Shown here one piece after another: positions 1-64,000 of a stretch of DNA of 64,000 nt (position 1 is its first letter; each line of letters starts with the position of its first letter). The notes beneath the pieces were generated by a model that worked only from the letters and a program-made list of their open reading frames with translations, was not told where the DNA came from and did no database searches. Source of the stretch: Rhizophagus irregularis (lineage: Eukaryota > Glomeromycota > Glomeromycetes > Glomerales > Glomeraceae); assembly GCF_026210795.1 (NCBI RefSeq), contig NC_089436.1, forward strand, positions 4,960,001-5,024,000, read 5' to 3'. Both the position numbers and the translations under genes were made by a program.

Positions 1-2097
1 CAATTAAAGAAGATATTTTCTTTTTTTCTTTTTTTTGTTGTTTTGCTGAAGGTATTTCAAAGAGGGTTTATATGTGAAAAAACAAAATGAAAAAAACCGG
101 AATTGATTAAGGGTAACAGGTTACGGATCTTGATACCGGATAATTTTTATTTCCTTTTTTGTAATTCTATTTAAGGAAGACGTATCAAAAAAAAAAAAGA
201 ATATTTATAAATAATCTGAAGAAATAAATAAATAAATAATAAAAACTATTCGATCGTTAAATCGGAACTAGCGGAGTTTTAAAGAATCTTTTGTTTCAAA
301 ATTCTAATTTTGGTTAATAATATAAATGATCTTAAAGAAATATTTTATTATTGTAAATTATATAAACTGTCATTTTGGCTGTTTGGCTGATAATTTGCAT
401 ATAGGAATGTAGGACAAAAAGGTTTTAAATAGTGGATTTAATAAGATTAGATTTTTTTGATTTTTTGTAAAGTTGTACACATTATAATACCCGAGATGCG
501 TGTACTTTTTTTTTAATTTTCCAATTATATTTTTTTTTATTAAAATTTCCAAAGGAAGGTTTTTTTTTTTTACGTTTTAAAATTCTTTGTAATTCGATTG
601 GAACAAAATAAATTTTTGAATGATAACAATTTTGACCACTATCGGTGATTCTTTTTCTGAAACAGTTTCATGGTTTTCATTTGAATTAAAAAAGGAAATT
701 CATTGCGAAATTTTTACTTCCAAGATCGAACTTTTTTTTTTATAATATAGATAAATTTGAATTTTCATTTTTGTTTTTACACTAAACATTTTCAGAAAAA
801 AAAAGAAATCAATTAACACGATATACTGCAGAACAATTACAATAATACGGTAAGTTGTAAATCTAAACTAATTTAGGTTAACTTTCTTAAATGTTAAATA
901 TTCCACAAAAGAAAATTAACCAAATATGAATTATTCCGAATCTAAAAATAGAGATGATATTTAACCAAAATTTCCTTTTTAAGATTTAACCGAAAAAGTT
1001 ATTGATTTTCCTTGTTGTTTGTTTAAATAGTTTTGACATAAAATGTTGATCAACAATTCCATAGTTTTTTAGAAATCATTGTTTATCAGTTATATACCTA
1101 TTATATATACCATTGTAATTACTATATATATACATATAATATGTTTTACAGCGATAAAGTTATAATCAAAAAAAAAAAAATAATGTCAACCATTTTCCCC
1201 TGCGTAGTTTCGTAGTCTCGGCCTATCAAATGATCAAATGATGTAATGTTACGTTATTACAATTTTTTCATTGTTCTTAAAAGTAAATGGAAAGTAATGG
1301 AGAAAAATGAAATAAAAAAAAATCATAGAGTTTCATCATATCTTTTGTTTATTATGATTTATTATTTATTTATTTATTATTGTTGTTTTTTTTAAATTAT
1401 ATTACATACTGTATATATATATATTATTATTTGTTTAACATGATACAAAAAATAAACAATTTTAATACATTTAAGGGTTAAGTATTCGAGTAACAAAATT
1501 GTTAAAGGAAAAAAAATCATTGTAATTTATTAAAGAAAGAAAAACCATTTTGTAATTTGTTAAAAAAAAAAAATATCATTATAATTTGCTAAAAAAAAAG
1601 AAAAAAAGCGATAAAATGCAAATATTAAATGGTTGCATATGAATTTCAAATTCATTATGATTATACTATAAAAGTAAAATAAGGGATTTGTTTTTTTTAA
1701 AAAAAAAAGATCACTGAATTTTTTTTGCCTAAAATGGTAGACCGAATTATTTTACAACTTCATTATTTTTCATTGTTTTTTATTATTTTGATCAGAAATG
1801 GGAAAAATGGGAAATTCCCGTGAAAAATGAAACCTTTTTTTTTTTTCATAGTTATTTCGAAAATTAGAAATGGATCTTTTTTGAGAACGTTTTTTAAAAT
1901 AAGTAATATAAATAAAATATTAATAAAAAAAAATATAATATATATACATATAACTATTATTAGATGGAACTTTTTTTATCACTTTTGTTTAAAAAAAAAA
2001 AATTTATTTTTTTTTGAAACGTTTTTTATTTTTTCCTCAAATATGTACAGTATCATACATTCGTTCACACGGATTCTATTGCATCATTGTTTTGATT
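1..2097. other. AT-rich intergenic region, nothing recognised
   Basis: No open frame longer than about 60 codons resembles a protein. The stretch is dominated by A/T homopolymers and simple repeats, such as the TTATT-rich run near 1340-1400 and the TATATA runs near 1090-1140 and 1410-1430. I see no RNA gene or paired terminal repeats. Confidence 0.6.
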
Positions 2098-2430
2098 CAT
2101 CCAAAAGTACAAAAAGTATCAAAGATATTAATATCAAAATATCAAAAAAGTATCAAGTTTCGAATTATCAAATATTCAAATATCAAAAATATTGATCAAA
2201 TATCAAAGTATCAAATATCAAAAATATTGATCAAATATCAAAGTATCAAATATCAAATATCAAAAAATATCAAAGTTATCAAAAAATAATATCAAAATAT
2301 CGAATATCAAATATCAAATATATCAAAAATATCAAAAGTTATTAAAAGTTATCAAAAAAAAAATATCGAATATCAAAAATATCAAAGTTATCATATCCAT
2401 CAAATATCGTAATATCAAATAATCCTTTGT
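2098..2430. repeat. Low-complexity TATCAAA-type tandem repeat
   Basis: About 330 bases consist of degenerate iterations of TATCAAA and TATCAAAAATATTGATCAAA. The open frames here (1827-2195 and 2014-2289) translate to Lys/Ile/Ser/Tyr-rich low complexity and are not believable genes. This reads as replication-slippage satellite. Confidence 0.85.
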
Positions 2431-2914
2431 ACTATAGTAACTATACGAAGGTCCCTATTGGTTAATTCATGAAATTATGAATTTATTGATGTTTAATATT
2501 TTTTAATTAATGTTTTTATTAAATTTCATCATTGATCTTTAATGGTATTAACGAACCTTATTCGTTTATTTATTTATATTTATTTATTATTTATTAATTA
2601 TTATTATTATTTTTTTTTCCCCCCATCTTTAGAACAAATGTTATTAAATTTATTATTTAGTTTTTTATTATGGTTTCGCAATAGGAGAATAGTTTCATAG
2701 AGAAGATCAAACAACGGGAAAGGGACCAACCAACCCAAGAAAGTACCATTAATCAGATTTTTATCTGATGATCCGATAGAGTCTAGACATAATCCGTTTG
2801 ATTACGTAATACTGTAATCAGGTGAGGAGAACCTTAATTCTCAACCAATGAAAAAGATGATCATCGCATCGACCAAATTCAATATTTTAAAATTGTTTCT
2901 AAGATGATTTATGC

Positions 2915-3254
2915 TAGAGTTACGATCCGGATGAATTCGAAAGGGCACATTTTGGTAATTATACACGGATTTTAATAAATATATCTGATATTATAAGACT
3001 GCAATCTAGTAGTTTAAAAAATTACTATTTAATACAAAAAAAAAGAGAAAATAAAAAATGGATTGATTTTTCATCCGATCCGGATGAATTTCAATCCGGT
3101 TTAATTTTCTCTCTACTTTTATTTTTGAAGACAATTTTTTTTTATTATATTATATATTCATAAGACATCTAAGAAAAAAAATTCTTTTTATTGACTTAAT
3201 ATTCATAAAATGGCTGAAATGTGTTTATTTACGGATTGACGGATCGCAACTCTA
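2915..3254. mobile_element. hAT-type MITE, 340 bp, exact 8-bp target duplication
   Basis: The left end starts TAGAGTTACGATCCG. The right end, read on the minus strand, starts TAGAGTTGCGATCCG. The element is flanked on both sides by ATTTATGC (2907-2914 and 3255-3262), an exact 8-bp direct repeat. An 8-bp duplication with a YAGAGTTG-like terminus fits hAT-derived miniature elements. The interior has no open frame but holds further GATCCGGATGAAT copies (near 2924 and 3078), so it is partly self-complementary. Confidence 0.85.
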
Positions 3255-3423
3255 ATTTATGCCAACTATATAAGAAATTCTCTTTAATTTTTACTAAATT
3301 TATAATATTTCAAGCTATTATGACCTATTCAAAAACTATCTGCTTTAATAATGGATCAAATTTTCCACAATCTAATTAATGATAATGATATTTTAATCTG
3401 TTTACTAGATGTGGCCTTTTACT

Positions 3424-3454
3424 AATCGCAACTCGCAATTCGCAACCGCAACTC
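3424..3454 (-). repeat. Solitary hAT-like terminal repeat
   Basis: Read on the minus strand this begins TAGAGTTGCGGTTGCG and continues with GCGAATTGCGAGTTGCG iterations, the same terminus as the 340-bp MITE just upstream. No matching opposite end or target duplication was found, so it is probably the remaining end of a decayed element. Confidence 0.45.
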
Positions 3455-3459
3455 TATAT

Positions 3460-4737
3460 TTTTTACATAGCCGTAATTATGCGACCATTTGGAAAACAGT
3501 TGAGGCATCAATGATCAACCTTACTTTTAAAATTTTAATAATTTTTATAATATACTAGATAGTAAATTTTAATTGTATAATTGTATAATAAAATTCATTT
3601 TTAATATTAAATTTAATAATTATAATTTACTTTAGAGTTAGTTATAAAATTTAAGAATATTGCTTTTTTTTCAAAAGTAAATACTGTAATAGTAATATTC
3701 ATAAAGTAAAAGCTATATCCTACTCTAATATTATTAATTTATAAACCACTGATTCTTTATTAGAACTCCATGTGTGCACTGTCAGGTGGTTATATTGGCT
3801 AATTAGATAGGCAATGTATAAAATGTACTATCTTAACATATTGCCGCATCTGGTAGACTATAAGATCCGCTATACTACAAACTTCATTTTTATCTAAAAT
3901 TCTATTCTAATTCTGATAACATCATTAGCAGTAATATTTAGAAATATTTTAAATTTTAAAATTATATTAGCCCTTAAAAAATATTGATCCGTGTTTTATA
4001 TTTTCATGTTTGAATGTATCATTTTCATGTAATTTATAACCTTAAATCATGGAAATTTTCAAACATCTTCACGTGCCAAATTCTTAGTATTTTGGCGCAG
4101 TATCGTACCGGCAAAAATCACCTTTATTGTAATGCATTAAATAATAATAAATTTCAGATGAAATGGAATATTGTGAAAATGAACTATATCAGTAAGTGTG
4201 GATTGGAAGAATTATTTTTTTACTTCAGTTGCTAACCTCTCGAATATACACCGTAGATTCGAAATTTTTCTATCTCGGTAAAGTTCTCTTGCGGGGAATA
4301 ATCTTAAATAGTCTGTGCGGGTGTAGTGATATAGATGTACAATAATTTTGTAGATATGTATGGGATAATTTATTTTGGTAATATAGTGTAGAAAAAGAGT
4401 GTTTGGGTGAAAATCTTGTGTTTAATAACAATAGAAACAAATTAGCTATAGATATTTTTCGAAAGTGTGATAGAGAAAGAAATAACTTGATGCTGGGACT
4501 CGCATTAAATGGCCTAGTATCTGCGTACTCCCTCCCTCTTTGATAGCATCATACATTTCATTCGCTTCTCTAGCATTTTTTTCATTTTTTTAATATACTG
4601 TATCCGAAAATATTAATAAATTTCGTAATCGGCATTGCAGAATAATAAAAATTATAGAAAGTATATCCTCGCGGACTTTTAGTAATAAAATAAGCTTTTA
4701 TTATTTATTAATATACAGTACATTACTTTGTATAATT
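3460..4737. other. Intergenic, nothing recognised
   Basis: No gene supported. A 73-codon frame at 4014-4235 (+) has no recognisable domain and is not flanked by convincing splice sites. Confidence 0.5.
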
Positions 4738-6264
4738 CTATGCAGATTTTATGTTTTTTCTAAAAATGTAAATCGCGGTCTTATTTAGTGGATTTTCTTT
4801 AGTGAATATACTGGAGTTTTTCTGAATAAAGTATCTTACTGATTGTGACTGAAATGTCACAGTATCTCTTGACGGATGATATGCAAATACATTAGCCTCT
4901 AAAACTTCACTAACACTTTCGTCCTTAAAATATTTTCTAAATAAATCAGTATCAATCTCCTTAGAGTTCAGCAAAGCACGAATTACATCTTTTTTCAGCT
5001 TCATGGTGTGTCTGATATTGAAGGAGTTTGGCAGAATCAAATTTCTTCTTGACTTCGGTTAATATTTGCTGTTCAATGACTGTGAAAAAGAGCAATTAAT
5101 CTAAAGCAGACAGAGTTCATTTGACGCAAATATAGATAATCTTACCTTCAAAAGGTTGTTTGGCCTGAAATCATCTGCCACAGTTTTTAGATCTATAATG
5201 CGTCCACCAACCAATTCATATATATTTTTTGCATATACTTAATTGATCTTGCGTTTCTCAGTTAGATATTTCATTTGATTCTTCTTTGCTAAGGTCGCCA
5301 ATTTCAATCACAGGTTTTTACACGTGACCATTCTAAAATAAGAATCACGCTCTGTAAGTAATACTATTTTCAGGAGCACAAAAAAATGTCAGTACTTACA
5401 TTCTATCCTTCTAGGTACGCTCCCTCCGCTACTGACAAATACTCTCTGTGATCAGCATTCATTTTAGCATCATCTTGAAAAGTATCAAGAACTTTTGGGT
5501 TCACATTAACTAATTTGGCAATTTTATCATAATCTATGACTGGAGATTTATTATGTTTTTCTTTGTACACTGCACTAGTACGCTTGAAGGCCTCCAGGGC
5601 TCTTTTCCACTTGGGACGCTCATCTTTACCTATAAAGAGAAACACTAGGATCAAAAGCTTCAGTTGTAAAGGATAATAATGATCAACTTACCATTGGTAT
5701 CGCCTAATATTTTCTTCATAAGCTGTGACATAAAGAGAACCGTTCCTCAAATGCGAAGTTAAGAGATTTTCCAAATGCCATGCCAAAGTCCTCTATATCT
5801 TCTGCATCAGCAGGAATTTCAACGTATATGATTCCCTGCCCTACTTCTCTTGATGCACTTCTGATTAACGTGGTTTTCCCGGTCTCGTGTTCTCCACAAA
5901 CCACATGATAACATGAATGATTTCTGTTCGGTTGAAGAATTTTTTTAAGACGATCTACAGCTAGAGATCTGAGAACAAACTCATCATCCGAAACATTAAT
6001 TTTAGGCCGAGTTCCTTTTTTCACGGTCTTGTTAAGAAGATAAACGTTATACTCGTTTTGACCCCAAGCATATAGGATATCTCCTGGTATAAAGACGCTA
6101 AGAATAGAAATCAAAATGTACACCACAGTGGAAACGAAAATCTCTTCAGCAGTAGAAGTGTGGGGGAGAGGTGAAAAAGAGTTTGTCGAGAAATAAAAAT
6201 AAAAAAAAGGTACAACGTCAAAAACATAAATATAAACGTAAACATAAATATATATATTTTGCAT
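4738..6264 (-). pseudogene. P-loop NTPase pseudogene (expanded AM-fungal family)
   Basis: The 5' part (about 5720-6260) encodes a hydrophobic segment followed by a Walker A motif, GEHETGKTT, and an acidic stretch ending DIEDFGMAFGKSLNFAFEER. A second exon (5403-5654) starts after a clean GTAAGT...TATAG intron and encodes KWKRALEAF and LVNVNPKVLDT. A 3' block (4738-5040) encodes the C-terminal helical part. As I recall, these segments belong to a P-loop ATPase family much expanded in Rhizophagus. The gene is broken. The frame shifts near 5735-5745: the track stops at HSL while the next frame reads QLMKKILGD. It shifts again near 5420-5440, where SSGGSVPRRIE is in another frame. In-frame stops lie in 5140-5340, and another shift is near 5000-5040. 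No intact product can be made. Confidence 0.75.
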
Positions 6265-6480
6265 TGTACTCGATTATTAACGAAATGGAAGAGCTGAATG
6301 ATTTTGGAGGAAGACATTAGAAACGAATATAACAGTTTGAATTATTTCGAATTTAAAAGAAGTTTGAGAGAGAGTTTCTTGGGGGATAAAAAAAAGAAAG
6401 AATTTGTTCCGATAAAAGAAAAGGAAGAAAATTTGTTTTGAAATCAAAAAAAATCGATCCTTTAATTTTATCCTCATCAA

Positions 6481-7101
6481 TAAGCTATTTAATCAAAATC
6501 AGCTTATTGATATATTAAATTAAACCTTTCTGAATACATCGTGACTAGACTCTTGTAGTGACGTACGTAATATAAATAATACAGTTACTCATTGGAATCA
6601 TTAGGATTGTAAAAAAAAGATGATTATAAAAAAAGATACTTAATTAATTAAATTAATCAAATGAAAAAAAAAATGACATTCTCCGATTCTCAAGGTATTT
6701 ATTAAAAAAGTGGTTTAATTTTCATGTCATACGAGTGGTCGTACGATTGACCGTATTTGACTAATCAGTGTGGCTTTACAGGAAGTGATGTCCAAGCATT
6801 TTCTCCGAGGACTCGTTAAAAAGAAACCGACCTATCGCAGTTTGAAAGAGGTACTTCGCGATTAAGGTGATTGTCGCAAGGAAGCGACTCAGAGCTTGCA
6901 AGGCTAATATCTATTTTTTTGTTTAGAAATTTCGAGGACCTTATTACATAAACTTTCAGTGAGTTTTACTAGCTCAATACTGTCTCAATATTGTTAATTT
7001 ATTTCTTACTCTGCACGTTCTATGCATAACTGGCAACCATTTTATTTTATCCAGAATACCGATGTTGAAGTTGGATCAGAGTTAATGTGAGATTGTGTTA
7101 G
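6481..7101. other. Intergenic with a GC-richer patch
   Basis: Mostly AT-rich. A distinctly GC-richer stretch at 6770-6930 contains a short open frame after a TTTACAG acceptor-like site (reading MSKHFLRGLVKKKPTYRSL) that ends about 28 codons later. It could be a single old exon or a non-coding RNA; I cannot assign it. Confidence 0.3.
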
Positions 7102-7657
7102 TATCATCCCAAAAATTACCATGCAATGAATATGCAATTTTTTATTACACGTGTCAATTTTGCAATAAAAATTTTATTATATTTTTATTATGGTAATATA
7201 TAATTGTTTGATAAATGATGATTTTGCAATTTTTTAGATAATATGTAAATTATAGTTAATTATCAAAATTGAACTGTACACTTATTATATTAGAATTAAT
7301 AATATATATCATTATATTAATATAAAATTATAATTGACTCGTAATTTATATATAATTTATAAAATATTAATATTGAACTAGTTTATTGATTTGTTTATTA
7401 CCAAATTAGTGTTAAGTTTTTATTTAATTATCAAATATATTTAAATATAATTAGTAATCATATTGTGATTTTTTAAGTATTAGAAAAATATTAATTTAAT
7501 AAATATAATAATAACGTATTAAAAATAATTTTATTTATTAATTCTTAATAAAATCATAATAACTTTTCAATATATCATTACATAGAAAGTAAAATTCATC
7601 TGTATATTTGCTAACAAATACATATTATTATAATATTTACTTAGTAGTTATCAGTTA

Positions 7658-10230
7658 TTAAAAAATATATTTATTAATAAAATAACCATTATCAACATTA
7701 AAATCTGGTATAATATGAACTACATTTGATATAGAACTAATAGGAATTAAATCATAATGGTTTTCTAATTTTAAGTATGGACATCCAAATTTTGAGTTTT
7801 CAGGTATATTTTCAAAGTAATCATACCATTGTATTAAGGCAAATTCAAGACTTAAAAGTTTTACTAAACATAAAACTTTACCCCAATATGTTTCTTCATA
7901 ATTTCCTTGATAATCTACATCCATAGTTATTTCAACATCTGAAAACCATGGTTTTTGGTGAAATTCCGATGCTGCATGTATTTTTACTCCATTAGAAAGA
8001 TTTGCTGAATTATAAATATATATCCTTGTATTTGAATAAGAAAGTTGATCAAAAATATTATCAACATTATACATATTTTTAAAGTTATTCAAACACAAAT
8101 CCAGCTGTTGCATTGCTAAAATATATTCTTTACAATTAAAATTTGGTTTATTAGACATTGTAAATGAATAAAAAGGTTTTGTAATAAGTGTATTATAATT
8201 GTATTGTGTATTTTTAGTAGTATCTTTGATTTTTTCTAAAATACTTCTTCTTCTTATCTATTAGTAATATATTAAATTTTAAAAATTAATTATTAAGTAA
8301 AAATAAATAATATTAGAATAAAATAGTATTAAACTTACCAACTTTATCATTTGAATATCAGGATTCCTTTTATTTGAAGATCTATATGGTTATTTTACAA
8401 ATTTCTTGTGTAATGATTCATAGGTTTCGGTAGAAAAACCAGTTGGTGCACCATACTTTTTAATAGAAGGAATTATGTGATGCAATAATGAGTGTAATTT
8501 TGGAAGCTGTAAACCAGATTTTGAGTGTGATTTAAATAAAAAAGAAAAAATATTTGCCCATTCATATATTTTTTGAGATAAACTATTTAAGCAATTTTCA
8601 GTAAATCCTGAAGATCGTAATAATAAATAGAATTCATTCCATTTTTGAAAATATTCTACAATAAGATTATTTGTTTGTTCATCTTTAATAAGCCCATTAA
8701 TAGTAAATATAAATACTTTCATTATATTTCTCCAATCATTTGCTGTAAAATTAGTTCTATTAATAATTCCTTTTGAAGGTAATGATAATTTGTAATATCT
8801 GGGAATTGATGATAACCGATTGTTTAAGATTTTGATTTTTTTTTCTGATTGTGATTCCTTTTCAAGCTTTTCCATAGTAAAATTAACCATATAAACAAAT
8901 AAACCCAAATCACAAATGTGCATAATATCAGGAACAAATGAAGAATATACTTCAAAATTTTTATGATTCCAAAAAGCATTTTTAATTGGATGTAAGGATA
9001 GTTTGTGCAATTCATTATTCAAATTTTTTGCTTGTAATGAATTATCCATAAAATAAGTTTTTATATCACAGGTAAATCTTTCTGAAAATATTAAATTATG
9101 ATCTATTGAAGATAAATATTCTCGTGGAACTAAGCAAGAATGACAAGGAAATAAAGCATTATAAGATTGATAAGTAGCACAAGCATTGTTTGCTTCCTTC
9201 ATATCACTGATTCCATAAGAAAGAAAGATATAAAAATGCTTTGGTTCACCATTAACTGTAATCCAAGCTTCAGAATTATATTGAGATAATAAAGGATGGA
9301 GTAATATTTCAATTGATTTATGATAATTTTGTAAATATAATTCTACATTTGCATTATTAATAATTGGAATATATCCTAGAAGAACTTTTGCTTTTTCTTT
9401 ATTTCTGACATTATTTGGGAAATTACTAAGACTTACAAAAATTAGGTGTTTTTGATTTTTTCCAAGAATATCACAAATTGTTGCATCAGAGTAAAGGATT
9501 AAGCCAATTATTCCTGATTTAGAATTCTTTATACTGTATTGTGTTTGTTTAAACCAGTCAGCAGTATAAGGATCAGAATATAATTGATTTCCAGATTTAT
9601 CAAATTCTTCTTTATAAAAAAATTGACATGTATCTCCATATTCACCATTTAACATTTCTTTAATACATGCAATTATATTTCTATGTCTTAATACATACTG
9701 CTGATTGTTATACATTATAGTTTCTGTTTCAAACCAATCTTGATTTGAATTATCTCCAATAAGGTCAATATATTTTAATGCTTCTTTAGCATTATTTGGA
9801 ATCCCTAGCTCTTTTGGGTCTTTATTAGTTATATTAGCTATTAAAGAAATTACATCATTTATTGCATCTTCATGCAATTGATGTTTAACAATTATTTGTG
9901 AAAGTTGCTGATTGAAGTATTATCCAGATCTATTTGATTAAAATCATTAAATTCATTTTCTTGAGAATATTGTGTAGATATTTGACTATCAATTTCTTGA
10001 ACTATTGTATTATTTGATTTAAAAAAGTTAATTTTTGTAGTTCCGAAATGTGAACTAATTCTTTTAGTTGGGGTTACATTAAATTTACAGGATTTTTCAT
10101 GATTAATATAAGCTGATTTTGAAGTAAATATTTTATTACAATTTACACACTTTTCTTGAGATAACCTTGAATTTTTTATTTCTAAACCACGCATAATTAC
10201 TTTTTTATAAATTAAAATTGGCAAAATCAA
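7658..10230 (-). pseudogene. Plavaka-like transposase, copy 1 (broken)
   Basis: The N-terminal part (9892-10230) has a zinc finger reading CVNCNKIFTSKSAYINHEK plus a closing Cys. The central part (8390-9877) carries Plavaka hallmarks: GLILYSDATICDILGKNQ, VSLSNFPNNVRN, LGYIPI, a Cys-rich CATYQSYNALFPCHSCLV, and PDIMHICDLGLF. The C-terminal exon is 7658-8158. The frame is lost near 9890-9910, where the N-terminal frame ends NFHK and the next frame reads QLSQIIVKH. An in-frame TAA at 8390-8392 falls after HKKFVK, where copy 2 reads on through KIPYR. An intron (8158-8340 region, GTAAGT donor) separates the last exon. The family mobilises DNA by cut-and-paste. Its similarity to copy 2 runs the full length, which makes the assignment firm. 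Confidence 0.8.
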
Positions 10231-10515
10231 ATTATAATTAATGAATTCTTTGTATTACTAATCTACCATTATGCTACCAATAAACTTTACTGCGGTTGAT
10301 TAAGCCACCAACTGATTAAAAAGTTTATTATATCTAAAAAAAAAGCTTAATTCTCGTTTCTTTATTTTATTTCTTTAGCTTTTATTAAATAACAAAAGTC
10401 TTTGTATTCAATAATTTTTTCTATCTACTTAATCTTTAATAAAATGGTTTGATATTTCAGTTTTTTTTACATTTTTAGCTATTAATATTATAACTTCTCT
10501 TTAAATTATACTTAG

Positions 10516-11661
10516 ACGAAAAAAAGTGGAGCTAATGAAGTTGAACAGCGATCAAAGAAGTCTAGAAGTACAATAATTATACAAGAAGAAGATAATAATA
10601 ATTTGAATATTGAAAATGATGAAGAAATTGAAGAGAGTGAAGAAAGTGAAGAACACCTTTCTAGATATTTTAGTGATGAAAATGTTGAAGAAGCTGCTAA
10701 TAATCAACTATCAAACTTGGAACGTTTTACAAATATTAGTGAAGATGATATTAATCAGCTTGAAATTAAAGAAGGTATAATCACATTTAACCATTAAAAT
10801 TTATTGCTAATATAGGAATTAGGAGGTTATCAGGAGTTTATATAAAAAGTTTTTAATTTTTAGGCGAAAAACTTGATTCAAATCAATGGAATGCTTCTAT
10901 TAAACTCTGGACAGCTATACTGTAAAATCAACGTGTAATTCATCAACAACTATTAGGTATTCAACATAAAAATGAAGAATTTGATACAAGACTAACAGAT
11001 GTTATTGGGAAAGGTGATTGGTATAAAGTGAGTAAAATATGTCTAATTACATGACTTGTTATTAATATAATTACAATAATATTTTTCTGTTATATAAGCC
11101 AATATTGCAAAGTGTTGTGCTTAATATTTGTGCTCATAGTAAGTATCCAAGCTTAAAAGAACTTAAGGAAGGTGTACTGAGTGGATTTCACAATGAATCA
11201 AGAGTAAAGAATAAAAATGCATTCTGGTCACAAGTACGAAGTGAGGTACTGTATATAGTAACATTATATTATTATTTATGTAATTTATTAACTAATTAAT
11301 TGATTATTATAATGATCTATAGTCATTAAAAATAGTTTGAGATCGGTGAGGTTACATTGCACAAAATAGTTTATCGGCTATTTGTAAAAATTTGGATTTA
11401 CCACGCGTTACCTCTAATAATATTGAAGAATGGTGTAAAGATAAAAAAGTTGCTGCAGCAAAAAATTTCATGAAAAGAAAGAACAATAATGGCGAAAACT
11501 TATTTGAAAAAGAAATAATTCCTGACATTTTTAAGAGTAAGGACTATACACCTACTAAATCTGACAAATTATTTGCAGTTGGTGTAATTAAATTAGCAAT
11601 GAAGGGTAAAACTGTTAGTGAGGAAAATATTCGCCAAAAAGTAGGAAATTCAAAAATCTAG
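10516..11661 (+). pseudogene. Divergent accessory gene of Plavaka-like element, copy 1 (broken)
   Basis: Transcribed away from the transposase. Exon-like blocks are: about 10516-10774 (basic start TKKSGANEVEQRSKKSRS, then a strongly acidic EEIEESEESEEHL tract), 10863-11029 (NQWNASIKLW...), 11100-11246, and about 11335-11661 (LPRVTSNNIEEWCKDKKV...). Canonical GTATAA, GTGAGT and TAG junctions separate them. The last block aligns with the accessory gene of the second element: both read LP, then an I-x-EW motif, then a helical Lys-rich stretch. An in-frame TAA at 10923-10925 sits where CAA would read through (ILxNQRVIHQQLL), and frames are lost again near 11335-11360. The function is unknown. By analogy with two-protein CACTA elements it may be a DNA-binding co-factor of the transposase. 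Confidence 0.6.
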
Positions 11662-12271
11662 TGCTTTAATTTATTAGTATATGTATTAGCTTATAATAAA
11701 TATAATTACATTATAATATGTTAAATTGCTAAAGCAAAATTGATAGTTTCAAATTAAAACATTAATTCTTGGGTGTTAAAAATATAAACATTTCATAATA
11801 ATTTTCTCACCAAATAAGAATGCATAAATTATATTAAACTAATATTTAAATTAATGTTTATGGTTTATTAAATTTAATACTTATGCATTAATGAAATTTT
11901 TTGAAAAAAATTGATTAAATTATATTATAAAATTATTAAGTATAATATTAAATATTTAATTAAACATTAAGATTTAAATATTTTTTTAAATGAAGATTTA
12001 TAGTTTAGCAGTTATCAAATTTTAAATTTTTTATTGCTAAACTAACAATAAAAAAGATATTGTCATATAAATAATTTTATCGTGTTATGAAATCATTAAA
12101 TATTCTTAAATAAGCGATTAAATTTAACATTAAATTAATACCAAATTCAGACTGTACTAAATTAGCAATATAATAACTTAACGTAGGGTATAAGAATATT
12201 TAGCATTAATTTTGCATTATACACATAATGAATATGTATTGAATTTACTTAATGACATTTTTGAGATGATA

Positions 12272-13260
12272 TAGATAGCTTAGATAAATGAAACACCGGC
12301 AGGCATTAGTATAGAAACGCTATTTCAAGTTTATGTATTACCGAATCCTGTGATTTATTTTTTATATCAATAAATCAGAAATACATTTTGTCATGGTTTT
12401 TTTCTTGGCGAACTATTCTTGTTCAGATAATACAATTAATTCATAAGTGAATTTTTCTTGGCAAAAACCGTTATCATTGGTAACGATTGCAGAACCTGAT
12501 CCCTACTCATCTACTAAATCATATAATTTCTAATACACTATTATAATTTTACAATATATATTAATAGTATTATAATGATTTTTATACAAATGACAAATAA
12601 TAATAAAATGAAATTAATTATAAAAGTAATTAATTATATTTATTTTTTGTATATAAGATTTTAATTACATTAAAATAATATTATAATTTATTAACTATTC
12701 ATTTGATTTGCAAATATTCTATTATTTTTTAATTCTATAAATTTGAATATTTATTTTTTTAATTTTAAAATTTTGTTTTATAATAAAATATTTTTAAAAG
12801 AAAGAATTTTAAATTTAATATTATATAAAATTATATAATAATTGATTATTAATAGCACTAATTTTTTTAATGTTTAAATTATAAGAAATAAAATCTAAAT
12901 ATTTATTTATTTAAGATTATATAGTTTATATATTAACCATTAAATGATAAGTAATATAAACTTATATATGTAAATAAATATTTTACTAATAAATTAAAGT
13001 TAATTAATTGCTATTAATAGAATAATGAATAGTTAATAGATATTATATATTAATTTTTTTTATATAAATAAAAATAAAAATATAAAAAAAGTATTTTATT
13101 TATTTAATAAAGTTTTTTAAATATATTTTAACAAAATTAATTGTAAAGATTTTGTTAAATCTTACCAGTAGTAATTATTATTATTGGTAATTATTATTAT
13201 TTAATTCTATCCAAAAATTACAATTTATCTGGAATTTAAAATACTAGTTTATCATCAGGA
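12272..13260. other. Very AT-rich intergenic stretch
   Basis: No open frame of interest. Composition exceeds 80% A+T, with long TTAATTATA runs and no recognisable element. Confidence 0.6.
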
Positions 13261-13389
13261 AATTTTATAGCGCAAAAAATTGCGTAAGTTTACGATTTTG
13301 TAAGTTTACGAAAGTTTATGGCATAATATTTCGAAAAATTTCAAAATATTACGTAAGTTTACAATTTCGTAAGATTTATGTAATATTAC
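13261..13389. repeat. TTACG-rich satellite, left of the P-like element
   Basis: Repeats GTAAGTTTACGA, TTCGAAAAATTTCAAAATATTACG and similar words. These match the minisatellite on the other side of the P-like element (18905-19355), so the element appears to have inserted into one satellite array. Confidence 0.7.
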
Positions 13390-16300
13390 CAAGGGGTGGA
13401 GGGGGGGACAACTTGTTTGTTGTGTCACCATGTGTTACCATTACGAACTGTCCCCCCTGAGTTTATGTTAATCGCCTATTCATTGTTATATCGAAAAAAT
13501 ATTCCGAGCCTACAACTTTAGATACAAAACATTTTTAAACGCCGATGTTTGAAAGTAGATTAACATAGTTGAAAGCCGTTTACTGCTAAAGTTTCATAGT
13601 TATTGGTGCATTATTGACATTCTAGTTAGCTTAATAAGTTTATTCAAAATTTTAATGTAACATTTTAAATTTAACAAACAATAAAATTTCCTCTTTATTA
13701 TAAATTTATTGAATATATGTTCACATTTTTTGTTATTCTATTTGTTCCATAAAAATACTCCTTCTTTTAAGAGCTTCTTCGGTAAATGGTGTTGAATTTT
13801 TCAGGTTGGAAATAATTATAGGTACCAATTTTTGTTTTCTTTTATATGATGTTGAACTCCCAAATGCCCAGATTATCCATAATAATTCTGACACCGAAAA
13901 AATTTTAGCAAATGAATCTTCTGATTTTTCAAGTTGTGCCCATACCCGAAGTTGTTCTAAAGCATAAATAGGATTAGTAGGTAAATTCGCCTTTTTCATG
14001 AGGGAGGATGTTTTATTTTCTGTTGCAGAGTTATTTGAATGCGTTGTCTTCAGGCCTTCTCTTAAGCTCGCAGTACCTTTTTCTGGGATGTAATTGTTAA
14101 CATTTCTCCATGTTTTTTGTCAGCTCCTCATATAGATTGTGATGCATCTTTCATAAATAAACCCACATTCTTCATCTCCCAATTCAACATCAGTTGAAGA
14201 TTTCAAAATCGTGATGAACATCTGATTCAGAGATGAGTTAGAAAGAAGACTATTTTTCACATAATGAAGGATATTTGGCCCTAATTCATTATGTTTTTTA
14301 AACAGATCAATTACTAGAGATTCTAAATAATACATGAACTGAGTAAATTCAGGCCCAGGTATAATGTTAGTGGTTTGTGATCTTGTTTCTATCGTATATT
14401 CAACCTTTTCTTCACAAAGACTTTCAAGTAAAGTATGCATTACCCGAAATTTTGGATGGGAATTCATTGCATAATCTCTTTTAAGTAACTTGAAGAGTAC
14501 CCAACCAATAATATAGGAAAATTTTTGGGATTCTGCTTGATTTAAAGTAATAATTTTCCTAGGAGTCAAGGTGGGATCAGCATGTTCTTGTACGTTTCTA
14601 TTTTCATGAAAGTTACCCCTAAATGTTTCGTCTATCACTTTGCGAACAAGAAAATATGCAACAAGTCTTTGTGTAATAGAATGATTTTGCGAAATTATTT
14701 TTTGAAATTCTAAATACCAAACGCCAGAACATAGATAGTTATTTAGACTAATTTCCAAATGAGAAACCCATGTAGTCATCCAAAGGTTTCCTTTTCTTTT
14801 GGGAATTGATTTCAGAGCAATATTTTTAATATCATTTTTCCATTTTTCTAACATGGAAGCAATGTCATCAACTCATCATTATAGAGGCACAAAATGAAAA
14901 GTTGCTGACGTTCTTCTTGTAAAAATGAAATTTTTTGATTTTGTTGATTAATTTCATTTTCATTACTGAAAGACAAGGCTGGAGTTTCAATTTTTCCCAT
15001 AAACAAATCATCTAAAAGAAGACTTTCAAAAATCCGTCGTGTAAAAGGAAACATATTGGATAATCGTGTAACATGATTTAGCAAGGTAGGATGTGTATTG
15101 TTATCCTTTAATTTTTTTGTTCTACAATCACTATAAAAAAAAGTTATTAACTATCTGTTTAAATACAAAGTTTAATTTGTAAAACACACTTACTAACGAG
15201 TAAGATGATCAAATTCCATTCCATTATGACTTGATTCTCCATAATTAAAGCTTTTGATTTCGGAAGTCATCTTTGCAGTAACCTGAAATTTATTTAATGC
15301 ATGCCCATATCCTTTTAATGTTTGTGTAGAAGAATCGCCTCCAAGCTGTCGAATTGTACCAAATAGCCCTTCTAACATATCTTGTGATATTCTACGTGGT
15401 TTAACAGTTGAATTCGGATACAAGGTAAAAATTTCTTTTACCATTCCCAGAAAACCTTGAATAGATAAGAGCAGATCAAACTGACACTGTGGCGAAATCC
15501 AGTTTATTTTGCTGGTTTTTTGCTTATCTCTAATTACAAACTAATCATGAACATTTTTTAAGGTATGAAGACAAGAATCATCAAGACTTTCCAAAGGTTT
15601 TTTGCTATGGAATATTTGCCGATAAAGATATGAATAATGTATAAATTCCTAAATGAAAATTTGTTATTATTTATGTATTCTTAAATATTAATAAATTTAT
15701 TATTATTATTTACGTACTCTGGTCCCAGCAGATATTTCTTTTAATTCGTCTATTACTTTCATTGCATTTTCAACATCCTTCGATAAAGTGTGTTCAGCAA
15801 GATCAACACGCATTTTACTCCAAGAAGTTAGCCAAACATGACGTTTGGTAAGTTTTGTAATTTTTGCTGTTGAATTTTTAGCGGTATAATCATAAACGCC
15901 TTGGACATGACGCCAGCTAACTTCCTTTCCATCTATCATGATTTCTCTAATATTTTTTTGACCTTGGCCTTCTCCAATATGACTTTTTGATAGATTGTTC
16001 CGAAGTTTTTTGAACACATGTGTGGGATCACTGATGAAAAACCATGATGTACCAGTAATTGGATTTATTGTTTTATAGTTCATCCAATGTACTTGAGCAT
16101 CATAAAGAGGCCTAACATATACGTTTTGGGATTCAATTGTCACACTCCATTCTTCTTTAGTAGACAAAATTGTAATAATAAAAGCCTGTGTTGCAGAATC
16201 AAAATTTGTAATAATAGCCACATGCCATTTATTATCTTTTGGACTCTTGAATTCACAATAATCATTGATTTCCCAATTCAGTTTGGTAGGCATCAGTGGT

Positions 16301-18904
16301 CTTAATGAGCTACGATCTACTTGTAAATCACTAGAAGAAGATGGATTTAGTAAACGTACTGTAAATTTGCTACGATTAATATTTGTTGTTATAATTTTTG
16401 CTTGCTCATAATTGTTCTTGCCAATATTGACTTCAACAATATCTCCTAATGACCAAGAAGAAGCCCACCAGTCAAAACTTTTGATATGATTTCTATTTTC
16501 TCCAGCACCATCACAAATAGATCCACAAGTATGGATACCAATACATTCAAGGTTAGCCGCAAGTTGAAAAAGCATTTTATTAATTTCATGAGCAGTAAGA
16601 GTGTTAATTCCATAATATGCTATAGGGTATGCAAAGTTACAAGTAGCTGAGTGCCAAACGACTTGATGCACCTGGGTTGCTAAATTTCGATCATAGCCTT
16701 CTAAAACAGATGAATTACTGCTATCATCTGCTTGTAATTCCTTTTCACATTGCATTATAAATAATTGCAATTCTTCTTTTTCATCTTCAAAATCTAAATA
16801 TCCAATATAGCAATTATCTCGCTGACTCCAAAGTAGACCTTTTAAATATTAAATAAAATAAATATTTTATAGTTATTTACTGTAAATATTATTAACAATA
16901 AATACCTTTTTGTATTTTAAATGAATCATGAGAAAAAAATCCAATTCGACCATAACTGCCAATATTTTCTACAGTCATTTTTTCCAGAATAAGGTGAGCG
17001 GTTTTGTTTTGCCATCCCGAATGTTGCTGATTTTCATTTATGTAGTTTTTTATTGTAGATATTGAAGGTAACCGCATGATGCCTTTCATTACTTCATAAG
17101 CTGTACGACCTGCTCGGCTATATATAGAAATAGCCCACCGCATAAACCTAAATTGGCAGTTAAATTGTTAAAATTTTATTTAATTATTTTTTCTTTAAAT
17201 AATTATATACTTACATCGGATGGTACCTTACTCCATTAACTTTTTCGCTTTGAATTCTAATTAATTCTTGAAAAATCGGATTAAAAGAAGAAATATCAAT
17301 TTTATTTTCCATAACTTCATTAGATATTTTTTGAGCAACTTGATTTAATTCTTCTGACATCTTTTCTTCATTATCTTCTATTTTTTGTTGAAGTTTATCC
17401 CGCAAGGTATGTATAATTTGATTCTTATTTGCAATTTTCTTAAGGAAAATTATGTTAATATTAATTTTTTATGCTTTTAATTAGTATCTTAATTTATAAA
17501 TAATAATTACCTTTCTTTGGAGTTGAATTTTTTTGGCTAAAACTTCTTGAGAAGCATGAACAACTTTAACAGGTAAAGCATTTTTTTGATTACGATTTTT
17601 GATTTTTATTAGTGTATCCTTTAATTTTTGACAATTTTCACATATATCTGTTTTAGTCACTAATAAATAACAGTCTATTCTTCTATAAGTTTGATTATAT
17701 TGGTTATGGTTCTTTAAAATTGCAAAGGGTTCGTGAGTATTGTCAGAGTTTTTTTGATTTCTGACCAGATGAATACCCCGGAGTTTAATTACTTGTTCAA
17801 AACCTAGAACATAAATAACTTTTTAATTTAATATATAAACTGAAGGTTAAAAATAATTAAAATAAATACCTTTAGTTTTTTGTCCAATGCAAATTTTCGC
17901 CGTAGATACATAATGAATTGTTTCATTTATCTCTGAAAGAGTTCTTTTAATTGCAATTCCTGTTGTTATTCCATTTATTTCTTTAACACCTTTTCCTAAA
18001 ACACACAGTTCATAAGAAATTAAATCGTTTTGCCATTTAATAATTAGATCCTTTTCTAATTTTTGTTCATTTTCGAAAAATGTAACACCAACTCCATTAA
18101 TAATTTCCCTTATTCCTATACCGAAAAACTTTTGATTTGAAGTCATAAGTGTTTTTATCAATGATGTAACTTCTGCAATACTTGTTGAATTATAATTTTT
18201 CCAATATGGAATTTGCTTTGTTCTCAATAATCGAAGCTAAATTAAAACTAGAAGAATTTGGTTCAAAAAATATTGTAGTAAGTGCCGACCGTTCACCACT
18301 AAATAATTTTTTATTTTTGAGAAACTTAATCCAAGAAGCAAATGTACTAAATTTTTCATTAGTTTTCTTATCAAAGACGTAAAAAATTTTGTCTTTTTTA
18401 TCATAAACCAAGAGTCCTTCTATATATTGTGTTTTCTTGTAAAAAAAATAAACCAATTTGCCATTAAATTCTGGTTGAAGACGGTATAATTCCTGAAGAG
18501 CTTCGGGATATTTAAGTTTTTTTGATATTTGAACATTGGTATGGTCATTTAAAACATGTTTCTAAAGCATAAAAATATTTTGAATTAATAAAATTTCAGT
18601 AAAATAGCTAAAAAATTTACTTTTCTCACCATAGTTACTGAAAATAAATTGCCGATGGAGTTTTATTTTTTTCAGAAATGTTTAATCGCAAATAAAAAAA
18701 ACTTGACGCGATAAAAAAGATCTAACGTGAATCATATTTCAAGGATTACATGATTTGATAAGCAGATTTTTTTAATTGCAGGGGTATTTTCTTCGTTGAT
18801 CATTATATTTTATTAGTAACGTATATGAATTTTATATGTAGGACAGTTTTATTAATTAGATCTATTATTGTATAACAAACAAGTTGTCCCCCCTCCACCC
18901 CTTG
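13390..18904. mobile_element. P-element/THAP9-like transposon with 31-bp inverted repeats
   Basis: The left end begins CAAGGGGTGGAGGGGGG and continues ACAACTTGTTTGTT. The right end is its inverted copy, ending CCCCCCTCCACCCCTTG; the only difference is one extra G in the left G-run. CA...TG termini fit P-superfamily elements. Both flanks carry ATATTAC directly against the ends (13383-13389 and 18905-18911). This 7-bp match could be a target duplication, but the flanking satellite itself repeats that word. The interior is one minus-strand, multi-exon transposase pseudogene. Confidence 0.85.
13733..18560 (-). pseudogene. P-element/THAP9-like transposase (multi-exon, broken)
   Basis: From N to C terminus: 18190-18560 and 17847-18227; a Lys-rich coiled stretch with CENCQKL (17500-17660); 17211-17405; 16892-17143 (RWAISIYSRAGRTAYEVMKG, then LPSISTIKNY, the P-type core start); 15706-16770 (CDGAGENRNHIKSFDWW, then DPTHVFKKLRNNL, corresponding to catalytic-core and DPxHLxKxxRN motifs); 15193-15444 (ISQDMLEGLFGTIRQLGG, matching the QDxLExFFGxIR motif of THAP9/P); 14120-14854; and 13733-13999. 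Introns of about 50-90 bases have GT-AG ends. Lesions: overlapping frames at 18190-18227 (ENK continues as QIPYWKNYNST one frame over) and at 14848-14854 indicate at least two frameshifts. The family is a GTP-dependent cut-and-paste transposase. No THAP zinc finger is visible at the N terminus. Confidence 0.75.
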
Positions 18905-19355
18905 ATATTACGGTTAAAATATTACGTAAGTTTTCAATATCGTAAGATTTACGCAATATTACGGTCAAAATATTCTGCAAATTTACGAAACTGTAAACCT
19001 GCGTAATATTACGGTTGAAATATTTCGAAAATTTACGAAACTGTAAACCTGCGTAATATTACGGTTGAAATATTTCAAAAATTTACGAAACTGTAAACCT
19101 GCGTAATATTACGGTTAAAATATTTCAAAAATTTACGAAACTGTAAACCTGCGTAATATTACGGTTAAAATATTTCAAAAATTTACGAAACTGTAAACCT
19201 GCGTAATATTACGGTTAAAATATTTCAAAAATTTACGAAACTGTAAACCTGCGTAATATTACGGTTAAAATATTTCGAAAATTTACGAAACTGTAAACCT
19301 GCGTAATATTACGGTTGAAATATTTCGAAAATTTACGAGATTGTAAACTGCATAT
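18905..19355. repeat. 50-bp minisatellite, about 8 copies
   Basis: The unit is exactly 50 bp: ACGGTTAAAATATTTC, then AAAAATTTACGAAACTG, then TAAACCTGCGTAATATT. Copies from about 18961 to 19350 differ by only a few substitutions (A/G at the TTRAAA and TTCRAAA positions), while the first and last copies are more diverged. It abuts the right end of the P-like element. Confidence 0.9.
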
Positions 19356-19359
19356 GCAG

Positions 19360-19722
19360 TAGAACGTATACAAGGGGCATGTGATACTATTGAATAATCA
19401 AAAATAATATAAACACCTTTTCTTTTATATAAACACCTTTTTTTTTAAGTTTGGGAAAGCAAATTTATTTTTATTTACGAATTTTTTATTATTTACAATT
19501 TTTATGTTAAAAATTAAAGTAAATTCTAATTTTTATTATAACTTAATAAAAAAAATACACATTTGATACTTGTTCGCTACTATTTTATAAAATAGTACCC
19601 AGGCTGTACGGCGTGGACGTCAGTATCAGTCACAGCCCAAAAAAAATGTGAGTCTCCAGCCGATATTTGGTACGGACTGGGCCTAGCTACTCACTTAATA
19701 AATAATAAAAAAATAAAAATAA
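19360..19722. other. Intergenic spacer
   Basis: Contains a short direct repeat, AAACACCTTTT (twice near 19410-19445), and a GC-richer block at 19600-19690. It lies immediately downstream of the Myb/SANT-like gene and probably includes its 3' untranslated region. Confidence 0.4.
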
Positions 19723-20347
19723 TTATCTTCTTCTACGATACGTAGGTAAGTTTCTCCTTGCCCTACGATCGTCACGCGTGACTAAAATTGATCAAATTTA
19801 TCAAATTTAAAACATGAACGTAAATATTAATTATAAATTTTATTATAGTATAATTACCCGGCCTCTCCCAAAATCTCGTTCTAAATTCGCGATAATATCT
19901 TGCGCCGGTACGCGTCCACAGCCGCCGCCTAGGGTTACCATTACGATAAAGGACATAGTTCTAAATATCAAAATCAGTTTGAATATTCGGTAAATACATT
20001 TAATTTATATGAATGTAATTTTATTTATTTACTTACATGGTAATCCCTGACGAGGTTCCTCCACTTTTGGCTGCACTGTTGCCCAGAAACCCTCGTTTGA
20101 AATATTCTATTTATTCTGATTCAATTAAATGGATTGGTTAATTTGAATTTAAATTCTTTCTTAAAGAAATTATAGATATTAGTCATATGAATCTATTGGC
20201 AACAGAGTCCCAAAAATCTTGGCAGCTTCTACCATTAATATTGTGGTAGGCGCGGTTTCTGTCTCGGCGTATGTCAACAAGTTCGTCCATCATAGCCCAG
20301 TTCCAATGGACGTTATAGTGGGAACGACGACGTGTGTGGCGAGGCAT
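19723..20347 (-). pseudogene. Small Myb/SANT-like DNA-binding protein, 4 exons, one damaged donor
   Basis: Exons are 20347-20193, 20106-20037, 19960-19858 and 19781-19723. Joined, they make one open frame of 128 codons. Residues 15-75 form a trihelix/Myb-like domain with HWNWAMMDELVDIRRDRNR, FWDSVANR and GQQCSQKWRNLVRDYH, where the spaced Trp residues are the family signature. The C-terminal tail is Arg-rich (RRARRNLPTYRRRR). Introns 2 and 3 have GTAAGT and GTAATT donors and TAG acceptors. Intron 1 joins AAT-AG to A-ATA perfectly, but its first bases are AT (AGATTCATATG), not GT. Unless a non-canonical splice is used, translation runs into a stop two codons later. I therefore call it a likely recent pseudogene. 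An error in the assembly is the alternative. Confidence 0.65.
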
Positions 20348-20869
20348 TATTAGTAATTTGATTTTGGGATGAGTAAAAATTTGAAAGAAAGTCGTAAAAT
20401 GTCACTTTAAATAAAATTTGAACAATACCTCTTTGGTTTGATTTTATTTCTCGTTTCAATTAAATTAAAATTTAATTTATTAGACTTTTCATCATTAAAC
20501 ATATTAATTAAATCTCATGCGGATATGGATTATCTAAATATAAATATCATGATTCTAAATATAAATATAAATCACTTAATTTATTTTAATTTTTTTTTAA
20601 AAAAAAAAATCTTAGTTTGATTTCAATTAAAAATAATTAAAAATCATGTACATGTTTTGGTTATTTAAATATAAATATCAATATATTATATTTAAAAATA
20701 AACCAATTTATTATTAGCACATTCTATTGAATTTTAAAAAAATCAATTTTTTTTTTAAAAAAAATCATCAATATATCATATTTAAAAATAAAACAATTAT
20801 ATTCTGATTAAATATTTTGCGTACATTTCTTAAAAAAATCATAAAAAAAAATCTTGTACGTCGTACATG
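20348..20869. other. AT-rich spacer
   Basis: Homopolymer-rich sequence with repeated TAAATATAAATATCA and TATCATATTTAAAAATAAA words. No gene is supported. Confidence 0.5.
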
Positions 20870-21073
20870 CAATTACTAAATATCATCCCCTTGTGATAAA
20901 TAAAAAATTACGCAACACAAATTCAACACAAACTCCACACAAATTTAACAAATTTAACGAAATTTGGCCAAAATTAATAATTTTTTACCAGAATTATCAA
21001 CACAAATTGAACACAAATTGAACACAAATTTCAGTCACGATTTATTTATGTCACACCCGTGTTGTTAATAATT
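20870..21073. repeat. Left terminal inverted repeat of Plavaka-like copy 2
   Basis: Pairs with 27020-27214 in inverted orientation. It carries repeated AACACAAATT words (near 20911-20945 and 21000-21035), interpreted as binding sites for an element-encoded protein. Confidence 0.85.
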
Positions 21074-23695
21074 AAATAAATAAATCTGCATTTTATTTAT
21101 GATATGGGAAACGTGACTATAAATTCTTTAAGGATATAATTTTATTAAAATAAATCAAAACTCCTATATCAAGTGACTAAAAAATATATTTATTTACGAA
21201 ATATTCATTTTGTTTATCAAATCGGGGTACTATGTGAACGACACCATGTATAGACTCTATAGCTACAAAGTTATATAATTCTATCAATTTTAAGTGAGGA
21301 CATCCATATAAATATGGGTTCCTTTTAGATTTAAAATCGTACCATTAAATTAATGCGAGATTTAGCGGTGGGTCTGTTAATACTTCTGCTAACAATAAGG
21401 CCTATAAATAATAAATATTTATTAATACTTTATAATAAATTATTACATAAATTGGAAAAATACCTGTCCATAACAAAGTCCTTTGTCTGATATATAATCA
21501 TTTGATTCTTCAGAATCCATTGAAATAGCTATGTCGCTAAACCATACTTTATTATGATACCTGTTTGTGGCACACATTATGGCACCATTTTCTAGTGTTA
21601 CCGATCCGTATATGTTTATTCGGGTTTCACCAATAATTGTGAACCCATCAAGTAAATCTAGATATGAATCCAGACAACTTATAAATCTAGCAAAACCGGT
21701 CTGCATTTTATTGTCTACGGAATCTTTTTTTTCATTAAAAAATGTATTTGCATTATGTAAAGAGAAATCAAAGAGTCTTGCAGAAAATTTACACGTGCGA
21801 GGTGTTTTTGCCGGATTCACTGAATGTTGAGACATTCTAATAGATATTGCTTGACGTTTTATCTATTAATTTAATTTCCATCTTAAGTTATATAATAAAT
21901 ATATACAATAAATAAATTTCCAAATACTTACAGTTCGTAAAAGCTGAGGTTCGACATCTTTTTTATTGCTAATTCGGTAGGGTATTTTAACGAAATATTT
22001 GTGGAGACTTTCGTAAGTTTCTGTGGTATAGCCATTTATTGCGCCATAAGATCGTATTGAGTCAATAATGTGATAAACCCATGAATGCAATTTAGGCAAC
22101 TTCAAATTGGAAGGAGAAACAAATTTAAAAGCCTTGACAAACATCCGCGCCCATCTATGTATTGCATCCTAAAATTTAAATGTTAATTTAATTTATTTAA
22201 TTTAAATTTTCGATTTTACTAAAATTTTAATACATACATTAAATTTCTCCAAGTCACTTTCACTAAATTCTTCATATCTACTTAAAATATACATTTCATT
22301 CCAATATTCGTACAATTTCACAAGATCATCATTATTTACAAAATTATCTACTTCGTTATTATTTTCATCATATAAATTATCAATAACAAATATCATGACT
22401 TTCATCAAACTTCGATATTCATTAGCAGTTAATCTTGCAATTGACTGCAGTCCATTGGAAAAAATTTTAATGGTGGGAAAACGTGGAATTGCTGCTAGAC
22501 GGCGATCTACTTCTTCAACTAATTTATTACCATTAACATGTTGCAATTTTAAGATATCGCACGTGAAGATAATTTGATAACGAAATAAACCCAAATCTAA
22601 ATGATGCATTCTGTCAGGAACAGTAGCCAAGTAGATATTTATATTCCTTGATAATATAAATATTTATAATTAATATATATATATGTTATTATAATTATTT
22701 CTACTTTTGCATACTTACGGCAAATCCCAAAAAAAATTAGGTACAGATTCTATGCAAACAGATTTTTGTGTATCATTTTCAAAATATTTACGCGTTTCAT
22801 TATGAGTTCTTAGTATTACATCATTAACCGATAAGTTTATATTTGCAAGATTGTCCCTTTTAATTAAACAGGAGTGACATGGAAGGCTTGAATTGGAGGA
22901 TTTATAAACTAAACAAAAACTTGCGGCTTCTGGCCAATCTGCAATAATAGTTGAAACTCTAGGATAAAACCAGGTATTTTCATTATTTATAAAAAGGTCT
23001 ATACCATCTTTTAATAAAATAATTGGTTCTAGTAAATGACGTAAAGATTTATGAAAGGTATCACGAACCAGATCTTTATTTGCAGCTTCTAAAATTGGTA
23101 AATATCCCAAAAGTTGCTTTGCATCCTGTTTATTACGACGCCATATTGGGATATTGCCTAATGAAATATATATTGGATGCAATTGACTTTTTCCTAATGT
23201 ATCTGTAGTTGTTGCATCTGAATATAAAATAATTGATAATAATTTGGAACCAGTAGGTAAGGATTCTTGCGTAGTTTTCCACCATTTTCCAGTGTTTTGT
23301 TCACTGTAAATACTTTCTCTATTATACTATAAAATCATATAAATAAATTAAAATAAATATTATTTAAATTATTGAATTAACTAATATTTACTATTTACCT
23401 CATAGTTTTCGTAAGATAGCGCAAAATTTTGTGTTATGTCAGGAACAGTTAAGATATTTTTGATGCACTGTATTAAGTTTTGATAATAAAGAAAATAATC
23501 TTTATCCTTATGTTTTGTTATAAGAACTTTACTAAATTCTAAATCAGAAAACTTCATATTATTCATAAATGCTCGTCCCTGTTCAATATTTTTTGGTAAT
23601 GGTGATTCTGTAAGATTTGAATGTTTATTAAAAAAACGTATTATTTCATTACCACCTTTATTGTTTATTTTATATTTCGTTACTAATAACATTAG

Positions 23696-23939
23696 TAAGG
23701 TTGCTTGTCTAAACCTCTTCAAAATCCTACGATTAGTTTCGTTAAAATTTTACTATAGATTTATTATAGTTTTGGCAGAGTTTCGGCAGTTTCGGCATTT
23801 ATAATAAGTTTCAGCAGTTTTGCCTTTCTCCAAAGTTTCGCCAGTTTTTTAATATAACTTTAATATAGTTTCGGCAGAATTTCGCTTTTCGGTGAAACGC
23901 CATCTTGCCTAAACCCCTAGGTTTCGGCAAGCAACCTTA
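23696..23939. mobile_element. MITE, 244 bp, with 8-bp target duplication, inside the transposase exon
   Basis: Ends are TAAGGTTGCTTGTCTAAACC and, inverted, TAAGGTTGCTTGCCGAAACC. AACATTAG lies exactly on both sides (23688-23695 and 23940-23947). The interior is enriched in TTTCGGCAG words and has no frame. An 8-bp duplication fits hAT or P superfamily mobilisation. The termini do not match the P-like element in this window. Confidence 0.9.
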
Positions 23940-24160
23940 AACATTAGATCTTTATAAGCATCATTAGGAAATTCTGTGCAAGTTTTGGTATTGAGATTTT
24001 TGGGTTCTTCAAAAATTTTAGGCTCTTCAGATGAATCTAATATATTTTCAAAGTTACTATCTTTAAGGCTCATTTCTGATATTGCACTTCCAATACTGTC
24101 AAATGACATATTTTGTACATTATTATCATCAATTATAAACCAAAATGAGTTAGTATAATT

Positions 24161-24248
24161 TGAGCTTTTTCTTTAAAAAGAATAATCTGGAATAACATAA
24201 TTATTGAGCTTTTTCTTTAAAAAGAATAATCTGGAATAACATAATTAC
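24161..24248. repeat. 44-bp tandem duplication in a transposase intron
   Basis: TGAGCTTTTTCTTTAAAAAG and the following 24 bases occur twice in a row (24161-24204 and 24205-24248), nearly identical. The second copy ends exactly at the GTAATT splice donor of the zinc-finger exon. Confidence 0.85.
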
Positions 24249-24688
24249 CTCAACTTTATCATTTTCATATTCACTACTTAGATTACTTCTTGTATCCATT
24301 TCACTGCTATATTTTTCACTATCATTATTATCATCATCATCTTCTACTTCTACTTCTACATTTTTTAAGCATTTTTGGGCGTGTTGAGTATATGCAAAGC
24401 GTTGACTGAATATTCGCATACAAAGGGGGCATTTGAAACTCATGTTACTAAATTAACGCGTCAAATTTGATGAAAAGTATCAATTCACTATTTAATTTAT
24501 ATGAGATTATGTGTGCTAATAAAATTATATTGCAAATTCATTGTAAAAATTTAATGAATTAATTGAATGGATTACAATTGATTGAGTTATTTGAATAGAC
24601 ATGACTACGCAAATTTACGCATTAATGAATGGAACTGGCTGTAAGAATCTGGTGGCTAATATCGCAGAATCATTCGCAATTTTACGCA

Positions 24689-24909
24689 TTATAGCAAAAT
24701 TTAAAATATGCGAAACACTCAGCAATTTTGCTGTTGGGAACTTGCCAAGTTCGTGGGTTGGCAAATCTAAAAATAAATGTAACAAGTTTATGATGTACCA
24801 TATAAATATTGTTTATTATTTTATTTACTATTTCAATTTGCCGGCAACCTGCCAAGTGAATCTGACAGCAAAAGTGCTGAGTGTTTCGCATATTTTGAAT
24901 TTGCTGTAA
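24689..24909. repeat. Foldback (inverted-repeat) element, about 220 bp
   Basis: TTATAGCAAAATTTAAAATA and the next 55 bases on the left pair with the inverted sequence ending at 24909 (TTACAGCAAATTCAAAATAT on the minus strand). AAACACTCAGC is exactly shared by both arms. The pair is bracketed by a direct repeat, GGCTGTAAGAATYTGG (about 24633 and 24911). No flush target duplication was found. It lies between the two divergent genes of the second Plavaka-like element. Confidence 0.65.
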
Positions 24910-25524
24910 CGGGCTGTAAGAATTTGGATGGCTTATTCAATCGGCTAATCATCTGATAATCAGCCGCAAATTTATTGGCTTAACCCGGCAAATCACTTTT
25001 ACAATAATGGACGGATGATCAGCCACAAATTTATGCGATAATCAAGGTTATAAGCTCTCAAGATCACTATCAATCTGATCAGCCAAATGAGTTCACTGGC
25101 TGCAACTTTTTTTTTCCATGCATAAAAGCCCCAACATGTGTAACATGTTATTTTTTTATAAATTGAATTTGATTAATATTTCGATTGTACTATGTGTTTT
25201 TACGAGAGTTTTTTTTTAAAGTTCTCTTATGAAAGTGTTACAATATTTTTTCGTAATATCACGATGCAAAATTTTTGCATTAGTACATTCATTTTTCGTA
25301 ATATTTCGCATTAGTTCATCCATTTTTCGCAATATTTCGCAAGTTTTTTTTCTTTTTTAGTATAGAATGGCGGAAATTACCTTATGACAGCTTGCCTCCT
25401 TTTTCTGAATTTCTGATTCATGTATTTCCCCCTTTTTCCTCATCCTTTTCGAATTTTCTAGTTCACCTTTTTCTCATATATTTCCTCCTTTTTCTCATAT
25501 TTTCGTTTCAAATTTATTATCATA

Positions 25525-26941
25525 ATGGCTACAAAGCGTGGCGAGAAATGAAGAATTGACGATAATGAAAGATTTTCAAAATGTAGTACTGAGGGTAGCG
25601 AAGCCGAGAAGCGAGTGAGAATATCCGATGATAGCGTTGATGGTATATATGACATGATATGTATCATATTCTTTATAAAAGAAATTATATAATATATAGT
25701 TAAATTATATTTTATTGTTAAAGTTAATAAAAAAACAATAGAAAAACTATTAAGAACCAATTCGCAGATAATTTCTAAGCTTGAAGTTCTTATCACCGGA
25801 CAAAAAAATCTCGAAACCCGTCTCTCGAGCATAGAAAAAAAGCTCAACGATAATAACAAAAATAATAATAATACAATAGATCCAGAGTATGTAAAGGTAA
25901 TAAAGATGAATATTATTTAATGTAAACCTGAAATGCTAACCTCGTTTGATTAGGAGCTCGTTAAGAAGGTGTTGAAAATTTTATTTGAAAATTTTGTTTA
26001 TCTTTCGCAAGACGAGTACAAACTCGCTACCGAAAAATATTTAAAAGACAAAAATCCGGAATTTATGCGCCAGTTCAAAAAAAATCAATGGATTATTTTT
26101 TCGAAAAAAAAATTGCCCCGACTGTAAGTTAAAGCAATTATGAATTTTATTAAATTTCATACTAACATTTTTTTTTAATAGTTAGTACAACAACATAGAA
26201 GCATACGAGGGACGTTCACGTCTAGAGTTAAAGACGTTATGTATTCTGTTTTCGAAGCGACTGGGCATAAATTACCGTCTATTAACACTCAGGCTAGTCC
26301 GTCAAAGATTCAGGAATGGAAGAGTAAGGCGGAGGTGAAAAGATGTTACAACAACCTATTTAAAAAGGTTAAAGATGGGCAACCTACGACATATATGTCG
26401 CTGATAATTGATAAGTTGCGAAAAGAAAATAAAAATCCCTCAAAAACACAAATAGCGTATGCGATTAGCATATGTGAAACGTACTTAAATCCTAATAATC
26501 AAAACATTCAAATGAGCGAAAGTATAATGAAGTTGAAGATAATCAACAACTTAGTAAGTTTTTAATTTACAATTTGCAAAATGTGAATTATTTGAATTAC
26601 AGTTTATTTATTTATTTATTGATTTTTAGCAAAAGTTGGAAAATAGGGATAAATTTACACATTCGGACGATGATTCTCATGATGGTAATGATGTAGATGA
26701 TGGTGGTGATAGAGCAGCTGACGATAGAGCAGGTGCGGCTGATGATGGTGTGACTAACGATGGTAGGCCTAACGATGGTAGGCCTAACGATGGTGCGGCT
26801 AACGATGATGCGGCCAACGATGGTGCGGCCAATGATGGCATAGCTGACGATGATATACTTTCTATTGACTCTTATAACACGGAGAAGGAAGGTCGGTATG
26901 TAAATAGTTTATTAGAGAATTATGGGTTGCATAGGAAATAA
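25525..26941 (+). pseudogene. Divergent accessory gene of Plavaka-like element, copy 2
   Basis: It starts MATKRGEK, then has a TGA at 25549-25551 where CGA would read on as RRIDDNERFSK. Later exons are about 25730-25897 (coiled coil: NLETRLSSIEKKLNDN), 25953-26121 (ENFVYLSQDEYKLATEKYL), 26182-26551 (VMYSVFEATGHKLPSINTQA, then IQEWKSKAEV) and 26631-26941 (acidic, with repeated DGAAND units). Junctions GTAATA, GTAAGT, TTAG and TAG are visible. The frame across the 26121/26182 junction does not join cleanly, perhaps through an A-run length change near 26104. The LP...EW block matches the accessory gene of copy 1. It is probably an oligomerising DNA-binding partner of the transposase; that function is inferred from position only. 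Confidence 0.6.
26752..26850 (+). repeat. Imperfect 15-bp coding repeat (DGxxN units)
   Basis: GATGGTGCGGCTAAC-type units are iterated seven or so times in the 3' exon of the accessory gene, giving an Asp/Asn/Ala-rich disordered tract. Length variation here would stay in frame. Confidence 0.75.
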
Positions 26942-27019
26942 ATATTATTTTTTATATATATCACACATAATAGCATTTTTTTTACCATAATTAATATAGT
27001 TTTAATAAATAAAATGGTT

Positions 27020-27214
27020 ATTAATTCTTAACAACACGGGTGTGACATAAATAAATCGTGGCTGAAATTTGTATTCAATTTGTGTTCAATTTGTGTTGAT
27101 AATTCTGGTAAAAATTTGTTAATTTTGGCCAAATTTCGTTAAATTTGTTAAATTTGTGTTGAATTTGTGTTGATAATTTTTAATTTATCACGAGGGGATG
27201 ATATTTAGTAATTG
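27020..27214. repeat. Right terminal inverted repeat of Plavaka-like copy 2
   Basis: Inverted partner of 20870-21073. It holds the same repeated AATTTGTGTT words on this strand and ends GGGGATGATATTTAGTAATTG. Confidence 0.85.
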
Positions 27215-27449
27215 TGCAAAATGCGGATTTCCGTAATTTTACGATATCGTATTTTCTGGCCAATCAAAATTAGGCTGATCCTTGCATGTGATTTAATCAT
27301 TTAATCATTTAATCATGCACGCGTTTTTGTCTTATTTATTTTTGTTTCTTATTTCTTTATTCTTTTGTTCAATATTTTTAATTTTTTTGTCTCTTCTTTC
27401 TATTATTTCTTTAATTATATACAATATATTTACATATATTTCATAATTT

Positions 27450-27930
27450 ATTGCTTTGCAGGTATAGAAATATTTGTTTATTAATACTAATTATTTTCAT
27501 TTTTTTTTACCTCTTTGTTATTTTGTATCATAATACTAACAATAATATCCATGTTTCCTTTATTCCTTTTTACTTGTACTTTAATACTAACGATACTAAT
27601 AATACTAACAACATGTTTATTTTTTCCTTTCTCTTTATTTCTTTATTCTTTTGTTCAATTACTTTGCAGGTATAGAAATATTTATTTATTAATACTAATT
27701 ATTTTAATATTAACGCATTTTTTTTTTACCTCTTTGTTACTTTATGTCGTAATACTAACAATACTATCTACGTTTCCTTTATTTCTTTTTACTTGTACTT
27801 TAATACTAACGATAATATTCATGTTTCTTTTACTCCTTTTACTGTTTCTTTAACTCTTTTTACCTTAATACTAACAATAATAACAATATTTCTTTTATCT
27901 TTATATCTAATACTAACGTTACTATAGCTG
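27450..27930. repeat. Tandem repeat rich in TACTAAC
   Basis: A block of about 206 bp starting TTTGCAGGTATAGAAATATT (27456) is repeated at 27663. Both copies contain TAATACTAAC words followed by T/C-rich tracts (TTTCCTTTATTCCTTTTTAC). TACTAAC occurs at least seven times between 27530 and 27915. The long hydrophobic open frames here are artefacts of the pyrimidine-rich strand. Confidence 0.75.
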
Positions 27931-28079
27931 TTTCTCTTCTTTTTACGTCTAATAATATTGTTACTCTACTCTTTCTTTTTTTTACTTTTATGTATTCTGT
28001 ATATATTAATAAATACTTGTAATTTTTTATGATTATATCTAATAAAACATACATTATATAAACTTATAGTACAGAAAAT

Positions 28080-28530
28080 GAAGTATTATTTATCGAAATA
28101 TTTTGAAATATTACGAAATATTAAGTTGTGTAAAATCACAGAATATTACGAATCGTCAAATTATGGAACATTACGCATCATAGAATTTCGAAATATTTTA
28201 AAAAGTTGCGAAGTATTACGCAGTAAAATTACGGAATATTACGAATCGTAAAATTATGAAGCCTTGCATACAGTAATATTTCAAAATATTTTAAAAAGTT
28301 ACAAAATATTACGCTTACGCAAACTTGCGGCGGGTCTGAAAACTTACGAAATATTATGTAAAATTACGAAATATTGCGAACCGCAAAATTACGGAATATT
28401 ACAAATCGTAAAATTACGAAGCTTTGCATATCGTAATATTTCGAAATATTTTAAAAAGTTACAAAATATTACGCTTACGCAAACTTGCGGTGGGTCTGAA
28501 AGCTTACGAAATATTATGATGTGTAAACTT
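28080..28530. repeat. TTACG satellite with an approximately 160-bp higher-order repeat
   Basis: ATTACGAAATATT-type words fill this stretch. A longer block, from GAAGCCTTGCATACAGTAAT to CTTACGAAATATTATG at 28256-28360, recurs at 28416-28520. It shares its words with the satellite around the P-like element at 13.3 and 19 kb, so one satellite family is dispersed across the window. Confidence 0.8.
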
Positions 28531-28599
28531 GCGCAACTTTTCGCACTATATAATTTCCTGATGATAATTTTAACTAAAATTAAAAATACTAATTGCAAA

Positions 28600-30540
28600 A
28601 TTTTAATTTAAAAATAAATATATTAATAAATATTAATTTGATATTAATTATGCTAAAATTTTAATTAATAAAATAAAAAAAATGAAAAAATAAAAATTTT
28701 GTAATTTTAAACAAACTGAATTTCTTTTGTAAATTTACATATAGAATAACTGTTTAATATATATAGTTAATTATATAATTTAATATTAATTTTATAAAAT
28801 TTAAAAAATTGGAAATTACTAATGGTGACATTTTAATATTTTCAAAAGTTATCACCATTTTCAAAATGGTGTGTGCAACATGATTAAAAAAAATTCCCAG
28901 ATTTTTACCAAATATTTTAAATCCAATATATGTTTTGCATTTTTTTCTAACTATTACCCAAGATTCCCTGCCAAAACTTGCGTTAATAGGTTTGTTTACA
29001 GCTTTTCCTTGAGTTATAAGTCAATTTATTATATACAGTTTTGAGTTTCTTATGTCCAAAGTTTGAGATTATTGGCGATTATTGAGTTTACCATCAATAA
29101 CTAATGATTTTTTCATTTTCTCTAAAACTTTAACGTTCTTACATTTTTTTTTCTATTCACAGATACCATTTTCTCTCTTTTTATAATAATTATAATCAAT
29201 TACATTAATAGTGTTAATAAATTTTGTAAGTAATTTTAAATTTTTTGCCTATTATGTTATATTGCATTATTATAAAATAATTTAGCATTTTTGGTTAATT
29301 AAAAGGTTTAAAAGGCTATATAAAGTTTTTCTGTGAATATTGGAACGTTTAGAATTTAGATTTATTGAATTTGAACAAAACTATCTAACTGTGTATACTT
29401 ATTTTTATAATTTTATAACAATAGATATTTTATGCTTCAAAACAAGTTAAGAGCTAAGTTAAAAAATTAAATAAATTATTTAAAAGGTATGGTGTTGCTT
29501 AGACTAAAGTTTTATCAAATTTAAATAGTTATTTTAAAAAATTCTAAACATTTTTATAATAATGATATTGACTCTGTATTTATTTTCACTTTATCTTTAC
29601 AGAAATTCTATATGAAAATTTGGAATTTTTATATTGTAAAATTGAAGCTTTATGGGGATTTAATTTGTAATTGTATAAAAAAGAGATTGAAATTATAAAA
29701 CAAATAAAATTTTAAATAAAAATTAATTTTTTCACAGAGCAATGATTTTTTTTACTTATTGTCATATGACCATTATAATATTTGATTGGCCAATTTTGTT
29801 TATTTTGATCATATGACCAATAATCATAATTAGTATTCGATTTAAGATAACTTTGGATTTTTTTAAAATCTTTAATTTTTAATTATTATTAATTATTTTT
29901 ATTTTATAAAAGAAATTAGTAATAATATAATTTATATAAAATTTAAATTTATATAATACTAGAGATAATAAAAAAACTTTTTATTAAAATGATTTTAATA
30001 AAAAAAAAAGGTTTCTACTACTGTATATAATTTTTTTTAAAAAAAAACCTTTTTAAAATTGAAACTAAAAATAAGATTTATATTAAATGTCTAATATTCA
30101 AATAATTTTTTATTTTTTAAATTTATTAAAAGCATTAAATTTATTAGTTATAATATTATTACTATTTATTACTGGTAGCAATTATTGCTAGTTTTTTATA
30201 ATTGCAAAAATCCATTAAATTTTAATATAATGATAAAATATTTAATAATAATATTATAGTTAAGACTTCAAAGATCATACCTGATTTTTTATAAAATAAG
30301 CTTTTATTGTTTTAGTTAAAACTTTTATGCGTTTAAATAAGTTTAAATAAACTTTTATCATTTTAGTTAAAACTTTTACGCATTTAAATAAGTTTAAATA
30401 AACTTTCATTTAGTTTATTAAACTTTTATGTGTTTTGATTTTACAAAATTAAATTTTCATTTAGACTATTAAATAAACTTTTTGCATTCTAATTTTACAA
30501 ATTATTTTGTTTTTCTTTTCTTTTTTCAAAAAATAATACA
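28600..30540. other. AT-rich intergenic region
   Basis: No supported gene. There is a run of related AACTTTTATGCGTTTAAATAAG words at 30310-30480 (four imperfect copies) and otherwise only simple sequence. Confidence 0.5.
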
Positions 30541-30544
30541 GAAA

Positions 30545-32560
30545 TGCCACAAAATAGTAATAAATGTACCCAAATAGCTAATGTAAGCTATATTCATATT
30601 TTGTTATTTTTCATCTATCTGAAACTGCAAGCTTTTATGAATATGCAGAATTCTTTAAGAAATTTGGTAAAGTAAAGAATACTATAGCCTCTATTAAAAA
30701 TTGAGTAATATCATTAGAAAAATTTCATAAAGAAGCAAGTTTTATTAGAAAAATTGATGAAATTGCAACAGAAGTTGAGTTAAATCAACAATTATCAGAA
30801 TATGGAAGACGGTCAGTAGAAAAGGGAAAATTCAAAAATTTTAAGATTTTTGGTTATTAAGCTAATTTTGTTCCTATGACCATGATTGGTAAAGTAAACT
30901 GATAAAAAAATTTTTGACCAAAATTTGGATTTTCCCCTTTTCTACTGCCCTATAAAAAATGTTTGTCTGATAAATATTCAGAATGGGATCAATTTTCCGT
31001 ACATTCGCACGCTATTATACAATATTTGTTACAATTTAATACAAAATGCGAAGATTGAGAATTTTTAACCACATAAAAATGTACAATATCATGATAAATG
31101 TCCAATAAATGTTAAGTAAATGTTCAGAACGGGGTTGATTTTCTGAACAAATAACTGAACAGTGTTTGGACAATATTTTTTATAAGGCTGATCACCTCCC
31201 ATATATTGCTGCAGTAATTAGAGTATTAGATGACACTTAATTGACAATTCTGCTATTAAAAATGTGAATATTCAACAAGAATCTTCTTTTTCAAATTTAT
31301 GGAAAGTTTTTAATGGAAAAATCAAGTATCTTTCAAATTTTGGTTTAAATGAATCCAAAGGATCTAATGCTCTAACTATTGATGAAATTATTCAGATTCT
31401 TAATCACTAAAAGATGGATAGTGCATTAGATTTGAAGTGTCAGCTAAAGGTTAGTATTTTTTTAAAATATTAACGAGCCATAGTGAAAGTGCTACAACCT
31501 ATTCTGCGGGTAGTACTCTAAAAAGACTATTATATCAATTTTTTTTTATAATGCAATTCTTCTTGAATTACGTAGTGATAAACATTCAATCTTAATAGTA
31601 GATGACTTTAAAAAAAGACCTGATAGAGGTTTTGATGTTTGGATTTTTAGATCAAAAGCTAATTAAAGAGTTAATACTAATCATCATAAAAAAGGAGAAA
31701 AATTAATTCTTCCTAATAATTCTATTTTAATAAATGATTATGATAGATATATTAATTTATGACCTATTAATGCTAAACCTAATTTTTATCTTCAAGAAGT
31801 TGAAGAAAAAACAGGTAAATTAAAATCATATTAATTTTATAAAAGTTGTTTTATTCTGCTTAACTTTTTATTACATAACTTTCCAAACTGGAAACTAGTT
31901 TAAGTATTACCATATTGGTAAAGTACGATTAAAGAAATTGATAAAAGAAATTTGCATTATAACAAAGATTAATTTTGATAATAGAAAGATTATGAATTAT
32001 GTAGGCAGAAAAATTATGGTTCAAGCATTACAGTATCTTGGCCAAAATACAGATTGCATTAGACATCAATCTCATTATAAATCTGACCAAAGGTTTCAAC
32101 CTTATGTTCTTCCTTATAATCAGCAGCAACTAGATATGGTGACTTTGTTAGTAAATGAAATTCATAAAAAAACATATAGGTTTTTCAAATTTTTTCTATT
32201 TTTAATACTAACCAATTATTTAATGTTAAATAATTGCAAATATAACATCTGATAATATTTCTTCAATAAATTCAACAGATATAAATAAAGAACAAGTAAA
32301 TAGAACATTTTTAACTGTGAAAGAAGGTATTATTTTGTTACTTAACAATAATTGTATTAGAAAATTTGCTTAGTTAATTTTATTTTCAGTGTTAAAACAA
32401 TCCAACCGTCAAAATGTTATATTTACAGAAGCTAATACTTCTCAAATTCCTTTAAAATCTAATAATCAAGTTGAAATTGAAATGAAACCCATGCAATTAC
32501 AGGAATTATTAGAATCTGGTATATTGGCAAATACTTATTTGCACATAAAATTATCATAAA
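30545..32560 (+). pseudogene. Crypton/DUF3504-like tyrosine-recombinase relic
   Basis: Several decayed blocks read in order. 30720-30810 is helical (KFHKEASFIRKIDEIATEVE). 31190-31430 includes LPYIAAVIRVLDDT. 31575-31830 includes KHSILIVDDFKKRPDRGFDV and FRSKAN. 31918-32165 reads NYVGRKIMVQALQYLG, then RHQSHYKS...PYVLPYNQQQ. That last block resembles the R...HxxR-like end of the DUF3504/Crypton recombinase domain found in Rhizophagus. Multiple in-frame stops (for example near 30704, 31410 and 31665) and interposed inverted-repeat sequence at 30815-31187 show it is dead. The family cuts and rejoins DNA with a catalytic tyrosine; I could not place that residue with confidence. Confidence 0.55.
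30815..31187. mobile_element. Adjacent or nested MITE-like insertions in the recombinase relic
   Basis: Segment A (about 30815-30947) starts CAGTAGAAAAGGGAAAAT and ends in the inverted ATTTTCCCCTTTTCTACTG. Segment B (30948-31187) starts CCCTATAAAAAATGTTTGTC and ends inverted as ...GACAATATTTTTTATAAGG. CTG lies on both sides of B, so B may have landed at the end of A. Both interrupt the recombinase-like reading. Confidence 0.5.
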
Positions 32561-32569
32561 ATGTGTAAT

Positions 32570-33425
32570 AATTATATAAAATCAGATAGAAGTAGTATAT
32601 ATAAACATTAACTAGTTTATTATTGTATAATCATATTTTATATAGAATAATTGTAATAAATATCGGTGCAATAAAATTGGCATGATCCTATCTGGCTAAA
32701 CTATAATAATAAATAATAATTATTTAAATAATATATTATAAATGTTAACATAGATATCTGATATTTATTAAAAATAATGTAAATCATTAATACAGATCAA
32801 AAAATATCAAAAAAATAAAGAATCCTTATTTCTTTTAGAAAGAGGTAGTAAAATGATTTAAATAAATCATTTAATTATAGGGATATACAGAGTTATTAAC
32901 AAATTAATATTAAAGCTGAAAAGAAAAACTTAATGGGCAATATAATAAATATTATTAAATAATACAGATACTATACAGATATTAGTTAATAGAAATTTAC
33001 AGAACATTTTAGGTATTAATTGAAGAATTTAAAGTTGTATAAAATTAAAGATGAGTTTTATAGTAATAGGCAAAAAATGAAATGCAACTAAACAAGTCAT
33101 TTTTTTAAATCCATTAAGAAAACTTCTGATTTTGGTGTGCTTTAAATAGGTTTGCAATTTTTTATATTTAGTTCAAGAATCAAGTTTTATATTACAAAGA
33201 TTTTCACAATAATCCTTTATCTACAATAATAATGCTTTAAGCAAAGATTTTTTATTTACTACGTATTTGAGAATAAATACTGCGACTAGAATCAATAAAA
33301 AAATCGAAATATAAAAAATCAACTAAATGTAAAGAAAAGAGATTAGAAGTAAATTACTAAATTCTATACTCAAATCCACCTTCTCATCTTTAACTCAATA
33401 GGTGGTTTAAATTGCGTTATTTTGA
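32570..33425. other. Intergenic, nothing recognised
   Basis: AT-rich sequence lacking open frames or paired repeats; probably further decayed transposon sequence. Confidence 0.4.
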
Positions 33426-33429
33426 TCTG

Positions 33430-33660
33430 CTAAAAAACGGGTGATGGATGATGATGACGAACTTAATCGCTACTTGGGGCCATAAACTCTGCCCGAAATA
33501 GATCATTTCCAGTGGTAAATTGATCATGAATCCAGTATTCAAATGACTAGAAAATATTTTATTATTCAGCTACTTCAAAAGTGCTTTTTCATGATGCTGG
33601 TAGCCGTGATCGAAATCTGAATCTGTTAATGAATTGTTATTCATAAAAAGAAATAGTGAA
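33430..33660 (+). pseudogene. hAT transposase C-terminal dimerisation fragment
   Basis: Reads DDDELNRYLGP, stop, TLPEIDHFQW, stop, IDHESSIQMTRKYFIIQ. After a frame change it continues ATSKVLFHDAGSRDR. The order ELxRYL, xxWW, MxRxYxxIxATS, FxxAG is the hAT C-terminal (hATC) signature. Two stops and one frameshift in about 70 codons show a relic. No other hAT exons or ends were found nearby. Confidence 0.6.
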
Positions 33661-34000
33661 TTAACCATTTATATATATCAGATATAAATACTTTTGATTT
33701 GATTTTTGATTTTTAAACTTGTTTCATGATATAAACTAAATTTATTAGCGAATTGAAGAATTATCAAAGCTAAATTTTACTTTTACTTATTAGAATTTTA
33801 AGTATATATTATATATTCTAAATCATAAATGAATTATAATATAATAATAATTGTGTGCAAAATTTGTTTCAAATAATGCTGGAATAAGAAAGTTATTTCA
33901 CAATAAATAAATACCACAGGCTTGGTATTATTGTACAATTTATTATTATAAAAGTATAATCCTAAAGTCACAAATAAAACTCTCCCGCACAAAAAATTGA

Positions 34001-34536
34001 TTAACGTTTTGAACTTCTCTTTGCGGCAAGTATATATAAAGAAAAGGATATTCCCATAGAAGCTGCCCAAACCAAACTACGAAAATTGGCTACTTTAGCT
34101 GATTCATTATTAATATAAATAGAATTATAAATAATTCGAGATACAACATAAGAAGTTGATAATGCGTTGAGATAGAGTGTGGGTACACCAGTCACATTAG
34201 CAGCAATCTTTTTACCGTAAAAAAAGAAAGAATAACATTATTTTTTTTTAAAAAAAAAAATAAATGAATGAATGAATAAATAATAAATTTGCTTACCACA
34301 GCAGTAGCAAAAATTGGAAAAGTTTCCAAACCATTTTGATGAGCAGCTTCACAACGTTTAGCTTTACGCCATGCCTCTTGGGTCATTTGTCTTTCTGCTT
34401 TATTAACATTTTCTCTTGGGTTAATATTATTCCAATTACCTGTTTGTTTTGTAACAAGAAAACTTTTATAAAAATATGGATAGTAAGCAACTAATACCGT
34501 CGCAGGAAGAGAGTACAATGAATAATTTGCAACCAT
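34001..34536 (-). CDS. MAPEG-family membrane protein (microsomal glutathione S-transferase-like)
   Basis: Two exons, 34536-34297 and 34207-34001, are joined in phase 0 by a GTAAGC...AAAAG intron to give 148 residues, the usual family length. Visible features are the N-terminal hydrophobic segment (about residues 5-25), NPRENV near 40-46, the hallmark RCEAAHQNGLETFP around 61-75, and two or three further hydrophobic segments in exon 2, ending AAKRSSKR. MAPEG proteins are trimeric four-helix membrane proteins of the endoplasmic reticulum or outer mitochondrial membrane. They act in glutathione conjugation, peroxide reduction or eicosanoid metabolism; which of these applies here cannot be read from sequence. 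The basic C-terminal tail suits ER retention. No lesion is seen. It is one of the few clearly intact host genes in the window. Confidence 0.9.
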
Positions 34537-34539
34537 CTT

Positions 34540-35285
34540 TTCTTTCTTATAAATTAGTTTGATATTTTGATGGTTAAAAGATAGATGTCAGTTATAAGGC
34601 TTTTTATATGAGATATTTTTGTAGCACGTGTAAGTTATTTTAGTCAAATATGGCAATTATCAATACGTCACACCTATTCCTGTTTATTTATAGCGACGTA
34701 AAAATTACGTAATGAAGGATTATCATTACCAAGTTTTCCGATATGAGCCAAGTAGCATTAGTATCGGGCGTGAGAGAAACCGAAAAACTTGGTAATGATT
34801 ATAGCATCGGAAATATTAATTGAGCCAATAGGAATATGAAGAGCAAATCGCCCTGGATACATAAAGAACGTTATACGTTTCGAGATAATGAGTGTAAATT
34901 GTGAAATTGTGTAAAATTTTGATTATATGTCTTAAATTGATTGATTGATAAGATTTTTCTAACGTCACTTGAAATAGAATTTTTATAAATTTTTTTGCCA
35001 AAAACCATCTTTTGATGAAGATTTGATAATAGTAATCATATACATAACTTCTCAGTGACACCACCCAAGCCTGATGCCAGACTTCTAAATATGAATCTCT
35101 CAAATCGTATTTAATTATGAATGACCCGTTGCCATCAAAAAAATACCACTATAAAACATCTGTACTGTCACCTCTGGGGGTGATCGTCCCTGTCTTTTAT
35201 TACGTAATTTCCCTTGCGGCAATTTAAGTCAACTGATTACTCAGGTTCAAGCATTCGGTCTGCAATGAGTAAGGTAAAAAGCAAT
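34540..35285. other. Intergenic upstream of the MAPEG gene
   Basis: Presumed promoter side of the MAPEG gene. It contains an inverted pair near 34722-34800 (TACCAAGTTTTCCGATATGA against AACCGAAAAACTTGGTAATG), which could form a hairpin of about 70 bases. No gene is recognised. Confidence 0.4.
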
Positions 35286-35700
35286 TTCTAGTTCTTCTTG
35301 GGACATCTGGGTGCGGTAAAACAAGAACATGTTGAGGTCCTAACATCTTTTATTATCTTTGATGATAAAGCACAATCACTTCAAACAGTACTTGATGGAA
35401 AGTTTCTCTTTTGGACAGGATAACAGCCAGCAATCACATAAATATACAATTAAGTGAAGGAAATGGTATTTTAGTTTTTAAAGACGAGGACTGTCTGTTA
35501 ATGGAAATCTTCAATATGATGTCTATGGTTGATAATCTTAGCTCATGTGGCTTTTTATGGGAAAAGTATTTACCTGAGCTAAACCACTGGTTTTCTTTTA
35601 AGGGATCACCAAAGGTTCGTCAAACTTTTCATTCTTATACCACAAGTTGTAAATTTAACTGCAAGATAAATTTTTTAGTGAACCATCCGAGTCATGTTTA
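35286..35700 (+). pseudogene. P-loop NTPase fragment
   Basis: A Walker A segment, FLVLLGTSGCGKTRTC, is followed at once by a stop. Later frames read LLSLMIKHNHFKQYL and EIFNMMSMVDNLSSCGFLWE. The GTSGCGKTRT loop is familiar from an expanded Rhizophagus NTPase family, some members of which are described in Crinkler-like proteins. Only this degenerate piece is present, without an intact frame. Confidence 0.5.
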
Positions 35701-35704
35701 AACA

Positions 35705-37560
35705 TTCTATATCTCAAGAAAACTTTGTGGTCTTGATTTAATTTTCTTTGTTGAGATTGAATGATCTTAGGGTTCCAGTTTTCGTTCAAATCAAAATGCA
35801 ACATTCAATTAATGTAAATAAAAATGTACTCAATATGCTTCATCCAAGTTGTTTTATAAGTATAGAAATGGAAAATTAGTTTCAAAGGGAACAAATAAAT
35901 AACAAAAATATGTGAAAAAGTTAGTTCTTTTGGCGTTATTATAATTTCATAATAATTCATCCAATTGACAAAAAATAAATATAATATCAAAAAAGGAAAA
36001 AGCAGACGAAGAGAGAGAAAAATCTTGATGATGACAAAAAAAAAGATCAAAAATAAATCACTGCTCTGCAAAAAAGTAATTTCATAATTCTTGTAGTCTG
36101 TTTATTTTATTAATCACATTTTATTAATTATACGTTAAGTTTTCGTGCTACATAATTTTTATTTCAATATACGATTTGTAATTCTTCTTTTTTCAATACG
36201 TTTTTATGAAGAATTAAAATTAAATAATTTTTATTACATGGTAAAGATAGAAAACGAAATATATGACGCTTGTAAAATATTTGCAATCTACGAAAAAAAA
36301 ACACTAAAACAAACATCAACAATTTTGGAATTTGGATCTACGAAATAATTTTTTTTATCTTTTGACTCCTTTATTTTTTTATTATATTATTTTAAAATAT
36401 TAATATTTCATTGTGCAGTTTATTTTAATTTCTTTTTATTAGATTATTCGATTTTTTGCAAATATCTCACAGCGTACAGCATAATTTCAATACTTTTATC
36501 AAACTAAGTAAAGTTGTTTAGCAGGTATAAAAATAGTTTACCTTAATTTGAAGAAAAATGTTTGTAAAGTTATTTACAAAATTTACTTTATTTATTACTT
36601 AGTTATAATAAAATGCAATTGGTGTAATTTTTTCGGGAACGCAATCTCGCCAATCACGTGGTCATACCGGTTAACGCGGTTGTGTACGATAAGATTAATA
36701 TCAATATATTTTGCTGTAAATTTCGTCTTGAAATGTATGTTATTTCTTCTCTGTTATAATTTATTTACTATTATAATTTTTATTTTATTTTGTTTATTTT
36801 ATGATTAACTGAAATATTTTTGTTTTTATTGAAAAACTTCATGAAGAAGAAATGTCTTAATAAAAATTTTAACTTAGCTTATAAAGCTTGAAGCTTGCAT
36901 AGATTTATTAGTTTATGTTTTAATACTAAATGATATAAATATATATTTTACATAGTATTTATTAGACTGTATAACTCAAATTGTGAAGAAAACGTGTTTA
37001 TTTATTACTTTTAACATTAAAATTTTATTATACGCATATTTTTGTAATAAAACCTAGAATTTTTTAAATAATATTCTTTCGTTCTCCATTGGAAAGATGT
37101 GAAACCTCACGTTTTACGTGAGCATTTACTAAATTATTTCTAAGATAAATGTTACACAAACTAATCCAATAATATTCGCTAAACTTACGATTGAAATATT
37201 ATTATAAAACTTTTAGAAAAAATGGTACGTGATTATTTTTAATTAAAAACGATACATTTTTTTTTATTTCTTTTATAGTTTTTCCCTTTGTTTAATATGA
37301 TTATAATAATGAATATAATTGACAAATAAAATTTAAAACATATCTGATATAAACATACTTTTTTTAAAAAAATATAAATCATCGCCTCAGTTTTACTCGA
37401 GATAAACCATTGGTTCATCAGCCCATCAACTCTATCTTCATCAGCTTCATAGTTCAATCTCCATAGACTTGAAATTTTAGCAATTTTGCTTGATTTTGGC
37501 TTTAAGTTGGAGTGGGTGGGGACTTGTTTCCCAAAATTGAATGAATTCATGAAGTCAAAT
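35705..37560. other. Intergenic, nothing firmly recognised
   Basis: A minus-strand frame at 37380-37550 reads SSLWRLNYEADEDRVDGLMN and has protein-like composition, but no family or splice partner is recognised. The rest is AT-rich. Confidence 0.35.
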
Positions 37561-38225
37561 ATACTTTATTCGAATAATTTTGAGTTTGGTTCAGACTAGT
37601 AAATTTAATTGGACATTCTAACGGTCCTGTTTTCTAGTTAAAGCATTTGTTTATTTATAACTTCACAGTCATAATTCCGTTAATCAATAATAATAAATTT
37701 AATACTTTATTTTTTATTTTGGTTTTAAAAACCCGTTAAAGTATAAATTTCCGTAATTAACATAACTAACTTTTTGATATTGTCATTTGTTCCTCATTCT
37801 TAAATGTTCCTGAAGTAGACAACTTTCTTTATTCAAAAAAGCGTCAATTCAATTACACAAAATCGGTGGCAAGTGGCAACAACTTGCTTTTAAAATTCTT
37901 TACACGTTGCAATTGATTTTTGAAGTGGATTGTTGAGTGCAAATTTGACCAACCCTATAATTTTATTTTGTGCGCATATTAATACCCAAGATAAAATAAA
38001 TGAAAAATGGATTCGTGTATATCTCAACAATTTTAATCAAGTAGAGACAGTATGCGATATGATAGCAAATTTTTTTTGTGCGAGTTACCATTCTTTCAAT
38101 TAATTTCTCATGATTATTGTCTCTATCAGCTCTAGTTTGTACTTTTACTATTTGGAAAAAACTTTGTATACACAAGACGAATATAATCTTTTGACTAATA
38201 CCCAAATAGATGGGTTCAGAAGCGT
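37560..38225 (+). pseudogene. Truncated copy of the five-exon gene at 54.6-55.7 kb
   Basis: Aligned with 53820-55000, it shares the upstream words GGACATTCTAACGGTCCTGT and TTATTTATAACTTCA, the exon 1 words (ACGTTGCAATT, TTTATTTTGTGCGCAT) and the exon 2 words (GTACTTTTACTATTTGGAAA). It lacks everything after the start of exon 2, has internal deletions and carries stops. A duplicate of promoter plus 5' half is the simplest reading. Confidence 0.7.
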
Positions 38226-38229
38226 TTAT

Positions 38230-39017
38230 AAATGCGATATGCGACTAAAATAAATCAAATCCGATCAGACGTTAAAGTAACACGTCGGCATATACAATCA
38301 GACACGAATAAAGGATTTAAACGAAATATAACATCTGAGATAACTTACTCTGTTGTTATCTGTCATTTTACAACGTCGCAAATAAAACTATATATATTCA
38401 TATAACAATTATATCATATGATATATTCATAGTTTCCAACCTTTATTTGCTTTGGTCATTATGTCTGTGTATGTCTGTGCTGAAATTTACAAAAAACAAT
38501 AAAATAAAATAAGAACGCGGCGCGGTTAAAATTTTTATATGTAATAAATAAAATACAGTATACGGACGATGATTTATGGCATTTCACAATAAATCACAAG
38601 GGTCACAAAATTTTGTGATAAATACAAAAAATTTTAAATTAACCACCACATAATTTCGCAAATTTTGATCTTTTATGTAAATATGCACATAATTCACACA
38701 GTTACGCAAAATTTCCACATCATTTTCATATAATTCCCACAATATGCAGGCTGTATTTAGTAATGCGAAAAGGAGTCAACCAAAAAGTATAATATGTCAC
38801 GTGAAATAATCTACTGTAAAAACTCTTCAACTTATTTGATAATCGATAATAAAGTCAAAAAAAAAAATCTTTCTCGTTCCACGTAAAAGAATAATGTTTC
38901 GCTTATAAAGTTACTCACCTAAAAGAAAAATATTATCTCTACTTGTTCTACACGAAAAATATTATTATTATCTTTGCTCATTGTTTCACACGAAAAATTT
39001 TATCTCGCACTATAACT
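38230..39017. other. Intergenic upstream of the small coiled-coil gene
   Basis: Includes a run of related CACAAAATT/CACATAATT words at 38585-38760. Probably contains the promoter of the gene starting at 39018. No other feature seen. Confidence 0.4.
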
Positions 39018-39320
39018 ATGGATATTGATTTTGTTAATAGAGAAGACGTCATTTATGAAGAGGAGCTTATTGAGGTATTGTTATGTGAATATTTATAGTA
39101 ATCAAAGATAATAATAATAAAATATTAGAACATATTTTTATAGCCAAGTGATTGTGAAGAAGATAATAATAAAGAAAGTAAGTTGGCTTTAAAGCTTAAA
39201 GAGCTTGAATATCGGGAAAAAGATTTAGCTTTAGCATTAAAAGAACGTGAATTTGCTTTAAGGGAACGTGAAACAAAAAATAACTGTGAAAAGGAGCGTC
39301 AATTGAAATTGGCTAATTAA
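39018..39320 (+). CDS. Small acidic/coiled-coil protein, unknown function
   Basis: Two exons, 39018-39074 and 39144-39320, separated by a GTATTG...TATAG intron, give 77 residues. Residues 1-28 are acidic (MDIDFVNREDVIYEEELIE, then PSDCEEDN). Residues 29-77 form a charged helix with repeated LKERE and LRERE heptad-like units, likely a coiled coil. There is no signal peptide, membrane segment or recognisable domain. It is too short for the family I half recognise (N-terminal pieces of transposon-encoded proteins), so it could be a host microprotein or a transposon remnant. The frame is uninterrupted and both splice sites are canonical. Confidence 0.55.
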
Positions 39321-39324
39321 GAAT

Positions 39325-39830
39325 TAGTATTAATTAAAGATTTTAATAAAAATTAACAATAAAAATTTTCTTCATTGGCGGTTGAGTATAATTATAAATA
39401 AAAAAAATATAAATACAATACTTTTTTCGTTTGATAATATACACTATTACAGTTGAGTATAGTTTTATTATCTAAATCATACTCAATATCGATTTCATAC
39501 CATACTATACTTTTTTGGTTAACTCGACACTACTCTTCTTCGTCTTACCGAATGGAAGAGGTAAAATTTATAGTTTATTCTAATAAAGTTATGTAAAGTT
39601 ATCACATAATATTACAAAATTTTATGAAAGCGCTTTATACCGATCCTCACGTAAAATTTATGAATATTAGGTTTATAGTCTCAATTAAATTTAGAATCCA
39701 ATAATTGTACTGATTAATCTGTTTGAGCTGTATATAACATGGCTAATGTTCTGGAGTAAAATCCAACTCTATTCAAATTTACAGTATAAGTTTTATTTAT
39801 TTCAGTTCCTACTTCATGATATTAATTTAA
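39325..39830. other. Spacer, 3' side of Sel1 gene 1
   Basis: AT-rich. Holds the presumed 3' untranslated region of the minus-strand gene. The words TAATTGTACTGATTAATCTG and GAGCTGTATATAACATGGCT near 39700-39740 resemble, in inverted orientation, the sequence just after Sel1 gene 2 (50870-50920), so the paralogues share 3' flanks as well. Confidence 0.4.
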
Positions 39831-39831
39831 T

Positions 39832-41910
39832 CTAAGACTTCTTTTCTGCTTTGTTATAATATTCAAATGATTTAATTACGTTAATTCCAGTTCCTATTCC
39901 ATATCGATAACAACATCCAAGTTTATACATTGAATTAAGATCACCTTTTTCAGCTGCTTTATTATATAATTCAAATGCTTTGATTTCATTTTTTTCAGTT
40001 CCTGTTCCATTCTCATAATAACATCCAAGTTCATACATTGATTCAACATGACCCTTTTCAGCTGCTTCTTTATATGATTCAAATGCTTTGGTTTTATTTT
40101 TTTCAGTTCCTATTCCATTCTCATAACAACATCCAAGTTTATATATTGATTCAATATGACCTTCTTCAGCTGCTTTTTTATATGATTCAAATGCTTTGGT
40201 TTCATTTTTTTCAGTTCCTATTCCATTCTCATAATAACATCCAAGTTTATATATTGATTCAACATGACCTTTTTCAGCTGCTTCTTCATATGATTCAAAT
40301 GCTTTGGTTTCATTTTTTTCAGTTCCTATTCCATTCTCATAATAACATCCAAGTTTAGCATAACAACATCTATAATCATACATTGAGTCAAAAAATCCTC
40401 CTTCAGCTGCTTTTTTATATGATTCAAATGCTTTAATTTTATTTTCTTCAGTTCCTATTCCATTAGCATAATAAAATCCAAGTTTATACATTGATGGTCC
40501 AAAATCAACTTCTTCAGCTGCTTTTTTATATAATTTAAATGCTTTGATTTCATTTTTTTCAGTTCCTGTTCCATTCTCATAATAACATCCAAGTTTATAC
40601 ATTGATTCAATATGACCTCCTACAGCTGCTTCTTCATATGATTTAAATGCTTTAATTTCATTTTTTTCAGTTCCTGTTCCATTCTCATAACAACATCCAA
40701 GTTCATATATTGATTCAACAAAACCCTTTTCAGCTGCTTCTTTATTTAATTCAAATGCTTTGATTTCACTTTTTTCAGTTCCTATTCCATTCTCATAACA
40801 ATGTCTAAGTTCAGTATAACAACATTCAAGTTTATCATAATAATACATTGAATCAATTGAATCAAGATCACCTTTTTCAGCTGCTTCTTTATATAATTCA
40901 AATGCTTTAATTTCATTTTTTTCGGTTCCTATTCCATTTTGATAACAGCATCCAAGTTTATACATTGATTCAACATGATCTTTTTCAGCTGCTTCTTTAT
41001 ATGATTCAAATGCTTTGATTTCATTTTTTTCAGTTCCTATTCCATTAGCATAACAACGTCCAAGTTTAAAAATTGATTTGATATCACCTTTTTCAGCTGC
41101 TTCTTTACAAGATTCAAATATCGTTCTTTTTTTACTTTCACTTTCACATTCAAGATCAATCGTTGTATCAGTATCAATATCACTTCCATCTTCAGTTTTT
41201 ATTTCAAATTGATGACAGTATTCAGGATGATATGTTATATCATTTAAAGATTGTGTTTGACTCATTTGTATTTTTATTTCTTCTCCATTTGGTAGTTTAA
41301 AGGATGGTCGAAGATGGTTAAAAAATTGTATGACAAATGGGTTATCAACAAAAGAAAATTGAATTTTAGCTGAAGATAAAGCTTTGGCTAGTAAAGACTC
41401 AAGGGATTTTTGTTCTTCTTCACTCATATAATCATTAATATTATTAATTTTTATAGTATTTTGTTGTCTAGATTGTTTCAATTTTGATTTTACATTATTC
41501 GGAACTTGTTCACATTTTTCAATATGAGTTTGCATTCGTTGAGGAACAGCTCGTTTAAACTCTTTGGAACAATAGTTACATTGTACACTAGGGTGTGAGT
41601 CCCCATATTTACCGATTATATGAAAATTTTTCCAAACAGATCCTCTTTTTCTTACAATTTCTTCATTTATGTTATCAGTGTAGCCAATTATTGATGTAGA
41701 ATTATTCTGTTGAACAGATTGTGATTTTGCATTATTCGGTGCACTTGGACATTTTTTGTCAAGATGTGCTTGCATTCGTTCAGGAACAGCTCGTTGAAAA
41801 TCTTTTAAACAGTATATACATTGTACATGAGGATGAGAGTCGTCATGTTCACTTATACTGTAAAAATGTTTCCAAACAGGACCTTTTTTTCTCTCTTTTT
41901 TTCTTATCAT
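39832..41910 (-). CDS. BED-BED-hAT-like segment-Sel1 repeat protein, paralogue 1 (692 aa)
   Basis: Single exon. Residues 9-53 and 88-138 are BED-type zinc fingers: KGPVWKHF...VQCIYCLKDFQRAVPERMQA...HLDKKC, then RGSVWKNF...VQCNYCSKEFKRAVPQRMQT...HIEKC. Residues 165-230 resemble the start of a hAT transposase core, with SLLAKALSSAKIQFSFVDNP and NHLRPSFKLPNG. From about residue 262 come 11 Sel1-like repeats of 36 residues (AFxxYKEAAEKG...SMYKLGCCYENGIGTEKNE), two with short inserts. Sel1 repeats form superhelical adaptor surfaces; BED fingers bind DNA and derive mostly from hAT transposases. I infer a transposase-derived DNA-binding adaptor or regulator, probably nuclear. Its start, ATGATAAGAAAAAAAG, aligns with the starts of the two paralogues. 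No lesion seen. Confidence 0.85.
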   Translation of the reverse strand: MIRKKERKKGPVWKHFYSISEHDDSHPHVQCIYCLKDFQRAVPERMQAHLDKKCPSAPNNAKSQSVQQNNSTSIIGYTDNINEEIVRKRGSVWKNFHIIGKYGDSHPSVQCNYCSKEFKRAVPQRMQTHIEKCEQVPNNVKSKLKQSRQQNTIKINNINDYMSEEEQKSLESLLAKALSSAKIQFSFVDNPFVIQFFNHLRPSFKLPNGEEIKIQMSQTQSLNDITYHPEYCHQFEIKTEDGSDIDTDTTIDLECESESKKRTIFESCKEAAEKGDIKSIFKLGRCYANGIGTEKNEIKAFESYKEAAEKDHVESMYKLGCCYQNGIGTEKNEIKAFELYKEAAEKGDLDSIDSMYYYDKLECCYTELRHCYENGIGTEKSEIKAFELNKEAAEKGFVESIYELGCCYENGTGTEKNEIKAFKSYEEAAVGGHIESMYKLGCYYENGTGTEKNEIKAFKLYKKAAEEVDFGPSMYKLGFYYANGIGTEENKIKAFESYKKAAEGGFFDSMYDYRCCYAKLGCYYENGIGTEKNETKAFESYEEAAEKGHVESIYKLGCYYENGIGTEKNETKAFESYKKAAEEGHIESIYKLGCCYENGIGTEKNKTKAFESYKEAAEKGHVESMYELGCYYENGTGTEKNEIKAFELYNKAAEKGDLNSMYKLGCCYRYGIGTGINVIKSFEYYNKAEKKS

Positions 41911-42474
41911 TTTGGTAAAAATTTATGTTCTTTATCTTTTTAGTTACGCATACTATTCTCAGGAAAAAATGAAGAGTAATTATTGATTTTAGGAAATAAC
42001 AAAAAAATTGCGAATTGAAAATTAATTAAACAAGTACTAGTGAATAAAAAAATTGCCTATTATATAAAAAAAATGTTCGCTTAGTTTTGTAGATTAATTC
42101 AAAATTAAAAAGAATTGTTTATTTTAGCTAGTTTAATATTGAATAATCTATTAACTTGTTAATTTAACGGTTAATAAATTCTATATTGGTGTTTATTATG
42201 CCCCTATTTTTAAATTAAAAAGAAAATTTTATTAATCATAAGAAATTTTGTTTCCTTTTAAGGTTACACCATTTTTGCTGCGGCACAAATAGTGGTTTAA
42301 CCCCTGATTTTTCCTTTTTTTTTTAACTTTTTATGACTTGTTAATTTAATCACTTTCATAGATTCTATATTGGTGTTTATTATCTCCTATTTTTAAATTA
42401 AAAAGAAAATCTCATTAATCATGAGACATTTTTGTTCCTTTTTAAGGTTACACCATTTTGCTGCGGCATAAATA
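41911..42474 (-). promoter_or_regulatory. Conserved upstream region of Sel1 gene 1
   Basis: On the minus strand about 400 bases align with the upstream region of Sel1 gene 2, for example GCAGCAAAAATGG, AAATTAACAAGTTAAT, ACTAAGCGAA, TATATAATAGG and AATTACTCTTCA. The distal part is tandemly duplicated with a period of 184 (42181 against 42365). This puts two copies of the GCAGCAAAAATGGTGTAACC box at 42251-42286 and 42433-42469. Confidence 0.7.
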
Positions 42475-42479
42475 AAAGT

Positions 42480-44686
42480 TCATGGTTTAACCATTCTTTT
42501 TTTTTTTTTTTAAAAAAAAAAGCTTTTATATTGGAACTATCTCATCAAAAAAAAAAGAAAATATTATATAAAATTTTCGTTATATTTAAAATCCGATATA
42601 ATTTAATGAAGGTAATCTGATCTGTAATTTCTAAAAAACAATAATGGATTTATTTCCTTGTTTGGTCTGATGTAGAAGTAGTCTTAATTCGTCCATTAAG
42701 TCGGATCATACTTTTTGCTTTGACGTGAGTTTTTTGTGTTTTACATTATTCTTGTTAGTTCTCTATTCAAGGTGTCATCATCCATTACTTTGTCAATATC
42801 TTTTCTTTCTTTGACGTGTTGACAACATGATTATCATGTGATCCTTTCCAGTTTCAGCTCTAACTTTACTTTTACTCTAACTCAGTACAGTAAAATAATC
42901 CTATTAACAAGTACTTTCCAAGATATCTTTGTTCCTAGAAGCCTGTCTGACAATCCTGACAAATCATAATCAAATCCTGACACTCACGAGTCATGAATAC
43001 AACAACTTTAAAAAAAATGATTTATTAAATTTTAATCAGTAAAAATTACAATATAGAAAATTATTTTTTCTAGCTAACAACATTAATAATAATTCATTAA
43101 ATTTTGCGTATTATTTCAAATTAAATATTAATGAAATATTAATTTTTAAAATAAAAACATTAATTTTTGCGAAATATTTTAAATATTAATAAAAATATTT
43201 AATTGTTACTTAATTTTTGAGACGTGTTAATAAAAAAAATTTATTAATTTTTATAATAAAAGCATTAATTATTATAAACCATTTCACATTATTTACATAT
43301 TAATAAAAATCTTGGTTGTTACAGAGTATTACAAAATGATAATAAGTGTCAGAATAATGAGTGTTTCAATTATTAGTTCTTCAATGTTACGCTCACTTGA
43401 AGAATTTACAGTTGAAATCAGCTTACTTTATAATGGTCACTACTCACTAGTATAAATTGTGTTAGAATTTTTAGAATTCTGATTATTTAATGACGAATTA
43501 ACATTAAGTCTATAATGAGTTAAAATCATAATTATGTAGTATATGTTTGTAATTAAAAATAATTTAAATAAGGAACTTCATATTAATTGTTTCTTTCGGC
43601 TATATATGGTGGTGAATTTAACCTATGGTAATTCGGCAATACATCATGAATGCAAATATATTAGATCTGATCTATAATAAAAATAAAAAACAAAAAAAAA
43701 GAAGAAAATAACGAAAAATTCAATAAAATTAGCAATTGAGCAGAAAATGATGTCGATAATAGATCTATAAGTTCGATATGGCACGGATTTATGAAAACTA
43801 GTTATTAGATAGAGATTAGATTACATAGTTTAATAAAATTTTAGTTTATAGTTTTTTTTAGATAGATTGGGTTATAGGGCTATCGATAATTTTTTATTGA
43901 TACCTCTAAGTATTTTGTACAATTATGTAATTAATAAAATGCGTTTAATACTAATTTTTTTTCTAAAAAAAAAAATAGATCTGATCTAAAAATAAAATAG
44001 CCCGAATGATACCTATGATAATATGAAAATTTTATAATTTTGACAATAATTCAATTTCGGCAATTCAATATTACGGTGGTGCAATTCATTTCATTCATTT
44101 CTAATGGTGTACAGTAGTTTAGTGACATGTCGAAATTTTGAACTATACAAGTTTCTAAATTTGGAATTGTGCAACGTCGATCTATACTAATAAGGATAAA
44201 AGGTGACCGGTTCGATCACGTGACTTATAAATTTGTCACCTCCCCAGTTTTCAGTTTATTTCCGGTACATGAAATTTTATTTGTTACGTCCTCATTTGTC
44301 GTGTAAGTAATGTAAAATCACGTGATCTAACACGACCCCATAAAAGGAAATTTTAAAAAGGAAATTTCAAAAATTCAAAAATTCAAAATTCAAAGTTTCC
44401 AATTTTGTCACTTTTAGTCCCACCATACATTTCGACAATATTTAAATTCGGCATTACGGCAGGGTAATTCATCGGCAATTCAGCATTACAGTGGTGTGTG
44501 GTATAATATACAGTATTACACCGCCGTAATATTCCGGCAGCATTCTCATGTATAGTCGTATCAGTTAAAGTATTTTAATGTTAGTTTTTATAGAATGCTC
44601 TTCAAAGCAATTCTTTTTTTTTATGATCTTCGTTATGCTTAAACCAGTCATAAAGTTCAAACATCTTTCATTGCAAAATAGCAGAT
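42480..44686. other. Intergenic between Sel1 gene 1 and the micro-exon region
   Basis: No gene supported. The stretch 43600-44545 repeats AATTCGGCAAT and TTACGGTGGTG words in both orientations, suggesting an old miniature element whose ends I could not fix. Confidence 0.4.
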
Positions 44687-45114
44687 CACTGGTCGAAGTA
44701 GGGGGATGTGCAATACATTTACACTAGAGAAATTTTATATACACGTCACATTTCAAATTGATTTACCAGTAATTTCAATTAATTCCAATTAAAGTGTATA
44801 TTAAGGAAATTTGTTGTAAACTTGTCCAATTTCCATGAAGTGTATATGTCATTTGAAATTTACAAGTTTCTATTATATAAATGTATTTTAAATTGTGATA
44901 AAACCTTCTTTATATATCATTTAAACTTATAATACATTAAACAGAAATTTTTTATGATATAAGAAATGTTAATGAAATTTCGCTCATATTTGCAAATATA
45001 TAGCTAAAATATTAACAATAAATACAATAAATTATTATAAATTTTATATAAATTTTATGTATATTATAATGAAACTTCACTTCTATTTAAGAATCATAAA
45101 CTTCGTAGCCACGC

Positions 45115-46329
45115 TCAATTAAGGCAATGTATTACTAGACCTACACTAAAGATGACTTTAGCAAGGCTTTCTTTGTGAATTAAAAGAAATTTCATACACT
45201 TTGCCAGCTGGTGAGAAAGCCTATGATCTCTAACCTCAAACTTCTTTTCTACAAGATCCCTAAACATTTGATTCAGAGACCTAGACCATCTAAAAAAGAG
45301 AAAATTGAAATGTTAGTAAAAACATTTCATTGAAATGCATAATTAGAAACAAATCTCACCAAGTTTTCACGTGTTTAAAAAGTCAAAAAACCAACCATCT
45401 GAAAAAAGAAAGATGATGAATATTAGTGATCATTCTTTGTTAAAAGAAAAATTAAAGAAAAAAATTGAACTTACGAAATCCATGTTCAAAAATATCTCTG
45501 GATACCAAAGAGCAAGTCATCTATAAAAGAAAAAAAAGTTAGTAATCATTTTTTAATGTCAAAGAAAAAAAATATCTTACCGAAATCAGCCTCCAAAGAG
45601 CTGAAGACTTATCCAAATAAGAACGAAAATGAAGTTGTTAGGTTAATATTATATTAAAAAAAAAAGTTTAAGAATATAAAAAAAAAGTACACCATAACCT
45701 ACGTGTCTAAAGATCCTAATGAAGCCGTCTAAAAAACTGAATTCATTAAAAATAATTTAAAAATCACTTTCCCTTTTTTTAAATTAAAAAAAAGAACTTT
45801 AAAAAAAGAATTATCAGAAGTCCATGTGTCAAAAAAATCCACGTTAAAATGAGAGAAAAAACTTCATCTTCCATTAACAAAATTCTGCTTCAAAGATCCA
45901 AAGTACCATAAGGCTAAAAAATAAAAAAAGAAAAATTTCATTAATAAAATTCTTTTAAAATAGGTTTCTTAAAGTCAATTCTGAATTCAAATAGCTTACC
46001 AAAGTCTGGAAATACAGAACCTATAAAGATTAAAAAAAGAAGCGTCAGACATTTCTTACAGATAAATGACGAATTCCTCTCAAAAGAAATAACTCACTAT
46101 CCAAAAGTCTTCCACAGACAAGTCATTACCTACAAAAAAATAAAAAAAAGGAAATTTAGTATGTTCCTCATAATTAATGGCGAAATTCTTTTCCCAAAAA
46201 TTTTACTTACTGTCCAAAAAGTCCCTCCAGAGAACATTACCTACCAAAAAAAAAGAAGGAACATTTAATACATTTTTTATAGAAACTTTTTCCCCAATAA
46301 TCACCAATCGTCTGAAGATTCTCTGTTAC
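45115..46329 (-). CDS. Micro-exon gene, at least 10 exon cassettes, unknown product
   Basis: Cassettes bounded by AG and GT on the minus strand are 46329-46305, 46240-46211, 46129-46098, 46020-46000, 45913-45879, 45728-45703, 45607-45581, 45520-45475, 45398-45371 and the terminal 45289-45115. Internal ones are only 21-46 nt; introns are about 60-95, one of 150. The last six join into a single open frame ending SLNQMFRDLVEKKFEVRDHR, then LSHQLAKCMKFLL..., stop. The cassettes look related: CTTTGGATCTTTGA, CTTTGGAGGCTGATTT, CTCTGGAGGGACTTTTTGGA and CTGTGGAAGACTTTTGGA suggest repeated duplication of one small exon. The upstream four do not all join in the same frame, and the true start (a candidate ATG at 46711) is unresolved. 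No domain is recognised. Confidence 0.5.
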
Positions 46330-47127
46330 CTTTAAAAAATTAAAAAGAAAATTTTAATACATTTCTAATACTAATAATGAACTATTAAAACAAAACTAAC
46401 TTGCCATTTATTTTAATTTCCAGTTCTTGTTTTATTGTAAAGTATAATTTTTACTTTTGTTTTCTTCAAGTCCAGCTATCATAGGCTTGGAAAAAATTTT
46501 ATGAAAAATAATAAGAAAAAAAAAGAAAATTATAGTAAATAACGATAAAACAAAAAAAAATTCAAAAAATTGATAAAAATAAAAAGAAATCACCTAAGAG
46601 AGCACTATTTGCGAAAATGTTCAGTTGAACTTCAACTTTGAGCCATTGGAATTATTTGTTCATTTCCTTTAATTTTTGTCAGTTGTTCATACCAATAGCT
46701 CATTGATGTCATTGTTGTGAAAAAAAATTAATGAAGGAGAAAGAGGGAAAGGAATTATGGGAAAGAACAAACTTTTTTTTTAAAGAAAGATTATCCGTCA
46801 TTGAACTGCGCCTATCAGTTATTATATCATGTGATACACATGACAAAATAGGACCCGATTCCATTTTGAGGATTGATATAACATATTAAACTATTTTAAC
46901 TATTTTAACTATTTTTAATCACGAATAAACTATTTTTTAATTTTCTTTACATTTTCTTTTATACTCTTCAAAATAATAAACTGCAATTATGGTTTTTGAT
47001 GCTTGGAATATGTTCAACTTAACCATCACAAAATGACACAAATAGCAAATACAATAATATAACATTAATTATTATTTCTCACAAACATTCTAGATTTTTT
47101 AATATAAATTGACTTGAGATTATTAGA

Positions 47128-47272
47128 GGTCATAAGCTTTCTCACCAGCTGGCAAAGTGTATGAAATTTCTTTTAATTTCACAAAGAAAGCCTTGCTAAA
47201 GTCATCTTTAGCATAGGTCTAGTAATACATTGCCTTAATTGAGCGTGGCTACGAAGTTTATGATTATCTCTT
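47128..47272 (+). pseudogene. Inverted duplicate of the micro-exon gene's last exon
   Basis: CTTTCTCACCAGCTGGCAAA and the following ~120 bases repeat the terminal exon (45115-45236) on the opposite strand. One extra T in AATTTCACAAAG shifts the frame, so this copy is not coding. Confidence 0.8.
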
Positions 47273-48107
47273 TGCTTTTTTTTGTAATTTTGTAATAATA
47301 TAAATTTTGTTTTAGTATAGCAAAATTTCAATAATAGTAAGTAAATGGCTTGTTGCAAATTTAATATCATATTTCAAGTAAATTTCAAGCTATTATATGC
47401 GTAATAAACATTGATATTAAATTTAATTAAAATTTATTTAGAATTTATACATTATAATTAGCGAATTAGTTTTAAAATCATAAAATTTACAATAAATTTT
47501 ACCCGTTTCAATCTATAAATTAAATTTGATGGAGATTTCTTAAGCGTAATTGAGATCAACAAATGTATAAGCTATTTATGGGCAATAAACTTCATGCAAA
47601 TCATCCCACTTCGACCAGTGAGAGGTGACCTACTTATATGGAAAATTTGCCTCTAAACAAAAACCGCCAATTTCATTATAATTTATGAAGATCAGTTATT
47701 GATTTGGTTGTGGCTGGCGTTTTATGTTTAGCCAATTACCAAAGGAAGATTCTTTGAAAATTTTTTTTTATTGTTCTTATATTTTTGTTTGTTTTGAACT
47801 TTAAATACGTTATATTTTTTGAATCCTTTTTTGATATAATTAAATGATATTATGAATATTTAATGTAAAATAAAGAATAATTTTATATTGACATCATTAT
47901 GCAGAAGCGTTGATCTTAGTCACGTGTAAGTAGAAACATTCGAGTCAAAGCAAAAGTACGATCCGACTTGACGGGCGAGTTAATTACATTAGACCAAGCA
48001 AAAAAAAAAAAAAAATTTTATATAATAATTTCTCGATAGTTCTAATGTAAAAAAAAAATTTTTTAATTGGTTACTTAAAGACCATTACACAACTTTCATC
48101 TACAGTA

Positions 48108-48526
48108 TATCGCAGCAAAAATGGCGCAACCTTAGAAAGGAAATACACAACTTTTATTACATTATATCGCAGCAAAAAATGGCGCAACCTTAGAAAGGAA
48201 ACAATAAATTTTATTAACCAAATTAAAGTGGTTAAATTAACAAGTTAATTAACAGATTAGCCTATTATAGCCTATTCTAGCCAAAATAGATATGAACAAA
48301 GCGTTTAATATTGTGTAACGTTAAATTAATTCACGACTAAGCGAATATTATTTATATAATAGGCCAATTTTTCATTCACTTTGCCATATAGTCACTTGAT
48401 AAAATCATTTTTAATTAATTTTCAACTCGTCATTTTTTTATTTTCTAAATTCAACAATTACTCTTCACTTTTTTTCCTGGGGACAATATACGCAACTAAA
48501 AGGATAAAGAAAAAAATATTTACCAA
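48108..48526 (+). promoter_or_regulatory. Conserved upstream region of Sel1 gene 2
   Basis: Two tandem copies of CGCAGCAAAAATGGCGCAACC (48111 and 48168, period 57), then GTTAAATTAACAAGTTAATT, then AACAGATTAG at 48231-48260. A long block near-identical to the upstream of Sel1 gene 1 follows. The GTTAATTAAC core is the same site that forms the palindrome before gene 3. Confidence 0.7.
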
Positions 48527-50770
48527 ATGACAAGAAAAGAGAGAAAAAAAGGGCCTGTTTGGAAGCATTTTAATAGTATAGATAATAATTCTCATCCTCG
48601 TGTACAATGTATATACTGTTCAAAAGAATTTAAACGAGCCATTCCTGAACGAATGCAAGCACATCTTGACAAAAAATGTCCAAATGCACCTAATAATGCA
48701 AAATCACAATCTGATCAACAGAATAATTCTACATCAATAATTGACTATACTGATAACATGGGTGGAGGAATTGTAGGAAAAAGGGGACCTGTTTGGGAAA
48801 ATTTTCATATAATCGGTAAATATGAGGATTCGCATCCTAGTATACAATGTAAATATTGTTCCAAAGAATTTAAACGAGCTGTCCCTCAACGAATGCAAAC
48901 TCATATTGAAAAATGTGAACATGCTCCGAATAATATAAAATCAAAATTGGAACAATCTAGACAACAAAATACTATAAAAATTAACAACATAAATGATTAT
49001 ATGAGTGAAGAAGAACAAAAATCCCTTGTGTCTTTACTAGCCAAAGCTTTATCTTCAGCTGAAATTCACTTTTCTTTTATTGATAACCCATTTGTCATTC
49101 AATTTTTTAACCATCTTCGACCATCCTTTAAATTACCAAATGGAGAAGAAATAAAAATACAAATGAGTCAATCACAAAATTTAAATGATATAACATATAA
49201 TCCTGAATACTGTAATCATCAACTTGAAATAAAAACTGAAGACAAAGATGATATCAATTCAATGAATGATCTTGAATATTATGATTATGGAATGGGGAAC
49301 GAAATTGCAACATTTGAATTATTATATAAAGAAGCAGCTGAAAAAGGTGATCTTAATTCTATGTATAAACTTGAATGTTGTTATGAAGATGAAATTGGAA
49401 TTGAAAAAAATGAAATTAAAGCACTTGAATTATATAAAGAAGCAGCTGAAAAATGCCATAATAGCTCAATTTATAATCTTGCATTTTGTTGTTATAAAGA
49501 TGGAATGGAAACTGAAAAAAATGAATTCAAAGCATTTGAATCATTATATAAGGAAGTAACTGAAAAAGGTGATCTTGATTCGATGTATAAACTTGGATGT
49601 TGTTATAAAGATGGAATAGGAATTGAAAAAAATGAAATCAAAGCATTTGAAATATATAAGGAAGCAGCTGAAGAAGGGCATATTAACTCAATTTATAATC
49701 TTGCAATTTGTTATAAAAATGGAATAGGAACTATAAAAAATGAAATCAAAGCATTTGAATTATATAAAGAAGCAGCTGAAAAAGGCCACACCGGTTCAAT
49801 TTTTAATCTTGGATGTTGTTATCTATATGGCATAGGAACTGAAAAAAATGGAATTAAAGCATTTGAATTAAATAAAGAAGCAGCTGAAAAAGGTTATATT
49901 AAATCAATGTGTAATCTTGGATATTGTTATAAACAAGGAATAGGAACTGAAAAAAATGGAATCAAAGCATTTGAATCATATAAAGTAGCAGCTGAAGAAG
50001 GTCACCTTAACTCTATTTATAATCTTGCAATTTGTTATAATGAAGGAACAGGCACTGAAAAAAATGAAATCAAAGCATTTGAATTATATAAAGAAGCAGC
50101 TGAAAGAGGTCACATTAACTCAATTTATAATCTTGCAATTTGTTATAATGAAGGAACAGGCACTGAAAAAAGTAAAACCAAGGCATTTGAATTATATAAA
50201 GAAGCAGCTGAAAGGGGTGATATTGATTCAATATATGAACTTGGAATTTGTTATAAATATGGAATAGGAACTGAAAAAAATGAAATCAAAGCATTTGAAT
50301 CATATAGAGAAGCAGCTGAAAAAGGTCATATTGACTCAGTTTTTAATCTTGCAATTTGTTACTTACAAGGAATAGGAACTGAAAAAAATGAAATCAAAGC
50401 ATTTGAATCATATAGAGAAGCAGCTGAAAAAGGTCATATTGACTCAGTTTTTAATCTTGCAATTTGTTACTTACAAGGAATAGGAACTGAAAAAAATGAA
50501 ATCAATGCATTTGAATTATATAAAAAAGCAGCTGAAAAAGGTGATCTTGACTCAATGTATAATCTTGGATATTGTTATGTTTTTGGAATAGGAACTGAAA
50601 AAAATGAAATTAAAACATTTGAATTATATAAAGAAGCAGCCGAAAAAGGCCATATTGAATCAATATATAGTCTTGGAATTTGTTATCGATATGGAATAGG
50701 AACTGAAACAAATGTACTTAAATCATTTGAATATTATAACAAAGCAGCAGAGAAATCTAAGATTATATGA
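48527..50770 (+). CDS. BED-BED-hAT-like segment-Sel1 repeat protein, paralogue 2 (747 aa)
   Basis: Single exon, head-to-head with paralogue 1 about 6.6 kb away. The BED fingers (VQCIYCSKEFKRAIPERMQA and IQCKYCSKEFKRAVPQRMQT) and the hAT-like segment (FIDNPFVIQFFNHLRPSFKL) are closely conserved. Thirteen Sel1 repeats follow from about residue 262 to the C terminus (KAAEKSKII). Two adjacent repeats (DNA from about 50285 and 50393) are identical over a full 108-bp unit, a recent in-frame duplication. The repeats carry fewer inserts than in paralogue 1. Role inferred as for paralogue 1. No lesion seen; upstream sequence is conserved with paralogue 1, arguing that both are expressed genes. Confidence 0.85.
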   Translation: MTRKERKKGPVWKHFNSIDNNSHPRVQCIYCSKEFKRAIPERMQAHLDKKCPNAPNNAKSQSDQQNNSTSIIDYTDNMGGGIVGKRGPVWENFHIIGKYEDSHPSIQCKYCSKEFKRAVPQRMQTHIEKCEHAPNNIKSKLEQSRQQNTIKINNINDYMSEEEQKSLVSLLAKALSSAEIHFSFIDNPFVIQFFNHLRPSFKLPNGEEIKIQMSQSQNLNDITYNPEYCNHQLEIKTEDKDDINSMNDLEYYDYGMGNEIATFELLYKEAAEKGDLNSMYKLECCYEDEIGIEKNEIKALELYKEAAEKCHNSSIYNLAFCCYKDGMETEKNEFKAFESLYKEVTEKGDLDSMYKLGCCYKDGIGIEKNEIKAFEIYKEAAEEGHINSIYNLAICYKNGIGTIKNEIKAFELYKEAAEKGHTGSIFNLGCCYLYGIGTEKNGIKAFELNKEAAEKGYIKSMCNLGYCYKQGIGTEKNGIKAFESYKVAAEEGHLNSIYNLAICYNEGTGTEKNEIKAFELYKEAAERGHINSIYNLAICYNEGTGTEKSKTKAFELYKEAAERGDIDSIYELGICYKYGIGTEKNEIKAFESYREAAEKGHIDSVFNLAICYLQGIGTEKNEIKAFESYREAAEKGHIDSVFNLAICYLQGIGTEKNEINAFELYKKAAEKGDLDSMYNLGYCYVFGIGTEKNEIKTFELYKEAAEKGHIESIYSLGICYRYGIGTETNVLKSFEYYNKAAEKSKII
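50284..50499 (+). repeat. Perfect 108-bp tandem duplication inside Sel1 gene 2
   Basis: GCATTTGAATCATATAGAGA starts at 50291 and again at 50399. The intervening unit encodes one 36-residue Sel1 repeat and appears identical at the base level, with divergence only after ATGAAATCAAtG. Confidence 0.9.
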
Positions 50771-53700
50771 ATAGGAACTGAAATAAATGAAGCTTATACT
50801 ATAAGTTTGAAATAGAGAGCATAGCTGGGTTTTTACTAAACGGTTTAACATTATCCGGAACATTAAGTTATATTAAATACAGCTCAAACCGATTAATCAG
50901 CTATAATTATTGGATTCTAAATTTAAAATATAAATCTGATATTCAAAACTAGTTTAATCTCTAATTTAGAATAAAAACTGGGAGAATAAATAATATATAT
51001 TATCGATATATATTACTATTTATAAGCAGACAGAACCAAAATGTACTGGACCGGGCCGGTACGTGGTAAAATAAAAAGTAGTTAATAATGTTATTTAATA
51101 AATTTTGTTAAATTGCAGCATAGACTACAGAATACAGAATTGTAATGAAATAATGGAATACAGTAGAACTTTTAAATATAAATCCTTGTGATGGAAACAT
51201 TGTAAAACGCAATTTTAGAAAAATGATATGTGATTAGATATTTTTTTTATTTGTTTTCCTCTTCATTTAATGCTTAATGTAATATTTTTTTTTGCATTAT
51301 AATTAATAAAACAAAATTATAACGTTTAAACACAACATACGTTTTTTAAAAAATATAAATCATTAACGTATTAGGTTTTGTGTAAAGTACTAATAAAATG
51401 CAGTTTTTGAAAATTTTTTATTACAAACAAGATAAAACATAAGAAAAAGTGGATTTCAGCAATAAAATCGCAATTAACATTTCATAAAAGTCATACATTG
51501 ATAAAAAAATTTTTTTTTTTAAAAAAATTATATTTCATATTATGATAATTCGGGCTGGCGTTATCACAATGCATTGAGTCGGCCCAAATTATCATAAGTT
51601 CTGGCCAACATATTTTGTTTCAAGTTTGGCCCGATCATATGCAATTTCAAAATGCTTATAACCTTTTACATAGATCTTCTTTTAAAAATCTGACCAGTAA
51701 TTTGATAGAGCTTACCTCAAAGAATAAAGTACCATTATTTTTTCTAAATTGTATTTTTTTTAAGGAGTTGAAAGATTTTTAGGTGCTACATTTTTATTGT
51801 CGAGTATAGACTTCCGGCACCATATACGGGGTACTGCTGTGGCTCGCAAAATATGGTATTTTATTATTTATAAACTGATTGCAACAGGTAACCCTGAACA
51901 AAGCTTGCCACAATGCCACTTCTAGCTACGTGGTGTTCAGGAAAACAGTTGTAGGTTAACTCTTTCTGGCTGAGAGCAAGCATTCATAGATTTCAAACCG
52001 ATACTAATTTATTTAATTCATCATAATAGAAAAGAGATAGTTACGAAAGTGTTTAAGAAATTGATTTAATACATTAACTATTATTATTACTAAAGTTTTT
52101 TTTTTTTTTTTTTTTTGAAGCTTATAATGAAAATTTTACACGAAAATTAGAATTATACAGATACGTGATCGTGATCATAGTACTGAAATCTACTTCTAAT
52201 GCAGTTTCCGATGGCTAACGAAATTCACTCTAGCCGAAGTTCTTTATATTACACATTATATAATCGAGCAAGGGCTTGAGAATGCCTAATAGTTCTAGCT
52301 TTAATAAGAGAGAGATAAATTAATTGATTTTATTGATGATTTGTCTGTATATCATATTTGATATATAATAAGATATAGTAAGCATATGTAATATATAATT
52401 TTAACCGTAGATTTATGTACAGTAACTTAAATATAAACAATAATTGTTTTAATAAAATTTTCTTTCCATTTATAATGTTTTGTAATATTTGATATAATTT
52501 TGACCTTTAAGATTTCATCAATTAACTGTCGTATGACATTTTATATGAAAAATCGAAAAGTAATCAAAACTTATAAATAAATATATACGTGAGTATCAGT
52601 ATATACTGTATATAAAAAAAGATCGAACTTAGCCCAAATATTCGTAGTAATTATACATGAGTACGGTATTTGTTTATATGAAATTTGTATTTTCCGTGTT
52701 GACGTGTTCATAACAATACATTGCGGCGGATTTATGAAATTTGGCAAAAACCCTGCTGCGCCTCGGGAATTAAAATTGACTTATAGAAACATTAAGCTTT
52801 TTTCCTAAAAATGTCAAATAATGACGCACCTTTAACACTGGAAAAATTGGTTGGGCGCAAGATTTGGGGTATTTGGGCACAAAAAATTTTTTAGAGCTCA
52901 TTTTTTTACTGTTCACTAATAAATTTGGGACTTAAATAGAAATTTGGTGACTAAAAGACTGTCAAATATTTATTTTGACATGACGGACAAATTTTGAGGT
53001 ATTTCATAAATTCGTCATGATGATTAACTACTATGTGAAAAAACGAATAGTATTATTTATTAATATAATACATTGGACAATAGAAAATTTTTCTATATAA
53101 TTCATTTTAGTAACAAATAGGAATTTTATTAGGCGCAGTATGTTCATGGTTATACAGTAAATCGTTCGAAGTCTATAATTATCAATTATTACATTCCACA
53201 AATCACGAATTTTGAAAATTTTGTAATTATTTTAATCAGATATTTAATCCAGACTTCTAAATTCTAACCCTGTATTCTGGTATTTCTGGTATTATTATTT
53301 TCAGATCGAATAAAACGAAATGAAACTTGCTTTAAGCCATTTTTTAAGCATAAATATAAAATTAAAATTCAATTAATTACAAAAATATTGTATTTTAAAG
53401 ACGATTTAAAAAATAACAAGTATACGCAAAAAAATTTTTTTTTTTTGTATGGTGTTAATAGCACATCTGTTCCTAAAGATTCACAATCTATTTCGATGAT
53501 GTAATTATAAATTTTTATATGTACATTCATGAATCTGCTGAAATTATTTGAATTGGACCGGACCTTCCCATCGACCATTGGCATCGCTTAAGTTAGACCA
53601 TCGGCCCATCAACCAGTGTTGTTTTTGATTTGTGCAACAACGGATTCACCGTATAAGATATCACCCAATTGATACTAGTACTGTATAATGTCATGCATTG

Positions 53701-53815
53701 GCGTAATAATTAAACCCAATGAATCAAACGATATACTGTATTTGTTGATGGAGATCGGCCTGGATCTTCTTTGCATTTGATCATCACTAATATTTGTATA
53801 AACTTAAACTATCAG
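50771..53815. other. Long intergenic region, nothing firm
   Basis: AT-rich with no supported gene. Noted: a palindromic GTACTGGACCGGGCCGGTAC at 51040-51060; a short inverted pair, TATGATAATTCGGGC at 51540 and GCCCAAATTATCATAA at 51582; and a T-run at 52097-52118. These may be remnants of miniature elements. Confidence 0.4.
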
Positions 53816-53819
53816 ATCT

Positions 53820-54556
53820 ATTTACCAAAACAAATTTAATTTATTCGAATAATTTTTGAGTTTTGGTTCAGATTAGTAAAATTTAACTATTTCAAATACT
53901 GGTAATCAAATTAATAATTTATAGACTCTATTAAAGTATTATGTAACGCTTCGGACATTCTAACGGTCCTGTTTCCCTAACTATAAACAATAATTTATTT
54001 ATAACTTCATAATTATATTAGTTAGTTAATTCGATAATTTCATAGAAAATAATTTTATTAATTCGATAATTTATCTATAATGTCATTATCATAATAAAAT
54101 TATTACTCTTTTTTTTTTATTTTGATTTTAAAATTTCCTAAATAAATTTGGTTTGACGAAATTGATGTAACCGTGCAACGTGCAACAATAACAACAATAA
54201 CAAAAACGGGAAACAAAAATTCTGAAAATATCAGTAAATGGTTTTTAAAAATAATAATAATAATAATAATTATCGTACTTTTTTTTTTCAACCTAATTTT
54301 CTTTTTTTCTTTTTGCTCGCAATGGATGATAAAATGGATTTTTTTGTCTTATTTGATGGTCAATTTCACATATTCCAAGAAGTTTATTTATCTCTCTGAG
54401 AAAAAAATAACTATTAATAATTAACATAAATAACTGTCATTAGTATTCCTCATTTCTTAAAGTCCCTGAAATAGACAATTTTATTTATTCAGAAAAGGAC
54501 AACCTATATGTACAAAACTGGTAGCAACATCTTTTATCACGATTCTCAATGATACG
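53820..54556 (+). promoter_or_regulatory. Upstream region of the five-exon gene, conserved in its truncated copy
   Basis: Words such as GGACATTCTAACGGTCCTGT (53955) and ATTTATAACTTCA (53995) recur in the same order before the truncated copy at 37.6 kb, so this stretch was duplicated along with the 5' half of the gene. It probably contains the promoter and 5' untranslated region. Confidence 0.45.
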
Positions 54557-55730
54557 TTGAAATGCTTGGCAGAATATGCGAGCAATATACCTTTAATAAT
54601 TCTTGATACGTTGCAATTTATTTTTGGTATAGAATATCATGAAATTGATATAAATGGTAATCCTAATATTTTATTTCGTGCGCATGACAAAGATGAAAAA
54701 GATAAAAATTGGGTTCGTGGACTTACTAAGATACTCAACAATTTAATAAATTACAAAAAGTATTCGATATCACCGGTATGATAAACAAATTTCTTTTGTA
54801 TGAGTTACCATTTTATCAACTAATTTCAAATTGTTTCTTTTTTAAGAAACATTATTCTAAATATTGGCCGATCGCAGTGTCTCTATTGGCTTTTTTATGT
54901 ACTTTTTACTATTTGGAAAAAAACTATGCACAAGTCGAATATAATATTGTGACTAATGACCAAGTAGATATGTTTAAGAAACATAATAGTCAATTACGTG
55001 AAATTTTGGATAAAATCTACATGAATTTGGAGGAAAAGCAAACAGAAGATTTTATTGGTAAAAAAAAAAATTCTTTGGTTTTTCAACAAAAATAAAAATA
55101 TTTTTGTTTAAACAATATTAACATTATAAATTAGTCAACATCGGGATTCTCCAAGGTCACAGAGAAAATTTTGTACCATTTTTGAAGGAAATAAATGATT
55201 CATTAAAAGCTCAATTAAAAGAAATAAATAATAAGAAAGATAATGAAATGTTTAAAGTCACCGGAAGTGCAATTTGGTAGGTTGTTCACTGTATTTGATT
55301 ATTTATTTATATATATTCAAAATTGATTGACCAATTTCTTTTAAATTTCTTTTCTCCAGCACTTTATGTTCCATTGTTGCGACTGCAAATCTTGATCCAA
55401 ACAGTTTGGTGCAGGTATGTATAGTAACAACTTGACACATGAAATTCGAATAATTTATTTAAATAAATAAACAATTTTATATTTCAGAAAATTGTTGGTT
55501 CTATTTCTGGTGGAGTACTTGGTGCTATAACGATACATAAATTTCTCAATATACGAATACTCAAGAAAATTATTGATGAACATAATGAATTCTTGAACGG
55601 GGTACAAAATTATGTAGATGATGTTAAGTTGACCGACTCAGAAATTCCAATCATTTTATATCAATTTAAAACCTATCATGATAAAGTCGACGAATTTCAA
55701 ACGAAAATCGCAAAACTTAAAAAACAATAA
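54557..55730 (+). CDS. Five-exon gene, predicted membrane-associated coiled-coil protein, unknown function (289 aa)
   Basis: Exons are 54557-54775, 54847-55057, 55135-55276, 55360-55414 and 55488-55730. All four introns have GT...AG ends (GTATGA/AAG, GTAAAA/TAG, GTAGGT/CAG, GTATGT/CAG) and all phases agree, giving one open frame of 289 residues. The N-terminal 73 residues are charged. Residues 80-98 (YWPIAVSLLAFLCTFYYLE) form a likely membrane helix; the following 90 residues are helical (FLKEINDSLKAQLKEINNKK). Residues 211-225 are a second Gly-rich hydrophobic stretch (IVGSISGGVLGAITI), and the C terminus is a Lys-rich coil ending KIAKLKKQ. I do not recognise the family. An upstream start by splicing from ATGTACAAAACTG (54508) is possible. 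Confidence 0.75.
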
Positions 55731-55734
55731 TATT

Positions 55735-56568
55735 TTTTTTTTTTTATGTATTTCGATTTGTTTTACATAATTTTTTTTTTTACCAGTTTTTTTTCTTCAT
55801 TTTATTGTGATATTTTTATATTATTTATTTATTTATTCAATAGTATTCATATCGTTATAGAAAATAAAGTATTTTTTAATTTGGATTTCATGCGGAAATT
55901 TTATTGAATAATTTTAATGTCACGTGATTCGTATGATCAAATGAGTCACACGATCATTCGGTTCATTCAATTATTCGAGTTAAGCTCAAGACGAGTTCGG
56001 GCTATTTCCAATTGGTTATATAAATTATAAGTACTCGGACCATTGGACGTGACTCGACGTAAGGAGTACCGAGGGTTATTTCATACATGGCATTAAGTAA
56101 TGACATTATTTAATTTGATTCCAATATATTTATTAATTGTAAAAGTTTAGAAGAAGGATATCGTAAAGTTTAAAAATCAAGATTAATATGAATTATAAAT
56201 TAAATAAATTTCAATTATCGATTTTGATGCGTTTTCCTATTTTAATTAAAAAAGTTATTTATGATAAAATAAGCAATTTAATAAATAATACAAGTTCACT
56301 TACCAATATTTTGAGTTTCAATTTTTAATTCTTCAATGTTACGCTTCCTTGAGGAATTTACAGTTGAGATCGGTTTGCTAATTAATAGTTTACTAGTAGT
56401 ATAAATTGCGTTTGAATGTTGATTATTCAATTGAATGTTTGATGAAGATAACCTAAATTATTTTTGATAATTTTACATTACCTTTGTGTAGTATTTATAT
56501 CAAAATCATTTTCTTTTGTAATATATTCTAAAATAAAGTATTATATTATGGACTGCCATCGAAAATAA
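55735..56568. other. Intergenic, convergent 3' ends
   Basis: Lies between the 3' ends of the five-exon gene and the minus-strand kinase. AATAAAGT-type polyadenylation words occur at 55861. The stretch 56330-56450 resembles 43370-43500 (TTCTTCAATGTTACGCT, GAGGAATTTACAGTTGA, AGTATAAATTG), a dispersed repeat in direct orientation. Confidence 0.5.
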
Positions 56569-58580
56569 TTAAATAAAAATGGGTTGATTCTTTAAGTAAT
56601 ACAACGTAATAGTACCTTGTTTCATATTGCGTATTATTGTGGATGAATTTATAGTTAAAGATTTAGATATCAAAGAACTTAATGCTCTACTTGTAAAAAT
56701 CGCTTTTGGGTGAGATTTTTGACTAAATTCGGGACCAAGTTTCTTTGATTGTATTAATTCTAATCTTTTTTTTTCAGCCTGTACAAACATTTCCGTAAAT
56801 TTATTAAACTGAAATGGAAATTCTTTAGTAAAATTATAACATTCACCAATAGTAACCCGAAATTCATAAATAGTAGGTCTTTTTGAAGGAACAGAATTCC
56901 AACATTGTTTCATTAAATTAGCAAACCATTCAGGAGTATCATTTGTAATTTCAGGTCGTTTTCCATCAATAATTTCATAAATAAGATTAATGTTATGTTC
57001 AACATCAGCAAAAGGTTTACAACCCGTTGTAAGTTCCCACATAATCATACCCAAACTGTATATATCAGATTCTTTTGAAAATTTACCCCCTTTAAATATT
57101 TCTGGTGCAATATAAGGTATTACTCCATATATTTCATTATTTAATGATGTATTTTCTGCAGGTTGTGATAATCCTAAGTCCCCAATTTTCCAATCCTGTC
57201 CTATGGACAATAATATATTTCCACTATGAAAATCTCGATGTATAAAATTATTTTCATGAATAGCTTTAAGTCTATAGTAGGAAATGGTAATTAACGAACT
57301 ATAAACATAAATAAGTAATAATAAATTAATATTGAAAACATAAATACCCATTTGAAATATCCCATAAAATAACTACTTTGTTGTGCCATGTAATATTAAC
57401 GAAGTTTTTTTGCAAATAGTCATGTAAATTTCCACCATTTGCATATGTCATTATTATCATATAATCTTCTGTTACAGGATCTTGTGTAATGCCACGACAA
57501 TCAATAACGAAAAAGTTTGAAGTATGGTAAAGTGATTTTAACTAAATATGGATAAAATAATTAGAAACATTAAATCAAGTCAAATCAGTCTACATTACAT
57601 TTATTTACCTCATTTAAAAAATATTTACTAATATTCTGTGAATTGGAAAATCTTTTTACAGCAACGGGTTCATTATTCCATATTGCTTTATAAACAGTAC
57701 CAAATCCTCCTTCTGCTATTTTTTCTAAATTTTTAATTTGAGAATATGGAACCCATCTCACCCTTTCTTTTCTAATAAATTCATAAATATTTAAAGGATA
57801 AGAAATTTTACTAGACTTATCAAAATAATTAAAAAATACATTAGTGTTTTCATTGATATTTGTAATATCAATAGTAATAAATGATATTCTTTTACATTTC
57901 CTACATTGAGATTGATCTATATTTGTAAAAATGAGATTTGTAGTTAAACAATATCTACATCCATTATAAGTTATATGACAATATAAACAAATTTTTTGAC
58001 AATCTGTTAAATATTTTAATTCTTGACAACAAATTCTACAGTTATCATAACTATCCCACCATGGTAAATGAATAATCGAAATATTCAAAAAATTCTGGGA
58101 TGATTTGATAATCGAATTTGATTCTACCAGTTCATAAGAAAATAGATAACAATCTGGACATATATAGTTTAATATTGAATTTTTCTGTTTAATCAATTTT
58201 CCACATAAGTTACAATTTGTTTTTCTATTAATATTGAATAATAAATCATTTGGAACTATTTGTCTAAAATACAAAACTTCAGAGCAATATTTACACCATT
58301 CTTGAATGTTTTTTGTACTAATTACATCATGTTTAATACATTTATTAGTTTTATTTGTATTTATACATACATCCAAGTCTATATTATTACATTTAATATA
58401 TCGAAGAAAACAATTTTTACAATATTTTTGTTTGAATTCAAGCGTCACGGAATATTTATTTTTACAATAATTACATTTTTCTTCGTTATTCTTAAGAGGA
58501 ATAAAAATTGCAGGTACAGGGCTAGATTTTAATCTTGGTGTTGGATCAAATAAGTCATTATTTATATTTATAAGTTTCAT
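56569..58580 (-). CDS. Protein kinase with N-terminal cysteine-rich zinc-ribbon-like region (622 aa)
   Basis: Three exons, 58580-57609, 57541-57348 and 57271-56569, are joined in frame by GTAAAT...TTTAG and GTATTT...TATAG introns. Residues 35-235 hold about ten CxxC pairs (CNYC, CKNC, CNLC, CPDC, CRICC, CRYC, CRKC), a likely zinc-binding array. The kinase domain starts with GGFG at 291-294 and has the lysine of VAVKRF at 309, HRDFHSGN at 400-407, DLG in place of DFG at 420-422, and APE at 444-446. It ends with WNSVPSKRPTIYEF. This matches the tyrosine-kinase-like (TKL) kinases massively expanded in Rhizophagus, which phosphorylate Ser/Thr (rarely Tyr) and are thought to act in signalling. All catalytic residues are present, so it is probably active. 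Substrate unknown. Confidence 0.9.
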
Positions 58581-58584
58581 ATTT

Positions 58585-60640
58585 TTTTATTTTTTAAGGT
58601 CGAAATTTTGATAATATGAAATCATGTAACGGTATATTTATAATTTGTTACTTCGAATAAAAAGAAATTCCGTGGAACTTTTTGATGAAAACTAGAAGTT
58701 TAGAAAATTCTCAAAGAATTTGATTGATAATGTGACACGAAATATTATGAAAGAATAAAGGAAATTTGTAACAAATTTAGAACTTTCTTATAGAAAATCA
58801 TTGTAATTACTTGTAACAAAGTTTTTATTTGGTAAGATCCCATCCAAAAATAATTTTGTAAAATATCTCATTGACTTTTTTGGCAAAAAGATCGGCACGT
58901 GCTAAAAGAATAATGTAAAGATTTCCTTTTCAGATAATTCCAGGTAGAAGCTATTACCTTTTTTGGATATTGACCAAAATTATCATAATACCGGCCCTGA
59001 AAAAAATGCGTACCAGCTATATATTTCGGATCCATACAATTTTTTTTGAATTTTAGGATTATCAATTAAATAAAAATAAAAATAAACAAACAGTATTATT
59101 AATTCATTAATCATATGTCGAAACATTTAACTGATAAATCTAATTAATTATTTCTGTATCAAATACATTAAAGAATACATGTAGATTTCCAATTCAATCT
59201 CTATTATGTAGTATTGTCAGTTAATACTCTATCAGGTTTAATTTACATTTTCTATTACTAGGAAATGGAAACCGTTGTAGATCACAATTGCGCTTCGCTC
59301 TGGACAATTAAAAGGGCATTATCATCATCATCATTACTCCAGAATCGTTTATTATAATTTTTTGTATTTTTTAACCCTTTTAATTCTTAATGCTGATATG
59401 TATAATTTCTAATTTCAAATCTCCTGAGCAAAATTGAATTGTCAAAGATTGGCCTTTAAATACGTAAAGAAAATGAAATATTTTTACCTCTAAATAATAT
59501 GAATCATCATCGAAGTTTTAACTTAATTCATAGATTTTGTTTCCACGTTGATTGTTTCAATAAATAATAGTTATTACAAAATCATTTAATCGACTCCTGA
59601 TGCTCCTGATTAATAATTATTGCATACAAGCTATTTTATATATCTATAAATTACGCCCTTAATAAACGACAGATTTTTTATTGTAATATCTGTAATACTA
59701 TATGTCATCTAACAATGTTAGAAGTTATGCATGTTATTCTTAATACTTACAGTATATTATATTCTTAATCCTAACTTTATTTTACATTTAATAAATGGAT
59801 CATTTAAATTTTTCGATAATGCCTTGACACATTTGTATTTAATTTTGAATAATCAGAATTTTCATTAGTACTGAAATATAGTAATACATAACATAATAGA
59901 TAAGACCATGCTTGATATACCAATTCCAAATATGAATTATGGTGCTCTTTATTAATTGTTTAGAAAAAATCTTGTTAACATTTTATGGGTTAGAGTTTTA
60001 TTATTTAAACTTTTTTTTTTTATGAAAAAATTTAAATAAATCAATGTAACGGTAATCGAAAAATGTAAAATTTATGATATTTATGATATAATTAAACAAC
60101 AAAACATAATTTGGTGCATCTTTATCAACGAAACTTATTTTTTATTTATTCATTTTATTTTTATTATTATTATTTTTGTTATTACAATTTTACATAAAAA
60201 ATACATTAAATGCTCAAAGAAATTTACGTTAATCAATATGTGGCGCAGATAAATTAAAATTTTGTGACGCAGCGAAATTTCGGACGGAATTAATTAATTT
60301 ATTGATTGCTTTTTTTGGAGGTTAAATTGCTATTTTATTTATTATATGATGTCCGCATTATTTATGAATTGGATATATGGTATACTGTGCTTGTTTAAAC
60401 CGAAGGTACCGAAAGTAACAAAATCTTGAAAATTGAAGGAAATTTTCAAAAATGGGATCGTAGCTCAAGTGGAACACCATGCTGGATAGACATTAAACGG
60501 CTTTATAAAAATAATTTAGATCGCCAAAAAATACTATCACTTTCAGAGATAAATTTAAATGTTAAATGTTGATTGATTTTTTTTTTTTTAGAAATAATTG
60601 ATAAAGTATTTATATAGACACGTGTATTAATTTATTTAGC
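58585..60640. other. Intergenic, nothing firm
   Basis: No gene supported. TAATACCGGCCCTG at 58980-58995 looks like a hAT-type terminus (CAGGGCCGG on the minus strand); a similar GCCGGCCCTG occurs at 63295. At 60452-60490 a tRNA-like 5' half (GATCGTAGCTCAAGTGG) lacks a 3' half. Confidence 0.4.
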
Positions 60641-60645
60641 TATAA

Positions 60646-60943
60646 GGCCACAAATTCAATTTTTCGGTTCACGTAACATTGAAATTTAAAATTGACCCGG
60701 GAACCCGGGGTTTATTGTTTATTAATAAAAAAAGTTTATCATATATAAAATCGTGACATCTGATTGGTTGACTTTTAAAGGGGAGAGTAATTAAAAGAAT
60801 TTATTTTAACCACGTGATAAACTTACTCCGCCAATAAAATTACGTATTGATCACGTGATAAACTTTTTATATATAAACTTTTTTTTATTGAAATTTGAAA
60901 AAGTGACCCGGCCGTGAAGTGAACCGAAAAATTGTGTGGCCTA
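60646..60943. mobile_element. MITE-like inverted-repeat element, about 300 bp
   Basis: Begins AGGCCACAAATTCAATTTTT then CGGTTCAC. The end on the minus strand begins AGGCCACACAATTTTTCGG then TTCAC. The interior has inverted and direct copies of CACGTGATAAACTTT (near 60820 and 60850) and GTTTATCATATATAAAA (60735), so the whole can fold. No clear target duplication. Confidence 0.6.
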
Positions 60944-61287
60944 AAGTTGATTTTAAATTATTATTTATACACTAAAATTTTATTTATAAAAAATTGCATT
61001 CAAGGTTTTGGTTAAAAATATTTAAAAGAAAAATAATTTTATAAAAAAGAATCAAAAATAGTAGATAATTGTAAAATACAGTAAATAGACTTTATTAAAA
61101 TAAACGATAAATAATAAAAAAGTGTAAATATTTTGCTTCTTTATAATAAGTGTATTTAGTTAACAAGAGTAGATATTATTGAAGCACATGGATAAAGTAT
61201 AAGACAATTGAAATTTCACTAAATAAATCTTGATTATATAATTTCTTTGATTCCTTTATCTCAGTTCAATAATGTAATCCAAAATTA

Positions 61288-62751
61288 TCATTGAATCAAT
61301 GACATTCTTTCTGCTGCTTTATTATAATATTCAAATGATTTAATTACATTTATTTCAATTCCTACACCATATCGATAACAATATCCAAGTTGATACATTG
61401 AATCAAGATCACCTTTTTCAGCTGCTTCTTTATATAATTCAAATGCTTTGATTTCATTTTTTTCAGTTCCTGTCCCATCCTCATAACAAATTCCAAGATT
61501 AAAAGTTGAATCAATATCACCTTTTTCAGCTGCTTCTTTATATAATTCAAATGCTTTGATTTCATTTTTTTCAGTTCCTATTCCATCTTGATAACAGCAT
61601 CCAAGATTAAAAATTGAGCTAATGTGGCCTTTTTCAGCTGCTTCTTTATATAATTCAAATGCTTTGATTTCATCTTTTTCAGTTCCTGTCCCATCCTCAT
61701 AACAAATTCCAAGATTAAAAATTGAATCAATATCACCTTTTTCAGCTGCTTCTTTATATAATTCAAATGCTTTGATTTCATTTTTTCTGGTTCCTATTTC
61801 TTGTGAATAACAGTACTCAAGATTATATAATGAATCAAGATCACCATTTTCAGCTACTTCTTTGTATAGTTCAAATGCTCTATTTTCATTTCTTTCAATT
61901 CCTATTCCTTGTGAATAACAATATCCAAAATTATACATTGAACTAATATCATCCTTATCAGCTGCTTCTTTATATAATTCAAATGTTGCAATTTCATGCC
62001 CTACTCCATAATCATAATATTCAACATTATTCATTGAATTAATATCACCTTTGTCTTCAGTTCCTATTTCAAGTTGGTGATAGTATTCAGGATGATATGT
62101 AATATCATTTAAAGGTTTTGATTGATTCAATTGTATTTTTATTTCTTCTCCATTTGGTATCTTAAATGATGGCTGAAGGTGATTAAAAAATTCAATAACA
62201 GATGGATTATCAACAAAAGAAAAGTGAATTTCAGCTGCTTTGACTAGTAAAGATTCAAGAAATTTTTGCTCTTCTTCACTCATACAATCATTAATTTCAT
62301 TAATTTTTATAGTATTTTGTTGTCTAGATTGTTTCAATTTTGATTTTACGTTATTCGGAGCTTGTTCACATTTTTCAATATGGATTTGCATTCGTTGAGG
62401 AACAGCTCGTTTAAATTCTTTAAAACAGTATTTACATTGTACATTAGGGTGTGAGTCTTCACGTTTACCAATTATAGAAAAATCTTTCCAAACAGGTCCC
62501 TTTTTTCTTACAACTTCTTCAGCGTAGTCAATTATTGATGTAGTATTACTCTGTTGACTAGATTGTGATTTTGCATTAGTAGGTGCTTTTGGACATTTAT
62601 TATCAAGATGCGCTTGCATTCGTTCAGGAACGGCTCGTTGAAAATCTTTTAAACAGTATATACATTGTACAGGAAGATGAGTAGCATCATTTTTATTTAT
62701 ACTATTAAAATGCTTCCAGACGGGTCCCTTTTTTCTCTCTATTCTTGTCAT
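61288..62751 (-). CDS. BED-BED-hAT-like segment-Sel1 repeat protein, paralogue 3 (487 aa)
   Basis: Single exon. Both BED fingers are intact (VQCIYCLKDFQRAVPERMQA and VQCKYCFKEFKRAVPQRMQI). The hAT-like segment is shortened slightly (SLLVKAAEIHFSFVDNP, where paralogue 1 has an extra LSSA). Only six Sel1 repeats follow, the last two-thirds of them near-identical to each other, and the C terminus is YYNKAAERMSLIQ. The shared C-terminal cap (SFEYYNKAxEK) shows that repeat number changed internally while both ends were kept. Function inferred as for the other paralogues. The spacing between the three genes and their mixed strands suggest separate segmental duplications, not a tandem array. Confidence 0.85.
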   Translation of the reverse strand: MTRIERKKGPVWKHFNSINKNDATHLPVQCIYCLKDFQRAVPERMQAHLDNKCPKAPTNAKSQSSQQSNTTSIIDYAEEVVRKKGPVWKDFSIIGKREDSHPNVQCKYCFKEFKRAVPQRMQIHIEKCEQAPNNVKSKLKQSRQQNTIKINEINDCMSEEEQKFLESLLVKAAEIHFSFVDNPSVIEFFNHLQPSFKIPNGEEIKIQLNQSKPLNDITYHPEYYHQLEIGTEDKGDINSMNNVEYYDYGVGHEIATFELYKEAADKDDISSMYNFGYCYSQGIGIERNENRAFELYKEVAENGDLDSLYNLEYCYSQEIGTRKNEIKAFELYKEAAEKGDIDSIFNLGICYEDGTGTEKDEIKAFELYKEAAEKGHISSIFNLGCCYQDGIGTEKNEIKAFELYKEAAEKGDIDSTFNLGICYEDGTGTEKNEIKAFELYKEAAEKGDLDSMYQLGYCYRYGVGIEINVIKSFEYYNKAAERMSLIQ

Positions 62752-62948
62752 TTATTATTTTTTAAATGTTCAGATGCGTATAATATAGTGAAAAGTGAAG
62801 AAAAAAATAAATGATATTGAAAGGATAAAAAATTTCTAACGATGGTAAGATATTTATAGTTAAAAAATTTTTTGATGATCGTTTTCAAATTTATCTGTTA
62901 TACAAACTTTAACTCATATCTAATTTGGTTAGTTTAATATTGAATGAT

Positions 62949-62984
62949 CTAATCAGTTAATTAACTTGTTAATTAACTGATTAG
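62949..62984. promoter_or_regulatory. Perfect 36-bp palindrome upstream of Sel1 gene 3
   Basis: CTAATCAGTTAATTAAC, two bases, then its exact reverse complement GTTAATTAACTGATTAG. It lies about 200 bases before the start codon. Half-sites recur upstream of paralogue 2 (48231-48260) and paralogue 1 (42148-42170). A dimeric DNA-binding protein is the natural ligand; a BED-finger protein of this family is one candidate (inference). Confidence 0.7.
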
Positions 62985-62989
62985 TCGAA

Positions 62990-64000
62990 CACAGCAGTAC
63001 AACAAACATAATGAGATCGGCAGAAATGGAAAGCAACTATACTTGGATTTTGTGATTGTACGACATGACAAACAAATTTTTTGTATAACCATATGTACAG
63101 ACACCTATTGTGTACACCTTAAAAAAAAAAAACAAAAAAAAAATATGTACAGACACCTATGTATAAAAGTTAAAAAATAAATATAAAGTTATAATGAATA
63201 AAAAAAATATAAAATATAAAATGTAGTTTTTTTCGAGTAGATAAAATCCTATTTGTCACCCCTTATCCGTAGTGTTCGTGCATAATTCCGTAACGCCGGC
63301 CCTGTATGCAAATGCCAGTGCGACTGGGGTAGTTGTTACGAAGTGTAGCGTAGAACAGTTACTGCGGCTGCGCCTTATCATTTGTATTTACGTGCGTTTG
63401 GTCTCTTTTTTCTTTCATACGTACGTACGTTTTGATTTATTTATTTGCCATGTATATACGTACAGTACACTCAGTGCAACCATACGTACGTAGGTACGTA
63501 GGAAAAGATCGGCGTATCTGATCTTAATTTTGTAAAATAGTATGTAGTTTGCGTTTTTTGTTAGTACGTATGATTTTAAATCGTACGTATTACTTTGATT
63601 GCTAAATATAGAAAAATTGTACCATACATAGCAAACGTTCATTTTAATATCCATACATGTATGGACACAATCAAAAATACATAAGCATACAATACATACA
63701 ACGTTAAGCATACACTACATGTTTTATAATCACCTAAATTGTACGTATGTAGTGAAAAAAAATCATACATACGTATATAAATCATTCTTTTTACCAAAAT
63801 ATGAAAATAAAAATTTAAAATAAATATTTTTATTTGTTATACTAGCATGTTATTATTTATGTGCATTTATCTTTGAATAAATAAATTATAAACATAATCA
63901 TATTTAAGCTTTTTGTAAAAATGTATTCATATGTTCTTTATTAAATTTGAATTTTTTAAATTTTTTTAACTTCTCGCAGAACTTAAATTGAAGCTGCTTC
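62990..64000. other. Window end: simple repeats rich in TACGTA
   Basis: No gene supported. ACGTACGTACGT and CATACGTACGTAGGTACGTAGG-type words recur at 63415-63505, with further ATACGTA/CATACATACGTA words up to 63780. The A-run at 63121-63142 is followed by a direct repeat (ATGTACAGACACCTAT at 63092 and 63144). Confidence 0.5.

Follow-up and report, generated by a model that had tools for sequence, protein, structure and literature searches.

Three genes lying within 23 kb of the Rhizophagus irregularis genome place two BED fingers, a hAT-like segment, and Sel1 repeats in a single reading frame, which raises the question of where this combination came from and what it might do. The genes, termed W1 (39832..41910, minus strand, 692 amino acids), W2 (48527..50770, plus strand, 747 amino acids), and W3 (61288..62751, minus strand, 487 amino acids), are intronless, uninterrupted ATG-to-stop frames; all positions refer to the window, i.e., the entire 64,000-nucleotide stretch of DNA analysed, and features within a gene lie on its strand. 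BED fingers 1 and 2 of W1 (residues 11 to 55, 41746..41880, and residues ~89 to 136, 41503..41646) both match Pfam zf-BED and show the CCHC pattern, and the stretches encoding BED2 (41481 to 41652) and BED1 (41718 to 41892) are 78% identical at the DNA level. The corresponding fingers were located by Pfam zf-BED at residues 10 to 52 (48554..48682) and ~86 to 136 (48782..48934) of W2 and at residues 10 to 54 (62590..62724) and ~84 to 134 (62350..62502) of W3, the second finger of each also displaying the CCHC pattern. The two zf-BED stretches each of W1, W2, and W3 exceed the Pfam cut-off (E-values of 2.5e-7, 1.5e-8, and 2.1e-6), as do their Sel1 repeats (3.4e-97, 8.9e-112, and 8.1e-63), which form arrays of 11 (W1, 39841..41109), 13 (W2, 49313..50755), and 6 Pfam stretches (W3, 61300..62004), all limits being approximate. 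In all three genes a linker identified by its match to hAT frames sits between BED2 and the Sel1 array (W1, SEEEQ...FKLPN, residues 162 to 208, 41287..41427; W2, residues 159 to 205, 49001..49141; W3, residues 157 to 200, 62152..62283). It contains the motifs VDNPFVIQFF and RPSFKLPNG, which read VDNPSVIEFF and QPSFKIPNG in W3. The results confirm the domain order that a sequence-only reading of this DNA had observed, and the suspicion that two adjacent genes had been joined artificially fails at the frame level: each is one open frame, of which there are 21 instances genome-wide.

The same reading had taken the linker for the start of a hAT core, a claim of which only the hAT derivation stands. 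Residues 143 to 212 or 145 to 212 match 26 genomic places with 51 to 52% identity (E-value of about 2e-13), and at this significance the linker finds counterparts in the genome's own hAT transposase frames, which disposes of the objection that the linker might be without a hAT match, and the BED finger plus the segment up to FKLPN is approximately 50% identical to the N terminus of a repeated hAT transposase of this genome. The likeness ends at FKLPN, just ahead of DUF659, which starts at residue 157 of the hAT protein. Because it stops where DUF659 begins, the linker corresponds to pre-catalytic hAT sequence, lying after BED and ahead of the catalytic region, rather than to the start of the catalytic core. 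The expectation of both BED and hAT profile matches was borne out in part, as zf-BED was detected over the cut-off in W1 to W3, whereas their linker is without any Pfam match and was recognised by the genome's own hAT frames. A PDB profile search with BED and linker matched nothing meaningful, and no sequence homology between the linker and Hermes itself was detected. AlphaFold was run on residues 1 to 255 of W2 with W1 and W3; the resulting model was poor (mean pLDDT of 43.5, pTM of 0.31), with visible BED elements and no confident fold for the linker. According to Pfam, DUF659 and the hAT C-terminal dimerisation region are absent from W1 to W3 and from seven other BED-Sel1 members scanned. 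The proposed host-transposase fusion, in which a Sel1 array has taken the place of the catalytic part, thus holds: BED and linker share homology with a hAT transposase encoded in this genome, and Sel1 follows in the same continuous frame.

One of the hATs of this genome, hAT-a, is a bona fide hAT element. Its protein features zf-BED, DUF659, and Dimer_Tnp_hAT domains (Pfam), and its C terminus resembles Hermes, the PDB match being restricted to this part. Four copies are 98.9 to 99.9% identical to copy L012 over 2.4 kb; the element ends in TAGGGATGG/CCAACCCTA, and the same four copies possess 8-bp repeated flanks, as read by eye.

The suggestion that the family has three members and was amplified inside 23 kb proved too narrow. 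BED and Sel1 occur together in at least 21 open frames genome-wide (5 two-BED frames and, as a lower bound, 16 further ones), 10 of which lie on contig C1 (5.37 to 5.73 Mb), 3 in the window (contig C8), and 8 elsewhere, and members are found on contigs C1, C2, C7, C8, C9, C16, C18, C21, and C29. The CCHC pattern is present in all 25 frames of the set used for comparison (30 BEDs), the pattern itself demanding these ligands; when seven further BED-Sel1 members were scanned with Pfam zf-BED, three exceeded the cut-off, three fell below it, and one (C1:5652923) gave no match. The C7 frame appears to have arisen by a second, independent fusion; the BED tree comprises 53 columns and its bootstrap is not settled. 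The search for other fusion partners covered BED/hAT matches above ~40% identity and a minority of the other BED matches. Relatives of residues 1 to 255 were not matched among phages or viral contigs, and of the 17 stretches of prokaryote genomes that fit a pattern none was confirmed. An endogenous viral region, considered since the window belongs to contig C8, has been reported in strain 4401 only, according to the part of PMC10640383 available, and nothing observed here points to one.

Most promoters of these genes share with the hATs a 10-bp palindrome, GTTAATTAAC, which is repeated at hAT ends. The 14,142 bp upstream of the 25 BED genes contain 25 exact sites, with at least one in front of 17 of the 25, compared to a mean of 0.09 and a maximum of 2 sites in order-1 Markov sequences (2000 runs); 9 of the 25 regions are shorter than 600 bp (417 to 599), limited by the locus ends, and the set includes the broken C15:3933384 and excludes the broken BED loci L044, L045, and L056. 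The 15 other G-8AT-C palindromes occur upstream of just 0 to 2 of the 25 genes. No GTTAATTAAC site was found in 36,570 bp of BED-gene frames or in 38,290 bp, with some overlap, at 15 loci with Sel1 but without an intact BED. An exact-motif scan of the window identified three copies, all in the W2 and W3 promoters: one 283 bp before the W2 ATG (48244..48253) and two, spaced by 12 bp, 214 and 226 bp before the W3 ATG (62956..62965 and 62968..62977). The W1 promoter has lost the motif, the place aligned with the W2/W3 palindrome (42146..42160, minus strand) being broken by a deletion, and the exact sequence is missing upstream of 8 of the 25 genes. The 12-bp spacing of the W3 pair is seen again in two hAT copies, hAT-a L012 and hAT-c L035, in each case at the right end, and the distance to the ATG overlaps between genes (-346 to -87) and hAT copies (-280 to -126, for the three with a located ATG). 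Apart from the motif, promoter pairs are no more alike than shuffled ones (median of 0.69 versus 0.68, 136 pairs). Close-paralog promoters are up to 0.95 identical and share descent, so that the 17 genes do not represent 17 independent motif retentions. In the first 5.65 Mb of C1, 20 sites lie outside hAT-like copies and BED genes, and the six loci covering 7 of them contain no BED frame among the frames listed; since the density of GTTAATTAAC in such regions looks close to chance, nothing points to a broader regulon. A further motif, AAGTTAATTAAC, set beside the AAGT core of the Hermes BED, is present upstream of 8 of the 25 BED genes. We presume that GTTAATTAAC is the binding site of the hAT transposase. 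Several BED-Sel1 branches keep it even with the linker eroded or absent, and the linker is therefore not essential to whatever keeps the motif.

Subterminal motif copies upstream of the genes, together with the presence of members on several contigs, would also fit a mobile or pack-type hAT derivative that has captured Sel1 DNA and is moved by hAT transposase acting in trans. Against this, a TIR-like sequence (allowing one substitution at most) was found in none of the 25 upstream regions, and no gene of the window or of 18 loci is flanked on both sides by exact TIR words, the scan being restricted to the TIR word of the hATs in this genome and to the window and fetched loci. Moreover, GTTAATTAAC is absent from 15,000 bp downstream of all 25 genes (600 bp each), comparison of the ends of family loci gave only short motif matches, and the flanks of W1 and W2 are alike only over ~300 bp upstream and ~180 bp downstream, at 71 to 73%, as expected of old gene duplicates. 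With no TIRs around the genes in the stretches scanned, the mobile-element reading is disfavoured; it is largely refuted, and we regard it as scarcely credible. The window itself contains one lone right-type TIR word, at 37948, and the single left-right TIR pair of locus L018 delimits a 190-bp element downstream of the gene.

The fusion proteins might instead act as transposon repressors, occupying the subterminal repeats of hAT copies that are still intact, as well as those of short elements ending in the same way, and blocking transposition as catalytically dead competitors, with the sites in their own promoters tuning the dose. Targets for such a function are at hand, as hAT-a L012 carries four left and three right copies of GTTAATTAAC and 166 paired motifs were counted genome-wide versus none for the reversed control; moreover, long open frames persist in several of the nearly identical hAT-a copies, and this element was thus recently active. 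However, a plain BED-linker protein would suffice for repression, and short genes of this kind exist (C1:5578914 and C1:5494989), leaving the long and variable Sel1 arrays unexplained. In addition, the hATs compared are just 43 to 58% identical in the BED-linker region, and several branches have an eroded linker. We consider a repressor role unlikely.

The Sel1 arrays point to a different set of relatives. Genes combining a protein kinase with Sel1 are among the nearest arrays outside the BED family: mean repeat identity is 0.55 to 0.70 between the main group of 21 BED-Sel1 members (half-BED locus L056 included, C7 fusion excluded) and six kinase-Sel1 genes. The two gene types share the same repeat type, with the BED-linker part occupying the N-terminal place of the kinase, and for this reason N-terminal output domains appear to have been exchanged on one type of repeat. 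Exon shuffling at an intron is unsupported, as in the kinase-Sel1 loci the frame carrying the Sel1 repeats already starts ahead of the kinase tail ECW..., far upstream of the first repeat. Such an exchange would be in line with a recognition receptor in which the Sel1 array is the variable sensor and the BED part the bait or output module, like the kinase in the related genes; plant BED-NLR receptors follow a comparable logic. Repeats within a gene indeed vary most at a few positions, the ratio of nonsynonymous to pooled synonymous changes exceeding 1 at positions 2, 4, 7, 10, 25, and 32 and amounting to 0.61 overall, but testing position by position in this way, with 15 genes pooled, is crude. 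As nothing points to a ligand and a conserved promoter motif is not predicted by a receptor, we find this explanation quite improbable.

The possibility that these genes are functionless, neutral leftovers from the amplification of genes and repeats in so repeat-rich a genome was weighed against the selection data. At least four BED loci are broken (C15:3933384, C1:5368307, C18:2189041, and C5:108293), two stops interrupt the Sel1 match of C9:1237044, and omega, which ranges from 0.23 to 0.79 in one-BED pairs (without bootstrap), reaches 0.77 to 0.79 in some young ones. In contrast, the five two-BED genes are under purifying selection in BED1 (omega of 0.32, bootstrap range of 0.16 to 0.62), BED2 (0.28, 0.14 to 0.50), and the linker (0.29, 0.15 to 0.48), with the exception of the inter-BED spacer (1.01, 0.47 to 2.27). 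Together with the retention of GTTAATTAAC in most promoters, this makes mere debris very unlikely.

We therefore favour as probable a hAT DNA-binding module that has been domesticated, is carried on a Sel1 scaffold, and is putatively self-regulating. As to the order of events, the 5' part of a hAT, i.e., promoter with subterminal-repeat sites, BED, and pre-catalytic segment, would have been joined at the DNA level to a Sel1 array of the type standing behind protein kinases in the R. irregularis genome. The chimera would have shed its terminal inverted repeats and catalytic half, so that autonomous transposition is not expected of it, and may have spread via gene duplication, with an intragenic doubling of the BED finger along one branch. 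A single BED finger or the pair, alone or together with the linker, would bind GTTAATTAAC, the former transposase target at hAT ends, with a putative effect on transcription, and the Sel1 solenoid may recruit a partner protein. The promoter motif lends such sequence-specific DNA binding indirect support. Because most members carry GTTAATTAAC in their own promoter, we propose that the BED-Sel1 family regulates itself and its siblings; the upstream sites suggest that a former transposon part has turned into a self-regulating gene switch. A more far-reaching version, which we put forward tentatively as possible, holds that the whole hAT recognition circuit, protein and promoter sites, was domesticated as one piece, its catalytic half swapped for a kinase-type Sel1 array, to yield a self- and cross-regulating multigene family, with BED-Sel1 fusion having occurred at least twice. 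The interpretation given in the sequence-only reading is in sum partly supported; the regulator role that it proposed is one we still infer, now with added backing from the motif and selection analyses.

KRABINER is a host-transposase fusion gene in which a mariner DNA-binding part is combined with KRAB. Tc1/mariner-HTH F-box genes, described in passages of PMC12062965, likewise link the DNA-binding part of a transposase to a host domain; the main text of that paper contains neither Sel1 nor zf-BED nor Rhizophagus. The genes described here share this principle, transposase part and host domain standing in one frame in W1 to W3 and in 21 frames in all, with purifying selection in the five two-BED genes; they differ in that the donor is a hAT instead of mariner, that Sel1 replaces KRAB or F-box, and that the junction is inside a continuous frame. 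Passages of PMC10368747 describe the Hermes BED as a CCHC finger whose target is a quasi-palindromic subterminal repeat within AT-rich surroundings, with two BEDs per site, recognising the core AAGT, which differs from the palindrome GTTAATTAAC. Hermes-type transposases also have a CCHC BED followed by a pre-catalytic segment and act through BED on subterminal repeats; unlike them, the fusion genes lack catalytic domain, dimerisation tail, and TIRs. A further close parallel is offered by the CGGBP-type proteins, domesticated hAT DNA-binding proteins that combine zf-BED with a Hermes DNA-binding domain and among whose carriers R. irregularis is counted in the passages available from PMC8097297. 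There, Yellan et al. report that the single resolved R. irregularis CGGBP-type protein binds an AT-rich motif, the comparison with the AT-rich site here being by description alone, and those passages make no mention of a Sel1 partner. Both groups have a hAT-derived BED with CCHC or CCHH ligands (here zf-BED in W1 to W3 and three of seven others by Pfam, CCHC in the whole set) and a pre-catalytic segment, here a putative counterpart of the Hermes-type one, and have lost the catalytic part, whereas in the present family the module runs on into long Sel1 arrays in 21 frames, BED is doubled in five, the linker is eroded in several, and the presumed binding site lies in the genes' own promoters.

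Sel1-repeat and BED genes rank among the expanded families of R. irregularis in the parts of PMC6123716 available, and those of PMC8647823 and PMC6123716 name Sel1 genes or list Sel1 and BED as distinct inflated motifs, without joining the two in a single protein. Sel1 and other expanded genes have also been set aside as possibly harbouring partial TEs (PMC11075540). The main text of a fungal co-option screen (PMC10799480) contains no words beginning with Sel1, hAT, or Rhizophagus. No BED-Sel1 fusion is described in the titles, abstract starts, and passages covered, a scope that leaves aside subscription papers, preprints, and supplements.

To our knowledge, Sel1-repeat and BED genes have no established role in R. 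irregularis. The present data link the Sel1 and BED expansions, as in some Sel1 genes a DNA-binding module of transposase origin occupies the position that a kinase holds in their relatives. The named 10-bp site GTTAATTAAC is a direct target for gel shift or DAP-seq, and this specific site opens the function of an obligate symbiont's gene family to experiment. If true, the proposal would provide a clear case of a transposon donating a DNA-binding protein together with its cis-elements, and an arbuscular mycorrhizal fungus would possess a family of Sel1-coupled DNA-binding proteins.

The genome holding the window comprises 146.7 Mb in 32 contigs, with the window lying on C8 at bases 4,960,001 to 5,024,000. 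The three open reading frames described in the sequence-only reading, termed here W1 (39832 to 41910, reverse strand), W2 (48527 to 50770, forward strand), and W3 (61288 to 62751, reverse strand), are present as described, each running from ATG to stop codon without interruption. Pfam detected two zf-BED stretches in every one of them, followed by 11, 13, and 6 Sel1 stretches in W1, W2, and W3, respectively. The N-terminal 255 residues of W2 share 83% identity with W1 and 79% with W3. Within each gene, the DNA of BED1 and BED2 is 74 to 78% identical over approximately 175 bp; the second finger is therefore an internal duplication. A tree of 36 BEDs, weak owing to its 53 columns and unsettled bootstrap, places the BED2s of all five two-BED genes found in the genome in a single group (93/88), fitting what one duplication would give, and groups the five BED1s weakly (47/80). 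The motif PERMQ is present in all five BED1s, with PQRMQ in four of the BED2s and PHRMQ in the fifth. Because this difference adjoins a shared arginine, the two fingers may read different half-sites. As for other parts of the window, two frames between W2 and W3 (56569 to 58580, reverse strand) by eye together resemble an intron-containing kinase gene, one combining a cysteine-rich N-terminal part with the beginning of a protein kinase domain, the other with the kinase C-terminal part; two further long frames (8390 to 9715 and 15706 to 16755, both reverse strand) resemble transposon-derived proteins, again by eye only.

A genome search with residues 1 to 255 gave 146 matches among the 149 of 256 candidates that were scored. 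Apart from family members, the matches include frames of a repeated element, to which residues 6 to 65 (BED) are approximately 50% identical, and residues 143 to 212, from the linker between BED2 and the Sel1 array, show 51 to 52% identity at 26 places among the scored candidates (E about 2e-13); both match the same frames, as two separate stretches. Five copies of this element, hAT-a, were fetched (L011 to L015, on contigs C13, C1, C16, C6, and C7); it is 2.4 kb long and carries long open transposase frames. The protein read from L012 contains zf-BED, DUF659 from residue 157, and Dimer_Tnp_hAT, its C-terminal part matching Hermes structures. The other four copies are 98.9 to 99.9% identical to L012 over 2.4 kb; read by eye, they end in TAGGGATGG and CCAACCCTA and are flanked by 8-bp repeats. 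Judged from this near identity and the long open transposase frames, hAT-a is recently active. Two further groups, hAT-b (L031 and L032) and hAT-c (L033 to L035 and L037), resemble one another at about 79%; the left end of hAT-a recurs in five of their copies and the matching right end in L035. In the alignment, the fusion proteins track the hATs through FVDNPLVIQFFxxLRPSFKLPN and diverge exactly there, where the hATs continue into DUF659, and hence the captured segment is the stretch that precedes the catalytic domain. The linker had been read as the start of a hAT core: its hAT origin holds, but "core" is too strong, since the similarity ends before DUF659. Repeats downstream of W2 (50939 to 51616) include a stretch (50939 to 51366) with a 79% match to L008:1-461, upstream of the BED-Sel1 gene C9:1236696, and parts of 51378 to 51616 match L035:180-367, upstream of a hAT-c copy.

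Among the loci fetched or matched, at least 21 open frames combine BED with at least two family Sel1 repeats, all counts for the family being lower bounds. Ten lie on C1 (5.37 to 5.73 Mb), three in the window, and eight on seven other contigs. Five frames have two BEDs (W1 to W3, C1:5599551, and C29:2351380) and 16 have one, including C1:5377501, which has no ATG ahead of the BED. In addition, there are three short genes with BED but no Sel1 (C1:5578914 and C1:5494989 with linker, C1:5508280 without) and at least four broken BED loci (C15:3933384, C1:5368307, C18:2189041, and C5:108293). The CCHC pattern is kept in the BED of all 25 frames, the pattern itself asking for those ligands; seven members with one or two BEDs were also scanned outside the window, of which Pfam zf-BED placed three over the cut-off and three below and missed one. 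Some branches keep a complete linker, whereas it is eroded in the C9, C18, and C1:5612 group and missing in C1:5652923. According to Nei-Gojobori estimates on paralog pairs of the five two-BED genes, omega is 0.32 for BED1, 0.28 for BED2, and 0.29 for the linker, against 1.01 for the inter-BED spacer. The first three values were below 1 in at least 999 of 1000 codon bootstraps, and each reached that of the spacer in 0.6 to 1.4%. For the region before Sel1 in eight one-BED pairs, omega ranged from 0.23 to 0.79. The Sel1 array of C1:5645159 contains, by eye, several near-identical consecutive two-repeat blocks, which suggests that it is still expanding. Downstream of C1:5599551 (L018:4266-4463), two hAT-type end words 190 bp apart probably mark a short element.

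Among the arrays nearest to that of W2 outside the BED family are kinase-Sel1 genes: in 6 of 12 fetched loci, the tail ECWxNNPxxRPDxxQV, characteristic of protein kinases, stands ahead of the repeats within a single frame. Two of these six (C1:5.31-5.36 Mb) adjoin the C1 group of BED-Sel1 genes; two other near arrays, L052 and L053, have no recognisable N-terminal domain. Each main BED-Sel1 member has a mean repeat identity of 0.55 to 0.70 to the six kinase-Sel1 genes, compared with 0.45 to 0.52 to three generic ones; by this measure, one repeat type is common to both. The BED-family array may descend from a kinase-Sel1 gene, as opposed to the two sharing an ancestral source. The 542-residue frame at C7:5063540 differs from the main family in both parts: its BED groups with hAT BEDs (99/93, in the weak 53-column tree), and its repeats are closer to the generic type (identity 0.546) than to the main family (0.479). 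Fusion of BED to Sel1 thus probably occurred twice.

Comparison of hAT ends with family loci yielded a 10-bp palindrome, GTTAATTAAC. In hAT-a L012, the left end has four copies and the right end three; hAT-c L035 carries the palindrome at both ends, and hAT-b L031, fetched for its left end only, carries it there. The window contains three exact copies, one 283 bp ahead of W2 and the others 226 and 214 bp ahead of W3; upstream of W1, the site is broken by a deletion at the place aligned with the palindrome. The upstream regions of 25 BED genes, each reaching at most 600 bp back from the ATG (14,142 bp in total; 21 of the genes are BED-Sel1, three are short, and one is broken), hold 25 exact sites. 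These are spread over 17 genes, C7:5063540 not being among them, whereas first-order Markov sequences averaged 0.09 sites and none of 2000 runs exceeded 2. No other 10-mer with at least two G/C is as widespread in these upstreams, and the other 15 of the 16 G-8(A/T)-C palindromes each occur in 0 to 2 of them. No copy was found downstream of BED genes (15,000 bp), within their frames (36,570 bp), or in the 38,290 bp of 15 loci, some of them overlapping, that have Sel1 without an intact BED. In genes, the sites lie at -346 to -87 relative to the ATG, and three hAT copies whose ATG could be placed have them at -280 to -126; the TIR word is present in 0 of 25 upstreams. Promoter pairs are otherwise unalike (median 0.69 versus 0.68 shuffled, 136 pairs), with close paralogs reaching 0.95. 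Since synonymous divergence between the sub-branches compared is 0.55 to 0.97, an unselected 10-mer would seldom stay intact.

The whole genome holds 1059 sites (7.2 per Mb, with 4.9 expected from the window's dinucleotides) and 917 of the reversed control; pairs 2 to 12 bp apart number 166, versus 0 for that control. Of the 50 sites listed first, which span the initial 5.65 Mb of C1, 13 are in BED-gene upstreams, 17 in three clusters of 5 to 7, and 20 are unassigned, the last at about chance density. The clusters correspond to hAT-a copy L012, another hAT-a frame, and a third taken as hAT-like by spacing alone. Six loci fetched for 7 of the 20 unassigned sites contained no BED frame among the frames listed. 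Stretches of about 400 bp with paired sites at both ends (C2:877313-877698, C3:3842340-3842711, and C3:5658325-5658710) resemble short non-autonomous hAT relatives. A site about 100 bp before a short, seemingly membrane-spanning frame within the C1 group (L063:1753, C1:5588052) may be chance.

That the palindrome is a mere promoter element is a reading against which its presence at both hAT ends speaks. The Hermes transposase has a BED of the CCHC type, and the helix of this finger recognises a quasi-palindromic subterminal repeat with core AAGT in an AT-rich setting, with two BEDs per site (PMC10368747). By analogy, the hAT transposase and the fusion proteins would both bind GTTAATTAAC. For the CGGBP protein of R. 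irregularis, a PBM motif has been published (PMC8097297; GEO GSE157085). The chief rival to a role in regulating the family itself is that the fusion proteins act as transposon repressors. Both BED proteins domesticated from hATs and fusions of host and transposase parts belong to known kinds; what appears new is a hAT BED joined to Sel1 with transposon sites kept in promoters, of which our literature search found no description. Sel1 repeats are generally regarded as protein-docking solenoids. The simplest reading is that BED-Sel1 proteins would form a DNA-binding scaffold, regulating their own family.
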